Assembly (NCBI GenBank): GCA_017654935.2
Contig: CM065701.1
Coordinates: 1,866,609 to 1,930,608, forward strand
DNA length: 64,000 nt
DNA from: Phymorhynchus buccinoides
Lineage: Eukaryota; Mollusca; Gastropoda; Neogastropoda; Raphitomidae
Direction of reading: 5' to 3'
In this document: positions 1-64,000 of the stretch, piece after piece
Layout: each line of letters starts with the position of its first letter
How positions within the stretch are numbered: position 1 is the first letter of the stretch
The notes under the pieces: generated by a model
Database searches by the model: none
What the model was told of the DNA's origin: nothing
The model's input: the letters and a program-made list of their open reading frames with translations, nothing else
Position numbers and translations under genes: made by a program

Positions 1-359
1 CTGTGTTCCCTGACCAGAGTCATTAAGGGATGAGGTAGGTATGTGTTTAGATTGCACTGGTTTTTCGCTGTAGTCAGCTTCCACATTGCGATTTCAGAGG
101 AAATATATAGGGGCATACTGCAATACTTGTGGAGCTTTCACAGGCTTGCAACATGGCATCAGTTGGACATGCAACCAAGAAAATTAAAATAAAACTGAGA
201 AAAGTTGTAACTGCATCCCCTGCTAACAAATTGACAATAAAAAAGATAATGTTTCAGTTTATGCAAAAGTGGTTTTTGCCAAAACAAATTCAATAGACCT
301 TTTTCAAACCTGGTTCTTATTTTCTTTTGAATTCTTTATTTGTCTGTATCCGTGATGCA
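1..359. other. intronic sequence, nothing recognised
   Basis: A+T-rich sequence upstream of the first TOP3B exon in this window. No open frame matches the preceding part of TOP3B (the Toprim domain and the start of the core), so the first ~200 codons lie outside the window. I see no repeat or RNA gene here. Confidence 0.5.
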
Positions 360-949
360 GTGTGAAGTTATTGTCTGTGTGTGCTGTGCAGGGGAAGTAT
401 GGAGACCTGGACCTCATCTCCTACGGTCCCTGCCAGACACCCACCCTGGGCTGAAGCTGTTGTCTGTGTGTGTGCTATGCAGGGGAAGTATGGGGACCTG
501 GACCTCATCTCCTACGGTCCCTGCCAGACACCCACCCTAGGCTGAAGCTATTGTCTGTGTGTGTGTTGTGCAGGGGAAGTATGGGGACCTGGACCTCATC
601 TCCTATGGTCCCTGCCAGACACCCACCCTGGGCTGAAGCTATTGTCTGTGTGTGTGTTGTGCAGGGGAAGTTTGGAGACCTGGACCTCATCTCCTATGGT
701 CCCTGCCAGACACCCACCCTGGGCTGAAGCTATTGTCTGTCTGTGTGTGCTGTGCAGGGGAAGTTTGGAGACCTGGACCTCATCTCCTATGGTCCCTGCC
801 AGACACCCATCCTGGGCTGAAGCTATTGTCTGTCTGTGTGTTGTGTTGTGCAGGGGAAGTTTGGAGACCTGGACCTCATCTCCTATGGTCCCTGCCAGAC
901 ACCCATCCTGGGCTGAAGCTATTGTCTGTCTGTGTGTTGTGTTGTGCAG
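360..949 (+). repeat. TOP3B: acceptor-edge array upstream of TOP3B exon 1
   Basis: Six units of ~83-100 bp. Each has TG-rich sequence, a tgtgcag acceptor and ~66 bases resembling the exon 1 start (GGGAAGTATGGAGACCTGG and on), then gctgaagc. All copies share a 6-nt deletion relative to the authentic exon, so they descend from one founder copy. Confidence 0.9.
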
Positions 950-1084
950 GGGAAGTATGGAGACCTGGACAGCACCCTCATCTCCTTCGGTCCCTGCCAG
1001 ACACCCACCCTGGGCTTCTGTGTGGAGAGACATGATAAAATACAGTCCTTCAAGCCGGAGGCCTACTGGGTTATAAACACACAG
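950..1084 (+). CDS. TOP3B: TOP3B exon 1 of window
   Basis: 45 codons, phase 0 at both ends, from [20 protein letters not shown] to YWVINTQ. The acceptor is tgtgcag and the donor is GTGTGT at 1085. This is the core domain segment following the Toprim fold. Decoy copies lie on both sides: acceptor-type copies upstream and donor-type copies downstream. The real exon has a 6-nt stretch (agcacc, at about 971-976) that all upstream copies lack. Confidence 0.95.
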
Positions 1085-2691
1085 GTGTGTAGGTGTGTCT
1101 GTGTGTGGAGGACACGATAAAATACAGTCCTTCAAGCCGGAGGCCTACTGGGTTATAAACACACGGGTGTGTATGTGTGTCTGTGTGTGGAGAGACACGA
1201 TAAAATACAGTCCTTCAAGCCGGAGGCCTACTGGGTTATAAACACACAGGTGTGTCTGTGTGTGGAGGACACGATAAAATACAGTCCTTCAAGCCGGAGG
1301 CCTACTGGGTTATAAACACACAGGTGTGTCTGTGTGTGGAGGACACGATAAAATACAGTCCTTCAAGCCGGAGGCCTACTGGGTTATAAACAAAGAGGTG
1401 TGGGTGGGTGTGGAGAGACACGATAAAATACAATCCTTCAAGCCGGAGGCCTACTGGGTTATAAACACACAGGTGTGTAGGTGTGTCTGTGTGTGGAGGA
1501 CACGATAAAATACAGTCCTTCAAGCCGGAGGCCTACTGGGTTATAAACAAAGAGGTGTGGGTGGGTGTGGAGAGACACGATAAAATACAGTCCTTCAAGC
1601 CTGAGTCCTACTGGGTTATCAACACACAGGTGTGACAGAATAATCAGCAAATGTTGTGGTCGCTTGAAGGAAAGGAAGGAAGGTGTGTGTGTGTGTCTGT
1701 CTGTGTATGTGTGTGTGTAGAGACACGATAAAAAACAGTTCTTCAAGCCTGAGTCCTACTGGGTTATCAACTCATAGGTGTGTGTGTGTGTGCATGCGTG
1801 GTGCATGTGTCTGTGTGCATGCATGTGTGTGTGTGCATGCATGTCTGTGTGCGTGTGTGAATGAATGCATAAACCAAGCTTGCAAAGAACAATTGTGCTT
1901 TCGAGTTTAATAGATCATTCTTTTCCTCTTGGTTGGACATTGTATATTCTTTGCCAAACAGAGGTTGTAATAATAATAAACTCCTTGCATCGTGTGAGTT
2001 TGATGTTTGTATTTCTCTGCTGTCAGGTGGAGCTCCCAGACGGCAAAATGATGAAGTTGGACTGGGACCGCATGCGTGTGTTTGACAAAGACGTGGCCCA
2101 GATGTTCGTCAACATCATCAAGTCAGGCGATAAGGCATGGTGAGAGTTTAATTGCTGTTTCTTTGCTTACTAGTTAAACTTAAAAATTGAATCAGATTAT
2201 AATGGTGCGCGTGTGTGGGACAGGGATGTGACCCAGACGTTTATGAACATTATTAAGTCACGGGACAAAGCATGGCAAGAGTTTAGTTTGTTGTTTAGTT
2301 GTTGGGTTGTTGTTTTCCTTTAAAATAATTACAGCTCTACCACATTAGCATTTGTTTCTTCCCTCTTTAAAACATGACAGTTGTGCCTCATTCAAGTGGT
2401 TTTTTCTTCTTTAAAAAAAAAATGTTGTGACAGTTACGTACATCAACTGACAGTTGCCATTTTGTTATAGATGTGTGTGTGTTTTATGTCCAGAAGAAAG
2501 GGGAGAAGCCCAAGCCTCTGGCTTTCAACACTGTTTGTGTCTGTGTGTGTGTGTATGTATGTGTGTGTGTGTGTGTGTGAGTGGCGTGTGTGTGCATGCA
2601 TGTGTGATTTGTTTTTAATGTGTGTTGATGTTTCAGTGTGTTGGACATGGTACAAAAGAAAGGGGAGAAGCCCAAGCCTCTGGATCTCAAC

Positions 2692-2733
<42 letters not shown>

Positions 2734-5700
2734 TGTGTGTGTGTGTGTGTGTGTGTGAGTGTGTGTGTGAGTGTGTGTGTGAGTGTGCATGCATGTGTGA
2801 TTTTCAAAAACATGTGTGTTGATGTTTCAGTGTGTTGGACACAGTCCAGAAGAAGGGAGAGAAGCCCAAACCTCTGGCTCTCAACACGGTGGAAATGCTT
2901 CGTGTGGCCAGCTCCGGCCTGGGTCAGTCTTTATCCTCGTTGGATGTTTGTCCGTCTGTCTGTCTGTGTGTGTCACCCTCTGTTTCTTCCTGTGTCTGTT
3001 TGCATCTCTCTCTGTTTCTCTATTTGGCTATGAACTATTATAATTCAGAATGTGAGAAATAGAGAATGTGTTAATCATGGAGATAGAGAGAGAGAGACAG
3101 ACAATCTGACTGGTAGTCAAGGAGAGAGAGTTGAGGGGGAGAATTTGTTAATCATGGAGATAGAGAGAGAGAGACAGACAATCTGACTGGTAGTCAAGGA
3201 GAGAGAGTTAAGGGGGAGAATTTGTTAATCATGGAGATAGAGAGAGAGAGACAGACAATCTGACTGGTAGTCAAGGAGAGAGAGTTGAGGGGGAGAATTT
3301 GTTAATCATGGAGATAGAGAGAGAGAGACAGACAATCTGACTGGTAGTCAAGGAGAGAGAGTTAAGGGGGAGAATTTGTTAATCATGGAGATAGAGAGAG
3401 AGAGACAGACAATCTGACTGGTAGTCAAGGAGAGAGAGTTGAGGGGGAGAATTTGTTAATCATGGAGATAGAGAGAGAGAGACAGACAATCTGACTGGTA
3501 GTCAAGGAGAGAGAGTTGAGGGGGAGAATTTGTTAATCATGGAGATAGAGAGAGAGAGACAGACAATCTGACTGGTAGTCAAGGAGAGAGAGTTGAGGGG
3601 GAGAATTTGTTAATCATGGAGATAGAGAGAGAGAGACAGACAATCTGACTGGTAGTCAAAGAGAGAGAGTTGAGGGGGAGAATTTGTTAATCATGGAGAT
3701 AGAGAGAGAGAGACAGACAATCTGACTGGTAGTCAAGGAGAGAGAGTTGAGGGGGAGAATTTGTTAATCATGGAGATAGAGAGAGAGAGAGACAGACAAT
3801 CTGACTGGTAGTCAAAGAGAGAGAGTTGAGGGGGAGAATTTGAATTTGAAGAGAGAAGTTGGAGAGACAAAACGTGGAGATTAGAGAAAGAGAGGGAGAC
3901 AAATCTCTTGCTGCAATGCAAGTGTCTTTTAAAAGTCATGTGCATGTGTTGTCCAATGCAGCCATGAGTCCCCACCACACCATGCAGACTGTCTCTACTT
4001 CCAGTATTCTGTGATAACTGTGTGCGTTGTGTTCTAACAGTCCTCACCATGCAGACTGTCTCTACTTCCAGTTTTCTGTGATAACTGTGTGCGTTGTGTT
4101 CTAACAGTCCTCACCATGCAGACTGTCTCTACTTCCAGTTTTCTGTGATAACTGTGTGCGTTGTGTTCTAACAGTCCTCACCATGCAGACTGTCTCTACT
4201 TCCAGTATTCTGTGATAACTGTGTGCGTTGTGTTCTAACAGTCCCCACCACACCATGCAGACTGTCTCTACTTCCAGTATTCTGTGATAACTGTGTGCGT
4301 TGTGTTCTAACAGTCCTCACCATGCAGACTGTCTCTACATCCAGTATTCTGTGATAACTGTGTGCGTTGTGTTCTAACAGTCCTCACCATGCAGACTGTC
4401 TCTACATCCAGTATTCTGTGATAACTGTGTGTGTTGTGTTCTAACAGTCCTCACCACACCATGCAGACTGTCTCTACTTCCAGTATTCTGTGATAACTGT
4501 GTGCGTTGTGTTCTAACAGTCCTCACCATGCAGACTGTCTCTACATCCAGTATTCTGTGATAACTGTGTGTGTTGTGTTCTAACAGTCCTCACCATGCAG
4601 ACTGTCTCTACATCCAGTATTCTGTGATAACTGTGTGCGTTGTGTTCTAACAGTCCTCACCACACCATGCAGACTGTCTCTACATCCAGTATTCTGTGAT
4701 AACTGTGTGCGTTGTGTTCTAACAGTCCTCACCATGCAGACTGTCTCTACTTCCAGTATTCTGTGATAACTGTGTGCGTTGTGTTCTAACAGTCCTCACC
4801 ACACCATGCAGACTGTCTCTACATCCAGTATTCTGTGATAACTGTGTGCGTTGTGTTCTAACAGTCCTCACCACACCATGCAGACTGTCTCTACATCCAG
4901 TATTCTGTGATAACTGTGTGCGTTGTGTTCTAACAGTCCTCACCATGCAGACTGTCTCTACATCCAGTATTCTGTGATAACTGTGTGCGTTGTGTTCTAA
5001 CAGTCCTCACCATGCAGACTGTCTCTACATCCAGTATTCTGTGATAACTGTGTGCGTTGTGTTCTAACAGTCCTCACCATGCAGACTGTCTCTACATCCA
5101 GTATTCTGTGATAACTGTGTGCGTTGTGTTCTAACAGTCCTCACCATGCAGACTGTCTCTACATCCAGTATTCTGTGATAACTGTGTGCGTTGTGTTCTA
5201 ACAGTCCTCACCATGCAGACTGTCTCTACATCCAGTATTCTGTGATAACTGTGTGCGTTGTGTTCTAACAGTCCTCACCATGCAGACTGTCTCTACTTCC
5301 AGTATTCTGTGATAACTGTGTGCGTTGTGTTCTAACAGTCCTCACCACACCATGCAGACTGTCTCTACTTCCAGTATTCTGTGATAACTGTGTGCGTTGT
5401 GTTCTAACAGTCCTCACCACACCATGCAGACTGTCTCTACTTCCAGTATTCTGTGATAACTGTGTGCGTTGTGTTCTAACAGTCCTCACCACACCATGCA
5501 GACTGTCTCTACTTCCAGTATTCTGTGATAACTGTGTGCGTTGTGTTCTAACAGTCCTCACCACACCATGCAGACTGTCTCTACTTCCAGTATTCTGTGA
5601 TAACTGTGTGCGTTGTGTTCTAACAGTCCTCACCATGCAGACTGTCTCTACTTCCAGTATTCTGTGATAACTGTGTGCGTTGTGTTCTAACAGTCCTCAC

Positions 5701-8550
5701 CACACCATGCAGACTGTCTCTACTTCCAGTATTCTGTGATAACTGTGTGCGTTGTGTTCTAACAGTCCTCACCATGCAGACTGTCTCTACTTCCAGTATT
5801 CTGTGATAACTGTGTGCGTTGTGTTCTAACAGTCCTCACCACACCATGCAGACTGTCTCTACTTCCAGTATTCTGTGATAACTGTGTGCGTTGTGTTCTA
5901 ACAGTCCTCACCACACCATGCAGACTGTCTCTACATCCAGTATTCTGTGATAACTGTGTGCGTTGTGTTCTAACAGTCCTCACCACACCATGCAGACTGT
6001 CTCTACATCCAGTTTTCTGTGATAACTGTGTGCGTTGTGTTCTAACAGTCCTCACCATGCAGACTGTCTCTACTTCCAGTATTCTGTGATAACTGTGTGC
6101 GTTGTGTTCTAACAGTCCTCACCACACCATGCAGACTGTCTCTACATCCAGTTTTCTGTGATAACTGTGTGCGTTGTGTTCTAACAGTCCTCACCACACC
6201 ATGCAGACTGTCTCCACATCCAGTTTTCTGTGATAACTGTGTGCGTTGTGTTCTAACAGTCCTCACCATGCAGACTGTCTCTACTTCCAGTATTCTGTGA
6301 TAACTGTGTGCGTTGTGTTCTAACAGTCCTCACCACACCATGCAGACTGTCTCTACATCCAGTTTTCTGTGATAACTGTGTGCGTTGTGTTCTAACAGTC
6401 CTCACCATGCAGACTGTCTCTACATCCAGTATTCTGTGATAACTGTGTGCGTTGTGTTCTAACAGTCCTCACCATGCAGACTGTCTCTACTTCCAGTATT
6501 CTGTGATAACTGTGTGCGTTGTGTTCTAACAGTCCTCACCATGCAGACTGTCTCTACATCCAGTATTCTGTGATAACTGTGTGCGTTGTGTTCTAACAGT
6601 CCTCACCACACCATGCAGACTGTCTCTACTTCCAGTATTCTGTGATAACTGTGTGCGTTGTGTTCTAACAGTCCTCACCACACCATGCAGACTGTCTCTA
6701 CTTCCAGTATTCTGTGATAACTGTGTGCGTTGTGTTCTAACAGTCCTCACCATGCAGACTGTCTCTACATCCAGTATTCTGTGATAACTGTGTGCGTTGT
6801 GTTCTAACAGTCCTCACCATGCAGACTGTCTCTACATCCAGTATTCTGTGATAACTGTGTGCGTTGTGTTCTAACAGTCCTCACCATGCAGACTGTCTCT
6901 ACTTCCAGTATTCTGTGATAACTGTGTGCGTTGTGTTCTAACAGTCCTCACCACACCATGCAGACTGTCTCTACATCCAGTTTTCTGTGATAACTGTGTG
7001 CGTTGTGTTCTAACAGTCCTCACCATGCAGACTGTCTCTACATCCAGTATTCTGTGATAACTGTGTGCGTTGTGTTCTAACAGTCCTCACCATGCAGACT
7101 GTCTCTACTTCCAGTATTCTGTGATAACTGTGTGCGTTGTGTTCTAACAGTCCTCACCATGCAGCAGACTGTCTCTACATCCAGTATTCTGTGATAACTG
7201 TGTGCGTTGTGTTCTAACAGTCCTCACCACACCATGCAGACTGTCTCTACTTCCAGTATTCTGTGATAACTGTGTGCGTTGTGTTCTAACAGTCCTCACC
7301 ACACCATGCAGACTGTCTCTACTTCCAGTATTCTGTGATAACTGTGTGCGTTGTGTTCTAACAGTCCTCACCACACCATGCAGACTGTCTCTACATCCAG
7401 TATTCTGTGATAACTGTGTGCGTTGTGTTCTAACAGTCCTCACCACACCATGCAGACTGTCTCTACTTCCAGTATTCTGTGATAACTGTGTGCGTTGTGT
7501 TCTAACAGTCCTCACCATGCAGACTGTCTCTACATCCAGTATTCTGTGATAACTGTGTGTGTTGTGTTCTAACAGTCCTCACCACACCATGCAGACTGTC
7601 TCTACTTCCAGTATTCTGTGATAACTGTGTGCGTTGTGTTCTAACAGTCCTCACCATGCAGACTGTCTCTACTTCCAGTATTCTGTGATAACTGTGTGCG
7701 TTGTGTTCTAACAGTCCTCACCACACCATGCAGACTGTCTCTACTTCCAGTATTCTGTGATAACTGTGTGCGTTGTGTTCTAACAGTCCTCACCACACCA
7801 TGCAGACTGTCTCTACATCCAGTATTCTGTGATAACTGTGTGCGTTGTGTTCTGACAGTCCTCACCATGCAGACTGTCTCTACATCCAGTATTCTGTGAT
7901 AACTGTGTGCGTTGTGTTCTAACAGTCCTCACCATGCAGACTGTCTCTACATCCAGTATTCTGTGATAACTGTGTGCGTTGTGTTATGACAGTCCTCACC
8001 ATGCAGACTGTCTCTACATCCAGTATTCTGTGATAACTGTGTGCGTTGTGTTCTAACAGTCCTCACCATGCAGACTGTCTACATCCAGTATTCTGTGATA
8101 ACTGTGTGCGTTGTGTTCTGACAGTCCTCACCATGCAGACTGTCTCTACATCCAGTATTCTGTGATAACTGTGTGCGTTGTGTTCTAACAGTCCTCACCA
8201 TGCAGACTGTCTCTACATCCAGTATTCTGTGATAACTGTGTGCGTTGTGTTATGACAGTCCTCACCACACCATGCAGACTGTCTCTACATCCAGTATTCT
8301 GTGATAACTGTGTGCGTTGTGTTCTGACAGGCTTGAGTCCTCACCACACCATGCAGCTAGCTGAGCGTCTCTACATCCAGGGCTACATCAGCTACCCCAG
8401 AACTGAGACCAACTCCTACCCCGAGAGCTTCGACCTCAAGTAAGTTCATGATCGTCGTCGTTATCATCATCATCATAGTTACATGAGCTACCCCAGAACT
8501 GAGAACTGAGACCAACTCCTACCCTGATAACTTCAACCTCAAATAAGTTT

Positions 8551-8582
<32 letters not shown>

Positions 8583-11500
8583 GTTCATCATTGTCATCAT
8601 CATTATCATGTTCATCGTTGTCATTGTCATCATCATCATCACCATCGCTATCATCATCATCATTATCATCTTCATCGTTAACATCATCGTCATCATTGTA
8701 ATGCTTGTACTGCGCTGATTACAATCTGATATTGATAACAACTGTGTCTGTGTGTGTTGTGTCAGGGGCACCCTCAGGCAGCAGCAGGACCACCCAGACT
8801 GGGGACCCTTTGTGCGCACACTGCTCCAGGAGGGCCTCAAGCAACCCAAGTAAGGGGCTGTGGTGTATGTGTGTTAGGGCCTCAAGCAACCCAAGTAAGG
8901 GGCTGTGGTGTATGTGTGTGTTAGGGCGTCAAGCAACCCAAGTAAGGGGCTGTGGTGTATGTGTGTGTTAGGGCGTCAAGCAACCCAAGTAAGGGGCTGT
9001 GGTGTATGTGTGTGTTAGGGCGTCAAGCAACCCAAGTAAGGGGCTGTGGTGTATGTGTGTGTTAGGGCCTCAAGCAACCCAAGTAAGGGGCTGTGGTGTA
9101 TGTGTGTGTTAGGGCGTCAAGCAACCCAAGTAAGGGGCTGTGGTGTATGTGTGTTAGGGCGTCAAGCAACCCAAGTAAGGGCCTGTGGTGTATGTGTGTG
9201 TTAGGGCGTCAAGCAACCCAAGTAAGGGGCTGTGGTGTATGTGTGTGTTAGGGCGTCAAGCAACCCAAGTAAGGGGCTGTGGTGTATGTGTGTGTTAGGG
9301 CGTCAAGCAACCCAAGTAAGGGGCTGTGGTGTATGTGTGTGTTAGGGCGTCAAGCAACCCAAGTAAGGGGCTGTGGTGTATGTGTGTGTTAGGGCGTCAA
9401 GCAACCCAAGTAAGGGGCTGTGGTGTATGTGTGTGTTAGGGCGTCAAGCAACCCAAGTAAGGGGCTGTGGTGTATGTGTGTGTTAGGGCGTCAAGCAACC
9501 CAAGTAAGGGGCTGTGGTGTATGTGTGTGTTAGGGCCTCAAGCAACCCAAGTAAGGGGCTGTGGTGTATGTGTGTGTTAGGGCCTCAAGCAACCCAAGTA
9601 AGGGGCCTGTGGTGTATGTGTAAGGGTGTAGGGTGTGTTAGGGCGTCAAGCAACCCAAGTAAGGGGCTGTGGTGTATGTGTGTGTTAGGGCGTCAAGCAA
9701 CCCAAGTAAGGGGCTGTGGTGTATGTGTGTGTTAGGGCCTCAAGCAACCCAAGTAAGGGGCTGTGGTGTATGTGTGTGTTAGGGCCTCAAGCAACCCAAG
9801 TAAGGGGCTGTGGTGTATGTGTGTGTTAGGGCGTCAAGCAACCCAAGTAAGGGGCTGTGGTGTATGTGTGTGTTAGGGCGTCAAGCAACCCAAGTAAGGG
9901 GCTGTGGTGTATGTGTGTGTTAGGGCCTCAAGCAACCCAAGTAAGGGGCTGTGGTGTATGTGTGTGTTAGGGCGTCAAGCAACCCAAGTAAGGGGCTGTG
10001 GTGTATGTGTGTGTTAGGGCCTCAAGCAACCCAAGTAAGGGGCTGTGGTGTATGTGTGTGTTAGGGCCTCAAGCAACCCAAGTAAGGGGCTGTGGTGTAT
10101 GTGTGTGTTAGGGCCTCAAGCAACCCAAGTAAGGGGCTGTGGTGTATGTGTGTGTTAGGGCCTCAAGCAAGCAACCCAAGTAAGGGGCTGTGGTGTATGT
10201 GTGTGTTAGGGCGTCAAGCAACCCAAGTAAGGGGCTGTGGTGTATGTGTGTGTTAGGGCCTCAAGCAACCCAAGTAAGGGGCTGTGGTGTATGTGTGTGT
10301 TAGGGCCTCAAGCAACCCAAGTAAGGGGCTGTGGTGTATGTGTGTGTTAGGGCCTCAAGCAACCCAAGTAAGGGGCTGTGGTGTATGTGTGTGTTAGGGC
10401 CTCAAGCAACCCAAGTAAGGGGCTGTGGTGTATGTGTGTGTTAGGGCCTCAAGCAACCCAAGTAAGGGGCTGTGGTGTATGTGTGTGTTAGGGCCTCAAG
10501 CAACCCAAGTAAGGGGCTGTGGTGTATGTGTGTGTTAGGGCCTCAAGCAACCCAAGTAAGGGGCTGTGGTGTATGTGTGTGTTAGGGCCTCAAGCAACCC
10601 AAGTAAGGGGCTGTGGTGTATGTGTGTGTTAGGGCCTCAAGCAACCCAAGTAAGGGGCTTTGGTGTAGGTGTGTGTTAGGGCCTCAAGCAACCCAAGTAA
10701 GGGGCTTTGGTGTAGGTGTGTGTTAGGGCCTCAAGCAACCCAAGTAAGGGGCTGTGGTGTAGGTGTGTGTTAGGGCCTCAAGCAACCCAAGTAAGGGGCT
10801 GTGGTGTATGTGTGTGTTAGGGCCTCAAGCAACCCAAGTAAGGGGCTGTGGTGTATGTGTGTGTTAGGGCTTGTCAAGCAACCCAAGTAAGGGGCTGTGG
10901 TGTAGGTGTGTTAGAGCCTCAGACAACAGGGGCTGTTAGTCAACAGTCCATAGTTCTTGTCATCAACACTATGTGGTGTATGTGTGTGTTAGGGCCTCAG
11001 ACAACCCCAGTAAGGGGCTGTTGGTCAACAGTCCATAGTTCTTGTCATCAACACTATGTGATGTATGTGTGTGTTAGGGCCTCAGACAACCCAAGTAAGG
11101 GGCTGTTGGTCAACAGTCCATAGTTCTTGTCATCAACACTATGTGGTGTATGTGTGTGTTAGGGCCTCAGACAACCCAAGTAAGGGGCTGTTGGTCAACA
11201 GTCCATATCGATGGCTTGGAGTCAAAACGGACTATCTTTGCATAGACCATTGACGTATTATTGGATTTATTACAGAAAACAATAACTTGTATCAAACAAT
11301 GACTGCAGAAATATAAAAAGGGGGGTTTGCTTTTTATATTTCAGCAGTCATTTTTTTATACAAATGATTAATTTTCGTAATAAGTTCAATAATATGTCAA
11401 TGGTCTATCTAAAGATAGTCCCCTTTGACTCCAAGCCATCGATATGTTTTGTCATTAACCCTCTTATGCGGTTAACGTTCAGGAATGTTCAGAAAAAAAT

Positions 11501-14500
11501 CGGATCGTAAATGCCGAGAACGTTCGGGAACGTACGGATTCCATGTGGCCGGTTTGGGCGCTTCCATTTTGTTTCTATCACATGGCAGTCGCGTGGGCGC
11601 TTCAGCCTCACTTTCGCAATAGATTACACTTCCGCCCTGTTGCTTGCAATGGCTTCTAGGCTGATTGGTTTGGAAGATATGAAGTTTTGAAAATTAGTGA
11701 CCAACATCGGCATTTTCACAATTTTTCCAATATGGATGATGAACAGTTATGGCGTCCATTGACTGAGGAAAGCGATGAATAGTTGTATTTTTGTGAAAGA
11801 TGGGACTTATGAGATCACGAAGTGATGAGTAAGGAGTGTACTCTGACCTATTTCGGCAGCGAGCTTGTTTTTGTTCGATCGATGCGAAGTTTTGAAGTCG
11901 TGTTACTGACATCGGCATTTTACCGACTTTTACATCATGGATGATGAGTCGTAATTGCATCCACTGAGTGATGACAGCAATGAAAATTCCTTTTTGTGTG
12001 AAAGATAGGAATTATAAGATCGTGAAGTGAAAGGGTAAGTGAATGATTTTGATCTACATTTCCATTTCAGTCGTCTTAGGCTTCACCAGTCTGCAAAATG
12101 TAGGCAGTGAATGACTAGTGAATGCAGTTTGCGACTACACTTTGGCATTTTGATTTTTTTTGTGGAGCCATGCATCCCCATAGCATCTTGAAATTCATTT
12201 TGCAAATCAGACAGACATCTCGGCAACACATTCAAAGCAAAAAAAACCACAAAATCTGCTATGGTATATTTTATTTTTTTTATTTTTCTGATGCTACCCC
12301 CCCCCCCCCCTTTTGTACGGAGTGACGTCCCTTGGGCTAGGATTTCAGAGGTGACTGAGCGCACAGAGCGTCAGGACTTAAAGGGTTAACACCACGTGGT
12401 GTATGTGTGTGTTAGGGCCTCAAACAACAGGGGCTGTTAGTCATCATTCCATATGTCTTGTCATTAACACCACGTGGTGTATGTGTGTGTTAGGGCCTCA
12501 AACAACAGGGGCTGTTAGTCAACATTCCATATGTCTTGTCTTTAACACCACGTGGTGTATGTGTGTGTTAGGGCCTCAAACAACAGGGGCTGTTAGTCAT
12601 CATTCCATATGTCTTGTCATTAACACCACGTGGTGTATGTGTGTGTTAGGGCCTCAAACAACAGGGGCTGTTAGTCATCATTCCATATGTCTTGTCATTA
12701 ACACCACGTGGTGTATGTGTGTGTTAGGGCCTCAAACAACAGGGGCTGTTAGTCAACATTCCATATGTCTTGTCATTAACACCACGTGGTGTATGTGTGT
12801 GTTAGGGCCTCAAACAACAGGGGCTGTTAGTCAACAGTCCATATGTCTTGTCATTAACACCACGTGGTGTATGTGTGTGTGAACGTGATGTGTGTGTTAA
12901 GAGTAGGACTGATAAATGAGGCATTCGTATTGTGGGTTTCACCGGTGTTTTGTTTCCCTGGGACTGGTGTTGACTCTACTTTTGTTGGGGGAATCGTCGC
13001 TGATGGGACTCGTTTTCAAAATTCTTAGCGTGATCACTGGTTACATGTCGTATATGTTAGAATGTGTGTTGTATTTGTATGATGTGTGTTAATTCAGGAA
13101 GGGGCATGACGCGGGAGATCACCCGCCCATCACCCCCATGCGCTGTGCCCGGGAGTCAGAGCTGGACCACGACATGTGGAGACTGTACGACTACATCACA
13201 CGACACTTCATTGCTACTGTGAGTACTGTGTTGTTGTACTGTGTTGTATAGAGTCAGAGCTGGACCATGACATGTGGAGACTGTATGACTACATCACACG
13301 ACACTTGTGTTGTGTTGTATTGTATACAGTCAGAGTTGGACCATGATATTTGGAGACTGTATGACTACATCACACGACACTTCATTGCTTCTGTCAGTTC
13401 TGACATGCATTTTTAATGAGCTAGCAAAGCGAGTTAACTTAGCAAAGTCAGCAAATATACGAGGAATTGGACATATTCATATATTGGTTGCTGTTATATC
13501 AGTAATAATCAACTTCTAACCTTCCAAGATCCTGCTAATTACCAGACAGTTGAGGGACGTTGAAGTGCAGTCAAGTTAGAACGCACAGTTCAATGCCGAT
13601 GTCCGTTGCAAACAGCCTGTTGTGAAGATGTGAACATAGCCAATGTTGCAGCTTATCCAGTTTTGACAGGGGTGCCCCACAAAAGCGCTTCGAAGGCCAG
13701 CTGAAGCGGCAGCTCAGTTTGGCTGGCATTCCTGATAAAGGCTGGGACATCATGGCCCAATACAGAGGCAGCTAGAGAGCGTCAACCAGGCAGGGCGCTG
13801 AGGCCTTGGAGACTGCCAGGAGAGAGAGGATGCAGAGGGCGAGAGGAGCGGTAGAAAAGCGTCAACCAGGCAGGGCGCTGAGGCCTTGGAGACTGCCAGG
13901 AGAGAGAGGATGCAGAGGGCGAGAGGAGCGGTAGAAAAGCGTCAACCAGGCAGGGCGCTGAGGCCTTGGAGACTGCCAGGAGAGAGAGGATGCAGAGGGC
14001 GAGAGGAGCGGTAGAAAAGCGTCAACCAGGCAGGGCGCTGAGGCCTTGGAGACTGCCAGGAGAGAGAGGATGCAGAGGGCGAGAGGAGCGGTAGAAAAGC
14101 GTCAACCAGGCAGGGCGCTGAGGCCTTGGAGACTGCCAGGAGAGAGAGGATGCAGAGGGCGAGAGGAGCGGTAGAAAAGCGTCAACCAGGCAGGGCGCTG
14201 AGGCCTTGGAGACTGCCAGGAGAGAGAGGATGCAGAGGGCGAGAGGAGCGGTAGAAAAGCGTCAACCAGGCAGGGTGCTGAGGCCTTGGAGACTGCCAGG
14301 AGAGAGAGGATGCAGAGGGCGAGAGGAGCGGTAGAAAAGCGTCAACCAGGCAGGGCGCTGAGGCCTTGGAGACTGCCAGGAGAGAGAGGATGCAGAGGGC
14401 GAGAGGAGCGGTAGAAAAGCGTCAACCAGGCAGGGCGCTGAGGCCTTGGAGACTGCCAGGAGAGAGAGGATGCAGAGGGCGAGAGGAGCGGTAGAAAAGC

Positions 14501-17500
14501 GTCAACCAGGCAGGGCGCTGAGGCCTTGGAGACTGCCAGGAGAGAGAGGATGCAGAGGGCGAGAGGAGCGGTAGAAAAGCGTCAACCAGGCAGGGCGCTG
14601 AGGCCTTGGAGACTGCCAGGAGAGAGAGGATGCAGAGGGCGAGAGGAGCGGTAGAAAAGCGTCAACCAGGCAGGGCGCTGAGGCCTTGGAGACTGCCAGG
14701 AGAGAGAGGATGCAGAGGGCGAGAGGAGCGGTAGAAAAGCGTCAACCAGGCAGGGTGCTGAGGCCTTGGAGACTGCCAGGAGAGAGAGGATGCAGAGGGC
14801 GAGAGGAGCGGTAGAAAAGCGTCAACCAGGCAGGGCGCTGAGGCCTTGGAGACTGCCAGGAGAGAGAGGATGCAGAGGGCGAGAGGAGCGGTAGAAAAGC
14901 GTCAACCAGGCAGGGCGCTGAGGCCTTGGAGACTGCCAGGAGAGAGAGGATGCAGAGGGCGAGAGGAGCGGTAGAAAAGCGTCAACCAGGCAGGGCGCTG
15001 AGGCCTTGGAGACTGCCAGGAGAGAGAGGATGCAGAGGGCGAGAGGAGCGGTAGAAAAGCGTCAACCAGGCAGGGCGCTGAGGCCTTGGAGACTGCCAGG
15101 AGAGAGAGGATGCAGAGGACAAGAGGAGCGGTAGAAAAGCGTCAACCAGGCAGGGCGCTGAGGCCTTGGAGACTGCCAGGAGAGAGAGGATGCAGAGGGC
15201 GAGAGGAGCGGTAGAAAAGCGTCAACCAGGCAGGGCGCTGAGGCCTTGGAGACTGCCAGGAGAGAGAGGATGCAGAGGACAAGAGGAGCGGTAGAAAAGC
15301 GTCAACCAGGCAGGGCGCTGAGGCCTTGGAGACTGCCAGGAGAGAGAGGATGCAGAGGACAAGAGGAGCGGAAAAAAATGTTAACTGCTCAGAGCCCTCC
15401 ACCCTGAATTACCCATGTCCATCATGCCGAAAGTAGGCCAGTCCAGGATGGGACTGTTCAGCCACCAGAGGGCGTGCCGCCAGGGACTTCCCCACTGATC
15501 CTGGGAACCCAGGAAGCGGCCAACAACTGTAGCGTTAGGCAGCAACATACTTGCCCCCCCCACCCCCCTCCTCTGTCTCTCCCATGTTGCAGTTTTTCTG
15601 CCATGCGTGATACGTTGTGCATGGCACAGTTACTGAGTTGGCACACACTGCATAATGTTTTCAAAATTCTGCTGTTTCATTTTTCTGAATCCTAACTGCC
15701 AGTATGCATCTATGAACCAGCCCACACTGTCAGATACGGTCCATACAGTTCTTCCTGTTTTCTTAACACACTCATACTCTCATCCTCTCTCATCTCTGTT
15801 CATTTTTCATCCGAGTCCTAACTGCCAGTACCTACAGACCATCTACTTTTAGATTGGGTCGGAGCAGTTTTTACCTGTTCTTAACATGATCGCTCTGTGT
15901 GGTGTGTATGTCTCTCTCTTCCCTTCTCTCACTCAATCGAGTTTTGAGTTGTTCTTACATTCTGTTAATTCTTTTCTTCAGCTGAGTCCTAACTGCCAGT
16001 ACCTGCAGACGACCATCTACGTTGAGATCGGGTCGGAGCAGTTCTCGTGTTCCGGCAAGGTCCTGCTGGAGCCTGGCTTCACCCACGTCATGCCCTGGCT
16101 GGCCCTGACCGACGACGAGGAGGTGCCCACCCTGAAGAAGAACACCATGCTGAACGTCGATGAGGTATGATGGTGATGATGATGGTGATGATAGTGGCCC
16201 TCACTGACGAGGAGGAGGTGCCGACCCTGAAGAAGAACACCATGCTGAACGTCGATGATGGTGATGGTGATGGTGATGATAGCCCTCACTGACGAGGAGG
16301 AGGTGCCGACCCTGAAGAAGAACACTGGTGGAAGAAGCTGGTGGAGCGGCAGACCAGTCCCCCTGACTACCTGACTTAGAGCTCATCTCGCTGATGGATG
16401 ATTGATTTATTGATTGATGAATGGATTGATTGATTGATGAATTGATTGATGCTAATCCATGTTAGGTGAAGCCCCCTGACTACCTGACGGAGAGTGAGCT
16501 CATCTCGCTGATGGATGAATGATTGATTGATGGATTGATTGATATGTTGATGTATTGACTGATGCTGATCCATGTCAGGTGAAATTAGTGGAGCGACAGA
16601 CCAGTCCCCCTGACTACCTGACAGAGAGTGAGCTCATCTCACTGATGGACATCATGTTTTTTCCAACCTAGATGTCTTAATATTTTCAGTTGAGTTCTCC
16701 ATTTTCACTTAAATTGACACCCCCCTCCCTCTCTTGATGAATGGATTGATTGAATGACTGATTGATGCTGATCCATGTCAGGTGAAATTAGTGGAGCGAC
16801 AGACCAGTCCCCCTGACTACCTGACAGAGAGTGAGCTCATCTCACTGATGGATGATTGATTGATGAATGGATTGATTGAATGACTGATTGATGCTGATCC
16901 ATGTCAGGTGAAATTAGTGGAGCGACAGACCAGTCCCCCTGACTACCTGACAGAGAGTGAGCTCATCTCACTGATGGATGATTGATTGATGAATGGATTG
17001 ATTGAATGACTGATTGATGCTGATCCATGTCAGGTGAAATTAGTGGAGCGACAGACCAGTCCCCCTGACTACCTGACAGAGAGTGAGCTCATCTCACTGA
17101 TTGGATGATTGATTGATGAATGGATTGATTGAATGACTGATTGATGGCTGAAAAAAATTAGGCTGATCCATGTCAGGTGAAATTAGTGGAGCGACAGACC
17201 AGTCCCCCTGACTACCTGACAGAGAGTGAGCTCATCTCACTGATGGATGATTGATTGATGAATCGGATTGATTGAATGACTGATTGATTCTGCTGCCCTC
17301 CATGTCAGGTGAAAATTAGTGTAATTTTGAGCGACAGACCATGTCCCCCTGACTACCTGACAGAGAGTGAGCTCATCTCACTGATTCTTTGATTGATTGA
17401 TCCTAATGGATTGATTGAATGACCATCTGATTGATGCTGATCGGAGCATGTCAGGTGAAATTAGTGGAGCGACAGACCAGTCCCCCTGACTACCTGACAG

Positions 17501-20369
17501 AGAGTGAGCTCATCTCACTGATGGATGATTGATTGATGTGATGGATTGATTGAATGCCCACCCTGATTGATGCTGATCCATGTCAGGTGAAATTAGTGGA
17601 GCGACAGACCAGTCCCCCTGACTACCTGACAGAGAGTGAGCTCATCTCACTGATGGATGATTGATTGATGATGATGGATTGATGATGACTGATTGATTGA
17701 TGCTGATCCATGTCAGGTGAAATTAGTGGAGCGACAGACCAGTCCCCCTGACTACCTGACAGAGAGTGAGCTCATCTCACTGATGGATGATTGATTGATG
17801 AATGGATTGATTGATTGACTGATTGATGCTGATCCATGTCAGGTGAAATTAGTGGAGCGACAGACCAGTCCCCCTGACTACCTGACAGAGAGTGAGCTCA
17901 TCTCACTGATGGATGATTGATTGATGAATGGATTGATTGAATGACTGATTGATTGATGCTGATCCATGTCAGGTGAAATTAGTGGAGCGACAGACCAGTC
18001 CCCCTGACTACCTGACAGAGAGTGAGCTCATCTCACTGATGGATGATTGATTGATGAATGGATTGATTGAATGACTGATTGATTGATGCTGATCCATGTC
18101 AGGTGAAATTAGTGGAGCGACAGACCAGTCCCCCTGACTACCTGACAGAGAGTGAGCTCATCTCACTGATGGATGATTGATTGATGAATGGATTGATTGA
18201 ATGACTGATTGATGCTGATCCATGTCAGGTGAAATTAGTGGAGCGACAGACCAGTCCCCCTGACTACCTGACGGAGAGTGAGCTCATCTCACTGATGGAG
18301 AAGCACGGCATTGGCACGGACGCCAGCATCCCTGTGCACATCAACAACATCTGTGAGAGGAACTACGTCACCATTATAGGAGGCAGACGGCTGCAGCCCA
18401 CAAACCTCGGCATTGTGCTGGTGCACGGCTACCAGAAGGTGGGGAAACTACTTGTTATAATCGTTTTAGCCGATAATAAAATGAGAGGCGAGAACTCTAT
18501 CATAATTGATTTTCTACAGCCAACCGGTTTGTGCTGATGCATGTCTACCAGAAGGTGGGGGGACTAGGTTTGCTTTTATTAACTCGGTTCCATCACCATG
18601 GGCGAATACATTGCCCAAGACATCGCTCTACACTCCCACCAAATGCAAAGACATTCAATGTCAAGCACCCTGTCATGTGTGTCTGCTTTTAGAGCTTTAG
18701 TCACTGTTTCTTCCATCGAAGCAATGCATGCACACTCGAACAAAATAGTTATTCCCCCCTTTGTCGTTTGAGATGCAACCCTTATTTCTGTTGTCTGTTC
18801 CATTGACAGCAGTCTGACAACCCTAATGTAGAGTGGCACAGTGGTAGCACATTCGCTTCGTGTCAAGTAAACCCGAGTTCGAACCTGGGTACAGGGGATT
18901 TTTCCTCTCACTTTACACTAGGCCTTTACGGTCTGAACGTGGAGTCTTTCGGATGAGACGATAAACCAAGGTCCTGTGTGCCCATGCACTTAGCACACAT
19001 TAAACCCAGTGGCAACGAAAAAGTTGTCATTTGGTCAAAATTTACTCCCCTTCCTCACACAAAAATCGCATGCAAAAAAAAAAAAATTGGGTGGCGCGCC
19101 TCTGGCTGCAACACGCTCTTCAGGTGGGAGCAACCCGAATTTCACAAGACACCTCTATGACTATAATGTAGCTAACCTAACCTAACCTTGTTTCTGTTGT
19201 TTTCACCATGGTGGCAGATCGACGCGGACCTGGTTCTGTCCACCATGCGGTCTGCGGTGGAGCAGCAGCTGGGGCTGATCGCGCTGGGTCAGGCCGATTT
19301 CCACGAAGTGAAGCAGCACAGCCTGGACATCTTCCACCTCAAGTTCAGATACTTCGTGGAGCACATCCCACAGATGGACGAACTGTTTGAGGTCACCTTC
19401 TCCTCCCTGGCTGACAGCGGCAGGCCTATGTCCAGGTAGGAGTGTGGGGTGGGGGTGGGGGGGGGCAGCACATCCCACAGATGGACGAACTGTTCGAGGT
19501 CACCTTCTCCTCCCTGGCTGACAGCGGCAGGCCTATGTCCAGGTAGGTGTGGGGGGGGGGGGCAGCACATCCCACAGATGGACGAACTGTTTCGAGGTCA
19601 CCTTCTCCTCCCTGGCTGACAGCGGCAGGCCTATGTCCAGGTAGGAGTGTGTGGGGTGGGGGTGGGGGGGGGTGGGGAGGGGGGTAGGGGGAAGTTGGCA
19701 GGGTTTACTAGTAGTGGGGGGGGGGGGGGGGGGGGTACCAATTTCCTGAAGTTCTGATACTTTGTGCAGCATATTCCTGATAGCAGCAGGCTTATATCTG
19801 GGTAAGTATGTGCTTAGCAGTAGTAGTAGTGATAGTAATAATGGTTGTACTAGTAGTGATAGTAGTAATGGTTGTACTAGTAGTGATAGTAGTAATGGTG
19901 TTAATGGTTGTACTAGTAGTGATAGTAGTAATGGTTGTACTAGTAGTGATAGTAGTAATGGTGTTAATGGTTGTACTAGTAGTGATAGTAGTAATGGTGT
20001 TAATGGTTGTACTAGTAGTGATAGTAGTAATGGTGTTAATGGTTGTACTAGTAGTGATAGGTCTGGGTTATGTGTAGGGGGAGTGGGGGGGGGGGGTTTT
20101 CGGGGGGGGGGGGGGTCAGCACATCCCACAGATGGACGAACTGTTTGAGGTCACCTTCTCCTCGCTGGCTGATAGCGGCAGGCCTATGTCCAGGTACTAG
20201 TAGTAGTATGTGTGTAGTAATGGTTGTACTAGGGGGTAATGGGGGGGGGGGGGAGGAGGGGGGGGGGGGCAGCACATCCCACAGATGGACGAACTGTTTG
20301 AGGTCACCTTCTCCTCCCTGGCTGATAGCGGCAGGCCTATGTCCAGGTAGGTAGTGTGTGTGGGGGGGT

Positions 20370-20426
<57 letters not shown>

Positions 20427-23400
20427 GGGGGGGGGGGGGGGCAGCACAATCCCACAGATGGACGAACTGTTTGAGGTCACCTTCTCCTCCCTGGCTGATA
20501 GCGGCAGACCTATGTCCAGGTAGGTGGGGGGGGGGGGGGGGGGGGGGGAGTGGGGAGGGGGTAGGGGGAAGTTGGCAGGGGTGGTGGGGACCAATTTCCT
20601 GAAGTTATGATACTTTGTCCAGCACATCCCCCCGATGGATGAACTGTTTGAGGTCACTTTTTCTTCCCGTGCTGATAGTGGCAGGCCTATGTCTAGTATT
20701 GCTCTCTCTTCTCTGTGTGTGTATGTGAGAGATAGAGAGAGTTTTGCATCTTCCACCTCAAGTTCTGATACTTTGTACAACACATTCGTGCCATGGATGA
20801 ACTGTTTTAAGTCCCTTGTTCCTGGCTTGCTGAAAGCGGCAGACCTATGTCCAGAAATGTGGGGAGAGGTGGTGGGGAGGAAGAGGGGGTTAGAGGGGGT
20901 TTTGGAGATTTGTTACTTGAAGTTTCAATTCTTTGTGCAAGTTGTTTATGTATGTATGTATGTAATTTTGTGCATGTATGTGTGCATGCATGTAATTTGT
21001 GTGAGTGCGTGCACCCACGGCTGCTCTTCCGAGCAGGGGTGTGTGTGTGTCTGTATGTGTATGTGTCTGTTTGTGAGCATTTCAATACTGATTGTAAACC
21101 ACTTTGTGCTCGATGAAAAACACTATATAAATATCTGTTTATTACTGAAGCTAATGGAAGCCAGGCCATCTCTTCTGAGCTACTCAGTTTGTGATTTGAC
21201 TCTAACCTTAGCTCTCAATGATGTGTCAACAGGTGTGGAAAGTGTAACCTTAGCTCTCTATGATGTGTCACAAGATGTGGAAAGTGTCGTCGCTACATGT
21301 ACCCTTAGCTCTCTATGACGTGTCGACAGGTGTGGCAAGTGCCGTCGCTACATGAAGCTGGTGGAGGCCAAGCCGTCTCGCCTGTACTGCTCAGTGTGTG
21401 ATTTGACTGTAACCTTGCCTCTCTATGACGTGTCACCAGGTGTGGCAAGTGCCGTCGCTACATGAAGCTGGTGGAAGCCAAGCCGTCTCGCCTGTACTGC
21501 TCAGTGTGTGACTCCACCTACAGCCTGCCGCAGAACGGCCACATCAAGCTGTACAAGGAACTCAAGTGTCCCCTGGACGAGTTTGAGATCCTCCTGTGGA
21601 CCACCGGCCCCAAGGGAAAGGTGGGTGTCTGGACAACACCGATGGCCGCTCGTGCATTTCTGATCCACTGGGGGGATCTTTTGTACAAATAGTTTTCCTA
21701 CCTACTGGAAGCTCTATGCTTGTAACTTCCTCTAATCTGTCACTCTCTTTGATTCTGCCTTTTTCCCTTTGCTTACTGTCATCTACTAACTTTCTGCCAA
21801 AGGCCGGGTTCACATTAGACGCGTAAGTTCCGTACGGAAAACCCTAAATAAGTGGAAGAAAGAAGGATAAAGTTTACACATATAGGGGAAATTTGGACAC
21901 GTGCGCAAATCTTTTCCCTTCTTTGTTTCACTTATTTATGGATTGTGCACGGGTTTCCGCATGGAATATCCGCTTATGTGTGTACATAAAGGACGTGCGT
22001 GTGTGTGTGTGCAGTCCTGTCTTCTATGTCCATACTGTACAACAATCCCCGCCACCCCCCACCCCATTCAAGGACGTTTGTGTGTGTGCAGTCCTGTCTT
22101 CTATGTCCATACTGTACAACAATCCCCGCCACCCCCCACCCCATTCAAGGACGTGTGTGTGTGTGCAGTCCTGTCTTCTATATCCATACTGTACAACAAT
22201 CCCCGCCACCCCCCACCCCATTCAAGGACGTGTGTGTGTGTGCAGTCCTGTCTTCTATGTCCATACTGTACAACAATCCCCGCCACCCCCCACCCCATTC
22301 AAGGACGTTTGTGTGTGTGCAGTCCTGTCTTCTATATCCATACTGTACAACAATCCCCGCCACCCCCCACCCCATTCAAGGACGTTTGTGTGTGTGCAGT
22401 CCTGTCTTCTATATCCATACTGTACAACAATCCCCGCCACCCCCCACCCCATTCAAGGACGTTTGTGTGTGTGCAGTCCTGTCTTCTATATCCATACTGT
22501 ACAACAATCCCCGCCACCCCCCACCCCATTCAAGGACGTGTGTGTGTGTGCAGTCCTGTCTTCTATATCCATACTGTACAACAATCCCCGCCACCCCCCA
22601 CCCCATTCAAGGACGTTTGTGTGTGTGCAGTCCTGTCTTCTATATCCATACTGTACAACAATCCCCGCCACCCCCCACCCCATTCAAGGACGTTTGTGTG
22701 TGTGCAGTCCTGTCTTCTATGTCCATACTGTACAACAATCCCCGCCACCCCCCACCCCATTCAAGGACGTTTGTGTGTGTGCAGTCCTGTCTTCTATATC
22801 CATACTGTACAACAATCCCCGCCACCCCCCACCCCATTCAAGGACGTTTGTGTGTGTGCAGTCCTGTCTTCTATGTCCATACTGTACAACAATCCCTGCC
22901 ACCCCCCACCCCATTCAAGGACGTGTGTGTGTGTGTGTGCTATTTATTAATATTGCTAGCAGCTTCACCTTGCTCGCTACGCTTCACGGCAGTATTTACC
23001 TGGCGGAGGTTTGCACCAGAGGTTCAAAATGCCTCCCACCACACACACACACTCCTCATGGTACTTTCATCAGACACACAGTGCAAGGGAGGCAACTATG
23101 ATAATGCACAGATTTTAAGATTCAGAGTGGTTGCTTCCCTTTAGTACAGAAAGCAGGTTGAATAGATCTATTTTTTTAGTGTTCCTTGGTGAGGTTCATA
23201 CTGGAGGCTCAAAATTCAGGTTCTGAATAAGTTAAGCGATGATGATCAAGAATATATATGGTTATAGGGGTCTATGGCTAACGGTTTCCTCACAATCATG
23301 CATACACACACACACACATCAAATGATTTTTATATATATAATGATTTTTAAAAATGTCCTTGTATTTTATGTTTTAACTTCCTCAATGTTGAATAAAGTC

Positions 23401-26400
23401 ATACAATTTGAATCACTCTTGTTTTTGTTCTCCAGACGTACCCGCTATGCCCGTACTGCTACAACAACCCTCCGTTCAAGGACATGCGTAAGGGGATGGG
23501 GTGCAACGAGTGCTCCCACCCCACCTGCCCCCACGCCTTCTCCCAGCACGGGGTGTCCGAGTGTGTGGAGTGTGACAGGGGTGTGCTGGTGCTGGACCCT
23601 GTGTCGGCCCCCAGGTGGAGAATGGCCTGCAACAAGTGAGTCCTGTGTATTGTGGTGCCACCTGTATTGTCCATAGAACAGTGTGTGGACCCTGTGTCAG
23701 CCCCCAGGTGGAGGATGGCCTGCAACAAGTGAGTCCTGTGTATTATGGTGCCACCTGTATTGTCCATAGAATAGTGTGTGGACCCTGTGTCAGCCCCCAG
23801 GTGGAGGATGGCCTGCAACAAGTGAGTCCTGTGTATTATGGTGCCACCTGTATTGTCCATGGAACAGTGTGTGGAGAGTGTCAGCCCCCAGGTGGAGGAT
23901 GGCCTGCAACAAGTGAGTCCTGTGTATTATGGTGCCACCTGTATTGTCCATAGAACAGTGTGTGGACCCTGTGTCAGCCCCCAGGTGGAGGATGGCCTGC
24001 AACAAGTGAGTCCTGTGTATTGTGGTGCCACCTGTATTGTCCATAGAACAGTGTGTGGACCCTGTGTCAGCCCCCAGGTGGAGGATGGCCTGCAACAAGT
24101 GAGTCCTGTGTATTGTGGTGCCACCTGTATTGTCCCAGTGTGGACCCTGTGTCAGCCCCCAGGTGGAGAATGGCCTGCAACAAGTGAGTCCTGTGTATTG
24201 TGGTGCCACCTGTATTGTCCATAGAACAGTGTGTGGACCCTGTGTCAGCCCCCAGGTGGAGGATGGCCTGCAACAAGTGAGTCCTGTGTATTGTGGTGCC
24301 ACCTGTATTGTCCATAGAACAGTGTGTGGACCCTGTGTCAGCCCCCAGGTGGAGGATGGCCTGCAACAAGTGAGTCCTCTGTATGGTGCCACCTGTATTG
24401 TCCATAGAACAGTGTGGACCCTGTGTCAGCCCCCAGGTGGAGGATGGCCTGCAACAAGTGAGTCCTGTGTATTGTGGTGTGTATTGTCCATAGAACAGTG
24501 TGTGGACCCTGTGTCGGCCCCCAGGTGGAGAATGGCCTGCAACAAGTGAGTCCTGTGTATTTGGTGCCACCTGTATTGTCCATGGAACAGTGTGTGGACC
24601 CTGTGTCAGCCCCCAGGTGGAGGATGGCCTGCAACAAGTGAGTCCTGTGTATTGTGGTGCCACCTGTATTGTCCATGGCCTGAAGTGAGTCCTGTGTATT
24701 GTGTGGACCCTGTGTCTGTGTCAGCCCCCAGGTGGAGGATGGCCTGCAACAAGTGAGTCCTGTGTATTATGGTGCCACCTGTATTGTCCATAGAACAGTG
24801 TGTGGACCCTGTGTCTGTGTATTGTGGTGCCCCCAGGTGGAGGATGGCCTGCAACAAGTGAGTCCTGTGTATTGTGGTGCCACCTGTATTGTCCATGGAA
24901 TAGTGTGGACCCTGTGTCGGCCCCCAGGTGGAGAATGGCCTGCAACAAGTGAGTCCTGTGTGGTGCCACCTGTATTGTCCCTGTGTCAGCCCCCAGGTGG
25001 AGGATGGCCTGCAACAAGTGAGTCCTGTGTATTATGGTGCCACCTGTATTGTCCATAGAACAGTGTGTGGACCCTGTGTCAGCCCCCAGGTGGAGGATGG
25101 CCTGCAACAAGTGAGTCCTGTGTATTGTGGTGCCACCTGTATTGTCCCAGTGTGTGGAGAGTGTCAGCCCCCATGGCCTGCAACAAGTGAGTCCTGTGTA
25201 TTGTGGTGCCACCTGTATTGTCCCCTGTGTCAGCCCCCAGGTGGAGAATGGCCTGCAACAAGTGAGTCCTGTGTATTGTGGTGCCACCTGTATTGTCCAT
25301 GGAACAGTGTGTGGACCCTGTGTCGGCCCCCAGGTGGAGGATGGCCTGCAACAAGTGAGTCCTGTGTATTGTGGTGCCACCTGTATTGTCCATGGAACAG
25401 TGTGTGGACCCTGTGTCAGCCCCCAGGTGGAGAATGGCCTGCAACAAGTGAGTCCTGTGTATTATGGTGCCACCTGGTCCATGGAACAGTGTGTGGAGAG
25501 TGTCAGCCCCCAGGTGGAGGATGGCCTGCAACAAGTGAGTCCTGTGTATTGTGGTGCCACCTGTATTGTCCATAGAACAGTGTGTGGACCCTGTGTCGGC
25601 CCCCAGGTGGAGAATGGCCTGCAACAAGTGAGTCCTGTGTATTATGGTGCCACCTGTATTGTCCATGGAACAGTGTGTGGAGAGTGTCAGCCCCCAGGTG
25701 GAGGATGGCCTGCAACAAGTGAGTCCTGTGTATTATGGTGCCACCTGTATTGTCCATGGAACAGTGTCAGCCCCCAGGTGGAGAATGGCCTGCAACAAGT
25801 GAGTCCTGTGTATTATGGTGCCACCTGTATTGTCCATAGAATAGTGTGTGGACCCTGTGTCAGCCCCCAGGTGGAGAATGGCCTGCAACAAGTGAGTGAA
25901 ACTATAGCTGTAGGGAAATATGGTGTGTGCAGTGTGAGAGAGGGACCTTGCTTCAAAACCGCACCTCTTTCCCCAAGTTCAAAATCGTATTTGGTACTTT
26001 ATAGTCACTGAGGCGTCTATGTGAAATTCGGGTTGCTCCCACCTGGAGAGTGCGGTGTGTATGTCTGTGCTTGCATAGTTACAGGTGTGTATGTCTGCTT
26101 GCATAGTTACAGATGTGTTTGTCTGTGTTGGCATAGTTACAGGTGTGTTTGTCTGTGCTTGCATAGTCACATGTGTGTATGTCTGTGCTTGCATAGTTAC
26201 AGGTGTGTTTGTCTGTGCTTGCATAGTCACAGGTGTGTCTGTCTGTGCTTGCATAGTCACAGAGTTGCATCTAGGGCGCGCGATTGCGCGATTCACGCAA
26301 TTGTTTTAAAAATCCCGCAAATTTGAAAAAGCCATGCGGGACCGCGTGCGCAAGAAACATTACATGCCCGCCTTTCAAACATGCGATATGCGCGATTGTT

Positions 26401-29400
26401 TTTTCCGCCAAGAAAGTCATCCCGAGCAGGGCCTCAACTTCTCCCAACAGCGCAAATAAAAAGCAATTTCATTGGTCAGTACTGTCAATTGTAAACGTGA
26501 TCGGCCAATGAATGCGCGTTTAACTTTGTGGGCTTCCGGTCGCAACATTCAGCCGCCAAGTAAAATGGCGACCAAACGCAAGAGTGCGACGCTGTTGGAT
26601 TTTTCTTTTTAAAAAACACGTACTTCCACTCCCACTTCGACAGCCAAAACCTGTGCTACAGAAGAAGAAAGTCCAGCACTAGCAGCTTCGTGTCCAGCAA
26701 AAACTAGTGAAGCAGTGAATGTGATTGCTGCCGAAACTGGTGCTGATGGTGCAAGTGGTGGTGATACTGACAGTGACAAAGACATGTTGCCGGACACAGA
26801 AGGTGAGGCCGCTAGGCCTACTGCCAAAAGTGGGAAACCAAGTAGATTTCAAGTAGAATGGGTCAAAAAACTGCCTGTTGGGGAAAGCTGTGCAGAAACG
26901 TGAAATTGTTGAACATGCCTGTAAGACTACTTTTCATCCTGGTAAGTTAAATTTAATCTGTGTGTGTGTGTGTACACATAGCTAAGTTTGCATTTTATTG
27001 TACTTTTATTTTGCTGCCCCCCCCCCCCCCTTTCTGTATCAGAATCCCCCCTTTTTTTAAGGTGAGGGGGGGCTGCCCCCACTTATTTCAAATCCTAGAT
27101 GCAACTCTGTAGTCACAGGTGTGTTTGTGTGTGCTTGCATAGTCACAGGTGTGTTTGTCTGTGCTTGCATAGTCACAGGTGTGTTTGTGTGTGTGTCCCT
27201 CCAGGTGCAGTGTGGTGATCCATTTCTTCGACAACGCCCTCAAGGTTGTGGTGAGGGAGGAGAGCTGTGAGGAGTGTGGAGCCAGCCAGGTGGAAGTCGG
27301 CTTCAAGGTAAGCACAAAGCCTCACTGAACACAAAGCCTCACTGAACACAAAGCCTCACTAAACACAAAGCCTCACTGAACACAAAGCTTCACTCAAAGC
27401 CTCACTAAACACAAAGCCTCACTGAACACAAAGCCTCACTGAACACAAAGCTTCACTAAACACAAAGCCTCACTGAACACAAAGCCTCACTGAACACAAA
27501 GCCTCACTGAACGCAAAGCCTCACTAAACACAAAGCCTCACTGAACACAAAGCCTCACTGAACACAAAGCCTCACTAGTTGTTAAGACATTCGCCTGCCA
27601 ATTTGAATGCGTGCCTGCAGCGTGAATGACTCAGGTTCAAATTCCGGCCTCATCTTTTCTTTCTTCAGGGTTCATAGGGGCCTTACCAGTCCTTATAAGT
27701 CTTGACAAATCTAAATCTCCAAGTAAGGCCTTACAAGTGCTTACATTCGCTTCAAGGTTCTTACAAGTCCTGGCAGCTGCCAAAAACTGCCCTGAGCAAC
27801 AAGACCATACTCAAAATAGATCGCAGAAGCAGCGATTTTACTTTTGAGAAACATCGCTCAGCACCTACTTCACCTTACCCCCCTCCCCAAACTTTCCCGT
27901 TTCAACTGACCACTTGGCAGACGAACGATGCACCGCGAGTTGTCAAGAGAAATTGGACTGAAATCTCGTTCTTTATCCTTGTGTCGTTTTGCGAGAAAAC
28001 TGGTATATCTGTGTCAGCCATAGTTTTTCTATCGGCTTAGACATTGTTCACAATGCTGGGAAAGTGTTCCTTTCAAGATCGTTGGCTAAAGTAAAAGATG
28101 GAGATTATCCTTACGCCTACAGGTCCTTACAAGGTCCTTACTTGGGGATAGCTGAAAGCCCTGGGAACCCTGTTCTTGTTCGACAGGAAAATTGCTTCGG
28201 ATGGGGACTCAAAAATAGTCTTTACACATGTAAAAATCCCTCGGCAGTTAAAGGTCGACGAGAGCAGGGAGAAATCTCGCTGCCTGGTATGACCAAATTG
28301 ATTACTAGGTTTCTCAAGCCTGCCCCTCTCTCACCCACCCACCCCTCCTCACCCTATCCACCCCCACCCCCCAAAAAGGGTAGGCACTGCACTCTCCGGG
28401 GAAGAGCAGCCCAAATATCAGAGAGATAAGTCTCTGTGACTAGAAGTCACTCCCTCACTAAGTCACTCCCTGACTCGCTCACTTGTTTGCTCTGCTTCAC
28501 TGGAAGTTTTAGTGAGAGAGTTTAGTGAGAAATGCGGGGCGAGACTGTTAGAGGGAGGATTCAGAGAGAGACAGAGAAACAGAATGAATCGCGCACTCTC
28601 ACACAGAGACATGTACGCATAATGCATGGATGCGACCTTGCCTCGGACACGAGGCGGCGCCTGTTTTTCAAAATGTTGACCACAAAAATGATTCAAAGTT
28701 CAAGGGGGAAAAAGTGTTGAATTATCACTTTACAAGCCTGGAATAAGCTTCAAATTGAGTATGAGTTTGCTTTTTCTTCAACTTCAGGGGGGCATTGACC
28801 CCCTGACCCCCCAACAGGGGCCCCCCAGGCCCCTGGACCCCTGCCTTGCCTGTTTTTGGATTTTCTCCAGTTGCATCCATGATAATGACATTACTCATGC
28901 ACGGCAGACATGTGCACACACACACACCTTGGAGTGAAGTAGGGAGGGAAGGACAACAGAATGCAAGGACAGAAATGGTGGGGGATGGAGGGCGGCTCTC
29001 AATGTGTGGGGAAGGAAGGACAACAGAATGCAAGGACAGAAATGGTGGGGGATGGAGGGCGGCTCTCAATGTGTGGGGAAGGAAGGACAACAGAATGCAA
29101 GGACAGAAATGGTGGGGGATGGAGGGCGGCTCTCAATGTGTGGGGAGGGAAGGACAACAGAATGCAAGGACAGAAATGGTGGGGGATGGAGGGCGGCTCT
29201 CAATGTGTGGGGAGGGAAGGACAACAGAATGCAAGGACAGAAATGGTGGGGGATGGAGGGCGGCTCTCAATGTGTGGGGAAGGAAGGACAACAGAATGCA
29301 AGGACAGAAATGGTGGGGGATGGAGGGCGGCTCTCAATGTGTGGGGAAGGAAGGACAACAGAATGCAAGGACAGAAATGGTGGGGGATGGAGGGCGGTTC

Positions 29401-30930
29401 TCAATGTGTGGGGAAGGAAGGACAACAGAATGCAAGGACAGAAATGGTGGGGGATGGAGGGCGGCTCTCAATGTGTTGGGAAGGAAGGACAACAGAATGC
29501 AAGGACAGAAATGGTGGGGGATGGAGGGCGGCTCTCAATGTGTGGGGAAGGAAGGACAACAGAATGCAAGGACAGAAATGGTGGGGGATGGAGGGCGGCT
29601 CTCAATGTGTGGGGAGGGAAGGACAACAGAATGCAAGGACAGAAATGGTGGGGGATGGAGGGCGGCTCTCAATGTGTGGGGAAGGAAGGACAACAGAATG
29701 CAAGGACAGAAATGGTGGGGGATGGAGGGCGGCTCTCAATGTGTGGGGAAGGATGATTGCATCGACTTCAAACATGTCCCACTTTTTGTGAATCGTCATT
29801 GGCCGTCTTTTCTTTTTCTTAGTTTTGTTTTCATTTTTAATGCATGAATATGTGTTTCCTTGTTTGTACTGTGCTTGTATGAGACCACGCTGTAATTTCT
29901 CTTAACGAGATAATAAAGAATTTTGGACTTTGACTTGACTTGACGCACACACATGAAGGCTGTGAGCACAATTGTACCACATGTATTTCACTGGCATATA
30001 TGCCGAAAGGGTTATGGGGCTGTCACACTGCATGCAAGTCAGTCCAACTGTGACATTTGTGAGGCATGATCTCTAAATGAATCTGATGAAATCCTACTGG
30101 TTTTGTTCACTGATATCAATGATGTAGTTCCCCGTACATGAATCTGATGAAATTTCTGTATTTGTGTATCACACATTTTATGAGATTCGTGTACTGGGGT
30201 CAACACGAGTACAGTGAACAAGAATATAATCATTTTAAGACGGAAGTATTTCTCGTGAATCATGCCTCACAGACGTAGTCGTATAGAAACTGCACATGTG
30301 TGGCAGTCCCTTAAAGACACACTGACGCACCACGATTAAGTCCCTTGGTTTTGTCTTGGTAGTTGTGACCCACATACAAATTCCCACAACTTGAAATTGA
30401 AGCTGCTCTTGATATTTCGGTTTGAATTTGGGGGCATTTATATGGGAGTCAGACCTGGTCAAAACAAGATTTCTTTCCAGCTATAAGGGAAAACACGTGA
30501 AACCCGTGATTTTGACAAGTGATCTGGTGGGTGTTTAAGGGAGAAAAGAAAGTTGTGATTTTTTGGCTAGCCCCAGTAAAAGGTGGGATTTAAGATAGAG
30601 GCACACACAAGATATGCCCCCCTCCCCACCACACATATGGACATGAAGCCTTTTCCCTACAACTCTATTTCTGTTTGTTGTTCTTCTCCCAGCCGGGGAA
30701 GAATCCCCTGGGGGACGGCAGGGAGGAGCACACCGGCTGCTGTTTTCTGCGACCCCGTCTTCAAGCCTCTGATGGAGAAGCACCACGCCATCAGCCGTCT
30801 CCCCAGCAGGGGCAGGGCCCGGGGGAGGGGGGGCCGAGGGGGTGGGAGGGGGAGGGGAGGAGGCAGGGGGAGAGGGGGGAGGGGCAAACCCAAGGACAAG
30901 ATGGCTCAGCTGGCTGCCTATTTCGTGTGA
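950..30930 (+). CDS. TOP3B: DNA topoisomerase 3-beta, C-terminal 13 exons (5' part outside window)
   Basis: Type IA topoisomerase. The family cuts one strand of DNA or RNA through a 5'-phosphotyrosine link and, in animals, works with TDRD3 and FMRP on mRNAs and R-loops. Thirteen exons with matching GT-AG boundaries and phases were joined by eye: 950-1084, 2027-2139, 2831-2922, 8331-8439, 8766-8849, 13098-13218, 15982-16164, 18229-18438, 19218-19435, 21440-21620, 23436-23635, 27205-27307, 30693-30930. They total 1,987 nt, one more than 662 codons. They align end to end with residues ~200-862 of vertebrate TOP3B. Visible landmarks are [16 protein letters not shown], the active-site segment [25 protein letters not shown], CxxC zinc ribbons in exons 10-13, and an RGG-rich tail ending in AAYFV. 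The N-terminal Toprim domain is not in the window. Exon 13 has a one-base insertion (see its entry). Family assignment is certain; intactness is not. Confidence 0.96.
1085..1650 (+). repeat. TOP3B: donor-edge array downstream of TOP3B exon 1
   Basis: Seven to eight units of ~65-80 bp. Each repeats the last ~60 bases of exon 1 (gagagacacgataaaatac and on to ataaacacacag) followed by a GTGTG donor context. A further decayed copy sits at 1715-1780 after a TG tract. Confidence 0.9.
2027..2139 (+). CDS. TOP3B: TOP3B exon 2 of window
   Basis: Encodes [20 protein letters not shown] and on to IIKSGDKA plus two bases of a Cys codon completed by exon 3. Acceptor ctgtcag; donor GTGAGA at 2140. It corresponds to the LLLDWDRVRVFDREIAQMF region of vertebrate TOP3B. 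One diverged copy of its 3' half lies about 75 nt downstream. Confidence 0.93.
2207..2292 (+). repeat. TOP3B: single diverged copy of TOP3B exon 2 end
   Basis: The stretch gggatgtgacccagacgttt and what follows parallels the exon 2 3' end, including aagcatgg, but the donor has decayed to GCAAGA. Confidence 0.75.
2466..2830 (+). repeat. TOP3B: two acceptor-edge copies of TOP3B exon 3 with TG tracts
   Basis: Copies at about 2484-2535 and 2626-2692 resemble exon 3 from the acceptor to ctcaacactg. They are separated by (TG)n runs, and the 2695-2790 tract is almost pure TG. On the plus strand these are repeat-derived frames, not genes. Confidence 0.8.
2831..2922 (+). CDS. TOP3B: TOP3B exon 3 of window
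   Basis: Encodes [20 protein letters not shown] and on to [10 protein letters not shown], with phase 2 in and phase 1 out. The [15 protein letters not shown] stretch is highly conserved in the family. Acceptor tgtttcag. Two partial copies of its first half, each with a similar acceptor context, lie upstream among TG repeats. The donor is GTCAGT, weaker than the others. Confidence 0.94.
3050..3842 (+). repeat. 77-bp tandem repeat, ~10 copies, TOP3B intron 3
   Basis: Near-identical units of gagagagagacagacaatct type with ttgttaatcatggagatag. There are only single-base differences between units (ttgagg/ttaagg), which implies recent expansion or ongoing homogenisation. It is not obviously derived from an exon. 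Confidence 0.9.
3962..8330 (+). repeat. TOP3B: acceptor-edge array of TOP3B exon 4, ~64 copies
   Basis: Units of 67 or 72 bp. Each contains gtgttctaacag (a 3' splice site), tcctcaccatgcagactgtc and ctctacatccag, then tattctgtgataactg. The two lengths differ by a 5-bp insertion (caccacaccatg versus caccatg). The real exon has ctagctgagc where the units have a shorter version, so the array amplified from a variant founder. It occupies most of intron 3. Confidence 0.93.
8331..8439 (+). CDS. TOP3B: TOP3B exon 4 of window, carries the catalytic tyrosine
   Basis: Encodes [20 protein letters not shown] then [16 protein letters not shown]. The Tyr of YPRTET is the family's nucleophile (Tyr336 in human TOP3B). 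The acceptor ctgacag sits at the 3' end of a 4.4-kb array in which the same acceptor and the first ~30 exon bases are repeated about 64 times. The donor is AA|GTAAGT. Entry phase 1 and exit phase 2 fit the neighbours. Confidence 0.96.
8473..8548 (+). repeat. TOP3B: single copy of TOP3B exon 4 end
   Basis: Repeats agctaccccagaactgagac and aactcctaccctgataactt with a decayed donor (aaataagt), 30 nt after the authentic donor. Confidence 0.8.
8549..8700. repeat. (ATC)n microsatellite
   Basis: Interrupted cat/atc trinucleotide run between exons 4 and 5 of TOP3B. A short run also precedes it at about 8453-8480. Confidence 0.9.
8766..8849 (+). CDS. TOP3B: TOP3B exon 5 of window
   Basis: Encodes [20 protein letters not shown] then QEGLKQP(K), matching GSLRQQANHPYWADTVKRLL of the family. 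Acceptor tgtcag; donor AA|GTAAGG. The last 18 exon bases together with the donor are the seed of a ~44-unit array that follows directly. Confidence 0.94.
8831..10915 (+). repeat. TOP3B: donor-edge array of TOP3B exon 5, 47-bp unit, ~44 copies
   Basis: Each unit carries the last 18 exon bases (gggcctcaagcaacccaa), the donor GTAAGG and ggctgtggtgtatgtgtgtg. Two interleaved variants, gggcctc (the exon version) and gggcgtc, mark internal spread of a mutation. One unit (about 10165) has a caag duplication. About 44 complete 5' splice sites follow the authentic one. Confidence 0.93.
10916..11204 (+). repeat. longer derivative units of the exon 5 array, first part
   Basis: The array switches to ~83-bp units that add acaacaggggctgttagtca and ccatagttcttgtcatcaac. 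This is a second-order repeat grown from the 47-bp one. It is interrupted by the foldback element at 11208. Confidence 0.85.
11208..11442. mobile_element. foldback MITE, TA target duplication
   Basis: A 235-bp element that is almost one continuous inverted repeat. The left arm starts TCGATGGCTTGGAGTC and the right arm ends in its complement. The central arms pair through tgactgc/gcagtca around aaatataaaaag. It is flanked by TA on both sides (11206-11207, 11443-11444). Neighbouring array units supply the empty site ccatatgtcttgtc, which confirms the insertion point. Tc1/mariner-type non-autonomous element; no coding sequence. Confidence 0.85.
11459..12385. mobile_element. piggyBac-like non-autonomous element, TTAA target
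   Basis: Flanked by TTAA at 11455-11458 and 12386-12389. The ends are CCCTCTTATGC and its approximate complement ending AAGGG, typical of piggyBac. The 927-bp interior has short broken frames and no recognisable transposase. Array units at 12400-12880 show the empty site cattaacaccacg. It sits 13 nt from the foldback element in the same original repeat unit. Confidence 0.8.
12386..12890 (+). repeat. 76-bp units of the exon 5-derived array, second part
   Basis: Six units with cctcaaacaacaggggctgt, ccatatgtcttgtcattaac and accacgtggtgtatg. They continue the array broken by the two insertions. Each unit holds cacgtg. Confidence 0.88.
13098..13218 (+). CDS. TOP3B: TOP3B exon 6 of window
   Basis: Encodes [18 protein letters not shown] then [22 protein letters not shown], including the invariant GDHPPI motif of type IA enzymes. 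Acceptor attcag; donor GTGAGT. Two diverged copies of its 3' half lie within the next 180 nt. Confidence 0.95.
13219..13400 (+). repeat. TOP3B: two copies of TOP3B exon 6 end
   Basis: Stretches at about 13247-13300 and 13327-13392 repeat gagtcagagctggaccat and gactacatcacacgacac. The second keeps ttcattgcttctgt, a decayed donor. Confidence 0.85.
13560..15530 (+). mobile_element. non-LTR retrotransposon 3' ORF fragment interrupted by a minisatellite
   Basis: The frame at 13668-13775 reads [20 protein letters not shown] and [15 protein letters not shown]. This is the conserved C-terminal region of LINE polyproteins, where RPQKRF..QLK precedes a W..A..R..WR motif. After the minisatellite, 15400-15480 reads YPCPSC then, after a frame break, GLFSHQRAC, the matching C-terminal zinc finger. 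The remnant lies in TOP3B intron 6. It is dead (frameshift, stop) and only the 3' end is present. Confidence 0.7.
13780..15372 (+). repeat. 80-bp minisatellite, ~20 copies, inside LINE remnant
   Basis: Exact 80-bp period starting gtcaaccaggcagggcgctg. Copies are nearly identical: one C/T variant recurs at 14275 and 14755, and a gac/aag variant appears in late units. It lies within the LINE reading frame between the WR motif and the zinc finger. The period is not a multiple of 3, so it cycles through frames. Confidence 0.93.
15680..15875 (+). repeat. TOP3B: two acceptor-edge copies of TOP3B exon 7
   Basis: Copies at about 15690 (tcctaactgccagtatgcat) and 15815 (tcctaactgccagtacctac, then gggtcggagcag) precede the authentic exon. 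Confidence 0.8.
15982..16164 (+). CDS. TOP3B: TOP3B exon 7 of window
   Basis: 61 codons, phase 0 at both ends: [20 protein letters not shown], then [17 protein letters not shown] and an acidic stretch ending NVDE. It matches HDCKYLQSTISFRIGPELFT in vertebrates. Acceptor cttcag; donor GTATGA. Partial copies lie on both sides (start copies at 15690-15870, end copies at 16190-16330). Confidence 0.95.
16165..16330 (+). repeat. TOP3B: copies of TOP3B exon 7 end
   Basis: Two copies of gaggaggtgccgaccctgaa and gaagaacaccatgctgaac occur within (GATGGT)n-rich sequence downstream of the donor. The second fuses into a copy of the exon 8 start at 16330. Confidence 0.85.
16331..18228 (+). repeat. TOP3B: acceptor-edge array of TOP3B exon 8, ~14 copies
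   Basis: Units of ~125-130 bp: gctgatccatgtcag acceptor, ~73 exon bases beginning gtgaaattagtggagcgaca, then a (TTGA)n spacer. The first two copies are older and diverged; later ones are nearly identical. Units at 17100-17560 carry odd short insertions that look like sequencing noise. Confidence 0.92.
18229..18438 (+). CDS. TOP3B: TOP3B exon 8 of window
   Basis: 70 codons, phase 0: [20 protein letters not shown], then [20 protein letters not shown], ending LVHGYQK. GIGTDAS is a hallmark of type IA topoisomerases. Acceptor tgtcag; donor GTGGGG. The first ~73 exon bases plus acceptor are repeated about 14 times upstream. Confidence 0.96.
18439..18575 (+). repeat. TOP3B: single copy of TOP3B exon 8 end
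   Basis: About 18516-18562 repeats ccaaccggtttgtgctgatg and catgtctaccagaaggtggg, parallel to the exon end and its donor. Confidence 0.75.
18832..19163 (+). mobile_element. tRNA-derived SINE
   Basis: The head resembles a tRNA promoter: agtggcacagtggtagcac (A-box-like) and gagttcgaacctgg (B box). The core contains ctttcggatgagacgataaa, a segment seen in several invertebrate SINEs. The tail includes an A run and ends gactata. It is flanked by TAATGTAG at 18824-18831 and 19164-19171, a likely target-site duplication whose first two bases may belong to the element. Located in TOP3B intron 8. Confidence 0.75.
19218..19435 (+). CDS. TOP3B: TOP3B exon 9 of window
   Basis: Encodes [20 protein letters not shown], then [20 protein letters not shown], ending GRPMS plus AG of an Arg codon. 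Acceptor ggcag; donor GTAGGA. The last ~85 nt plus donor recur about seven times downstream amid long G tracts. Confidence 0.95.
19805..20065 (+). repeat. TAG/GTA-rich minisatellite
   Basis: Higher-order repeat of tgtactagtagtgatagtag and taatggtgttaatgg blocks nested between exon 9 copies. Confidence 0.85.
20370..20441 (+). repeat. very long poly-G tract
   Basis: 56 consecutive G (20370-20425), one A, then 15 more G, inside the exon 9 donor array. Shorter G runs occur at 19715, 20080, 20240 and 20527. The true length is likely uncertain in any assembly. Confidence 0.9.
21150..21439 (+). repeat. TOP3B: three acceptor-edge copies of TOP3B exon 10
   Basis: Copies at about 21150-21210, 21215-21290 and 21322-21420 repeat the exon 10 start and preceding ctctatgacgtgtc. 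The nearest (gtgtggcaagtgccgtcgct) is almost identical to the exon for ~75 nt before diverging at gatttgactg. Confidence 0.88.
21440..21620 (+). CDS. TOP3B: TOP3B exon 10 of window, first zinc ribbon
   Basis: Encodes [20 protein letters not shown], then [20 protein letters not shown], ending [10 protein letters not shown]. The CGKC and CSVCD pairs form the first C-terminal zinc ribbon. The acceptor caccag is preceded by three copies of the exon start. The nearest, at about 21331, keeps a usable acceptor and ~75 exon bases. Confidence 0.95.
21664..21805 (+). repeat. dispersed repeat, copy A
   Basis: Shares ggatcttttgtacaaatagt and cttcctctaatctgtcactc with two other loci: 31007-31135 in the same orientation and 32182-32287 inverted. 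Unknown family. Confidence 0.75.
21990..22931 (+). repeat. TOP3B: 77-bp array, diverged acceptor-edge copies of TOP3B exon 11
   Basis: Twelve near-identical 77-bp units. Each has gtgtgtgcag, then cctgtcttctatgtccatac, tgtacaacaatccccgccac and attcaaggac. The parts parallel the exon 11 start (cccgtactgctacaacaacc and ttcaaggac), so the founder was an old exon copy. All three forward frames are open because the unit lacks stops; they are not genes. Confidence 0.85.
23436..23635 (+). CDS. TOP3B: TOP3B exon 11 of window, zinc ribbons
   Basis: Encodes [35 protein letters not shown] and [20 protein letters not shown], ending ACN(K). The Cys pairs CPYC, CNEC and CVEC match vertebrate TOP3B. Acceptor ctccag; donor AA|GTGAGT. 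A diverged start-copy array lies at 21990-22931, about 500 nt upstream. An end-copy array of ~30 units starts immediately downstream. Confidence 0.95.
23636..25905 (+). repeat. TOP3B: donor-edge array of TOP3B exon 11, ~30 copies
   Basis: Units of ~45-80 bp with gaccctgtgtcagcccccag, gtggagaatggcctgcaaca and donor AA|GTGAGT, then cctgtgtattgtggtgccac. Several units are internally deleted, which gives an irregular ladder. About 30 copies of an intact 5' splice site follow the authentic one. Confidence 0.93.
26000..26056 (-). mobile_element. SINE tail fragment (same family as 18832)
   Basis: Reverse complement of the SINE 3' part: tgtgaaattcgggttgctcc and cacctggagagtg match the tail at 19110-19163. 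Confidence 0.75.
26060..26259 (+). repeat. ~30-bp array before TOP3B exon 12, left half
   Basis: Units of gcttgcatagtcacaggtgt and gtttgtctgt, about six copies. The array continues at 27110-27200 after the hAT-like insertion. The cacaggtgtg step loosely resembles the exon 12 acceptor; derivation from the exon is uncertain. Confidence 0.8.
26260..27109 (+). mobile_element. hAT-like element, internally deleted, 6-bp target duplication
   Basis: Ends CAGAGTTGCATCTAGG and its exact complement, flanked by TAGTCA at 26254-26259 and 27110-27115. The surrounding array gives the empty site gcatagtcacagg. Inside, 26566-26610 reads [15 protein letters not shown] then a stop, followed in another frame by an acidic Ser/Thr-rich stretch (26715-26900). 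KRK..LLDFF openings are common in hAT-type transposase and ZNF862-like proteins. No catalytic domain remains. Confidence 0.75.
27110..27200 (+). repeat. ~30-bp array before TOP3B exon 12, right half
   Basis: Three units of tagtcacaggtgtgtttgtc type leading directly into the polypyrimidine/acceptor of exon 12. Confidence 0.8.
27205..27307 (+). CDS. TOP3B: TOP3B exon 12 of window
   Basis: Encodes [20 protein letters not shown] then [14 protein letters not shown], matching CNVVAHCFENAHRVRVSADT in vertebrates. The CEEC pair is part of the last zinc ribbons. Phase 1 in (one base), phase 0 out. Acceptor ctccag; donor GTAAGC. A 17-18-bp array built from the first intron bases begins at the donor. 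Confidence 0.93.
27308..27575 (+). repeat. 17-18-bp array starting at TOP3B exon 12 donor
   Basis: About 15 units of aacacaaagcctcactg. It starts three bases into the intron, so the seed is the intron side of the donor (GTAAGCACAAAGCC). Confidence 0.9.
27576..27660 (+). mobile_element. possible SINE head (tRNA-like B box)
   Basis: gttaagacattcgcctgcc and caggttcaaattccggcc resemble tRNA-derived A and B boxes. No complete element is delimited. Confidence 0.35.
28210..28325 (+). repeat. dispersed repeat (SINE-like core), copy 1
   Basis: Shares acacatgtaaaaatccctcg, gcagttaaaggtcgacg and accaaattgatta with the minus-strand copy at 61915-62150. Confidence 0.65.
28785..28870 (-). repeat. G/C-rich dispersed repeat, copy 1
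   Basis: On the minus strand this resembles 41325-41447: aaaatcc, then gcaaggc, ggggtccaggggc and caatgcccccc. Probably the terminal part of a transposon family; family not identified. Confidence 0.5.
28943..29755 (+). repeat. 67-bp tandem repeat, 12 copies
   Basis: Exact period 67 with ggacaacagaatgcaaggac and agaaatggtgggggatggag. Copies differ by isolated single bases. All three forward frames are open through the array, producing spurious 250-330-codon frames. TOP3B intron 12. Confidence 0.93.
29756..30692. other. TOP3B intron 12 remainder, mostly unrecognised
   Basis: The segment at 29905-29945 (ataataaagaattttggact then repeated ttgac) looks like the 3' tail of a non-LTR element. The rest (29950-30680) shows only a short duplicated gaatctgatgaaat and no gene. 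Confidence 0.45.
30693..30930 (+). CDS. TOP3B: TOP3B terminal exon with RGG box; one-base frameshift
   Basis: The exon begins [16 protein letters not shown]. The conserved continuation [16 protein letters not shown] is only readable in the next frame, because the T run at 30743-30746 has four T where three would keep the frame. After the shift the sequence reads through [13 protein letters not shown], a Gly/Arg-rich RGG box, to [12 protein letters not shown] and TGA at 30928-30930. RGG boxes bind RNA in this protein. Taken literally the exon would run into an unrelated frame and lose the last zinc ribbon and the RGG tail. A homopolymer sequencing error is the simplest explanation. A real lesion or polymorphism is possible. 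Confidence 0.9.
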
Positions 30931-31006
30931 TGACAGAGAGAGAGAAATGTTACACTGTTTTTGTGTGCACATGTTCTTTTTTAAACAATGATTCTCCCCG
31001 TGGGGA

Positions 31007-31138
31007 TACCGGGGGGTCTTTCATAAAAATAGTTCCCCCACCTTCTGGAAGTTCTGTGCTTGAAGCTTCCTCTAATCTGCCACTGTCTTTGGCTCTGCCT
31101 TTTCCCTTTGCTTTCTGTCATCTACTATCTTTCTGACT
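31007..31138 (+). repeat. dispersed repeat, copy B
   Basis: Matches 21664-21805: atagttcccccaccttctgg, agttctgtgcttgaagc, ttcctctaatctgccac. It begins ~80 nt after the TOP3B stop, so it is probably in the 3' UTR or just beyond. I see no AATAAA between the stop and 31500. Confidence 0.75.
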
Positions 31139-31513
31139 TATTGGCCCATTCTCCTGCCTTTTTTCCAAAAAATCCTTCCAAGTAATTTTTCTCCTTTGAG
31201 CTCCTCCGAAATCGGAATGTATCGGCTGTACGCAGCAGGGAGACCAGTGAAAACTGAAAACCGGACACATCCGCACCTTACCCATTATGGCCCTATGGCC
31301 TGGGAACGCAGAAGCAGAAGAAGAAAACAATGATGATGCCTGGGGGAGGGAACGCTTGGCTTGTTTTGCCAATGAGGCTTTATGCTGAACATTCTCTGCC
31401 CCTGTCTCGTGCACCGAGATGCCAACGCCACCTACTTAAGATTGTCTCCCTTGCCTGTCAGGAACTAGCATATAGCCACAGAAAGTTATCTGCCCCTGAC
31501 TCATCACTAGGTG

Positions 31514-32175
31514 CAGACCTGCCTACTGCTACGATTTGGCCGTAGCAGCTACGAAAATAAAGCTTTGCTACGGAGCTACAGCAACCTTAACGTTGCTACG
31601 GAAAAGAAAACAAATGCCGCATTTTATTTTTGCTTATGCCGTTCCCGGTTTTGTCTGTTTCTAAGAGCAGACGCCGTGTCACGCGCGATAACCTAGTCAC
31701 TTCCGTTTTTATCAAAGTGACTGCGCATGCGTTCTTATTACTTTCTCTGAACAAAATGGCAGACTCCAGCAGCAGTAGCGATTCGGGAGATGTTTCAAAC
31801 TAAGAAAAACGAACCCAAACCAGAAAACGAAAATCATCTGGCACACCATCTTGTTCTAAGAAAAAACATCGGCCTGCCGCACAAGTTTTCAAAATAGTTT
31901 ACACTGAGGAGTGGCCTTGCATCGTCAGAGGTGGACTCGGTGCGAACCATGCTCACTGCAGTGCAACCTCTGCCATGCGGACTTCTCTGTGAATCATGGC
32001 GGTAGAGACGATTGCCGTCAACACGTTCAATCGGCGAAACATAAGCAGTGCGTTTCGGCTCAGGAAGAGAACAAATCGATTGCCGTCATTTGTGGATGCT
32101 ACGAAAAAATTTGCCATGCTACTGAAAATTGATGGCTGGGCTACTGATTTGGAAAATTCCAAGTAGGCAGGTCTG
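31514..32175 (+). mobile_element. hAT-like element remnant with zinc-finger ORF fragment
   Basis: Ends CAGACCTGCCTACT and its complement, flanked by TAGGTG at 31508-31513 and 32176-32181. From 31755 a frame reads MADSSSSSDSGDVSN then a stop. It continues with a basic stretch and YTEEWPCIVRGGLGANHAHC. After a one-step frame change it continues as CNLCHADFSVNHGGRDDCRQ then HVQSAKHK. This W-P-C / C..C / HGGR..D / H..S.KHK arrangement is the N-terminal zinc finger found in hAT-type and derived proteins. The element is broken by a stop and a frameshift and lacks a transposase core. It is a sibling in structure (CAG ends, 6-bp TSD) of the element at 26260. Confidence 0.75.
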
Positions 32176-32181
32176 TAGGTG

Positions 32182-32287
32182 GCATAGGCAGAGTCAAAGA
32201 GAGAGACAGATTAGAGGAAGTTACAAGCACAGAACTTCCAGAAGGTGGGGGAACTATTTATACAAAAGATCCCCCACGGGGGAAATT
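32182..32287 (-). repeat. dispersed repeat, copy C (inverted)
   Basis: Reverse complement of copies A and B (agattagaggaagttacaag and agaaggtgggggaac). It abuts the target duplication of the hAT-like element. Confidence 0.75.
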
Positions 32288-32309
32288 AGTATAAACCCCC
32301 ATTGTAGTA

Positions 32310-32490
32310 CAGTCAGACCTGTATGTTAAGACGTCCAAAAAGTCAGTCTTAAATTGGAGGGGTCTTAAGTATAATAGCGGAGGTGGGGTTCATACATAAG
32401 TTATAGTAAGATGCATTACATCTGTGCAAAAAAAAAAAGTCTTAAATGAGAGGTCTTTTAACGGAGGATCTTACAGCAGAGGTTTGACTG
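32310..32490. mobile_element. mariner-type MITE, TA target
   Basis: 181 bp with imperfect terminal inverted repeats beginning CAGTCAGACCTG and CAGTCAAACCTC, flanked by TA on both sides. Internal gtcttaa motifs recur. Non-coding. Confidence 0.75.
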
Positions 32491-32909
32491 TATCTTTTCA
32501 GTTGTTAGTTCCTGAGCGAAGCAGGGAACTATTGGGGTTTTGTCCATCCTGACACCAAAGTCAAATAAGCGTGCAATTTTTTTTAAATTTTAAGCAAAAA
32601 TGGGTTTTTTTGGGTTTTTTTGAACTCACACTTTTGGGGGTTTTAAATGTGGAGTACCTTGCATGCTACTTATTTTTAATTGAAAAAGGTATGCTTGGAC
32701 ACATCAAAGTGCATTAGTAATGTTTGTACATTCATGCGTTATGTAGAGAGAACTGTGCATGTAGAGGGCTAGGAAAGCTTGTGGATTCACAGTGAAGACA
32801 AACCAGGTCGACTGCGGGATCCTGGGAAACTGCGGAACTGACCTTGCTGGTGGAGGAAGAGGATCCTGGGTGAAGGGAGGAAACCGTGACCAGGTTGGGG
32901 CATAGTGTA

Positions 32910-33121
32910 TTGGCCACTGCAACTAGGGTTATTAACGCCCTTGACAGTGAGAGTTAAGCCCTTGTTGGTCAGTATCCAAAAGGGCATTCACTCTTGCAAA
33001 AGGCAGCCATTTAGTGGCCTCAAATAGGGCTATTGGCGAGAGATACGCCCTTGTTTGGTCAGTACTCAAACATCTACCAAGGGCATTCACTCTTGCAAAA
33101 GGTGGTCGTTGCAGTGGCCAA
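32910..33121. mobile_element. foldback MITE, TA target
   Basis: 212 bp with terminal repeats TTGGCCACTGCAAC and its complement, flanked by TA at 32908-32909 and 33122-33123. The interior holds two diverged copies of gggcattcactcttgcaaaa. Confidence 0.75.
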
Positions 33122-33881
33122 TAGACCCGCGTCACACTGAAGAGAAGCTGAGTTGAAGTAAAGTTGAGAGAAGGTTGCAGTGTATCGGATTAACTCATTC
33201 AAGTCGTTCGGGCCATATATGTCCGGACTTAATAGATAACTCAATTTGATGCATTTGCTTCAAGGGAAGTAAATCTGTATGTACACCATACTTTGTCACT
33301 TCTAAACTCACTTCGCTTCCTTAGACCACAATTTTGTCTCTGACTTTGCTTTTGTAGTGGTTTGTTGTGGGGAAACCAATCGATGTGGAGAGTTTTTCTA
33401 TATAAAGTCTATATATATACAAAAAATTCTGATCTACCACTTCCCTATGTCTAAACCTGAAGTAAAAACCTGTAATCTTCTTTCATTTCTCTTTTTGTTT
33501 ATACATGTATCATGTATGTTTTGTTTGTGTGTATGCAGGCATGAGATTGAGAAATTATGATTTAAGCTGAAAAAAGGTCGAAGCCCCCTGAAACTGAAGC
33601 CTTTTAGTAATCTAAGCCTTGAAAACAGCATCAGAAGTAGAATTGATATATTTAGTTCATTTGTATTCACTCATTAGAAGAATTGCTATACTCGGTTAGT
33701 CTCTTTTTTCATCTTAAAAAAATCACCTCTGGGGCCATCAAAAAGCCTGAAATCAGCCTAAAGCCTGAAAAATCTCATGCCTGGTATGGCTGGAGTGATT
33801 TGTGAGTTTTTTAATCATTCAAAATCGTTGCAATGCGAATGAGTGAAGCTTGGTTATGGATTGTACGTAGGAAGCAATGTC

Positions 33882-33995
33882 TGGGTGTTTGCCATTTGCG
33901 TTGCCTGCCTGGTTGTTTGCCATTTGCGTTGCCTTCCTGGGTGTTTGCCATTTGCGTTGCCTGTCTGGGTGTTTGCCATTTGCGTTGCCTGCCCG
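33882..33995 (+). repeat. ~33-bp tandem repeat, 4 copies
   Basis: Units of gggtgtttgccatttgcgtt gcctgc type. Intergenic. The surrounding 33124-33881 and 33996-34371 show no gene or element that I recognise. Confidence 0.85.
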
Positions 33996-34371
33996 TCCCT
34001 ATTGATGCTCGGTGCAGCAACAAAACGCACAATGTTTCGCAGCCTGGTGCAGACCTGGTTACTCTACTATTTTCCAGTAGTATTCTACTCAATTTGGACC
34101 TCTGCTACTCTTCAAAATTGATCAGTAACACTCTTTAATTGTTGATTGCTACTCATTTTCGGTGAGCAGTGTTTGGTGATTCTAATCAATGATTCTAATC
34201 AATAGGACTACACATTTCTCGCCAGAACTACTAATTTCAGCTATCCAGACTACTCAAGACTGGTTTAGGGGGTAAACAGGTCTGCTGGTGTTCATGCGTT
34301 TATCACTGTAGTGATGCATCTGTACAGAATGGTTTGCCATTGTACTTTCCTGGAATGCGTGTGGGTATACC

Positions 34372-34895
34372 TTAACCCCTTGACTGCCATGCAGCGTATC
34401 ATGTAGGGACTTTATGACATCATCAGATGAAGGGGACTAACATACCTTAACCCCTTGACTGCCATGTAGCGTATCATGTAGGGACTTGATGACATCATCA
34501 GATGAAGGGGACTAACATACCTTAACCCCTTGACTGCCATGCAGCGTATCATGTAGGGACTTGATGACATCATCAGATGAAGGGGACTAGCATACCTTAA
34601 CCCCTTGACTGCCATGCAGCGTATCATGTAGGGACTTGATGACATCATCAGATGAAGGGGACTAGCATACCTTAACCCCTTGACTGCCATGTAGCGTATC
34701 ATGTAGGGACTTGATGACATCATCAGATGAAGGGGACTAACATACCTTAACCCCTTGACTGCCATGTAGCGTATCATGTAGGGACTTGATGACATCATCA
34801 GATGAAGGGGACTAACATACCTTAACCCCTTGACTGCCATGTAGCGTATCATGTAGGGACTTGATGACATCATCAGATGAAGGCGACTAACTCTG
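34372..34895 (+). repeat. ~75-bp tandem repeat, 7 copies, with piggyBac-like unit ends
   Basis: Each unit contains ttaaccccttgactgccatg and gatgacatcatcagatgaag then ggga. The unit starts like the piggyBac-type MITE family ends (TTAACCCCTT) and closes with AAGGGG, so each unit resembles a tiny MITE in head-to-tail tandem. Confidence 0.85.
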
Positions 34896-35245
34896 GAATA
34901 TAGTGGGGGGGTTTTTTTGCTTCTAAGTGAGCCTTGAAGGCTTTGCCTTTCTTGTTTAAATGGATGAACAGAGAAGAACAGAGAAGATGTGGAGTAAAGC
35001 TGTCCTGGTGAGCAAGGTGTCCGTGATACCGGGTTGCCTGACAGGTGAAGGTCCGCTGTCATTTTTATTTTTTTTAATAACAAAACTTATAAAAAATACC
35101 CTTAAAAAGCGCTCTAATATGCTTCCAAGTCGCATCAGTGAGGCATTCCATGGAAATGGCCACTGAATAAGCTCCCTTTACTCATTAATATTTACGAGAT
35201 TGACAGTGAAAGTACATTTGTCAGGCCATGGAAGTAGAAGGTTAA

Positions 35246-35422
35246 CCCTACGGGCTGTGTGATGTCATAATCATGGAAGGATGGTTTTTGGTTTAGACCA
35301 ACCAGTCAGGAAAGATGTATCTCTAGATCATTTTCTCACATTGAGTCTAACCGCAACGGGTCTCTTAGATTTTATGATAAGAAAATCAACAATTTATCAG
35401 GTTTTCTCTGGCAGTGAAGGGG
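35246..35422. mobile_element. piggyBac-like MITE, copy 1
   Basis: Flanked by TTAA (35242-35245, 35423-35426), ends CCCTACGGG and GAAGGGG. The interior (gatggtttttggtttagacc, gatttt..ataag) matches 41800-42006. Confidence 0.7.
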
Positions 35423-35426
35423 TTAA

Positions 35427-36190
35427 ATATTCCACTATCAACAGAAGTCAGTCTTTTTACATTTTCTTCGACAGTGAAATCATTATGAAAACTATACCAA
35501 ATCCAATGTGAAACTAAAGGTCTTGTGACAGGTACATGTATAGTTTACAACACTGAAGTCAGGCTCTTGACATCGAGGTGAAGTTGTGGATAGGAACCAG
35601 ACGTTCAGCCCAAGCTTTTGCCCCGTGTTGTTTCCCCCCCCCCCCCTGTCTTGTGGGCTCCCTTCATTTTTGATGACTTCCACAATGGAGTTGCTAGTCA
35701 CTTCGGCATTTAAAAAAGAAATGTTAACGTCATTTGAAAACTGCGCACAATTTGGGTTAGTGTTGTCAATGACAGACAATTTCATGTTTGTGTGTTGTTT
35801 TATATGTACATGCATATGCAAATAACTGTATGTTTCTGTGTGTAGTTTATATATGTACATATATATACTGGAATCTCACCAGCAAGATGTACTTGTACAG
35901 TTGTTCAATACTTATGATGCTATTTTCTAAAAGTTGAGGAAGAGTGAATCATTTGTTTGAAGATTGTCATATTTAGTTTATTTCATTCTTAAGTTGAAAG
36001 GCATATTTATTTTAAAGATAAGTAGAAAATATTAGGTTATTACTAAGATAAGCTTGTATCTTGTTTTATAACCAAAAAATATATACAAAATTATCATTTA
36101 CAGCAGAAATGATTAAGACTTAAGCAAAGTTGCGATACTGGTTGCAAAATAAAAAAATAATCAGAGAACGTGTCTTCATTTTCCGGGGAA
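35427..36190. other. intergenic, A+T-rich, nothing recognised
   Basis: Contains a poly-C run at about 35634-35646 and (TA)n near 35855. No gene or element recognised. Confidence 0.5.
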
Positions 36191-36198
36191 AGCTTAGA

Positions 36199-36350
36199 CA
36201 ACAGTTCTCATCCACAGCTGTTGCGTGCCAACAGTTCTCATCCACAGCTGTTGCGTGCCAACAGTTCTCATCCACAGCTGTTGCGTGCCAACAGTTCTCA
36301 TCCACAGCTGTTGCGTGCCAACAGTTCTCATCCACAGCTGTTGCGTGCAT
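36199..36350 (+). repeat. 30-bp tandem repeat, 5 copies
   Basis: Exact 30-bp units of caacagttctcatccacagc and tgttgcgtgc. Because 30 is a multiple of 3, short repetitive frames are open on both strands; there is no sign of a gene. Confidence 0.92.
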
Positions 36351-36670
36351 AAGTTTGAAATGTTTCTCAAGTCGAGTGTGAGTGACGCAATTTTAGGTGT
36401 TTTTTATCTCAAAACTACTAAGAGCAGTAAGACATTTAATGATTTATGCTGTAAGTGCGAAAGAGTTATAAGAAATGTATGCTAAAAACAGTAAAGGTTG
36501 TAGATGCATGTAAGTATGGACTGGTTTTGAAGGAATTATTTGTTGGCTCATAATTACTGAAGTAAAACAATAATTAGGGAATTGTATAGGTTATTATTAT
36601 TGTCAGAATAGTTACATTTCATTGTTAGAATTGACACCATATTTTACAATGCTTCTTTGTGAAGGTATAC

Positions 36671-36826
36671 CATATTTTACTGACTGTAAGGCGCACCTGA
36701 TTATAAGATGCACTCCCCAAATTTGACACAAAAATTAAGATTATGTTACTTTATTTTCTTACTGTTTTATCAGTCACAGGGGTCTCAGCCTGGGAAAACA
36801 TATCGCCTTATAGTCCGTAAAATATG
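36671..36826. mobile_element. MITE with CATATTTTAC ends
   Basis: 156 bp. Left end CATATTTTACTGACTGTAAG, right end the near-complement ...CTTATAGTCCGTAAAATATG. The interior includes gcgcacctgattataagatg. Non-coding. A target duplication is not clear. Confidence 0.7.
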
Positions 36827-36894
36827 TTAAGTAAATTACGAGACAGCATCGCTGCCATGTTCATTATTACCCAAATGCCTTTATCCTAGTAGCG

Positions 36895-37142
36895 ATATTA
36901 TGCATGTGTAGTAAGCTTGAAGGTCACAACCAGTACAGAATACAATACAATGGTACCGATATTATGCATGCGTAGTAAGCTTGAACGTCACAACCAGTAC
37001 AGAATACAATACAATGGTACTGATATTATGCATGTGTAGTAAGCTTGAACGTCACAACCAGTACAGAATACAATACAATGGTACTGATATTATGCATGCG
37101 TAGTAAGCTTGAACGTCACCACCAGTACAGAATACAATACAC
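36895..37142 (+). repeat. ~62-bp tandem repeat, 4 copies
   Basis: Units of gatattatgcatgcgtagta agcttgaacgtcac and cagtacagaatacaataca. Confidence 0.9.
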
Positions 37143-37535
37143 TGGTAGATGCTACACACTGCCTGTCATATACGCTCTGATTTGTGCAATGCTGTTGAAG
37201 AACGTTGTATGCCCAGAAAAATCTTTGTGTTGTCGATGTGTGCTTAAGAGAGAAAGAAAGTGCAACTTTCACTGCGAAGAATAGTCGAGGAGTGTTGGAA
37301 GTTTGCAATCCACCTGCTAGCTGAACTGATCAACAACAAAAAAGAAAAGAACTAAAATTGAACAACATTGCTTAAACAGTTCAAATCTTTTCACAATGTT
37401 CCATTTTATTTTGAACAAGCAATAAACCAAAATATTTACAGTTTTTCATGAATATTGATCAAAAGCATAAGACACACCACACTTAACATTCACAAGTCTT
37501 CAGCATACTCATCTCTTTCTCTTCGGATCACACAC

Positions 37536-37735
37536 ACATACCTGATATAACAAGGTCTATGCACAGACACATACCTGATATAACAAGGTCTATGCACACA
37601 CACATACCTGATATAACAAGGTCTATGCACACACACATACCTGATATAACAAGGTCTATGCACACACACATACCTGATATAACAAGGTCTATGCACACAC
37701 ACATACCTGATATAACTAGGTATATACACAGACAC
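37536..37735 (+). repeat. 33-bp tandem repeat, ~6 copies
   Basis: Units of acctgatataacaaggtcta tgcacacacacat. Directly precedes the larger array. Confidence 0.9.
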
Positions 37736-37754
37736 ACATAATCATGCGCACACC

Positions 37755-40182
37755 CATTTTCTGTCCTCCAGTACTCTCACAAACACATACACACACACAT
37801 GTATACATACATGCACACACTTTGTCCTCCAGTGCTCTCACAAACACACACACACACATGTATACATACGTGCACACACTTTCTGTCCTCCAGTGCTCTC
37901 ACAAACACATACACACACACATGTATACATACGTGCACACATTTTCTGTCCTCCAGTGCTCTCACAAACACATACACACACATGTATACATACGTGCACA
38001 CACTTTCTGTCCTCCATGTATACTCTCACAGTGCTCTCACAAACACATACACACACACATGTATACATACGTGCACACACTCCAGTACTCTCCTCCATGT
38101 ATACTACTGCACACACTGTCCTCCAGTACTCTCACACACATACACACACACATGTATACATACGTGCACACACTTTCTGTCCTCCAGTGCTCTCACAAAC
38201 ACATACACACACATGTATACATACGTGCACACACTTTCTGTCCTCCAGTACTCTCACAAACACATACACACACACATGTATACATACATGCACACACTTT
38301 CTGTCCTCCAGTGCTCTACTCTCACACACACACACATGTATACATACGTGCACACACTTTCTGTCCTCCAGTGCTCTCACAAACACATACACACACACAT
38401 GTATACATACGTGCACACACTTTGTCCTCCAGTGCTCTCACACACACACATACGTGCACACACACACACATGTATACATACATGCACACACTTTCTGTCC
38501 TCCAGACATGTATACTCACACACTTTCTGTCCTCCAGTACTCTCACAAACACATACACACACACATGTATACATACGTGCACACATTTTCTGTCCTCCAG
38601 TGCTCTCACAAACACATACACACACACATGTACATACGTGCACACATACAGTGCTCTCACAAACACATACACATACACACACTTTCTGTCCTCCAGTACT
38701 CTCACAAACACACACACACACACATGCACACACTTTCTGTCCTCCAGTACTCTCACAAACACATACACACACATGTGCACACACTTTCTGTCCTCCAGTA
38801 CTCTCACAAACCTACACACACACATGTATACATCTGCACACACTTCTGTCCTCCAGTGCTCTCACAAACACATACACACACACATGTATACATACATACT
38901 GTCCTGCACACACATGTTTCTGTCCTCCAGTGCTCTCACAAACACATACACACACACACATGTATACATACGTGCACACACTGTCCTCCTGTCCTCCACA
39001 TACACACACACATGCTACTGCACACACTTTCTGTCCTCCAGTGCTCTCACAAACACATACACACACACATGTATACATACGTGCACACACTTTCTGTCCT
39101 CCAGTACTCTCACAAACACATACACACACACATGTATACATACGTGCACACACTTTCTGTCCTCCAGTACTCTCACAAACACTACACACACACACACATA
39201 CATGCACACATACACACACATGTCTCACACACACACACATGTATACATACGTGCACACACTTTCTGTCCTCCAGTGCTCTCAAAACACACATACACACAC
39301 ACACATGTATACATACGTGCACACACTTTCTGTCCTCCAGTGCTCTCACAAACACACACACACACACATGTATTTCTGTCCTCCAGCTCTCACAAACACA
39401 TACACACACACTACATACATGCACAACACATACACACACACATGTATACATACGTGCACACACTTTCTGTCCTCCAGTACTCTCACAAACACACACACAC
39501 ATGTATACACACACATGTATACATACATGCACACACTTTCTGTCCTCCAGTGCTCTCACAAACACATACACACACACATGTATACATACGTGCACACACT
39601 TTCTGTCCTCCAGTGCTCTCACAAACACATACACACACACATGTATACATACGTGCACACACTTTCTGTCCTCCAGTGCTCTCACAAACACATACACACA
39701 CACATGTATACATACGTGCACACACACAAACACATACACACACACATGTATACATACGTGCACACACTTTCTGTCCTCCAGTCCTCTCACAAACACTACA
39801 CACACACACATACGTGCACACACTTTTGTCCTCCAGTACACAAACACATACACACACATGTATACATACGTGCACACACTTTGTCCTCCAGCACACACAC
39901 ATGTATACATTGCACACACTGTCCTCCAGTGCTCTCACAAACACATACACACACACATGTATACATACGTGCACACACTTTCTGTCCTCCAGTGCTCTCA
40001 CAAACACATACACACACACATGTATACATACGTGCACACACTTTCTGTCCTCCAGTGCTCTCACAAACACATGTATACATACACACACACATGTATACAC
40101 ACACACATGTATACATGCACACACTTTCTGTCCTCCAGTGCTCTCACAAACACATACACACACACATGTATACATACGTGAA
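37755..40182 (+). repeat. ~62-bp minisatellite, ~40 copies, irregular
   Basis: Units of ctttctgtcctccagtgctc, tcacaaacacatacacacac and atgtatacatacgtgcacac, with many truncated and fused units. The near absence of stop codons leaves three overlapping forward frames of 760-820 codons open, which I regard as repeat artefacts. Intergenic. Confidence 0.92.
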
Positions 40183-40191
40183 CTTTCTTTC

Positions 40192-40580
40192 CATTGGAAC
40201 CTCCCTTTATAAGACCTTCAAAAATCATCCAAAATGAGGTCTTATAAGGGAGGGGTCTTATAAAGGAGGCAATTTTAATACTTACAAAGAAGGGCAATGT
40301 CTAGGAAAATAGGGTTTTACGCCCTCTTCGGCCATGTGGGGCATTTGTAAATATAAAGATGGTGGGAACAATACTGGAGGCAATACCCGGAGGCAGTGTT
40401 TAACCAGTAAAGTCCCGATCTTTTCTTTAATACAGATATGTGTAGCAGTAACCACGCCTCGGATAAACCTCATCGGCTATGGTACTGCCACAAAGTGTTA
40501 CATAAGGGCAATGTCTCAGAGAAGTAGGTCTTATATAGGAGGGAGTCATAATGGGAGGTCTTATAAGGGAGGTTCCACTG
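40192..40580. mobile_element. mariner-like MITE
   Basis: Terminal repeats CATTGGAACCTCCCTTTATA and the complement of CAGTGGAACCTCCCTTATAA. TA follows the right end; the left flank has decayed. Sub-terminal aggtcttataagggagg recurs inside. 389 bp, non-coding. Confidence 0.75.
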
Positions 40581-40867
40581 TACCCCTGCCAATGAGGTTA
40601 TGTTTTTGCTCTTGTGGTCTGTAAGCATCTTTTCTTCAAAGTTCTGAACAGATTCTAATTAAATTCAATTTAGGGAGGGCTAGACAAGAGGATCTTCAAA
40701 GAAACACCCCTCCCCTCCAGCCACCCACCCCAAGCACTTCAGAGGTGTTTTAATTTGCAGTTTAGGTACCCTTTGGCTTTGCCCTTTTTATGTGCAACTT
40801 CCTCTCACGCTTATGACGCTGTAACAAAGAAGGTGCAAACTTTGTGCTCTGACATTTTTCTTTCCTA

Positions 40868-41265
40868 ACAACGGTTGTCTCCACACCTTTCCTTCACTGT
40901 GCTGACACTACAGCGATGACTCAGAGGGACTGCCGTGACGTGACAATTGTCTCCACACCTTTCCTTCACTGTGCTGACACACTACAGCGATGACTCAGAG
41001 GGACTGCCGTGACGTGACAATTGTCTCCACACCTTTCCTTCACTGTGCTGACACTACAGCGATGACTCAGAGGGACTGCCGTTCACTGTGCTGACACTCT
41101 ACAGCGATGACTCGGAAGGACTGCCATTCACTGTGCTGACACTCTACAGCGATGACTCGAAAGGACTGCCGTTCACTGTGCTGACACTCTACAGCGATGA
41201 CTCGGAAGGACTGCCATTCACTGTGCTGACACTCTACAGCGATGACTCGGAAGGACTGCCGTTAG
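40868..41265 (+). repeat. tandem repeats of 46 and ~70 bp
   Basis: Units share ttcactgtgctgacactcta and cagcgatgactcggaaggac. The first three are longer and include caattgtctccacacctttc; the later ones are shorter. Intergenic. Confidence 0.9.
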
Positions 41266-41324
41266 TGATCACTCTTTTGACGCTTTACTGGAATAAAACC
41301 TGGTGGACACTAGCATGGGTGCTC

Positions 41325-41447
41325 CAGGGAAATTTCAAAAATCCTGCAAGGCGGGGGGTCCAGGGGCTGCCCAGGCCCCGGTGAAGTGCAGGGACAGCGC
41401 CCCTCCTGGGGGTTCCGTCGGGCAATGCCCCCTGGAAGCTTAAGGGA
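41325..41447 (+). repeat. G/C-rich dispersed repeat, copy 2
   Basis: ggggggtccaggggctgccc and gggcaatgccccctgga match the minus strand of 28785-28870. The neighbouring 41450-41790 shows nothing recognised. Confidence 0.5.
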
Positions 41448-41799
41448 AACAACAGTTTCCAATGTAACTGACAGGCTCTCGTTGTACTTTCACTTCTGGT
41501 AAAACTTCATGACCTATAACCAGCAAAATACATCTCAAATTCTCATAATCTGGCAACGCCGCCTCCAGGCAATAAAAAAAATCCTGAACTTCAGGACATC
41601 CTGACAGCATGAGCATCCATGCACTAGCGGCAGTCATCCTGAGTCGTCGCTCTGGAGTGGCGTCACACCCCTCGATCAAACATTTCAGACCTGAACTCTT
41701 TTAACTTTGGGTGCCTGACCGCTTTTAATTTAGAGGTGGATGGCTGAATTTTGTTTAAAGAAGACACCCCCTCCCCTCCTCATGCCATGAACTCCTTAA

Positions 41800-42006
41800 C
41801 TCCATGGCCCCGTGAATACTACAGGTGTGTGATGATGTCATAACTATTAATGTCGGAGCACTGGAATGATGGTTTTTGGTTTAGACAAGTCAGGAAAGAT
41901 ATAAATATCTCTAGACCATTTTCTCAAATCGAGTCTAACATGTCTCTTTTCAATTTTATTATAAGAAATTCGATAATTTCTCAGTTTTCATGTGGCAGTG
42001 AAAGGG
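41800..42006. mobile_element. piggyBac-like MITE, copy 2
   Basis: Flanked by TTAA (41796-41799, 42007-42010), similar inside to 35246-35422 (gatggtttttggtttagaca, tctcaaatcgagtctaac). On the minus strand it supplies an AATAAA at 41960-41955, about 395 nt past the VPS72 stop, the only poly(A) signal candidate I saw. Confidence 0.7.
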
Positions 42007-42354
42007 TTAACCCCAGGTCATGACCTAAGTGCTGTCTGGAGTTTCCTTTCACTGCAGAGGATTGCACCGTGTCTGTAGTTTCTAGTTTTTAAAAGCTTTG
42101 CTTCAGTCACTTGTTCCTCTCATGGGTCTTTTTTTGTAGAAGTTTGCACAACGCCAGTGCTTTCTAGGTTTTAAAAAAAAAATCATGCTTTGTTTCGTCG
42201 CTTTCCCCTTGGTCCCTTCTGTGGAGGTTAGCACAACATCAGTGCTTTCTCCATGTTAAAAATCCACGCTCTTTTAACTGGTCCCTTTTGGAGGTTAGCA
42301 CATCATCAGCGCTTTCCACATGTTGAACATCCAGGCTTTTCCCACATCGTTGCG

Positions 42355-42694
42355 TCACTCTGCCGACGCCTTGTCCTTTCCCCTTCTCTGCGCGGCGTGA
42401 GACAGCGTCAGCAGCGACCCAGTGGCCTCCTTCCTCTCCTCGCCGCCCCCCGCCAGCTGCTTGGCGTAGGCCTGGCGGATCAGGCGGAAGGCTTGCTGCG
42501 TGGCGTAAGGCGTGTTGGTGAGGGGGTCCACGTATTTGGCGGGCAGCCCCGTGACGGGGCAGAGCTTTTTCTGCGGAGGTTTGCGCTTCACCTGCGGGAA
42601 GATGGCCGCCATGATGGTCTGGTCGGTGAAGGTGATGAACGTGCGCGAGCATTTCTCCCCCGAGGGGTGGGCCGCCTCCACGGCTTGGTCCTCC
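42355..42694 (-). CDS. VPS72: VPS72 exon 6 (terminal), YL1_C domain
   Basis: 113 codons including TGA at 42357-42355. KCSRTFITFTDQTIMAAIFP, then KLCPVTGLPAKYVDPLTNTP, YATQQAFRLIRQAYAKQL. CPVT.....Y.DP....PYAT is the YL1_C signature. Acceptor tttcag; a copy of the acceptor and first ~30 bases lies at about 42760-42800. Confidence 0.96.
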
Positions 42695-45600
42695 CTGAAA
42701 TCATGAACACAACAAAGGCTATAAGGGCACACACATATACTGCAAGTTCTGTGCGGAAACCCATGAGGGGTGGGCCGCCTCCATGGCTTGGTCCTCCCTC
42801 AAATCATGAACACAACAAAGGCTATAAGGGCACACACATATACTGCAAGTTCCGTGCGGAAACCCATGCGCAATCCAACAAAAAACAACGTTAGTAAGAA
42901 ATCTGAAGGAGTGCACATTACATGCAGAAACGTATCCGCAATCCCATCCGCTTATTTCTTACATTTATACAAGTAAACGGGGTTTCCGTACAGAACTTGC
43001 AGATTGCGGATCTAATGTGCACAGGCCCTAATGAAGAAACAAGAGAATGCAATACATAAATACAACAAAGAAGGGAATCTAGATCTTCAGGGGTTGTGCT
43101 GTTATGGAGCTGTGAGTCATCTGCGTAGAAGTGATGTTTCATGTTGTACTGGTCGATGATATTGGCGAGAGGTGAAGTATAGAAAGTAAACAAGACAGGG
43201 CCTAGTACAGACCCCTGAGGGACTCCACAAGAAAGCCTAACCTGTTCAGACTGACAACCATTGACAAGAACTGATTGAATACACACACACGCACAGACAC
43301 GCTTACACAAATGCACACAAGTATGCATGCATGTACACAAACAGCAACACTCACACGCACGCGCGCACACACACACCATCAACTCCCCCTCCCCCCTCCT
43401 CCACGTCGATTTCCTCCTGGTCCTCGGTGAAGAGAGGCATAGTCAGCGACTGGTAGCATAGCACACAGTAACACACACACACACCCATCAACTCACCCTC
43501 CCCCCTCCTCCACGTCGATTTCCTCCTGGTCCTCCGTGAAGAGAGGCATGGTCAGCGACTGGTAGCATAGCACACAGTAAACACACACACACCCATCAAC
43601 TCACCCTCCCCCCTCCTCCACGTCGATTTCCTCCTGGTCCTCCGTGAAGAGAGGCATGGTCAGCGACTGGTAGCATAGCACACAGTAACACACACACACA
43701 CCCATCAACTCACCCTCCCCCCTCCTCCACGTCGATTTCCTCCTGGTCCTCGGTGAAGAGAGGCATGGTCAGCGACTGGTAGCATAGCACACAGTAACAC
43801 ACACACACACCCATCAACTCACCCTCCCCCTCCTCCACGTCGATTTCCTCTGTGTCCTTGGTGAAGAGAGGCATGGTCAGCGACTGGTAGCATAGCACAC
43901 AGCAACACACACACACCCATCAACTCACCCTCCCCCCTCCTCCACGTCGATTTCCTCCTGGTCCTCGGTGAAGAGAGGCATGGTCAGCGACTGGTAGCGA
44001 ATGACCGGCCCCCGGTACACCTCCTTCACCACGCGCGACCGCTTCTTCTCCAGCTCCAACTTCTGGTAGGTCTCTGCAATGAAACAGCGCAGGTTAAACA
44101 CCCCACGGCGACAATGGGAACAGCATGTTCGCCAAATGGTACAACATTCGCATAGCAACAGTTGGCGTGCATACACACACACAGACCGACAGACAGGCAT
44201 TTGTTACGCCCAATCCATGAAATTACCCATTTCATGAAACAGGCAGTTTCACGGATTGGAATTCAACACATGCACGAAAAATATGTTCTCGTGCACAAGA
44301 CTTGCCCATTTCATGAAATGGACTTGCCTATTTCATAAAATGGGCAAACAGCTTGGGATTGGGTGTAACACATACACATAGAAACACAAACTGACCTAAA
44401 CTTTTCAGGTTGATCTGTTCGGTGACTTTGGCTTCAGCAAGGAGTTCCTCCTGCGTCAGCCTCCTGACATCTTCCACCTTGACGTTGTTCCTGTCGGCGA
44501 TCTCAGCCAGCATCTGGGCCTGCACCTCTCGCTGCTTCTGACGACTCTGCGTCTGCTTTGACTTGAGGGCCGTCGACTTGCGTAAGGACTTGCGCTCTGG
44601 AGACATATAAACAACGTGATATACATAACATGATATACATATAAACAGTATTAATTTTGGCCTGCACCTCTCGCTGCTTCTGACGACTCTGCGTCTGCTT
44701 AGACTTGAGGGCGGTCGACTTGCGTAAAGACTTGCGCTCTGGCAACATATAGACAACGTGGGCAAACATATAGACTCGCAACACGCACACACACCCTAAA
44801 CTTTTCGCATTTAAAACTAACAATGACAAGCAACATTCTGTCATTTTTGGGAAAGGGATAGGGTTAGTACCAGCCTAGGATTATTTCCGTAAAACTGAAA
44901 GAAGCAGACTTTGAGATTGAGGGTCGTAAACATGGGGTGACGAATCAACGCATTAGCTGACAACATGACCTACATATAAACGGTGCTAATGTTGGCCTGC
45001 ACCTCTCTGTGCTTCTGTCGATTCTACGTCTGCTTCAACTTCAGGGCCGTCAATTGGAGTAAAGACTGGCGCTCTGGTGACATGGGGCCAAAGGCACATG
45101 AAAGAAAACTACCCATGCATGAAAGATGTGTGAGAATGTGCCGGTCAATGGATAGATGTCATTGACTGTGGAACAACAGAAGCTGAGCCCATGAACTTTG
45201 AAGAGAAACATTTTCCATCTGAATGCACACCAAGTTTGACCTGCAGTCTGAACATTATTTCAAGTGGCGTCAGTCACATAACGTCTATCCACTAATCGTG
45301 ATATTAGACGGGGGAAAAAAATGAATGGTACCTGGTGACGTATAGATCTGTACTGACGGAATGTCGTCCGGTTTTTTATTCTTCTCTTTCTTCTTCTCCT
45401 CCTCCACCTTCACTTTCTTCTCTGCTGGCTCTTCACGCTTGGGCTCCTGGCAACAGCAACATAATAATACTGATCATAGCAATAGCAATCACAACAACAA
45501 CATAATAATACTGATCATAGCAATAGCGATTACAACAACATAATAATACTGATCATAGCAATAGCAATCACAACAACAACATAATAATACTGATCATAGC

Positions 45601-48600
45601 AATAGCGATTACAACAACAACATAATAATACTGATCATAGCAATAGCGATTACAACAACATAATAATACTGATCATAGCAATAGCGATTACAACATAATA
45701 ATACTGATCATAGCAATACGATTACAACAACAACATAATAATACTGATCATAGCAATAATAATAATACTGATCATAGCAATAAGCGATCATTAGCGATTA
45801 CAACAACATAATAATACTGATCATAGCAATAGCGATTACAACAACATAATAATAATACTGATCATAGCAATAGCGATTACAACATAATAATACTGATCAT
45901 AGCAATAGCGATTACAACAACACATAATAATACTGATCATAGCAATAGCGATTACAACAACAACATAATAATACTGATCATAGCAATAGCGATTACAACA
46001 ACACATAATAATACTGATCATAGCAATAGCGATTACAACAACAACATAGCAATACATAATAATACTGATCATAGCAATAGCGATTACAACAACAACATAA
46101 TAATACTGATCATAGCAATAGCGATTACAACAACATAATAATACTGATCATAGCAATAGCGATTGACAACAAACAATAATAATAATACTGATCATAGCAA
46201 TAGCAATTACAACAACAACATAATAATACTGATCATAGCAATAGCGATTACAACAACAACATAATAATACTGATCATAGCAATAGCGATTACAACAACAA
46301 CATAATAATACTGATCATAGCAATAGCGATTACAACAACAACATAATAATACTGATCATAGCAATAGCGATTACAACAACACATAATAATACTGATCATA
46401 GCAATAGCGATTACAACATAATAATAATATGATCATAGCAATAGCGATACAACAACATATAATAATACTGATCATAGCAATAGCGATTACAACAACACAT
46501 AATAATACTGATCATAGCAATAGCGATTACATAGCGATTACAATAATAATACTGATCATAGCAATAGCGATTACAACATAATAATAATACTGATCATAGC
46601 AATAGCGATTACAACAACATAATAATACTGATCATAGCAATAGCGATTACAACAATCATAATAATACATAATAATACTGATCATAGCAATAGCGATTACA
46701 ACATAATAATACTGATCATAGCAATAATAATACTGATCATAGCAATAGCGATTACAACATAATAATAATACTGATCATAGCAATAGCGATTACAACAACA
46801 ACATAATAATACTGATCATAGCAATAGCGATTACAACAACACATAATAATACTGATCATAGCAATAGCGATTACAACATAATAATAATACTGATCATAGC
46901 AATAGCGATTACAACAACATATAATAATACTGATCATAGCAATAGCGATTACAACAACATATAATAATACTGATCATAGCAATAGCGATTACAACATAAA
47001 TAATAATACTGATCATAGCAATAGCGATTACACACACATAATAATACTGATCATAGCAATAGCGATTACAACATAATAATACTGATCATAGCAATAACGA
47101 TTACAACTGATCATATAATAATACTGATCATAGCAATAGCGATTACAACATAATAATACTGATTACAACATAATAATATGATCATAGCAATAGCGATTAC
47201 AACATAATAATACTAATAAACTGATCATAGCAATAGCGAATATAATACTGATCACAACATAATAATACTGATCATAGCAATAGCGATTACACAACATAAT
47301 AATACTGATCATAGCAATAGCGATTACAACAACATATAATAATACTGATCATAGCAATAGCGATTACAACAACAACATAATAATACTGATCATAGCAATA
47401 GCGATTACAACGATCATAGCAATACGATTACAACAACATAATAATACTGATCATAGCAATAGCGCGATACAACATAATAATACATAGCAATAGCGATTAC
47501 AACATAATAATACTGATCATAGCAATAGCGATTACAACATAATAATAATACTGATCAATAGCGATTACAACATAATAATATACTGATTACAATAGCGATT
47601 ACAACATAATAATACTGATCATAGCAATAGCGATTACAATAGCGATTACAACATAATAATACTGATCATAGCAATAGCGATTACAACATAATAATAATAC
47701 TGATCATAATAATAATACTGATCATAGCAATAGCGATTACAACATAATAATAATACTGATCATAGCAATAGCGATTACAACATAATAATAATAATACTGA
47801 TCATAGCAATAGCGATTACAACAACATATAATAATACTGATCATAGCAATAGCGATTACAACAACATAATAATAATAATACTGATCATAGCAATAGCGAT
47901 TACAACAACATAATAATAATACTGATCATAGCAATAGCGATTACAACAACATAATAATAATACTGATCATAGCAATAGCGATTACAACAACATAATAATA
48001 ATACTGATCATAGCAATAGCGATTACAACGATTACAACAACATAATAATACTGATCATAGCAATAGCGATTACAAATAATAATAATAATACTAATACTGA
48101 TCATAGCAATAGCGATTACAACATAATAATACTGATCATAGCAATAGCGATTACAAACATAATAATACTGATCATAGCAATAGCGATTACAACATAACAT
48201 AATAATACTGATCATAGCAATAGCGACAACAACATAATAATACTGATCATAGCAATAGCGATTACAACATAATAATACTGATCATAGCAATAGCGATTAC
48301 AAACATAATAATACTGATCATAGCAATAGCGATTACAACACATAATAATACTGATCATAGCAATAGCGATTACAACATAATAATAATAATACTGATCATA
48401 GCAATAGCGATAACAACATAATAATACTGATCATAGCAATAGCGATTACAACACATAATAATACTGATCATAGCAATAGCGATTACAACATAATAATACT
48501 GATCATAGCAATAGCGATTACAACATAATAATAATAATCATAGCAATAGCGATAATAATAATACTGATCATAGCAATAGCGATTACAAACATAATAATAA

Positions 48601-51600
48601 TACTGATCATAGCAATAGCGATTACAACATAATAATACTGATCACAGCAATAGATTACAATATCAATAATAATACTGATCATAGCAATAGCGATTACAAC
48701 ATAATAATAATACTGATCATAGCAATAGCGATTACAACAACATAATAATACTGATCATAGCAATAGCGATTACAACATATAATAATACTGATCATAGCAA
48801 TAGCGATTACAACAACATAATAATACTGATCATAGCAATAGCGATTACAACATAATAATACTGATCATAGCAATAGCGATTACAACAACATAATAATAAT
48901 ACAACATAATAATAATACTGATCATAGCAATAGCGATTACAACAAACATAATAATACTGATCATAGCAATAGCGATTACAACATATAATAATAATACTGA
49001 TCATAGCAATAGCATAGCAATAATAATACTGATCATAGCAATAGCGATACAACAATAATAATAATACTGATCATAGCAATAGCGATTACAACAACATAAT
49101 AATAATACTGATCATAGCAATAGCGATTACAACATAATAATACTGATCATAATAACATAATAAGCTGATAGCAATAGCGATTACAACATAATAATAATAC
49201 TGATCATAGCAATAGCAATTACGATTACAACAATAATAATAATACTGATCATAGCAATAATACTGATAGCGATTACAACATAATAATAATACTGATCATA
49301 GCAATAGCGATTACAACAACAATAATAATACTGATCATAGCAATAGCGATTACAACATAATAATAATGATGATCATAGCAATAGCGATAACATAATAATA
49401 CTGATTACAACGATTACAACATAATAATAATACTGATCATAGCAATAGCGATTACAACAACACATAATAATACTGATCATAGCAATAGCGATTACAACAA
49501 CATAATAATAATACTGATCATAGCAATAGCGATTACAACATAATAATACTGATGATCAATATAACAACATAATAATAATACTGATCATAGCAATACAACA
49601 ACATAATAATAATACTGATCATAGCAATAGCGATTACAACATAATAATACTGATCATATCAATAGCGATTACAACAACATAATAATACTGATCATAGCAA
49701 TAGCGATTACAACATAATAATAATAATACTGATCATAGCAATAGCGATTACAACAACAACATAATAATACTGATCATAGCAATAGCGATTACAACATAAT
49801 AATACTGATCATAGCAATAGCGATTACATAATAATAATAATACTGATCATAGCAATAGCGATTACAACAACATAATAATACTGATCATAGCAATAGCGAT
49901 TACAACACATAATAATAATACTGATCATAGCAATAGCGATTACAACATAATAATACTGATCATAGCAATAGCGATTACAAACATAATAATACTGATCATA
50001 GCAATAGCGATTACAACATAATAATACTGATCATAGCAATAGCGATTACAAATAATAATAATACTGATCATAGCAATAGCGATTACAACATAATAATACT
50101 GATCATAGCAATAGCGATTACAAACATAATAATACTGATCATAGCAATAGCGATTACAACATAATAATACTGATCATAGCAATAGCGATTACAACACATA
50201 ATAATACTGATCATAGCAATAGCGATTACAACATAATAATACTGATCATAGCAATAGCGATTACAACATAATAATACTGATCATAGCAATAGCGATTACA
50301 ACATAATAATACTGATCATAGCAATAGCGATTACAACAACACATAATAATACTGATCATAGCAATAGCGATTACAACATAATAATAATAATACTGATCAT
50401 AGCAATAGCGATTACAACATAATAATACTGATCATAGCAATAGCGATTACAACAACATAATAATACTGATCATAGCAATAGCGATTACAAACATAATAAT
50501 ACTGATCATAGCAATAGCGATTACAACAACAACATAATAATACTGATCATAGCAATAGCGATTACAACAACATAATAATACTGATCATAGCAATAGCGAT
50601 TACAACAACATAATAATACTGATCATAGCAATAGCGATTACAACATAATAATACTGATCATAGCAATAGCGATTACAACATAATAATACTGATCATAGCA
50701 ATAGCGATTACAACATAATAATACTGATCATAGCAATAGCGATTACAACAACATAATAATACTGATCATAGCAATAGCGATTACAACATAATAATACTGA
50801 TCATAGCAATAGCGATTACAACATAATAATAATAATACTGATCATAGCAATAGCGATTACAACAACATAATAATACTGATCATAGCAATATACTGATCAT
50901 ACAATAGCGATTACAACAACATAATAATACTGATCATAGCAATAGCGATTACAACATAATAATACTGATCATAGCAATAGCGATTACAACAACATAATAA
51001 TACTGATCATAGCAATAGCGATTACAACAACATAATAATAATACTGATCATAGCAATAGCGAACAACATAATAATAATACTGATCATAGCAATAGCGATT
51101 ACAACATAATAATACTGATCATAGCAATAGCGATTACAACATAATAATAATAATACTGATCATAGCAATAGCGATTACAACATAATAATACTGATCATAG
51201 CAATAGCGATTACAACAACAACATAATAATACTGATCATAGCAATAGCGATTACAACAACACATAATAATACTGATCATAGCAATAGCGATTACAACATA
51301 ATAATAATAATACTGATCATAGCAATAGCGATTACAACATAATAATACTGATCATAGCAATAGCGATTACAACAACATAATAATACTGATCATAGCAATA
51401 GCGATTACAACATAATAATACTGATCATAGCAATAGCGATTACAAACATAATAATACTGATCATAGCAATAGCGATTACAACAACATAATAATACTGATC
51501 ATAGCAATAGCGATTACAACATAATAATACTGATCATAGCAATAGCGATTACAACATAATAATACTGATCATAGCAATAGCGATTACAACAACACATAAT

Positions 51601-54600
51601 AATACTGATCATAGCAATAGCGATTACAACAACATAATAATACTGATCATAGCAATAGCGATTACAACATAATAATAATACTGATCATAGCAATAGCGAT
51701 TACAAACATAATAATACTGATCATAGCAATAATAATAATACTGATCATAGCAATAGCGATTACAACATAATAATACTGATCATAGCAATAGCGATTACAA
51801 CATAATAATACTGATCATAGCAATAGCGATTACAACATAATAATAATACTGATCATAGCAATAGCAATTACGATTACAACATAATAATACTGATCATACA
51901 ATAGCGATTAATAATAATAATACTGATCATAGCAATAGCGATCATAGCAATAGCGATTACAACATAATAATACTGATCATAGCAATAGCGATTACAACAA
52001 ACATAATAATACTGATCATAGCAATAGCGATTACAACAACAACATAATAATACTGATCATAGCAATAGCGATTACAACATAATAATAATACTGATCATAG
52101 CAATAGCGATTACAACATTACAACATAATAATACTGATCATAGCAATAGCGATTACAACAACATAATAATAATACTGATCATAGCAATAGCGATTACAAC
52201 ATAATAATAATACTGATCATAGCAATAGCGATTACAACAACATAATAATAATACTGATCATAGCAATAGCGATTACAACAACAAATAATAATACTGATCA
52301 TAGCAATGATACAACATAGATCATAGCAATAGCGATTACAACACATAATAATACTGATCATAGCAATAGCGATTACAACATAATAATAATACTGATCATA
52401 GCAATAGCGATTACAACAATAATAATAATACTGATCATAGCAATAGCGATTACAACAACATAATAATAATACTGATCATAGCAATAGCGATTACAAATAA
52501 TAATAATACTGATCATAGCAATAGCGATTACAACACATAATAATACTGATCATAGCAATAGCGATTACAACAACATAATAATAATACTGATCATAGCAAT
52601 AGCGATTACAACAACACATAATAATACTGATCATAGCAATAGCGATTACAACAACACATAATAATACTGATCATAGCAATAGCGATTACAACATAATAAT
52701 ACTGATCATAGCAATAGCGATTACAACAACATAATAATACTGATCATAGCAATAGCGATTACAACATAATAATACTGATCATAGCAATAGCGATTACAAA
52801 CATAATAATACTGATCATAGCAATAGCGATTACAACAAATAATAATACTGATAATACAATAGCGATGATCATAGCAATAGCGATTACAACATAATAATAC
52901 TGATCATAGCAATAGCGATTACAACATAATAATACTGATCATAGCAATAGCGATTACAATATAGATTAATAATAATACTGATCATAGCAATAGCGATTAC
53001 AACATCATAATAATACTGATCATAGCAATAGCGATTACAACATAATAATAATACTGATCATAGCAATAGCGATTACAACATAATAATAATACTGATCATA
53101 GCAATAGCGATTACAACATAATAATACTGATCATAGCAATAGCGATTACAACAACATAATAATAATACTGATCATAGCAATAGCGATTACAACATAATAA
53201 TAATACTGATCATAGCAATAGCGATTACAACATAATAATACTGATCATAGCAATAGCGATTACAACATAATAATAATGATCATAGCAATAGCGATTACAA
53301 CAACATAATAATACTGATCATAGCAATAGCGATTACAACAACATACATAATAATACTGATCATAGCAATAGCGATTACAACAACATATAATAATACTGAT
53401 CAATAGCAATACAACGATAATACTGATCATAGCAATACGATTACAACATAATAATACTGATCATAGCAATAGCGATCACAACAACAACATAATAATACTG
53501 ATCATAGCAATAGCGATTACAACAACATAATAATACTGATCATAGCAATAGCGATTACAACAACAACATATAATAACAAATAACACCACTGCTTATTTAC
53601 ATTTTGAAGCATGGGTGAAAGTAAAGCATTATCTCAATCCTGAAAAGACACGTTTCAATGTCCTCTGAATCTTCCCAATCCTGAAGTGGTGACCACATCA
53701 AAGGTCATTTCCAATGTGTGTGTGCACGATGGGCCAATCAACAACATGAAAGGTCATTTCCAATGTGTGTACAGGATGGGCCAATCAACAACATGAAAGG
53801 TCATTTCCAATGTGTGTACAGGATGGGCCAATCAACAACATCAAAGGTCATTTCCAATGTGTGCAGGATGGGCCAATCAACAACATCAAAGGTCATTTCC
53901 AATGTGTGCAGGATGGGCCAATCAACAACATCAAAGGTCATTTCCAATGTGTGTGCAGGATGGGCCAATCAACAACATCAAAGGTCATTTCCAATGTGTG
54001 TGCAGGATGGGCCAATCAACAACATGAAAGGTCATTTCCAATGTGTGTGCAGGATGGGCCAATCAACAACATCAAAGGTCATTTCCAATGTGTGTGCAGG
54101 ATGGGCCAATCAACAACATGAAATACATTTTTTAATAACCCTGTGCTGCCATTATCAATCTCGTTCTCGCGAGACTAAAAAAAAATGGAAGAAAATGGTG
54201 GATTTTTATTAATCCCTACTATCTATTTAACTTAATACTTACCAACACCTGAAACAATTGCATTAGCGTTAAGCGACCTGGAGCTATACCATAGCACATA
54301 GAAAAACGAAAGTAGGCCTCTGGCCTTGACCCCTAGCCGGATGTGGGGCGGGAGTGATCCCCCTTACCGGTCTAGCAGTGGCTAGGCCAATGAGCGCCTA
54401 CTTCCGCCATTACGCAATTTTACAGGAAGCATCTTAATTAGTGAGGGAGGATACAAGGGAGGGTACCTCGTTTGTTTCAGGTGTTGGTAAGTATTAAGTT
54501 AAATAGATAGTAGGGATTAATAAAAATCCACCAATCTACTTTAACCATACTGTACCAACACCTGAAACAATTGCAGATTACCAAAGTGGAGGAGGGTAGA

Positions 54601-57600
54601 TGCTTCAATACCCCCAAACCACAGAGTGAGAGCAAGAACCTGGGAGCTTTTTTCCCACGAACACTCTTCTGAAAAACAGAACCCCTGTACTCCCTTTTTT
54701 TCCCCTTAGACAACTAGGTAATCCTAGGCAAAAGAGTTGGGGAAAAAGGGGGGGTGGGGTGTGTGTGCCCCAATATTGCCCCAAAACATCATTGCAATGA
54801 TATACCCACTAAAAAACAACATAGGGGGTGGCTGATGGGAGCTTGTCCCCGTACTCACTGGTTTTAGAGGGAGACGGAGGTCTGGGCGACAACTACCTTC
54901 TTGATCATGAAGGAGTCGTCGTCGTGCTGCGTGGAGATGTCCCGCAGGTAGAAGCTGAGGAAGGTGTTGAGCGACCTCCAGTAAGCGGATGACATTATTT
55001 TAACCATGGGCACCCCCTTAACCAGAGCGAGCGAGGCGCTGATTGCGCGGAGCTCGTGGACCCTGACAGAGCCAGATGGCAGGCTAACTGGAGACTGAGA
55101 ATAGGAAAGCTTGATACAGTCTAGCAACCATCTAGCAACCGTGTTCTTTGAAACGTCCTTAGTGTACTTAGGGTTGATAGAGAGAAACAGTCTCCTCCTA
55201 GAACCCCTAAAACCCTTGGTTCTGGAGAGATAGGACCTGAGGGCGCGGACCGGACAAAGGAAGCGGTCGGCGTCATCCGGACAGAGGATAGTCCTAAGAC
55301 TGGGGATGGAGAGAAGAGGTGACTCGACATCGCCGGGTTGATTTTTGGCCCTGAACTCGGGCAGAAAGCAAAGAGAAACCGACGAAAAATCCCCGGAGAA
55401 CTCCACGTCCCTGGGGAGTCCGCTAAGGGCGTGGAGGCCACTGACCCGTCTGGTCGAAGCCAAAGCAATCAAGAAAACCGTCTTGAGAGTGAGGACTTTG
55501 AGGGAAAGGGAAGAGAGAGGTTCACAACGATCCCTTAAATAATTCAACACAAGAAACACGTCCCACTGAGGGACCCGGACAGTCCTCGCCGGGGCCCGTA
55601 AACGCACCGCGTCCAGGAAGTGGGAAACCTGCGGAGCGGAAAGCTTAGAGGTTCGGTCAAAACCCAAAGCTAATGAAATGGTGTTGATGAGAGAGGCCCT
55701 GTAGCCAGAAAGGGTCTGAGCAGAGAGGCCCTTAGTTCTGTACAGATGAGACAAGAACTCCACAAACTGGACTGTGGAAGGGCGCAGCGCGTCAAATTTC
55801 TTGCGCGCGCAGAAAGAGAACCATGCCTTCCAGCGCAAATCGTACAAGGCATTGGTGGATTGGCGCCGAGAGGTCAGCAGAAGCTCCACGGTTCTCGAAG
55901 AGAAGCCCTGTCGCCGGAAACCGAGTTTTATAGTTTCCATGCGGCCAGGTTTAGCCTGAAAGGGTTTGGATGGCCTAGACCGCTCCTTGGCTGGAGGAGG
56001 GTCTTGGGTGTGAGCCCCAGCATGAGGGGGCCGTCCCTGGCCAGAGCCAGCAGTTCTGGAAACCAGTGTTGAGTCGGCCAATGGGGCGCGACGAGGATCA
56101 TGTCTGGTCTTTCCAGGAGGCACTTGGCCAAGACTTTCGTGAGCAACGCAGTCGGGGGGTAGGCGTAAACCGACATCCCTGACCAAGACATCGCAAAGGC
56201 GTTGCGGGCCAAGGCCTGAGGGTCCCTGACTGGGGACACGTACAGAGGTAGACGATTGCTGTACCTCGTGGCAAAGAGATCCACCATGGGCTTGCCCCAG
56301 CGTCTCCAGACTGGGGTCAAGGCCCGATGCGCAATCGTCCACTCCGTTTGAAGCACCTGATGAGAGCGGCTGAGTTGGTCCGCCAGAACATTGAGTTTTC
56401 CCGGGACAAACTCCACTGACAGGGAGATCCCGTGGCTGTCGGCCCAAACCAGAGTGTCCTCCGCCGTCAGAGACAGGGAGGCTGAGCGGGTGCCCCCCTG
56501 ACGACGGAGGTACGCCAAGCTGGTCGAGTTGTCTCCGCAGACCGTGACCTCCTTTCCCCGAATCGCGGGGAGAAAGTGGATCAGGGCCAGCCGGATGGCT
56601 TCCAACTCGAGCCAGTTGATATGGAGACGTGTTTGTGGCTCTGTCCACACGCCCGAGGCTTCTTCCGTCTCCATATGGGCTCCCCACCCGCTTAGGGAGG
56701 CATCCGTGTGGATGAACAGCTGGGAACCCAAACGACTGATTGGGACCATGCTGTTCATCCAACACGGGTCGGTCCAAGCCATGACCGCCGTCCGAAACCA
56801 ATCCCCCAACGCGACCTGCTGGTCGAAGTGGGATGGGTCCAGGATGCGCGCCGTCAACTCCCGTTGCAGTGGCCTTTTGCGCACTCTGCCCAACGGGAGG
56901 AGCTCCGCTACCGACTCCATGAGGCCCAAAAGGCTGAGGAGTCGGCGAAACGTGGCCGACTTCGCCTCTGAGAGGTCGGCCACGAGACTGACAATGGCTG
57001 AAAGCCTGCCCTCGGACGCCGTGACCGTAAAGTTCACGGTGTCGAAGCACATGCCGAGATAGGTGAAGGTCTGAGAGGGGGTCAGATCTGACTTCTTGGA
57101 GTTGATGCGGAACCCCAGCCGAAGCGAGAGGTCCACAAGAACTCGGGTGTGGTCGAGCGAGAGAGCGCGAGAGGATGCGAGTAAAAGCCAGTCGTCGAGA
57201 AAGACCTTTAACCGCAGCCCCTGCGAGCGGGCCAGAGCGGCCAGCTCTCTGGTCACCTTGGTGAAGATCCAGGGGGCCAGAGAGAGACCGAATGGTAGGG
57301 CGTTGAATTGGAAAGTTTCTCCCTTCCAGACGAAGCGGAGAAACTTTCTGCGGGAAGGGTGGATGGACAGATGGAAGTAAGCGTCTTGCAAGTCCACTGA
57401 GGTTGCCCAGTCCCCTGGACGTATGAACGAACGGACCGTGGACGGAGTTTCCATCTTGAACCTGGTTTTGTGAAGAAACTTGTTCAGCGGAGACAGATCC
57501 AGAACAGGGCGGTAACCGCCCGACTTCTTCGTGACCGTGAAGAGACGCGAGTAGAAACCGGGTCCTGGAAGAGGGACCCGGGAGCGCCAACCGTACTGGG

Positions 57601-60600
57601 TCTGCCGGGGGGGAGAAAGCGATCGGTTTTGCCGAGAGTGGCGGTTCTAGCTCGAAGGGGAACCGATACCCTTCCCGCACGACGCCGAGAATCCAGGCGT
57701 TGTCGACAAGAGAGCGCCAAGCGGGATACGCCTGAGACAGGGCATCCACGCTGGACGCCACGACGCCTGCCGGTTCCCGGCAGCGCGCGGGCTCTACCGA
57801 AAAGACTGTTGCGGCTTCCCGCCGGCCGGTCGGGAAGAGCCCCTCGTAGAGGGGTTGCGAGGGCGGTAAGGACGGAGACCTCTCGTGTGCCTAGCCACGT
57901 ACTGAGAGGACTTGGAGTCCTGAGTCCTCGGGAAGATTGAGCGCTTTCTGCGCTCCAGGGACCGACCCCCTGGCCTGAACCGAGCAGAGTGCGATTCCGA
58001 GCTCTGCCTGGCCTGCTTGACTAGCAGAGCCAACATGGCCTCGTGGCCGTCCTGAGCCTTACGCTCCGAAGACAGCTTGATCACCGAGCCGAGAGCTTCC
58101 TCCCCGAAGAGGCCCGAAAGGGGAAGAGGAAGGGAACGGAGTTGCTCTTTCTCCCTTGCCGAGAGGGTTTTTGCCTTCGCGAGAAAGCTGTCCCTTGCGA
58201 TCGCGGAGGTTTGGACCTTGAGGGAGGCGAGGACATCCGTAAGACTCTGGAGAGCCTCACCGAGCGCGGCGAGAGAGACTCCCACAGCCGGTTCGTCGAC
58301 TTGCTCGAACAAGCGAAAGTCCATCGGGGACCGAGAGGGAGCAGAGCTCCCCAAGGAGTCCGAAGCGGTTTGAGCGAGAGAACTCGCGACCCCGCAGCCT
58401 TTGAGAGCGTCCGAAAGAGCTACTTCGAGGGTCCTGAAGGAGGAGGCCTTGAGGGTGAAAGAGTGACATCCTTCCGAACACTTGAGTCTGTCACTCTCTA
58501 CCCCCGAGGGTTTTGAGAAACGGGCGAAAGGGAGATAGTCGGCATGGAGACCCAGAACCGTCCGGAACTGGGGAACCAAGAAAGAGCCGGAGGACGAAGA
58601 CTCTTCGCGACTGCGCACAGAGTGGCCTTGAGCGAAGCGCCTGTCGTCCAACAGCCTTCCTGTACGCAACGATTCCTCCGCCCGGAGAATAGACTCCTGG
58701 AGGCAGGAGGGAGGCTGAAGGAAAAGATGGTCTTTCCCTTGCTGGAAAGAGCCAGCCGACTGGCCTGTGGCCGAGGCCGAGACGGGAGCGGAGAGGCGGA
58801 CCACATCCGGGCACGCCCCGCCGATCACGTCCAGGAGGGCCTGGTTGGAAGAGTCCCGCACAACTGGAGGGTCGACGGGTGAAGCGGGAGGAGGAAGATT
58901 GCGAAAAGATTCCCTGATGGCTTTGAGAAGACGCTCGTCCAATGCCGGAGGAGAACGTGTCGGAGACAAAGAAGCCTCCGAGGATCCGTGGTTCATGGGT
59001 GAACCCGGCCGAGAGAGGCCTAGATCTGGTTCGCCAACGGAAGACTGTGGGGAGAGGGCTCCATCCTGCCCGCGGCCCGGGGAGCCAGGGAGGCCGAGGC
59101 CTCCCCGGTGACCCGCCGGGGGAGGCCCATCCTGTCCGCGGTCTGGAGTGCCGGGGAGGCCGCGGCCTACTAGGCCACGGCCCCCGAGGCCTCCTACCGA
59201 GGGAGGCCCGGGCCTGAGGGAGGCCCGGTGGGGGAGGCCCGAGGGAGACGGAGAGGCCAAGCGGGGCCGCTTGCCACCACGGTCGGCCGACCGGGGGCTA
59301 CGGTGGCCCGAACGGCGGTAGGCCGCACTGGCGGGGAGGCCTTCGTCCACCGGCTCCGGGTCCATCCGGAGCCGAGGTGTAGGGCCTCCAGGCCTGGAAT
59401 AGACTCGACCGGTGTCCCCACCATTGGGGGGATCACCGGGAGAACCTCTCGGACAGAGGCCCGCGGCCAGGGCGAAGCGTCCATGAGAGGCACCCTTCAC
59501 GCCGTCGGAGACTTTCCGACGACGAGGGGGTGTTAGCCGGTAGGCCTCGGGCTCCCCGGCCGGGGAGGTGTCGAGAGGCCTACGGCCTTCCGGGCTCGAG
59601 TTCCCTTCGAGACACCGGGATGTCTGCCCGAGGCCCCAGTCGTAAGACCTCGACCTATGGTCGGAAGGGGACCTCCTTCGCCCTCCCTCGAAAGGGGTGG
59701 GGAGACTAGGCGGGCCCCCGAGTGCAAACTTGCCACTCGGGGCGACAGACATGCGCGGCTGCGACTTATCCCACGAAGTTGAAGTCGAAGCCCGGGTAGA
59801 GGTGGTGGCCTTGGTGGAGAGAGGCCTCCTGTCTGAACAGAAAGGCACAACCGGACCTAAAGACGAATCTGGCCTAGAGGCCTTACACTTCGGTGGTGAG
59901 AATGTGAAACCCGACAACACTGGGACCGAAGAGGGCCTAGGAGGCCCACACGGTGAAGACTGAGAATGAGAGCGCTGAGACTTGGAGTGCTTGGACCTCG
60001 ATTTGTGAGAAACTGAACGGATGGATTTATCCGAAGATTCCTTAGAACGGAAACGGCCTGCTTCGTCCCTAGGAAGAGGAGAATGGACCACGGGGTCAAC
60101 CTGAACTTTAGGAGAAACATTCGAGTTTGAGCCAGAAGTGGCCATATCGTGTGCGTGCGCGCGTGCACTGGAGCACGGCGAGTGAGCGACGCGACAAAGA
60201 AAATTATATCTCAAGTTCTAGAAAAGAGAGAACTATAAAAACTGAGTCAATCGAGACTCAGATACACCCTATGTCCGATGATAGGAGGAAATGGAACAAA
60301 CCCACCTAGTTAGAGTGCAATAGAAGAAAAAAGTCAGAGTGCTGGTAGCCCAGGTCTTGCCATGAACGCTGGAAAATAGTAATGGCGGAAGTAGGCGCTC
60401 ATTGGCCTAGCCACTGCTAGACCGGTAAGGGGGGATCACTCCCGCCCCACATCCGGCTAGGGGTCAAGGCCAGAGGCCTACTTTCGTTTTTCTATGTGCT
60501 ATGGTATAGCTCCAGGTCGCTTAACGCTAATGCAATTGTTTCAGGTGTTGGTACAGTATGGTTAAAGTAGATAGTGATAGTTTTCGGCTGGCTCGCTTTG

Positions 60601-62305
60601 GATGAGGATCAAAGCGCTTGCGAAACAAACAAAGGGGTTTCTTAGGACTGTTTAGTTTTAGCTGAATTGCGCAAACAGCTTTGAGCGCCCGCTCTTGTGA
60701 AGCGGATTCTGCTCTCTTTATTCTTTTTGGACAGTAGCTTCTGGCTTCCAGTTTCACCAAAGGATATCACACAAACCTTTCAACAGCTGTTTACCTTATA
60801 AGCCTTAGTGAAGATGGCTTCCAGCTTCACCCAAGGATATCACATGAACCTTTCCACAGCTGTTTACCTTATAAGCCTTAGTGAAGATGGCTTCCAGTTT
60901 CACCCAAGGATATCACATGAACCTTTCCACAGCTGTTTACCTTATAAGCCTTAGTGAAGATGGCTTCCAGTTTCACCAAAGGATATCACATGAACCTTTC
61001 CACAGCTGTTTACCTTATAAGCCTTAGTGAAGATGGCTTCCAGTTTCACCAAAGGATATCACATGAACCTTTCCACAGCTGTTTACCTTATAAGCCTTAG
61101 TGAAGATGGCTTCCAGTTTCACCCAAGGATATCACATGAACCTTTCCACAGCTGTTTACCTTATAAGCCTTAGTGAAGATGGCTTCCAGTTTCACCAAAG
61201 GATATCACATGAACCTGTCCACAGCTGTTTACCTTATAAGCCTTAGTGACCACCCGTTTCCTCCTCTTCGGTTCGTCGTCGTCGTCCACATCGCTGCGAA
61301 CATCGTCGTTTTCATCGATGCTGAAGTCAGAGTCGGTCGATTCTGAATCTGACTCTTCTGAGTCGTAGTCATTGTCCTCTGCTTCCTGAGAGCGAGAAAA
61401 ATGCGAACAAACATGTTAATCTGTTTGTATGTGTGTGCGTATCTTAAAATATGTATGCACATGTATGAACAAACATAATCATACATGAGCACATACACTT
61501 CAAATACATATTTTTTACCTTGAATTTGTAATCTTTACGTGTATCAGTCACTTTCCAACGAATAACTTTGAAACAGCAACTGAGCAAGTACTCCTTTTTG
61601 AGTGAAGATCATGTAGCATACATTTTTAAAAAAAGAAAACAATGATAATCAGACAAGCTGATTTGGCCATTTCACAGGCAGACAAATAAACCAAAGTCAA
61701 GCAAACCAAGAAATAACTTAGACAAGTGTATAATTGTATTACCTCTAAGCAAAGAACAATAGGTTTTCTTCAAACATAATTTGGTATATATATTCTAGTC
61801 ACAGAGTTTGTCTCTGTGAAATTTGGAGAGCGTATCACTGTGAATGTAGCGCCACTCACTTTATTCATATTGACAGGGGAGTGGGGGGGGGGGGGGAAGC
61901 GAGGAGGGGTGAGGATGGAGAGTGGACTTAGGAAACCTTTCAATCAATTTGGTCACACCATGTAATTGAATTTCTCCCTACTTTTAACTGCCGTGGGAAT
62001 TTTTATGTGCGTAAAGCGCATGGGTATAACTAGAAGTCCTTATCTGAAGGACTCATCGTTCAGTTCAATTTTCCCATCGAATTAGAAAGACAGGGAGAGT
62101 CCTGGATTCGATCCAGGGTCACTCGCGCACTGAAATTGGCATGGGAACTGTACCCACTTTGCCACATTCCTTCCTAAAAGGGAAATTCTCATACCTCTTC
62201 AAAGCCGCCATAGGTGGTCTTGTAGAACTCGTCCTCATCCTCCGCCTCCAGAAGATGCGTCATGCGACTGCCCGCGTTCCCTCTGCGCGCCCGCTCAGCC
62301 GCCAT
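42355..62305 (-). CDS. VPS72: VPS72/YL1 homologue, H2A.Z chaperone subunit (complete, 6 exons)
   Basis: YL1 binds H2A.Z-H2B dimers and delivers them within the SRCAP and TIP60/p400 remodelling complexes in the nucleus. Exons, in order: 62305-62195, 61385-61233, 45446-45332, 44596-44396, 44073-43929, 42694-42355. They total 1,065 nt, a 354-residue protein (human 364), with consistent phases and GT-AG borders throughout. The start ATG at 62305 sits in a good Kozak context (caccATGG). The N terminus reads RMTHLLEAEDEDEFYKTTYG then an acidic stretch and KRRKRVVTKAYK, the H2A.Z-binding region. The middle is basic coiled-coil-like. The C terminus has KCSRTFITF, LCPVTGLPAKYVDPLTNTPY and the YL1_C signature YAT..AF..IR. 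Exons 1 and 2 are separated from exon 3 by a 15.8-kb intron full of repeats. The stop faces the TOP3B stop. Confidence 0.96.
42701..42875 (-). repeat. VPS72: single acceptor-edge copy of VPS72 exon 6
   Basis: ggggtgggccgcctccatgg and cttggtcctccctcaaatca recur at 42762-42806 with the following intron sequence (aacacaacaaaggctataag), so the edge duplicated as a ~100-bp unit. The copy changed the acceptor context from tttcag to ttgag. Confidence 0.85.
43070..43285 (-). mobile_element. non-LTR retrotransposon RT fragment
   Basis: On the minus strand, SVLVNGCQSEQVRLSCGVPQ, GSVLGPVLFTFYTSPL and HHFYADDSQLH: the GVPQGSVLGP and YADD motifs of LINE reverse transcriptase, covering only motifs around the active site. 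Located in VPS72 intron 5. A fragment, not functional. Confidence 0.88.
43385..43925 (-). repeat. VPS72: donor-edge array of VPS72 exon 5, 5-6 copies
   Basis: Units of ~95-100 bp repeat ctaccagtcgctgaccatgc, ctcttcaccgaggaccagga and on to the GGTGAGTTGATGGG donor, joined by TG-rich intron sequence. One unit lacks a few bases (ccctcctcc for ccccctcctcc). Confidence 0.92.
43929..44073 (-). CDS. VPS72: VPS72 exon 5
   Basis: Encodes ETYQKLELEKKRSRVVKEVY, RGPVIRYQSLTMPLF, EDQEEIDVEEGG, matching PGPIITYHSVTVPL in human. Acceptor tgcag; donor GTGAGT, which recurs in six downstream copies. Confidence 0.95.
44201..44370. mobile_element. foldback MITE in VPS72 intron 4
   Basis: Terminal repeats TTGTTACGCCCAATCC and the complement-like GGATTGGGTGTAACA, with inner palindromes catttcatgaaa. 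Flanked by CAT on both sides. 170 bp, non-coding. Confidence 0.65.
44396..44596 (-). CDS. VPS72: VPS72 exon 4
   Basis: Encodes ERKSLRKSTALKSKQTQSRQ, then MLAEIADRNNVKVEDVRRLT, ending EQINLKSL. It matches RKSMRQSTAEHTRQ and TQEELLREAKITEELNLRSL in human. Acceptor tctccag; donor GTCAGT. Two copies of its 5' half lie upstream in intron 3. Confidence 0.95.
44636..45080 (-). repeat. VPS72: two acceptor-edge copies of VPS72 exon 4
   Basis: The copy at 44652-44745 is nearly identical to the exon start (gcctgcacctctcgctgctt; ttgcgtaaagacttgcgctc) with a usable acceptor (ttgccag). The copy at 44990-45080 is older and diverged. Confidence 0.88.
45332..45446 (-). CDS. VPS72: VPS72 exon 3
   Basis: Encodes EPKREEPAEKKVKVEEEKKK then DDIPSVQIYTSP, a low-complexity Lys/Glu linker, phase 0 in and 1 out. 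The acceptor ttgccag lies only ~10 nt from the 8-kb minisatellite, which therefore supplies the branch point and pyrimidine region. Donor GTACCA. Confidence 0.88.
45455..53578. repeat. 8.1-kb minisatellite, ~38-bp unit, ~200 copies
   Basis: Unit: cataataatactgatcatag caatagcgattacaacaa. The ends of the unit are themselves variable trinucleotide runs, (AAT)n and (CAA)n. Each unit holds the palindrome TGATCA. Truncated and fused units are frequent. It starts ~10 nt from the acceptor of VPS72 exon 3 and fills half of intron 2. Confidence 0.95.
53690..54122 (+). repeat. ~46-bp tandem repeat, 9 copies
   Basis: Units of aaaggtcatttccaatgtgt, gcaggatgggccaatcaaca. Unit length varies by 2 bp in a TG step. 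It lies between the minisatellite and the DIRS element in VPS72 intron 2. Confidence 0.92.
54241..54413 (+). repeat. DIRS right inverted terminal repeat
   Basis: Inverted copy of 60380-60552. Starts accaacacctgaaacaattg; inner end tacttccgccatta. Beyond 54241 the outer 45 nt are unique to this end. Confidence 0.9.
54472..54575. repeat. DIRS internal complementary region
   Basis: 104 bp whose first part complements the right outer end (54196-54257) and second part complements the left outer end (60530-60572). The join corresponds to GTAGAT|TGGTGG on the reverse strand. It serves as template for circularisation in the DIRS replication model. Confidence 0.9.
54864..57761 (-). CDS. DIRS element tyrosine recombinase ORF (overlaps RT frame)
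   Basis: A single open frame of 965 codons. The first ~55 residues are the RT start. The next ~540 are the RT/RNase H region read in a second frame with no stop. From about residue 640 it is a tyrosine recombinase: TNALYDLRWKAWFSFCARKK, the Arg motif ASTRRVSGLH (Arg ~771-772), VHELRAISASLAL (His-x-x-Arg at ~902-905) and the nucleophile in FYLRD (Tyr ~938). This R..HxxR..Y set is complete. Extensive overlap of the recombinase and RT frames is a DIRS hallmark. The true recombinase start is unknown and may be internal. Confidence 0.85.
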   Translation of the reverse strand: MASSVDALSQAYPAWRSLVDNAWILGVVREGYRFPFELEPPLSAKPIAFSPPADPVRLALPGPSSRTRFLLASLHGHEEVGRLPPCSGSVSAEQVSSQNQVQDGNSVHGPFVHTSRGLGNLSGLARRLLPSVHPPFPQKVSPLRLEGRNFPIQRPTIRSLSGPLDLHQGDQRAGRSGPLAGAAVKGLSRRLAFTRILSRSLARPHPSSCGPLASAGVPHQLQEVRSDPLSDLHLSRHVLRHRELYGHGVRGQAFSHCQSRGRPLRGEVGHVSPTPQPFGPHGVGSGAPPVGQSAQKATATGVDGAHPGPIPLRPAGRVGGLVSDGGHGLDRPVLDEQHGPNQSFGFPAVHPHGCLPKRVGSPYGDGRSLGRVDRATNTSPYQLARVGSHPAGPDPLSPRDSGKGGHGLRRQLDQLGVPPSSGGHPLSLPVSDGGGHSGLGRQPRDLPVSGVCPGKTQCSGGPTQPLSSGASNGVDDCASGLDPSLETLGQAHGGSLCHEVQQSSTSVRVPSQGPSGLGPQRLCDVLVRDVGLRLPPDCVAHESLGQVPPGKTRHDPRRAPLADSTLVSRTAGSGQGRPPHAGAHTQDPPPAKERSRPSKPFQAKPGRMETIKLGFRRQGFSSRTVELLLTSRRQSTNALYDLRWKAWFSFCARKKFDALRPSTVQFVEFLSHLYRTKGLSAQTLSGYRASLINTISLALGFDRTSKLSAPQVSHFLDAVRLRAPARTVRVPQWDVFLVLNYLRDRCEPLSSLSLKVLTLKTVFLIALASTRRVSGLHALSGLPRDVEFSGDFSSVSLCFLPEFRAKNQPGDVESPLLSIPSLRTILCPDDADRFLCPVRALRSYLSRTKGFRGSRRRLFLSINPKYTKDVSKNTVARWLLDCIKLSYSQSPVSLPSGSVRVHELRAISASLALVKGVPMVKIMSSAYWRSLNTFLSFYLRDISTQHDDDSFMIKKVVVAQTSVSL
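55928..57761 (-). CDS. DIRS element ORF: reverse transcriptase, RNase H, methyltransferase-like domain
   Basis: RT begins in the frame of 57761 (WILGVVREGYRFPFELEPPL). Near 57590 it moves to the next frame, where FYSRLFTVTKKSGGYRPVLD and the rest of RT continue to a stop at 55928. RT motifs are DLQDAYFHLSIHP, ALPFGLSLAP and the active site VFLDDWLL (57196-57191 encode DD). RNase H follows: HTDASLSGWGAH, NWLELEAIRLAL, CGDNSTSLAYL. The last part, MVDLFATRYSNRLPLYVSP and YAYPPTALLTKVL, is the Dam-like methyltransferase-related domain typical of DIRS. The missing ~20 residues at the frame change point to a small deletion. Confidence 0.88.
57794..60145 (-). CDS. DIRS element ORF1 (gag-like)
   Basis: 783 codons from MATSGSNSN at 60145. 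An in-frame ATG 69 nt upstream exists but falls in the leader next to the terminal repeat. The N-terminal half is Ser/Pro/Arg-rich and disordered. The C-terminal ~350 residues are more structured (LDERLLKAIRESFRNL; FLQPPSCLQESILRAEESLR; LGLHADYLPFARFSKP) and end in a basic Arg/Ser tail. The position, size and basic tail fit the nucleic-acid-binding gag-like protein of DIRS elements. I see no zinc knuckle. It ends 32 nt before the next ORF start. No stop or frameshift inside. Confidence 0.8.
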   Translation of the reverse strand: MATSGSNSNVSPKVQVDPVVHSPLPRDEAGRFRSKESSDKSIRSVSHKSRSKHSKSQRSHSQSSPCGPPRPSSVPVLSGFTFSPPKCKASRPDSSLGPVVPFCSDRRPLSTKATTSTRASTSTSWDKSQPRMSVAPSGKFALGGPPSLPTPFEGGRRRSPSDHRSRSYDWGLGQTSRCLEGNSSPEGRRPLDTSPAGEPEAYRLTPPRRRKVSDGVKGASHGRFALAAGLCPRGSPGDPPNGGDTGRVYSRPGGPTPRLRMDPEPVDEGLPASAAYRRSGHRSPRSADRGGKRPRLASPSPSGLPHRASLRPGPPSVGGLGGRGLVGRGLPGTPDRGQDGPPPAGHRGGLGLPGSPGRGQDGALSPQSSVGEPDLGLSRPGSPMNHGSSEASLSPTRSPPALDERLLKAIRESFRNLPPPASPVDPPVVRDSSNQALLDVIGGACPDVVRLSAPVSASATGQSAGSFQQGKDHLFLQPPSCLQESILRAEESLRTGRLLDDRRFAQGHSVRSREESSSSGSFLVPQFRTVLGLHADYLPFARFSKPSGVESDRLKCSEGCHSFTLKASSFRTLEVALSDALKGCGVASSLAQTASDSLGSSAPSRSPMDFRLFEQVDEPAVGVSLAALGEALQSLTDVLASLKVQTSAIARDSFLAKAKTLSAREKEQLRSLPLPLSGLFGEEALGSVIKLSSERKAQDGHEAMLALLVKQARQSSESHSARFRPGGRSLERRKRSIFPRTQDSKSSQYVARHTRGLRPYRPRNPSTRGSSRPAGGKPQQSFR
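60380..60552 (-). repeat. DIRS left inverted terminal repeat
   Basis: Inverted copy of 54241-54413, differing by one extra G in the run at about 60427. The outer 20 nt (60553-60572) are unique to this end and are copied in the internal complementary region. Confidence 0.9.
60770..61232 (-). repeat. VPS72: donor-edge array of VPS72 exon 2, ~6 copies
   Basis: Units of ~73 bp. On the gene's strand each has cactaaggcttataag, donor GTAAACAGCTG, tggaaaggttcatgtgatat and tttggtgaaactggaagcc. Only ~17 coding bases are included per unit. Single-base variants (acccaagg/accaaagg) alternate. Confidence 0.92.
61233..61385 (-). CDS. VPS72: VPS72 exon 2
   Basis: 51 codons, EAEDNDYDSEESDSESTDSD then EPKRRKRVVTKAYK. 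Acidic then basic, as in the family. The donor AAG|GTAAAC is repeated in the array that follows in the gene's direction. Confidence 0.95.
61390..61914. other. VPS72 intron 1 part, nothing recognised
   Basis: A+T-rich, with a short (TATG)n-like stretch at 61425-61470 and a G run at about 61884-61896. No gene. Confidence 0.5.
61915..62150 (-). mobile_element. SINE-like dispersed repeat, copy 2 (inverted)
   Basis: On the minus strand a B-box-like cctggatcgaatccagg precedes acgcacataaaaattcccac, ggcagttaaaagtaggg and accaaattgattg, the last parts shared with 28210-28325. Probably a tRNA-derived SINE in VPS72 intron 1. Confidence 0.6.
62195..62305 (-). CDS. VPS72: VPS72 exon 1
   Basis: 37 codons from MAAERARRGNAGSRM to TTYGGFEE, phase 0 out, donor GTATGA. 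It aligns with GNRLSGLLEAEEEDEFYQTT of human VPS72, the conserved H2A.Z-contacting start. Confidence 0.95.
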
Positions 62306-63200
62306 GGTGCGCCCTCGCTGCTCAACTCAATGGGCTGCTGGGAATAATAAAGTACATGCACTACTAGCTTTAGGCCTATAAGTATAACTCTCTTTTACAA
62401 TCATGAATCAGATCTGTACAGCAAAATATGGGTCGATATCCTGGCAATATCTAGAACATTCCGTCATTTATTTACATACATTATTCCTCATAATGTATGA
62501 ATGCAGCCATTGTATGCCTTTGTATGCAGACAATGAGACATTGGTCGATGGGGCATTAGTAATAACAAAGTACCTACATGTAGTATGTACTATCGGTTTA
62601 GTTAAACAATCATGAATCAGAATCAGATCTGCAGCAAAATGTTGGTTGATATCCCGATAATAGCTACTTTCCCTCTCCATGATCGCTCAGATGCTATAGT
62701 TTGCCCAAGTAGGTTCTTCTTCTTCTTCTTCTTCTTCTTCTGTGGTGGTGACCAACTTCTTTATATAGAAGTAATTGTACACACTTTAGGGGGTGACCAT
62801 AGAAAAAGAATCAGAAGAGAGAGAGAGGAAGAGAAAGTGAATACACATACAAAACTATCAGAGTGGCTTAGAATCAATAGGAAAAATCAAGTAAAGGAAA
62901 CAGATTTTTTTTTTTTTTTAAACACCTAGTTCTCGGCTGGGAAGGAGAAAACTACAGGGAGCTGCTGGCAGCTACGAATTTAATACTGTTGATGGGCTGT
63001 AAATGTAAAAAAAACAAATACAGCACTTGAGGTTTAGAAATTCGACCTTCTAAGTTCTACATTGAGACCTTAGTTTTTACTATCATTAGATCTGCAGCTA
63101 AAATGTGGGTTGATATATATATTGCCCCCCCCCCCCCCCCCCCCCCCCCCCTCATGTACACAGTACAGGCCTCTCCCTCAAATTAAGCCCACTCCCTCCT
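62306..63200. other. VPS72 upstream flank
   Basis: The promoter is expected just right of 62305; I see no TATA-like element I would call. Contains two to three diverged copies of atcagatctgcagcaaaatg (about 62405, 62620 and 63090), a (TTC)n run at 62716-62740, an A/T run at 62906 and ~28 C at 63124-63151. Confidence 0.5.
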
Positions 63201-63253
63201 CCCCCCCCCCTCCCCTATCTTTTCTTCTTTGATTAAACAACCACCGTCTTATT

Positions 63254-63320
63254 GATCTGATCATCTGGGCAGCATGCCAAACTCTCTGGAAATTTGGCAT
63301 GCTGCCCAGATGATCAGATC
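63254..63320. repeat. perfect 28-bp hairpin
   Basis: Arms 63254-63281 and 63293-63320 are exact reverse complements (GATCTGATCATCTGGGCAGC and on), with an 11-nt loop ctctctggaaa. No T run follows. Confidence 0.92.
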
Positions 63321-63369
63321 ACCAGATGATATGATCAGATGATGAAGAGTCCCCTGATCAAGAATTACC

Positions 63370-63822
63370 AACTCCATGGCCAAAACATACATTACAACGA
63401 GTAGAGGAAACATATCTGGGAGTCACCATCTCACAAGATCTTAGATGGGACTCCCACATCTCCAAATTGTGACCAGTCACTGCCGGGTATGCATAAAACA
63501 CGCTATCGCCCGAAGCCATACAATACCGCCCAAAACCACGTAGTTATACTCAAGCATTACAAAAACTGTAATTACGAAGGGAGACTTAAAACTAAATATG
63601 CCAAGTTTAGAATACCGCCGGCTAAGAGGTGACATGATAGAAACGTTTAAAATTTACATAAGTAATACCTATGCAAATTTTTTCACTAACATTGTTATTA
63701 ATCCTTGGAATTCCTTACCCAGTAATATAGTAACTGCAGGAACACTCAATAGTTTTAAAAACATGTTAGATAGACATTGGGAGGATTATAGCTTCCAGAC
63801 AAACTTTACTATTATTTAAATG
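63370..63822 (+). mobile_element. non-LTR retrotransposon (CR1/jockey-like) RT C-terminal remnant
   Basis: 63400-63470 reads EETYLGVTISQDLRWDSHIS. 63598-63819 reads LPSLEYRRLRGDMIETFKIY, then FFTNIVINPWNSLPSNIVTA and TLNSFKNMLDRHW, the conserved C-terminal end of LINE polyproteins. There is an internal deletion between IYI and FF and a frame break between the two parts. The remaining ~180 nt to the window end show nothing. Confidence 0.85.
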
Positions 63823-64000
63823 TAAGAAGCAATACGGTGCCGCGCTTTGTTGCGCCGGAATAATACTTTTTTTTTTTAAACAACCAATCACGAATGACTT
63901 GAAAAAGCAGGCAAAAGGCTATCTAAGCCTATATGCTGTACATCTGATATGATATAATATAAGTTAGGAAGTCATTGATATACTACACAGGTCTTGGTGA

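Follow-up and report, generated by a model that had tools for sequence, protein, structure and literature searches.

In this study, we have described the copying of exon edges into the adjacent introns of two neighbouring genes, TOP3B and VPS72, of the gastropod Phymorhynchus buccinoides. Within the window, that is, the whole stretch of 64,000 nucleotides that was analysed, 20 of 35 exon edges have intronic copies of their own sequence, which in 14 cases form tandem arrays with units of 47–126 bp and at the other copied edges are present one to three times. These exon-edge arrays are likely to be "mirage" minisatellites, arising by local tandem duplication and amplification and presumably tolerated by splicing, with the net effect that introns are enlarged by repeated copying of the sequence at their ends.

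The window contains 13 exons of TOP3B on the + strand and six exons of VPS72 on the - strand. The TOP3B protein matches DNA topoisomerase 3-beta-1 (PDB 9cah_A, E 1e-249) and, over 550 residues, has identities of 87% and 86% with its counterparts in Littorina saxatilis and Batillaria attramentaria, the closest two among the 120 matches listed; the closest matches of VPS72 include Babylonia areolata (69% identity) and Nucella lapillus (67%). Both proteins thus point to a caenogastropod-like mollusc. Exon borders were set from translation, frame continuity and GT/AG. We have numbered the TOP3B exons E6 to E18 and the VPS72 exons V1 to V6, the latter from right to left, with L and R denoting the exon side. 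On the + strand, TOP3B occupies 950–1084 (E6), 2027–2139 (E7), 2831–2922 (E8), 8331–8439 (E9), 8766–8849 (E10), 13098–13218 (E11), 15982–16164 (E12), 18229–18438 (E13), 19218–19435 (E14), 21440–21620 (E15), 23436–23635 (E16), 27205–27308 (E17) and 30693–30930 (E18, the last exon). On the - strand, VPS72 occupies about 62305–62204 (V1, with an approximate donor end), 61385–61233 (V2), 45446–45332 (V3), 44596–44396 (V4), 44073–43929 (V5) and 42694–42355 (V6), the ends used in our scripts deviating by nine bases at most. E6 to E17, when joined, are open in frame 0. Near the start of E18 there is a one-base frame shift with respect to related species, which is either a sequence error or a real lesion. 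A search of Rfam gave no match within the window.

The presence of copies was assessed by comparing 50 coding bases from each edge with the intron on the same side, against 200 dinucleotide shuffles. Sixteen of the 25 TOP3B edges scored above all the shuffles, namely E6L, E6R, E7R, E8L, E9L, E9R, E10R, E11R, E12L, E12R, E13L, E13R, E14R, E15L, E16L and E16R, as did four of the ten VPS72 edges (V2R, V4L, V5R and V6L), the search in the 15.8-kb intron of the latter gene covering the nearest 6 kb. By the same test the remaining nine TOP3B edges are negative, E17R being borderline (reached by 2 of 200 shuffles), and E17, E18, V1 and V3 show no detectable edge copies. Fifteen of the 19 exons are thus affected, 11 of 13 in TOP3B and four of six in VPS72, the counts given by the original prediction (for TOP3B as a minimum), which had also rightly pointed to the same behaviour in two genes on opposite strands and to short tandem duplications crossing the edges. 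Both types of boundary are alike in this respect, copies being present for 9 of the 18 acceptors and for 11 of the 17 donors, and the number of intronic copies per edge ranges from 1 to 62, with its maximum at E9L, close to the predicted range of 1 to about 64. Among non-overlapping 50-mers from TOP3B introns outside the arrays, taken as controls, 11 of 149 recur in their own intron, at least two of these 11 being stretches of simple repeats. Chance can be excluded because 20 of 35 edges have copies, as compared with 11 of 149 controls (Fisher P 4e-10, or 3e-8 when seven non-edge array units join the controls and are all scored as having copies, 18/156). The evidence, also for the original suggestion of a property of this genome, comes from two genes in a window picked for showing the edge-copy pattern, and P values from within it are therefore uninformative on its genome-wide frequency. 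A full self-BLAST returned 704 rows, too few for the repeat content, and was replaced by an exon-wise BLAST with 15 exons and their 100-base flanks (E17, E18, V1 and V3 left out; V6 entered with a later start and returning no row), which found edge-spanning copies in the adjacent introns, with identities to the exon of about 70% to 99%.

The anatomy of the copies in TOP3B, all on the + strand, ranges from single remnants to long arrays. E6 is preceded by six copies of a 91-bp acceptor-edge unit (363–949), with a common 6-bp deletion relative to the exon, and followed by donor-edge copies (1085–1801), seven of a 74-bp unit up to 1634 and another at 1712–1801. The single donor-edge copy of E7 (2209–2326) is diverged, at 71–77% identity and with GT changed to GC, and the two acceptor-edge copies of E8 (2470–2778) both run into (TG)n. 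The acceptor edge of E9 gives rise to a 67-bp array (3945–8330) in which 62 intronic copies were scored, all 62 with an intact AG; by eye, its most distal copy looks different. The one donor-edge copy of E9 (8485–8579) carries AT in place of GT. In both E6 and E9, the copies on the acceptor side and those on the donor side end at almost the same exonic position, a few bases apart at most. At the donor edge of E10 (8850–11207), 43 intronic copies of a 47-bp unit, with GT intact in all 43, are followed by derivative units of 85 bp; a 78-bp array at 12386–12880, the unit of which has no donor, appears by eye from its consensus to be a derivative of this array. Two donor-edge copies of E11 are found at 13242–13402.

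E12 has one acceptor-edge copy (15799–15880), with AG changed to AT, and two donor-edge copies (16190–16333), the second of which is fused to an acceptor-edge copy of E13, so that at 16282–16397 an E12 donor-edge unit and an E13 acceptor-edge unit are joined with no intron between them. The E13 acceptor-edge array proper (16334–18228) has a unit of about 126 bp, with AG intact in all 13 intronic copies scored, and a short donor-edge copy of the same exon lies at 18529–18566. Seven donor-edge copies of E14 (19436–20880) are interrupted by an unrelated 63-bp array (19820–20060), and three acceptor-edge copies precede E15 (21146–21439). E16 has a diverged acceptor-edge array (21998–22935, 12 copies of a 77-bp unit), in which the copies that read ATG keep the 11-base spacing from CAG to ATG found in the exon, and a donor-edge array (23636–25897) with a 93-bp unit and GT intact in all 26 intronic copies scored. 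Arrays had been predicted to join the true exon, but not all of them touch it, since E16L ends at 22935, 500 bp short of E16. In E12, E13 and E16, three of the five exons copied at both edges, the two copy ends do not meet (as judged by eye for E16). Before E17, a transposon-like insertion at 26263–27109, with inverted ends AGAGTTGCATCTAGG / CCTAGATGCAACTCT recognized by eye, splits a 30-bp minisatellite.

In VPS72, on the - strand, we found one acceptor-edge copy of V6 (42691–42868), a donor-edge array of V5 (43366–43929) with a 109-bp unit and GT intact in four of the five intronic copies scored, two separate acceptor-edge copies of V4 (44654–45083), and a donor-edge array of V2 (60742–61232) with a 73-bp unit and GT intact in all six intronic copies. 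A further array of 41-bp units, about 200 copies according to Tandem Repeats Finder (45451–53575), abuts the V3 acceptor without containing exon bases. The intron between V2 and V3 also holds G+C-rich, retrotransposon-like frames on the - strand (54867–60217), with a reverse transcriptase domain (PF00078) in one of the three frames scanned and no Pfam match in the other two.

The contribution of these copies to intron length, measured on edge-derived intervals drawn by hand from the exon-wise BLAST, amounts to 15,727 of 28,942 bases (54%) for the TOP3B introns in the window and to 1,435 of 18,882 bases (8%) for those of VPS72, in line with the suggestion that the process is a route to intron growth. 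The extreme case is the intron between E12 and E13, 95% of which has been copied from the two edges that border it; the copies from the donor side and those from the acceptor side adjoin each other at 16333/16334, with nothing in between.

The mirage explanation can be laid out in three steps. First, one exon edge together with its splice site would be captured by a local tandem duplication of short length (about 50–130 bp), as seen in the anatomy of the copies. The extra unit would then be amplified and homogenised in the intron as a minisatellite, which is apparent in three arrays and is presumed for the others. All six E6L copies lack an identical set of six exon bases, of 29 E9L copies scored, at least 90% have a seven-base deletion in common, and the E16L copies, compared over 26 columns, all depart from the exon at the same four places; since these changes are common to nearly all copies and absent from the exon, one captured unit has been amplified in each case. 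E6R and E13L have one fixed difference each from the exon, and E10R, E14R, E15L, E16R, V2R and V5R have none; all eight, which closely match the exon, are either recent or homogenised with it. Finally, the duplications would be nearly neutral, because each copy has one exon edge only and the true site gives the shortest exon. Exon definition would keep picking this site, which is always exon-proximal, whereas splicing at a copy would add stretches of the array to the exon. Tolerance of the arrays through exon definition, as proposed in the original prediction, is plausible, and the open frame of E6 to E17 agrees with it.

Old low-copy relics would be expected to diverge, often with loss of the splice dinucleotide. 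Of 167 intronic copies in seven arrays, 166 have an intact dinucleotide (genuine sites excluded; 172 of 173 when the genuine site is counted in six of the seven), as compared with 14 of 23 low-copy relics, which is the pattern expected from decay; in at least three of the nine relics without an intact dinucleotide, however, the alignment ends before the site, and loss there is not demonstrated. The almost perfect retention within arrays might suggest that they are kept because redundant splice sites aid splicing or its regulation. We find this very improbable: from 63 to 96% of all columns in the seven arrays are equally invariant, which gives no indication that the copied splice sites are under selection, and the relics, 77–100% identical in this comparison, have fewer intact dinucleotides than the 18.5 expected from identity squared. 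Even less credible is an origin of the arrays in the assembly itself. Long tandem arrays are difficult to assemble and the copy numbers come from one assembly, but substitutions and indels distinguish the units, identity is as low as 71–77% in some relics, a different array lies within that of E14R, and two edges are fused in one copy; the span of identities to the exon, from about 70% to 99%, likewise disfavours assembly stutter.

Whether edges are preferred as sites of duplication is a separate matter, addressed here with arrays called by Tandem Repeats Finder blind to the exons, 22 of which were picked by hand. In the random model, one unit per array was placed over the introns, after subtraction of arrays and large transposon-like insertions. 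Fourteen of the 22 arrays span an exon edge versus 3.4 expected, an excess of about fourfold (P 2e-7), made up of 11 of 17 in TOP3B (2.5 expected) and three of five in VPS72 (0.9 expected, P 0.04). This count omits simple repeats, the arrays at 12386–12880 and 27110–27193, which are parts or derivatives of others, edges without an array listed by the program (e.g., E7R, E8L, E9R, E12L, E13R and V4L), and three short arrays of 18, 19 and 22 bp, the addition of which gives 14 of 25 versus 3.4 expected (P 2e-7). With E16L scored as non-edge, the excess is 13 of 22 versus 3.0 expected (P 4e-7), or versus 5.6 (P 5e-4) when placement is also limited to 200 bp or less from exons.

The excess is genuine for the introns as they are at present, but its size depends on intron length. 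It requires either targeting of the edges or short ancestral introns, which could yield the same result without targeting. Under the latter reading, local duplications would arise at random, in a genome prone to repeats, and show no preference at all, because in very short ancestral introns the segments that do not break an exon mostly cross an edge. This is a possibility that we hold with some reserve. Uniform introns of 120 bp give 12.4 of 22 expected and the excess is gone (P 0.31), those of 160 bp give 10.3 (P 0.07), and after removal of arrays six of the 13 TOP3B introns measure 109–362 bp (seven of 13 with the transposon-like insertion before E17 also removed); the actual residual introns, however, predict only the 3.4 mentioned above, and the excess persists if no intron is allowed to exceed 300 bp (7.0 expected, P 0.001) or if all are set to 200 bp (8.8 expected, P 0.015). 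We are similarly tentative about exon edges being actively prone to duplication, for instance by pairing of simple repeats near splice sites with short exonic matches or by breaks linked to transcription or splicing. The array excess and the contrast between edges and control 50-mers would agree with it, and so would the convergence of acceptor and donor copies on one exonic point in E6 and E9, even though the copy ends do not meet in E12, E13 and E16 and no copies are detected at 15 of the 35 edges. The words that exonic breakpoints have in common with the unit's intronic portion are also a little longer than those at other places in the exon (sum 84 versus 72.8, P 0.005, for 19 of 20 edges, E16L left out, with breakpoints placed by eye). 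This signal is modest, is led by a few edges, and is strongest in E13L, E6L and E6R; it is a hint of pairing between short matches rather than a proof.

Other origins were considered and rejected. The E12-E13 copy at 16282–16397, which might have come from spliced cDNA, is missing the last part of E12 and the first part of E13, and therefore is not an exact exon-exon junction; other junction-spanning BLAST rows are, by eye, chance similarities or ordinary edge copies. Gapped rows that cover both edges of E6, E8 and E9, as whole-exon duplication would produce, chain separate copies of the acceptor and the donor edge or, for E8, cross (TG)n.

Tandem repeats at exon edges have precedents. The human interferon-induced gene 6-16 (IFI6) has a minisatellite with multiple splice donors at an exon edge, comparable to the snail arrays in its repeated donor sites and different from them in being a case of one gene with short units. 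Closer are the amphioxus mirages, known, in the accessible parts of two reports, from Adh3, the globins BflGb6 and BflGb9, troponin C and PGBD5 (PMC3087553, PMC3902484, both citing Cañestro et al. 2002). They are there described as minisatellite-like tandem duplications over the 5' or 3' intron/exon boundary that retain the splice signal in many, although not all, copies, apparently leave splicing undisturbed, and have been suggested to give rise to new introns (PMC3087553). One such boundary is described for BflGb6, where one haplotype has 6 units and another 3, and one for BflGb9 (PMC3087553), and repeats of 60 and 108 bp are found at splice sites of PGBD5, with troponin C as a further case (PMC3902484). 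Further criteria for a mirage are concerted evolution within the cluster except for its boundary units, length polymorphism and somatic instability. The snail repeats resemble the amphioxus ones in spanning the boundary (20 of 35 edges, 14 tandem arrays), in affecting both acceptors and donors, and in keeping the splice signal in many but not all copies, almost throughout in the arrays and in 14 of 23 relics. The novelty claimed by the original prediction does not stand, as the same structures and the proposal of intron gain had been published (PMC3087553). In potato, a tandem duplication across an intron-exon boundary, as in the snail, led to a new intron, whereas the snail evidence consists of boundary copies only (PMC4974935).

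Our literature search on mirages returned amphioxus as the only relevant cases, the others being judged by title; among the matches listed for mollusc minisatellites, no exon-edge case was apparent from title or abstract, and the accessible part of a Conus intron paper mentions simple repeats alone. What looks new with respect to the published mirages is the phylum, a mollusc instead of a chordate, and the density, two genes having copies at 20 of their 35 boundaries and up to 62 at a single one, far above the cases described in the accessible texts.

If mirages occur at most exon edges of a mollusc, the process is no chordate oddity, which bears on the old question of the origin and growth of introns. 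TOP3B alone apparently holds all its stages, from near-identical arrays through one of 62 copies to decayed relics, and its arrays offer a natural test of how splicing would pass over dozens of nearby sites of the same quality. It is possible, as a more speculative extension, that exon edges are genome-wide hotspots of tandem duplication in this snail lineage, many introns having grown chiefly by the copying of splice junctions. If true, such edges would supply many spare splice sites for new introns or exons.
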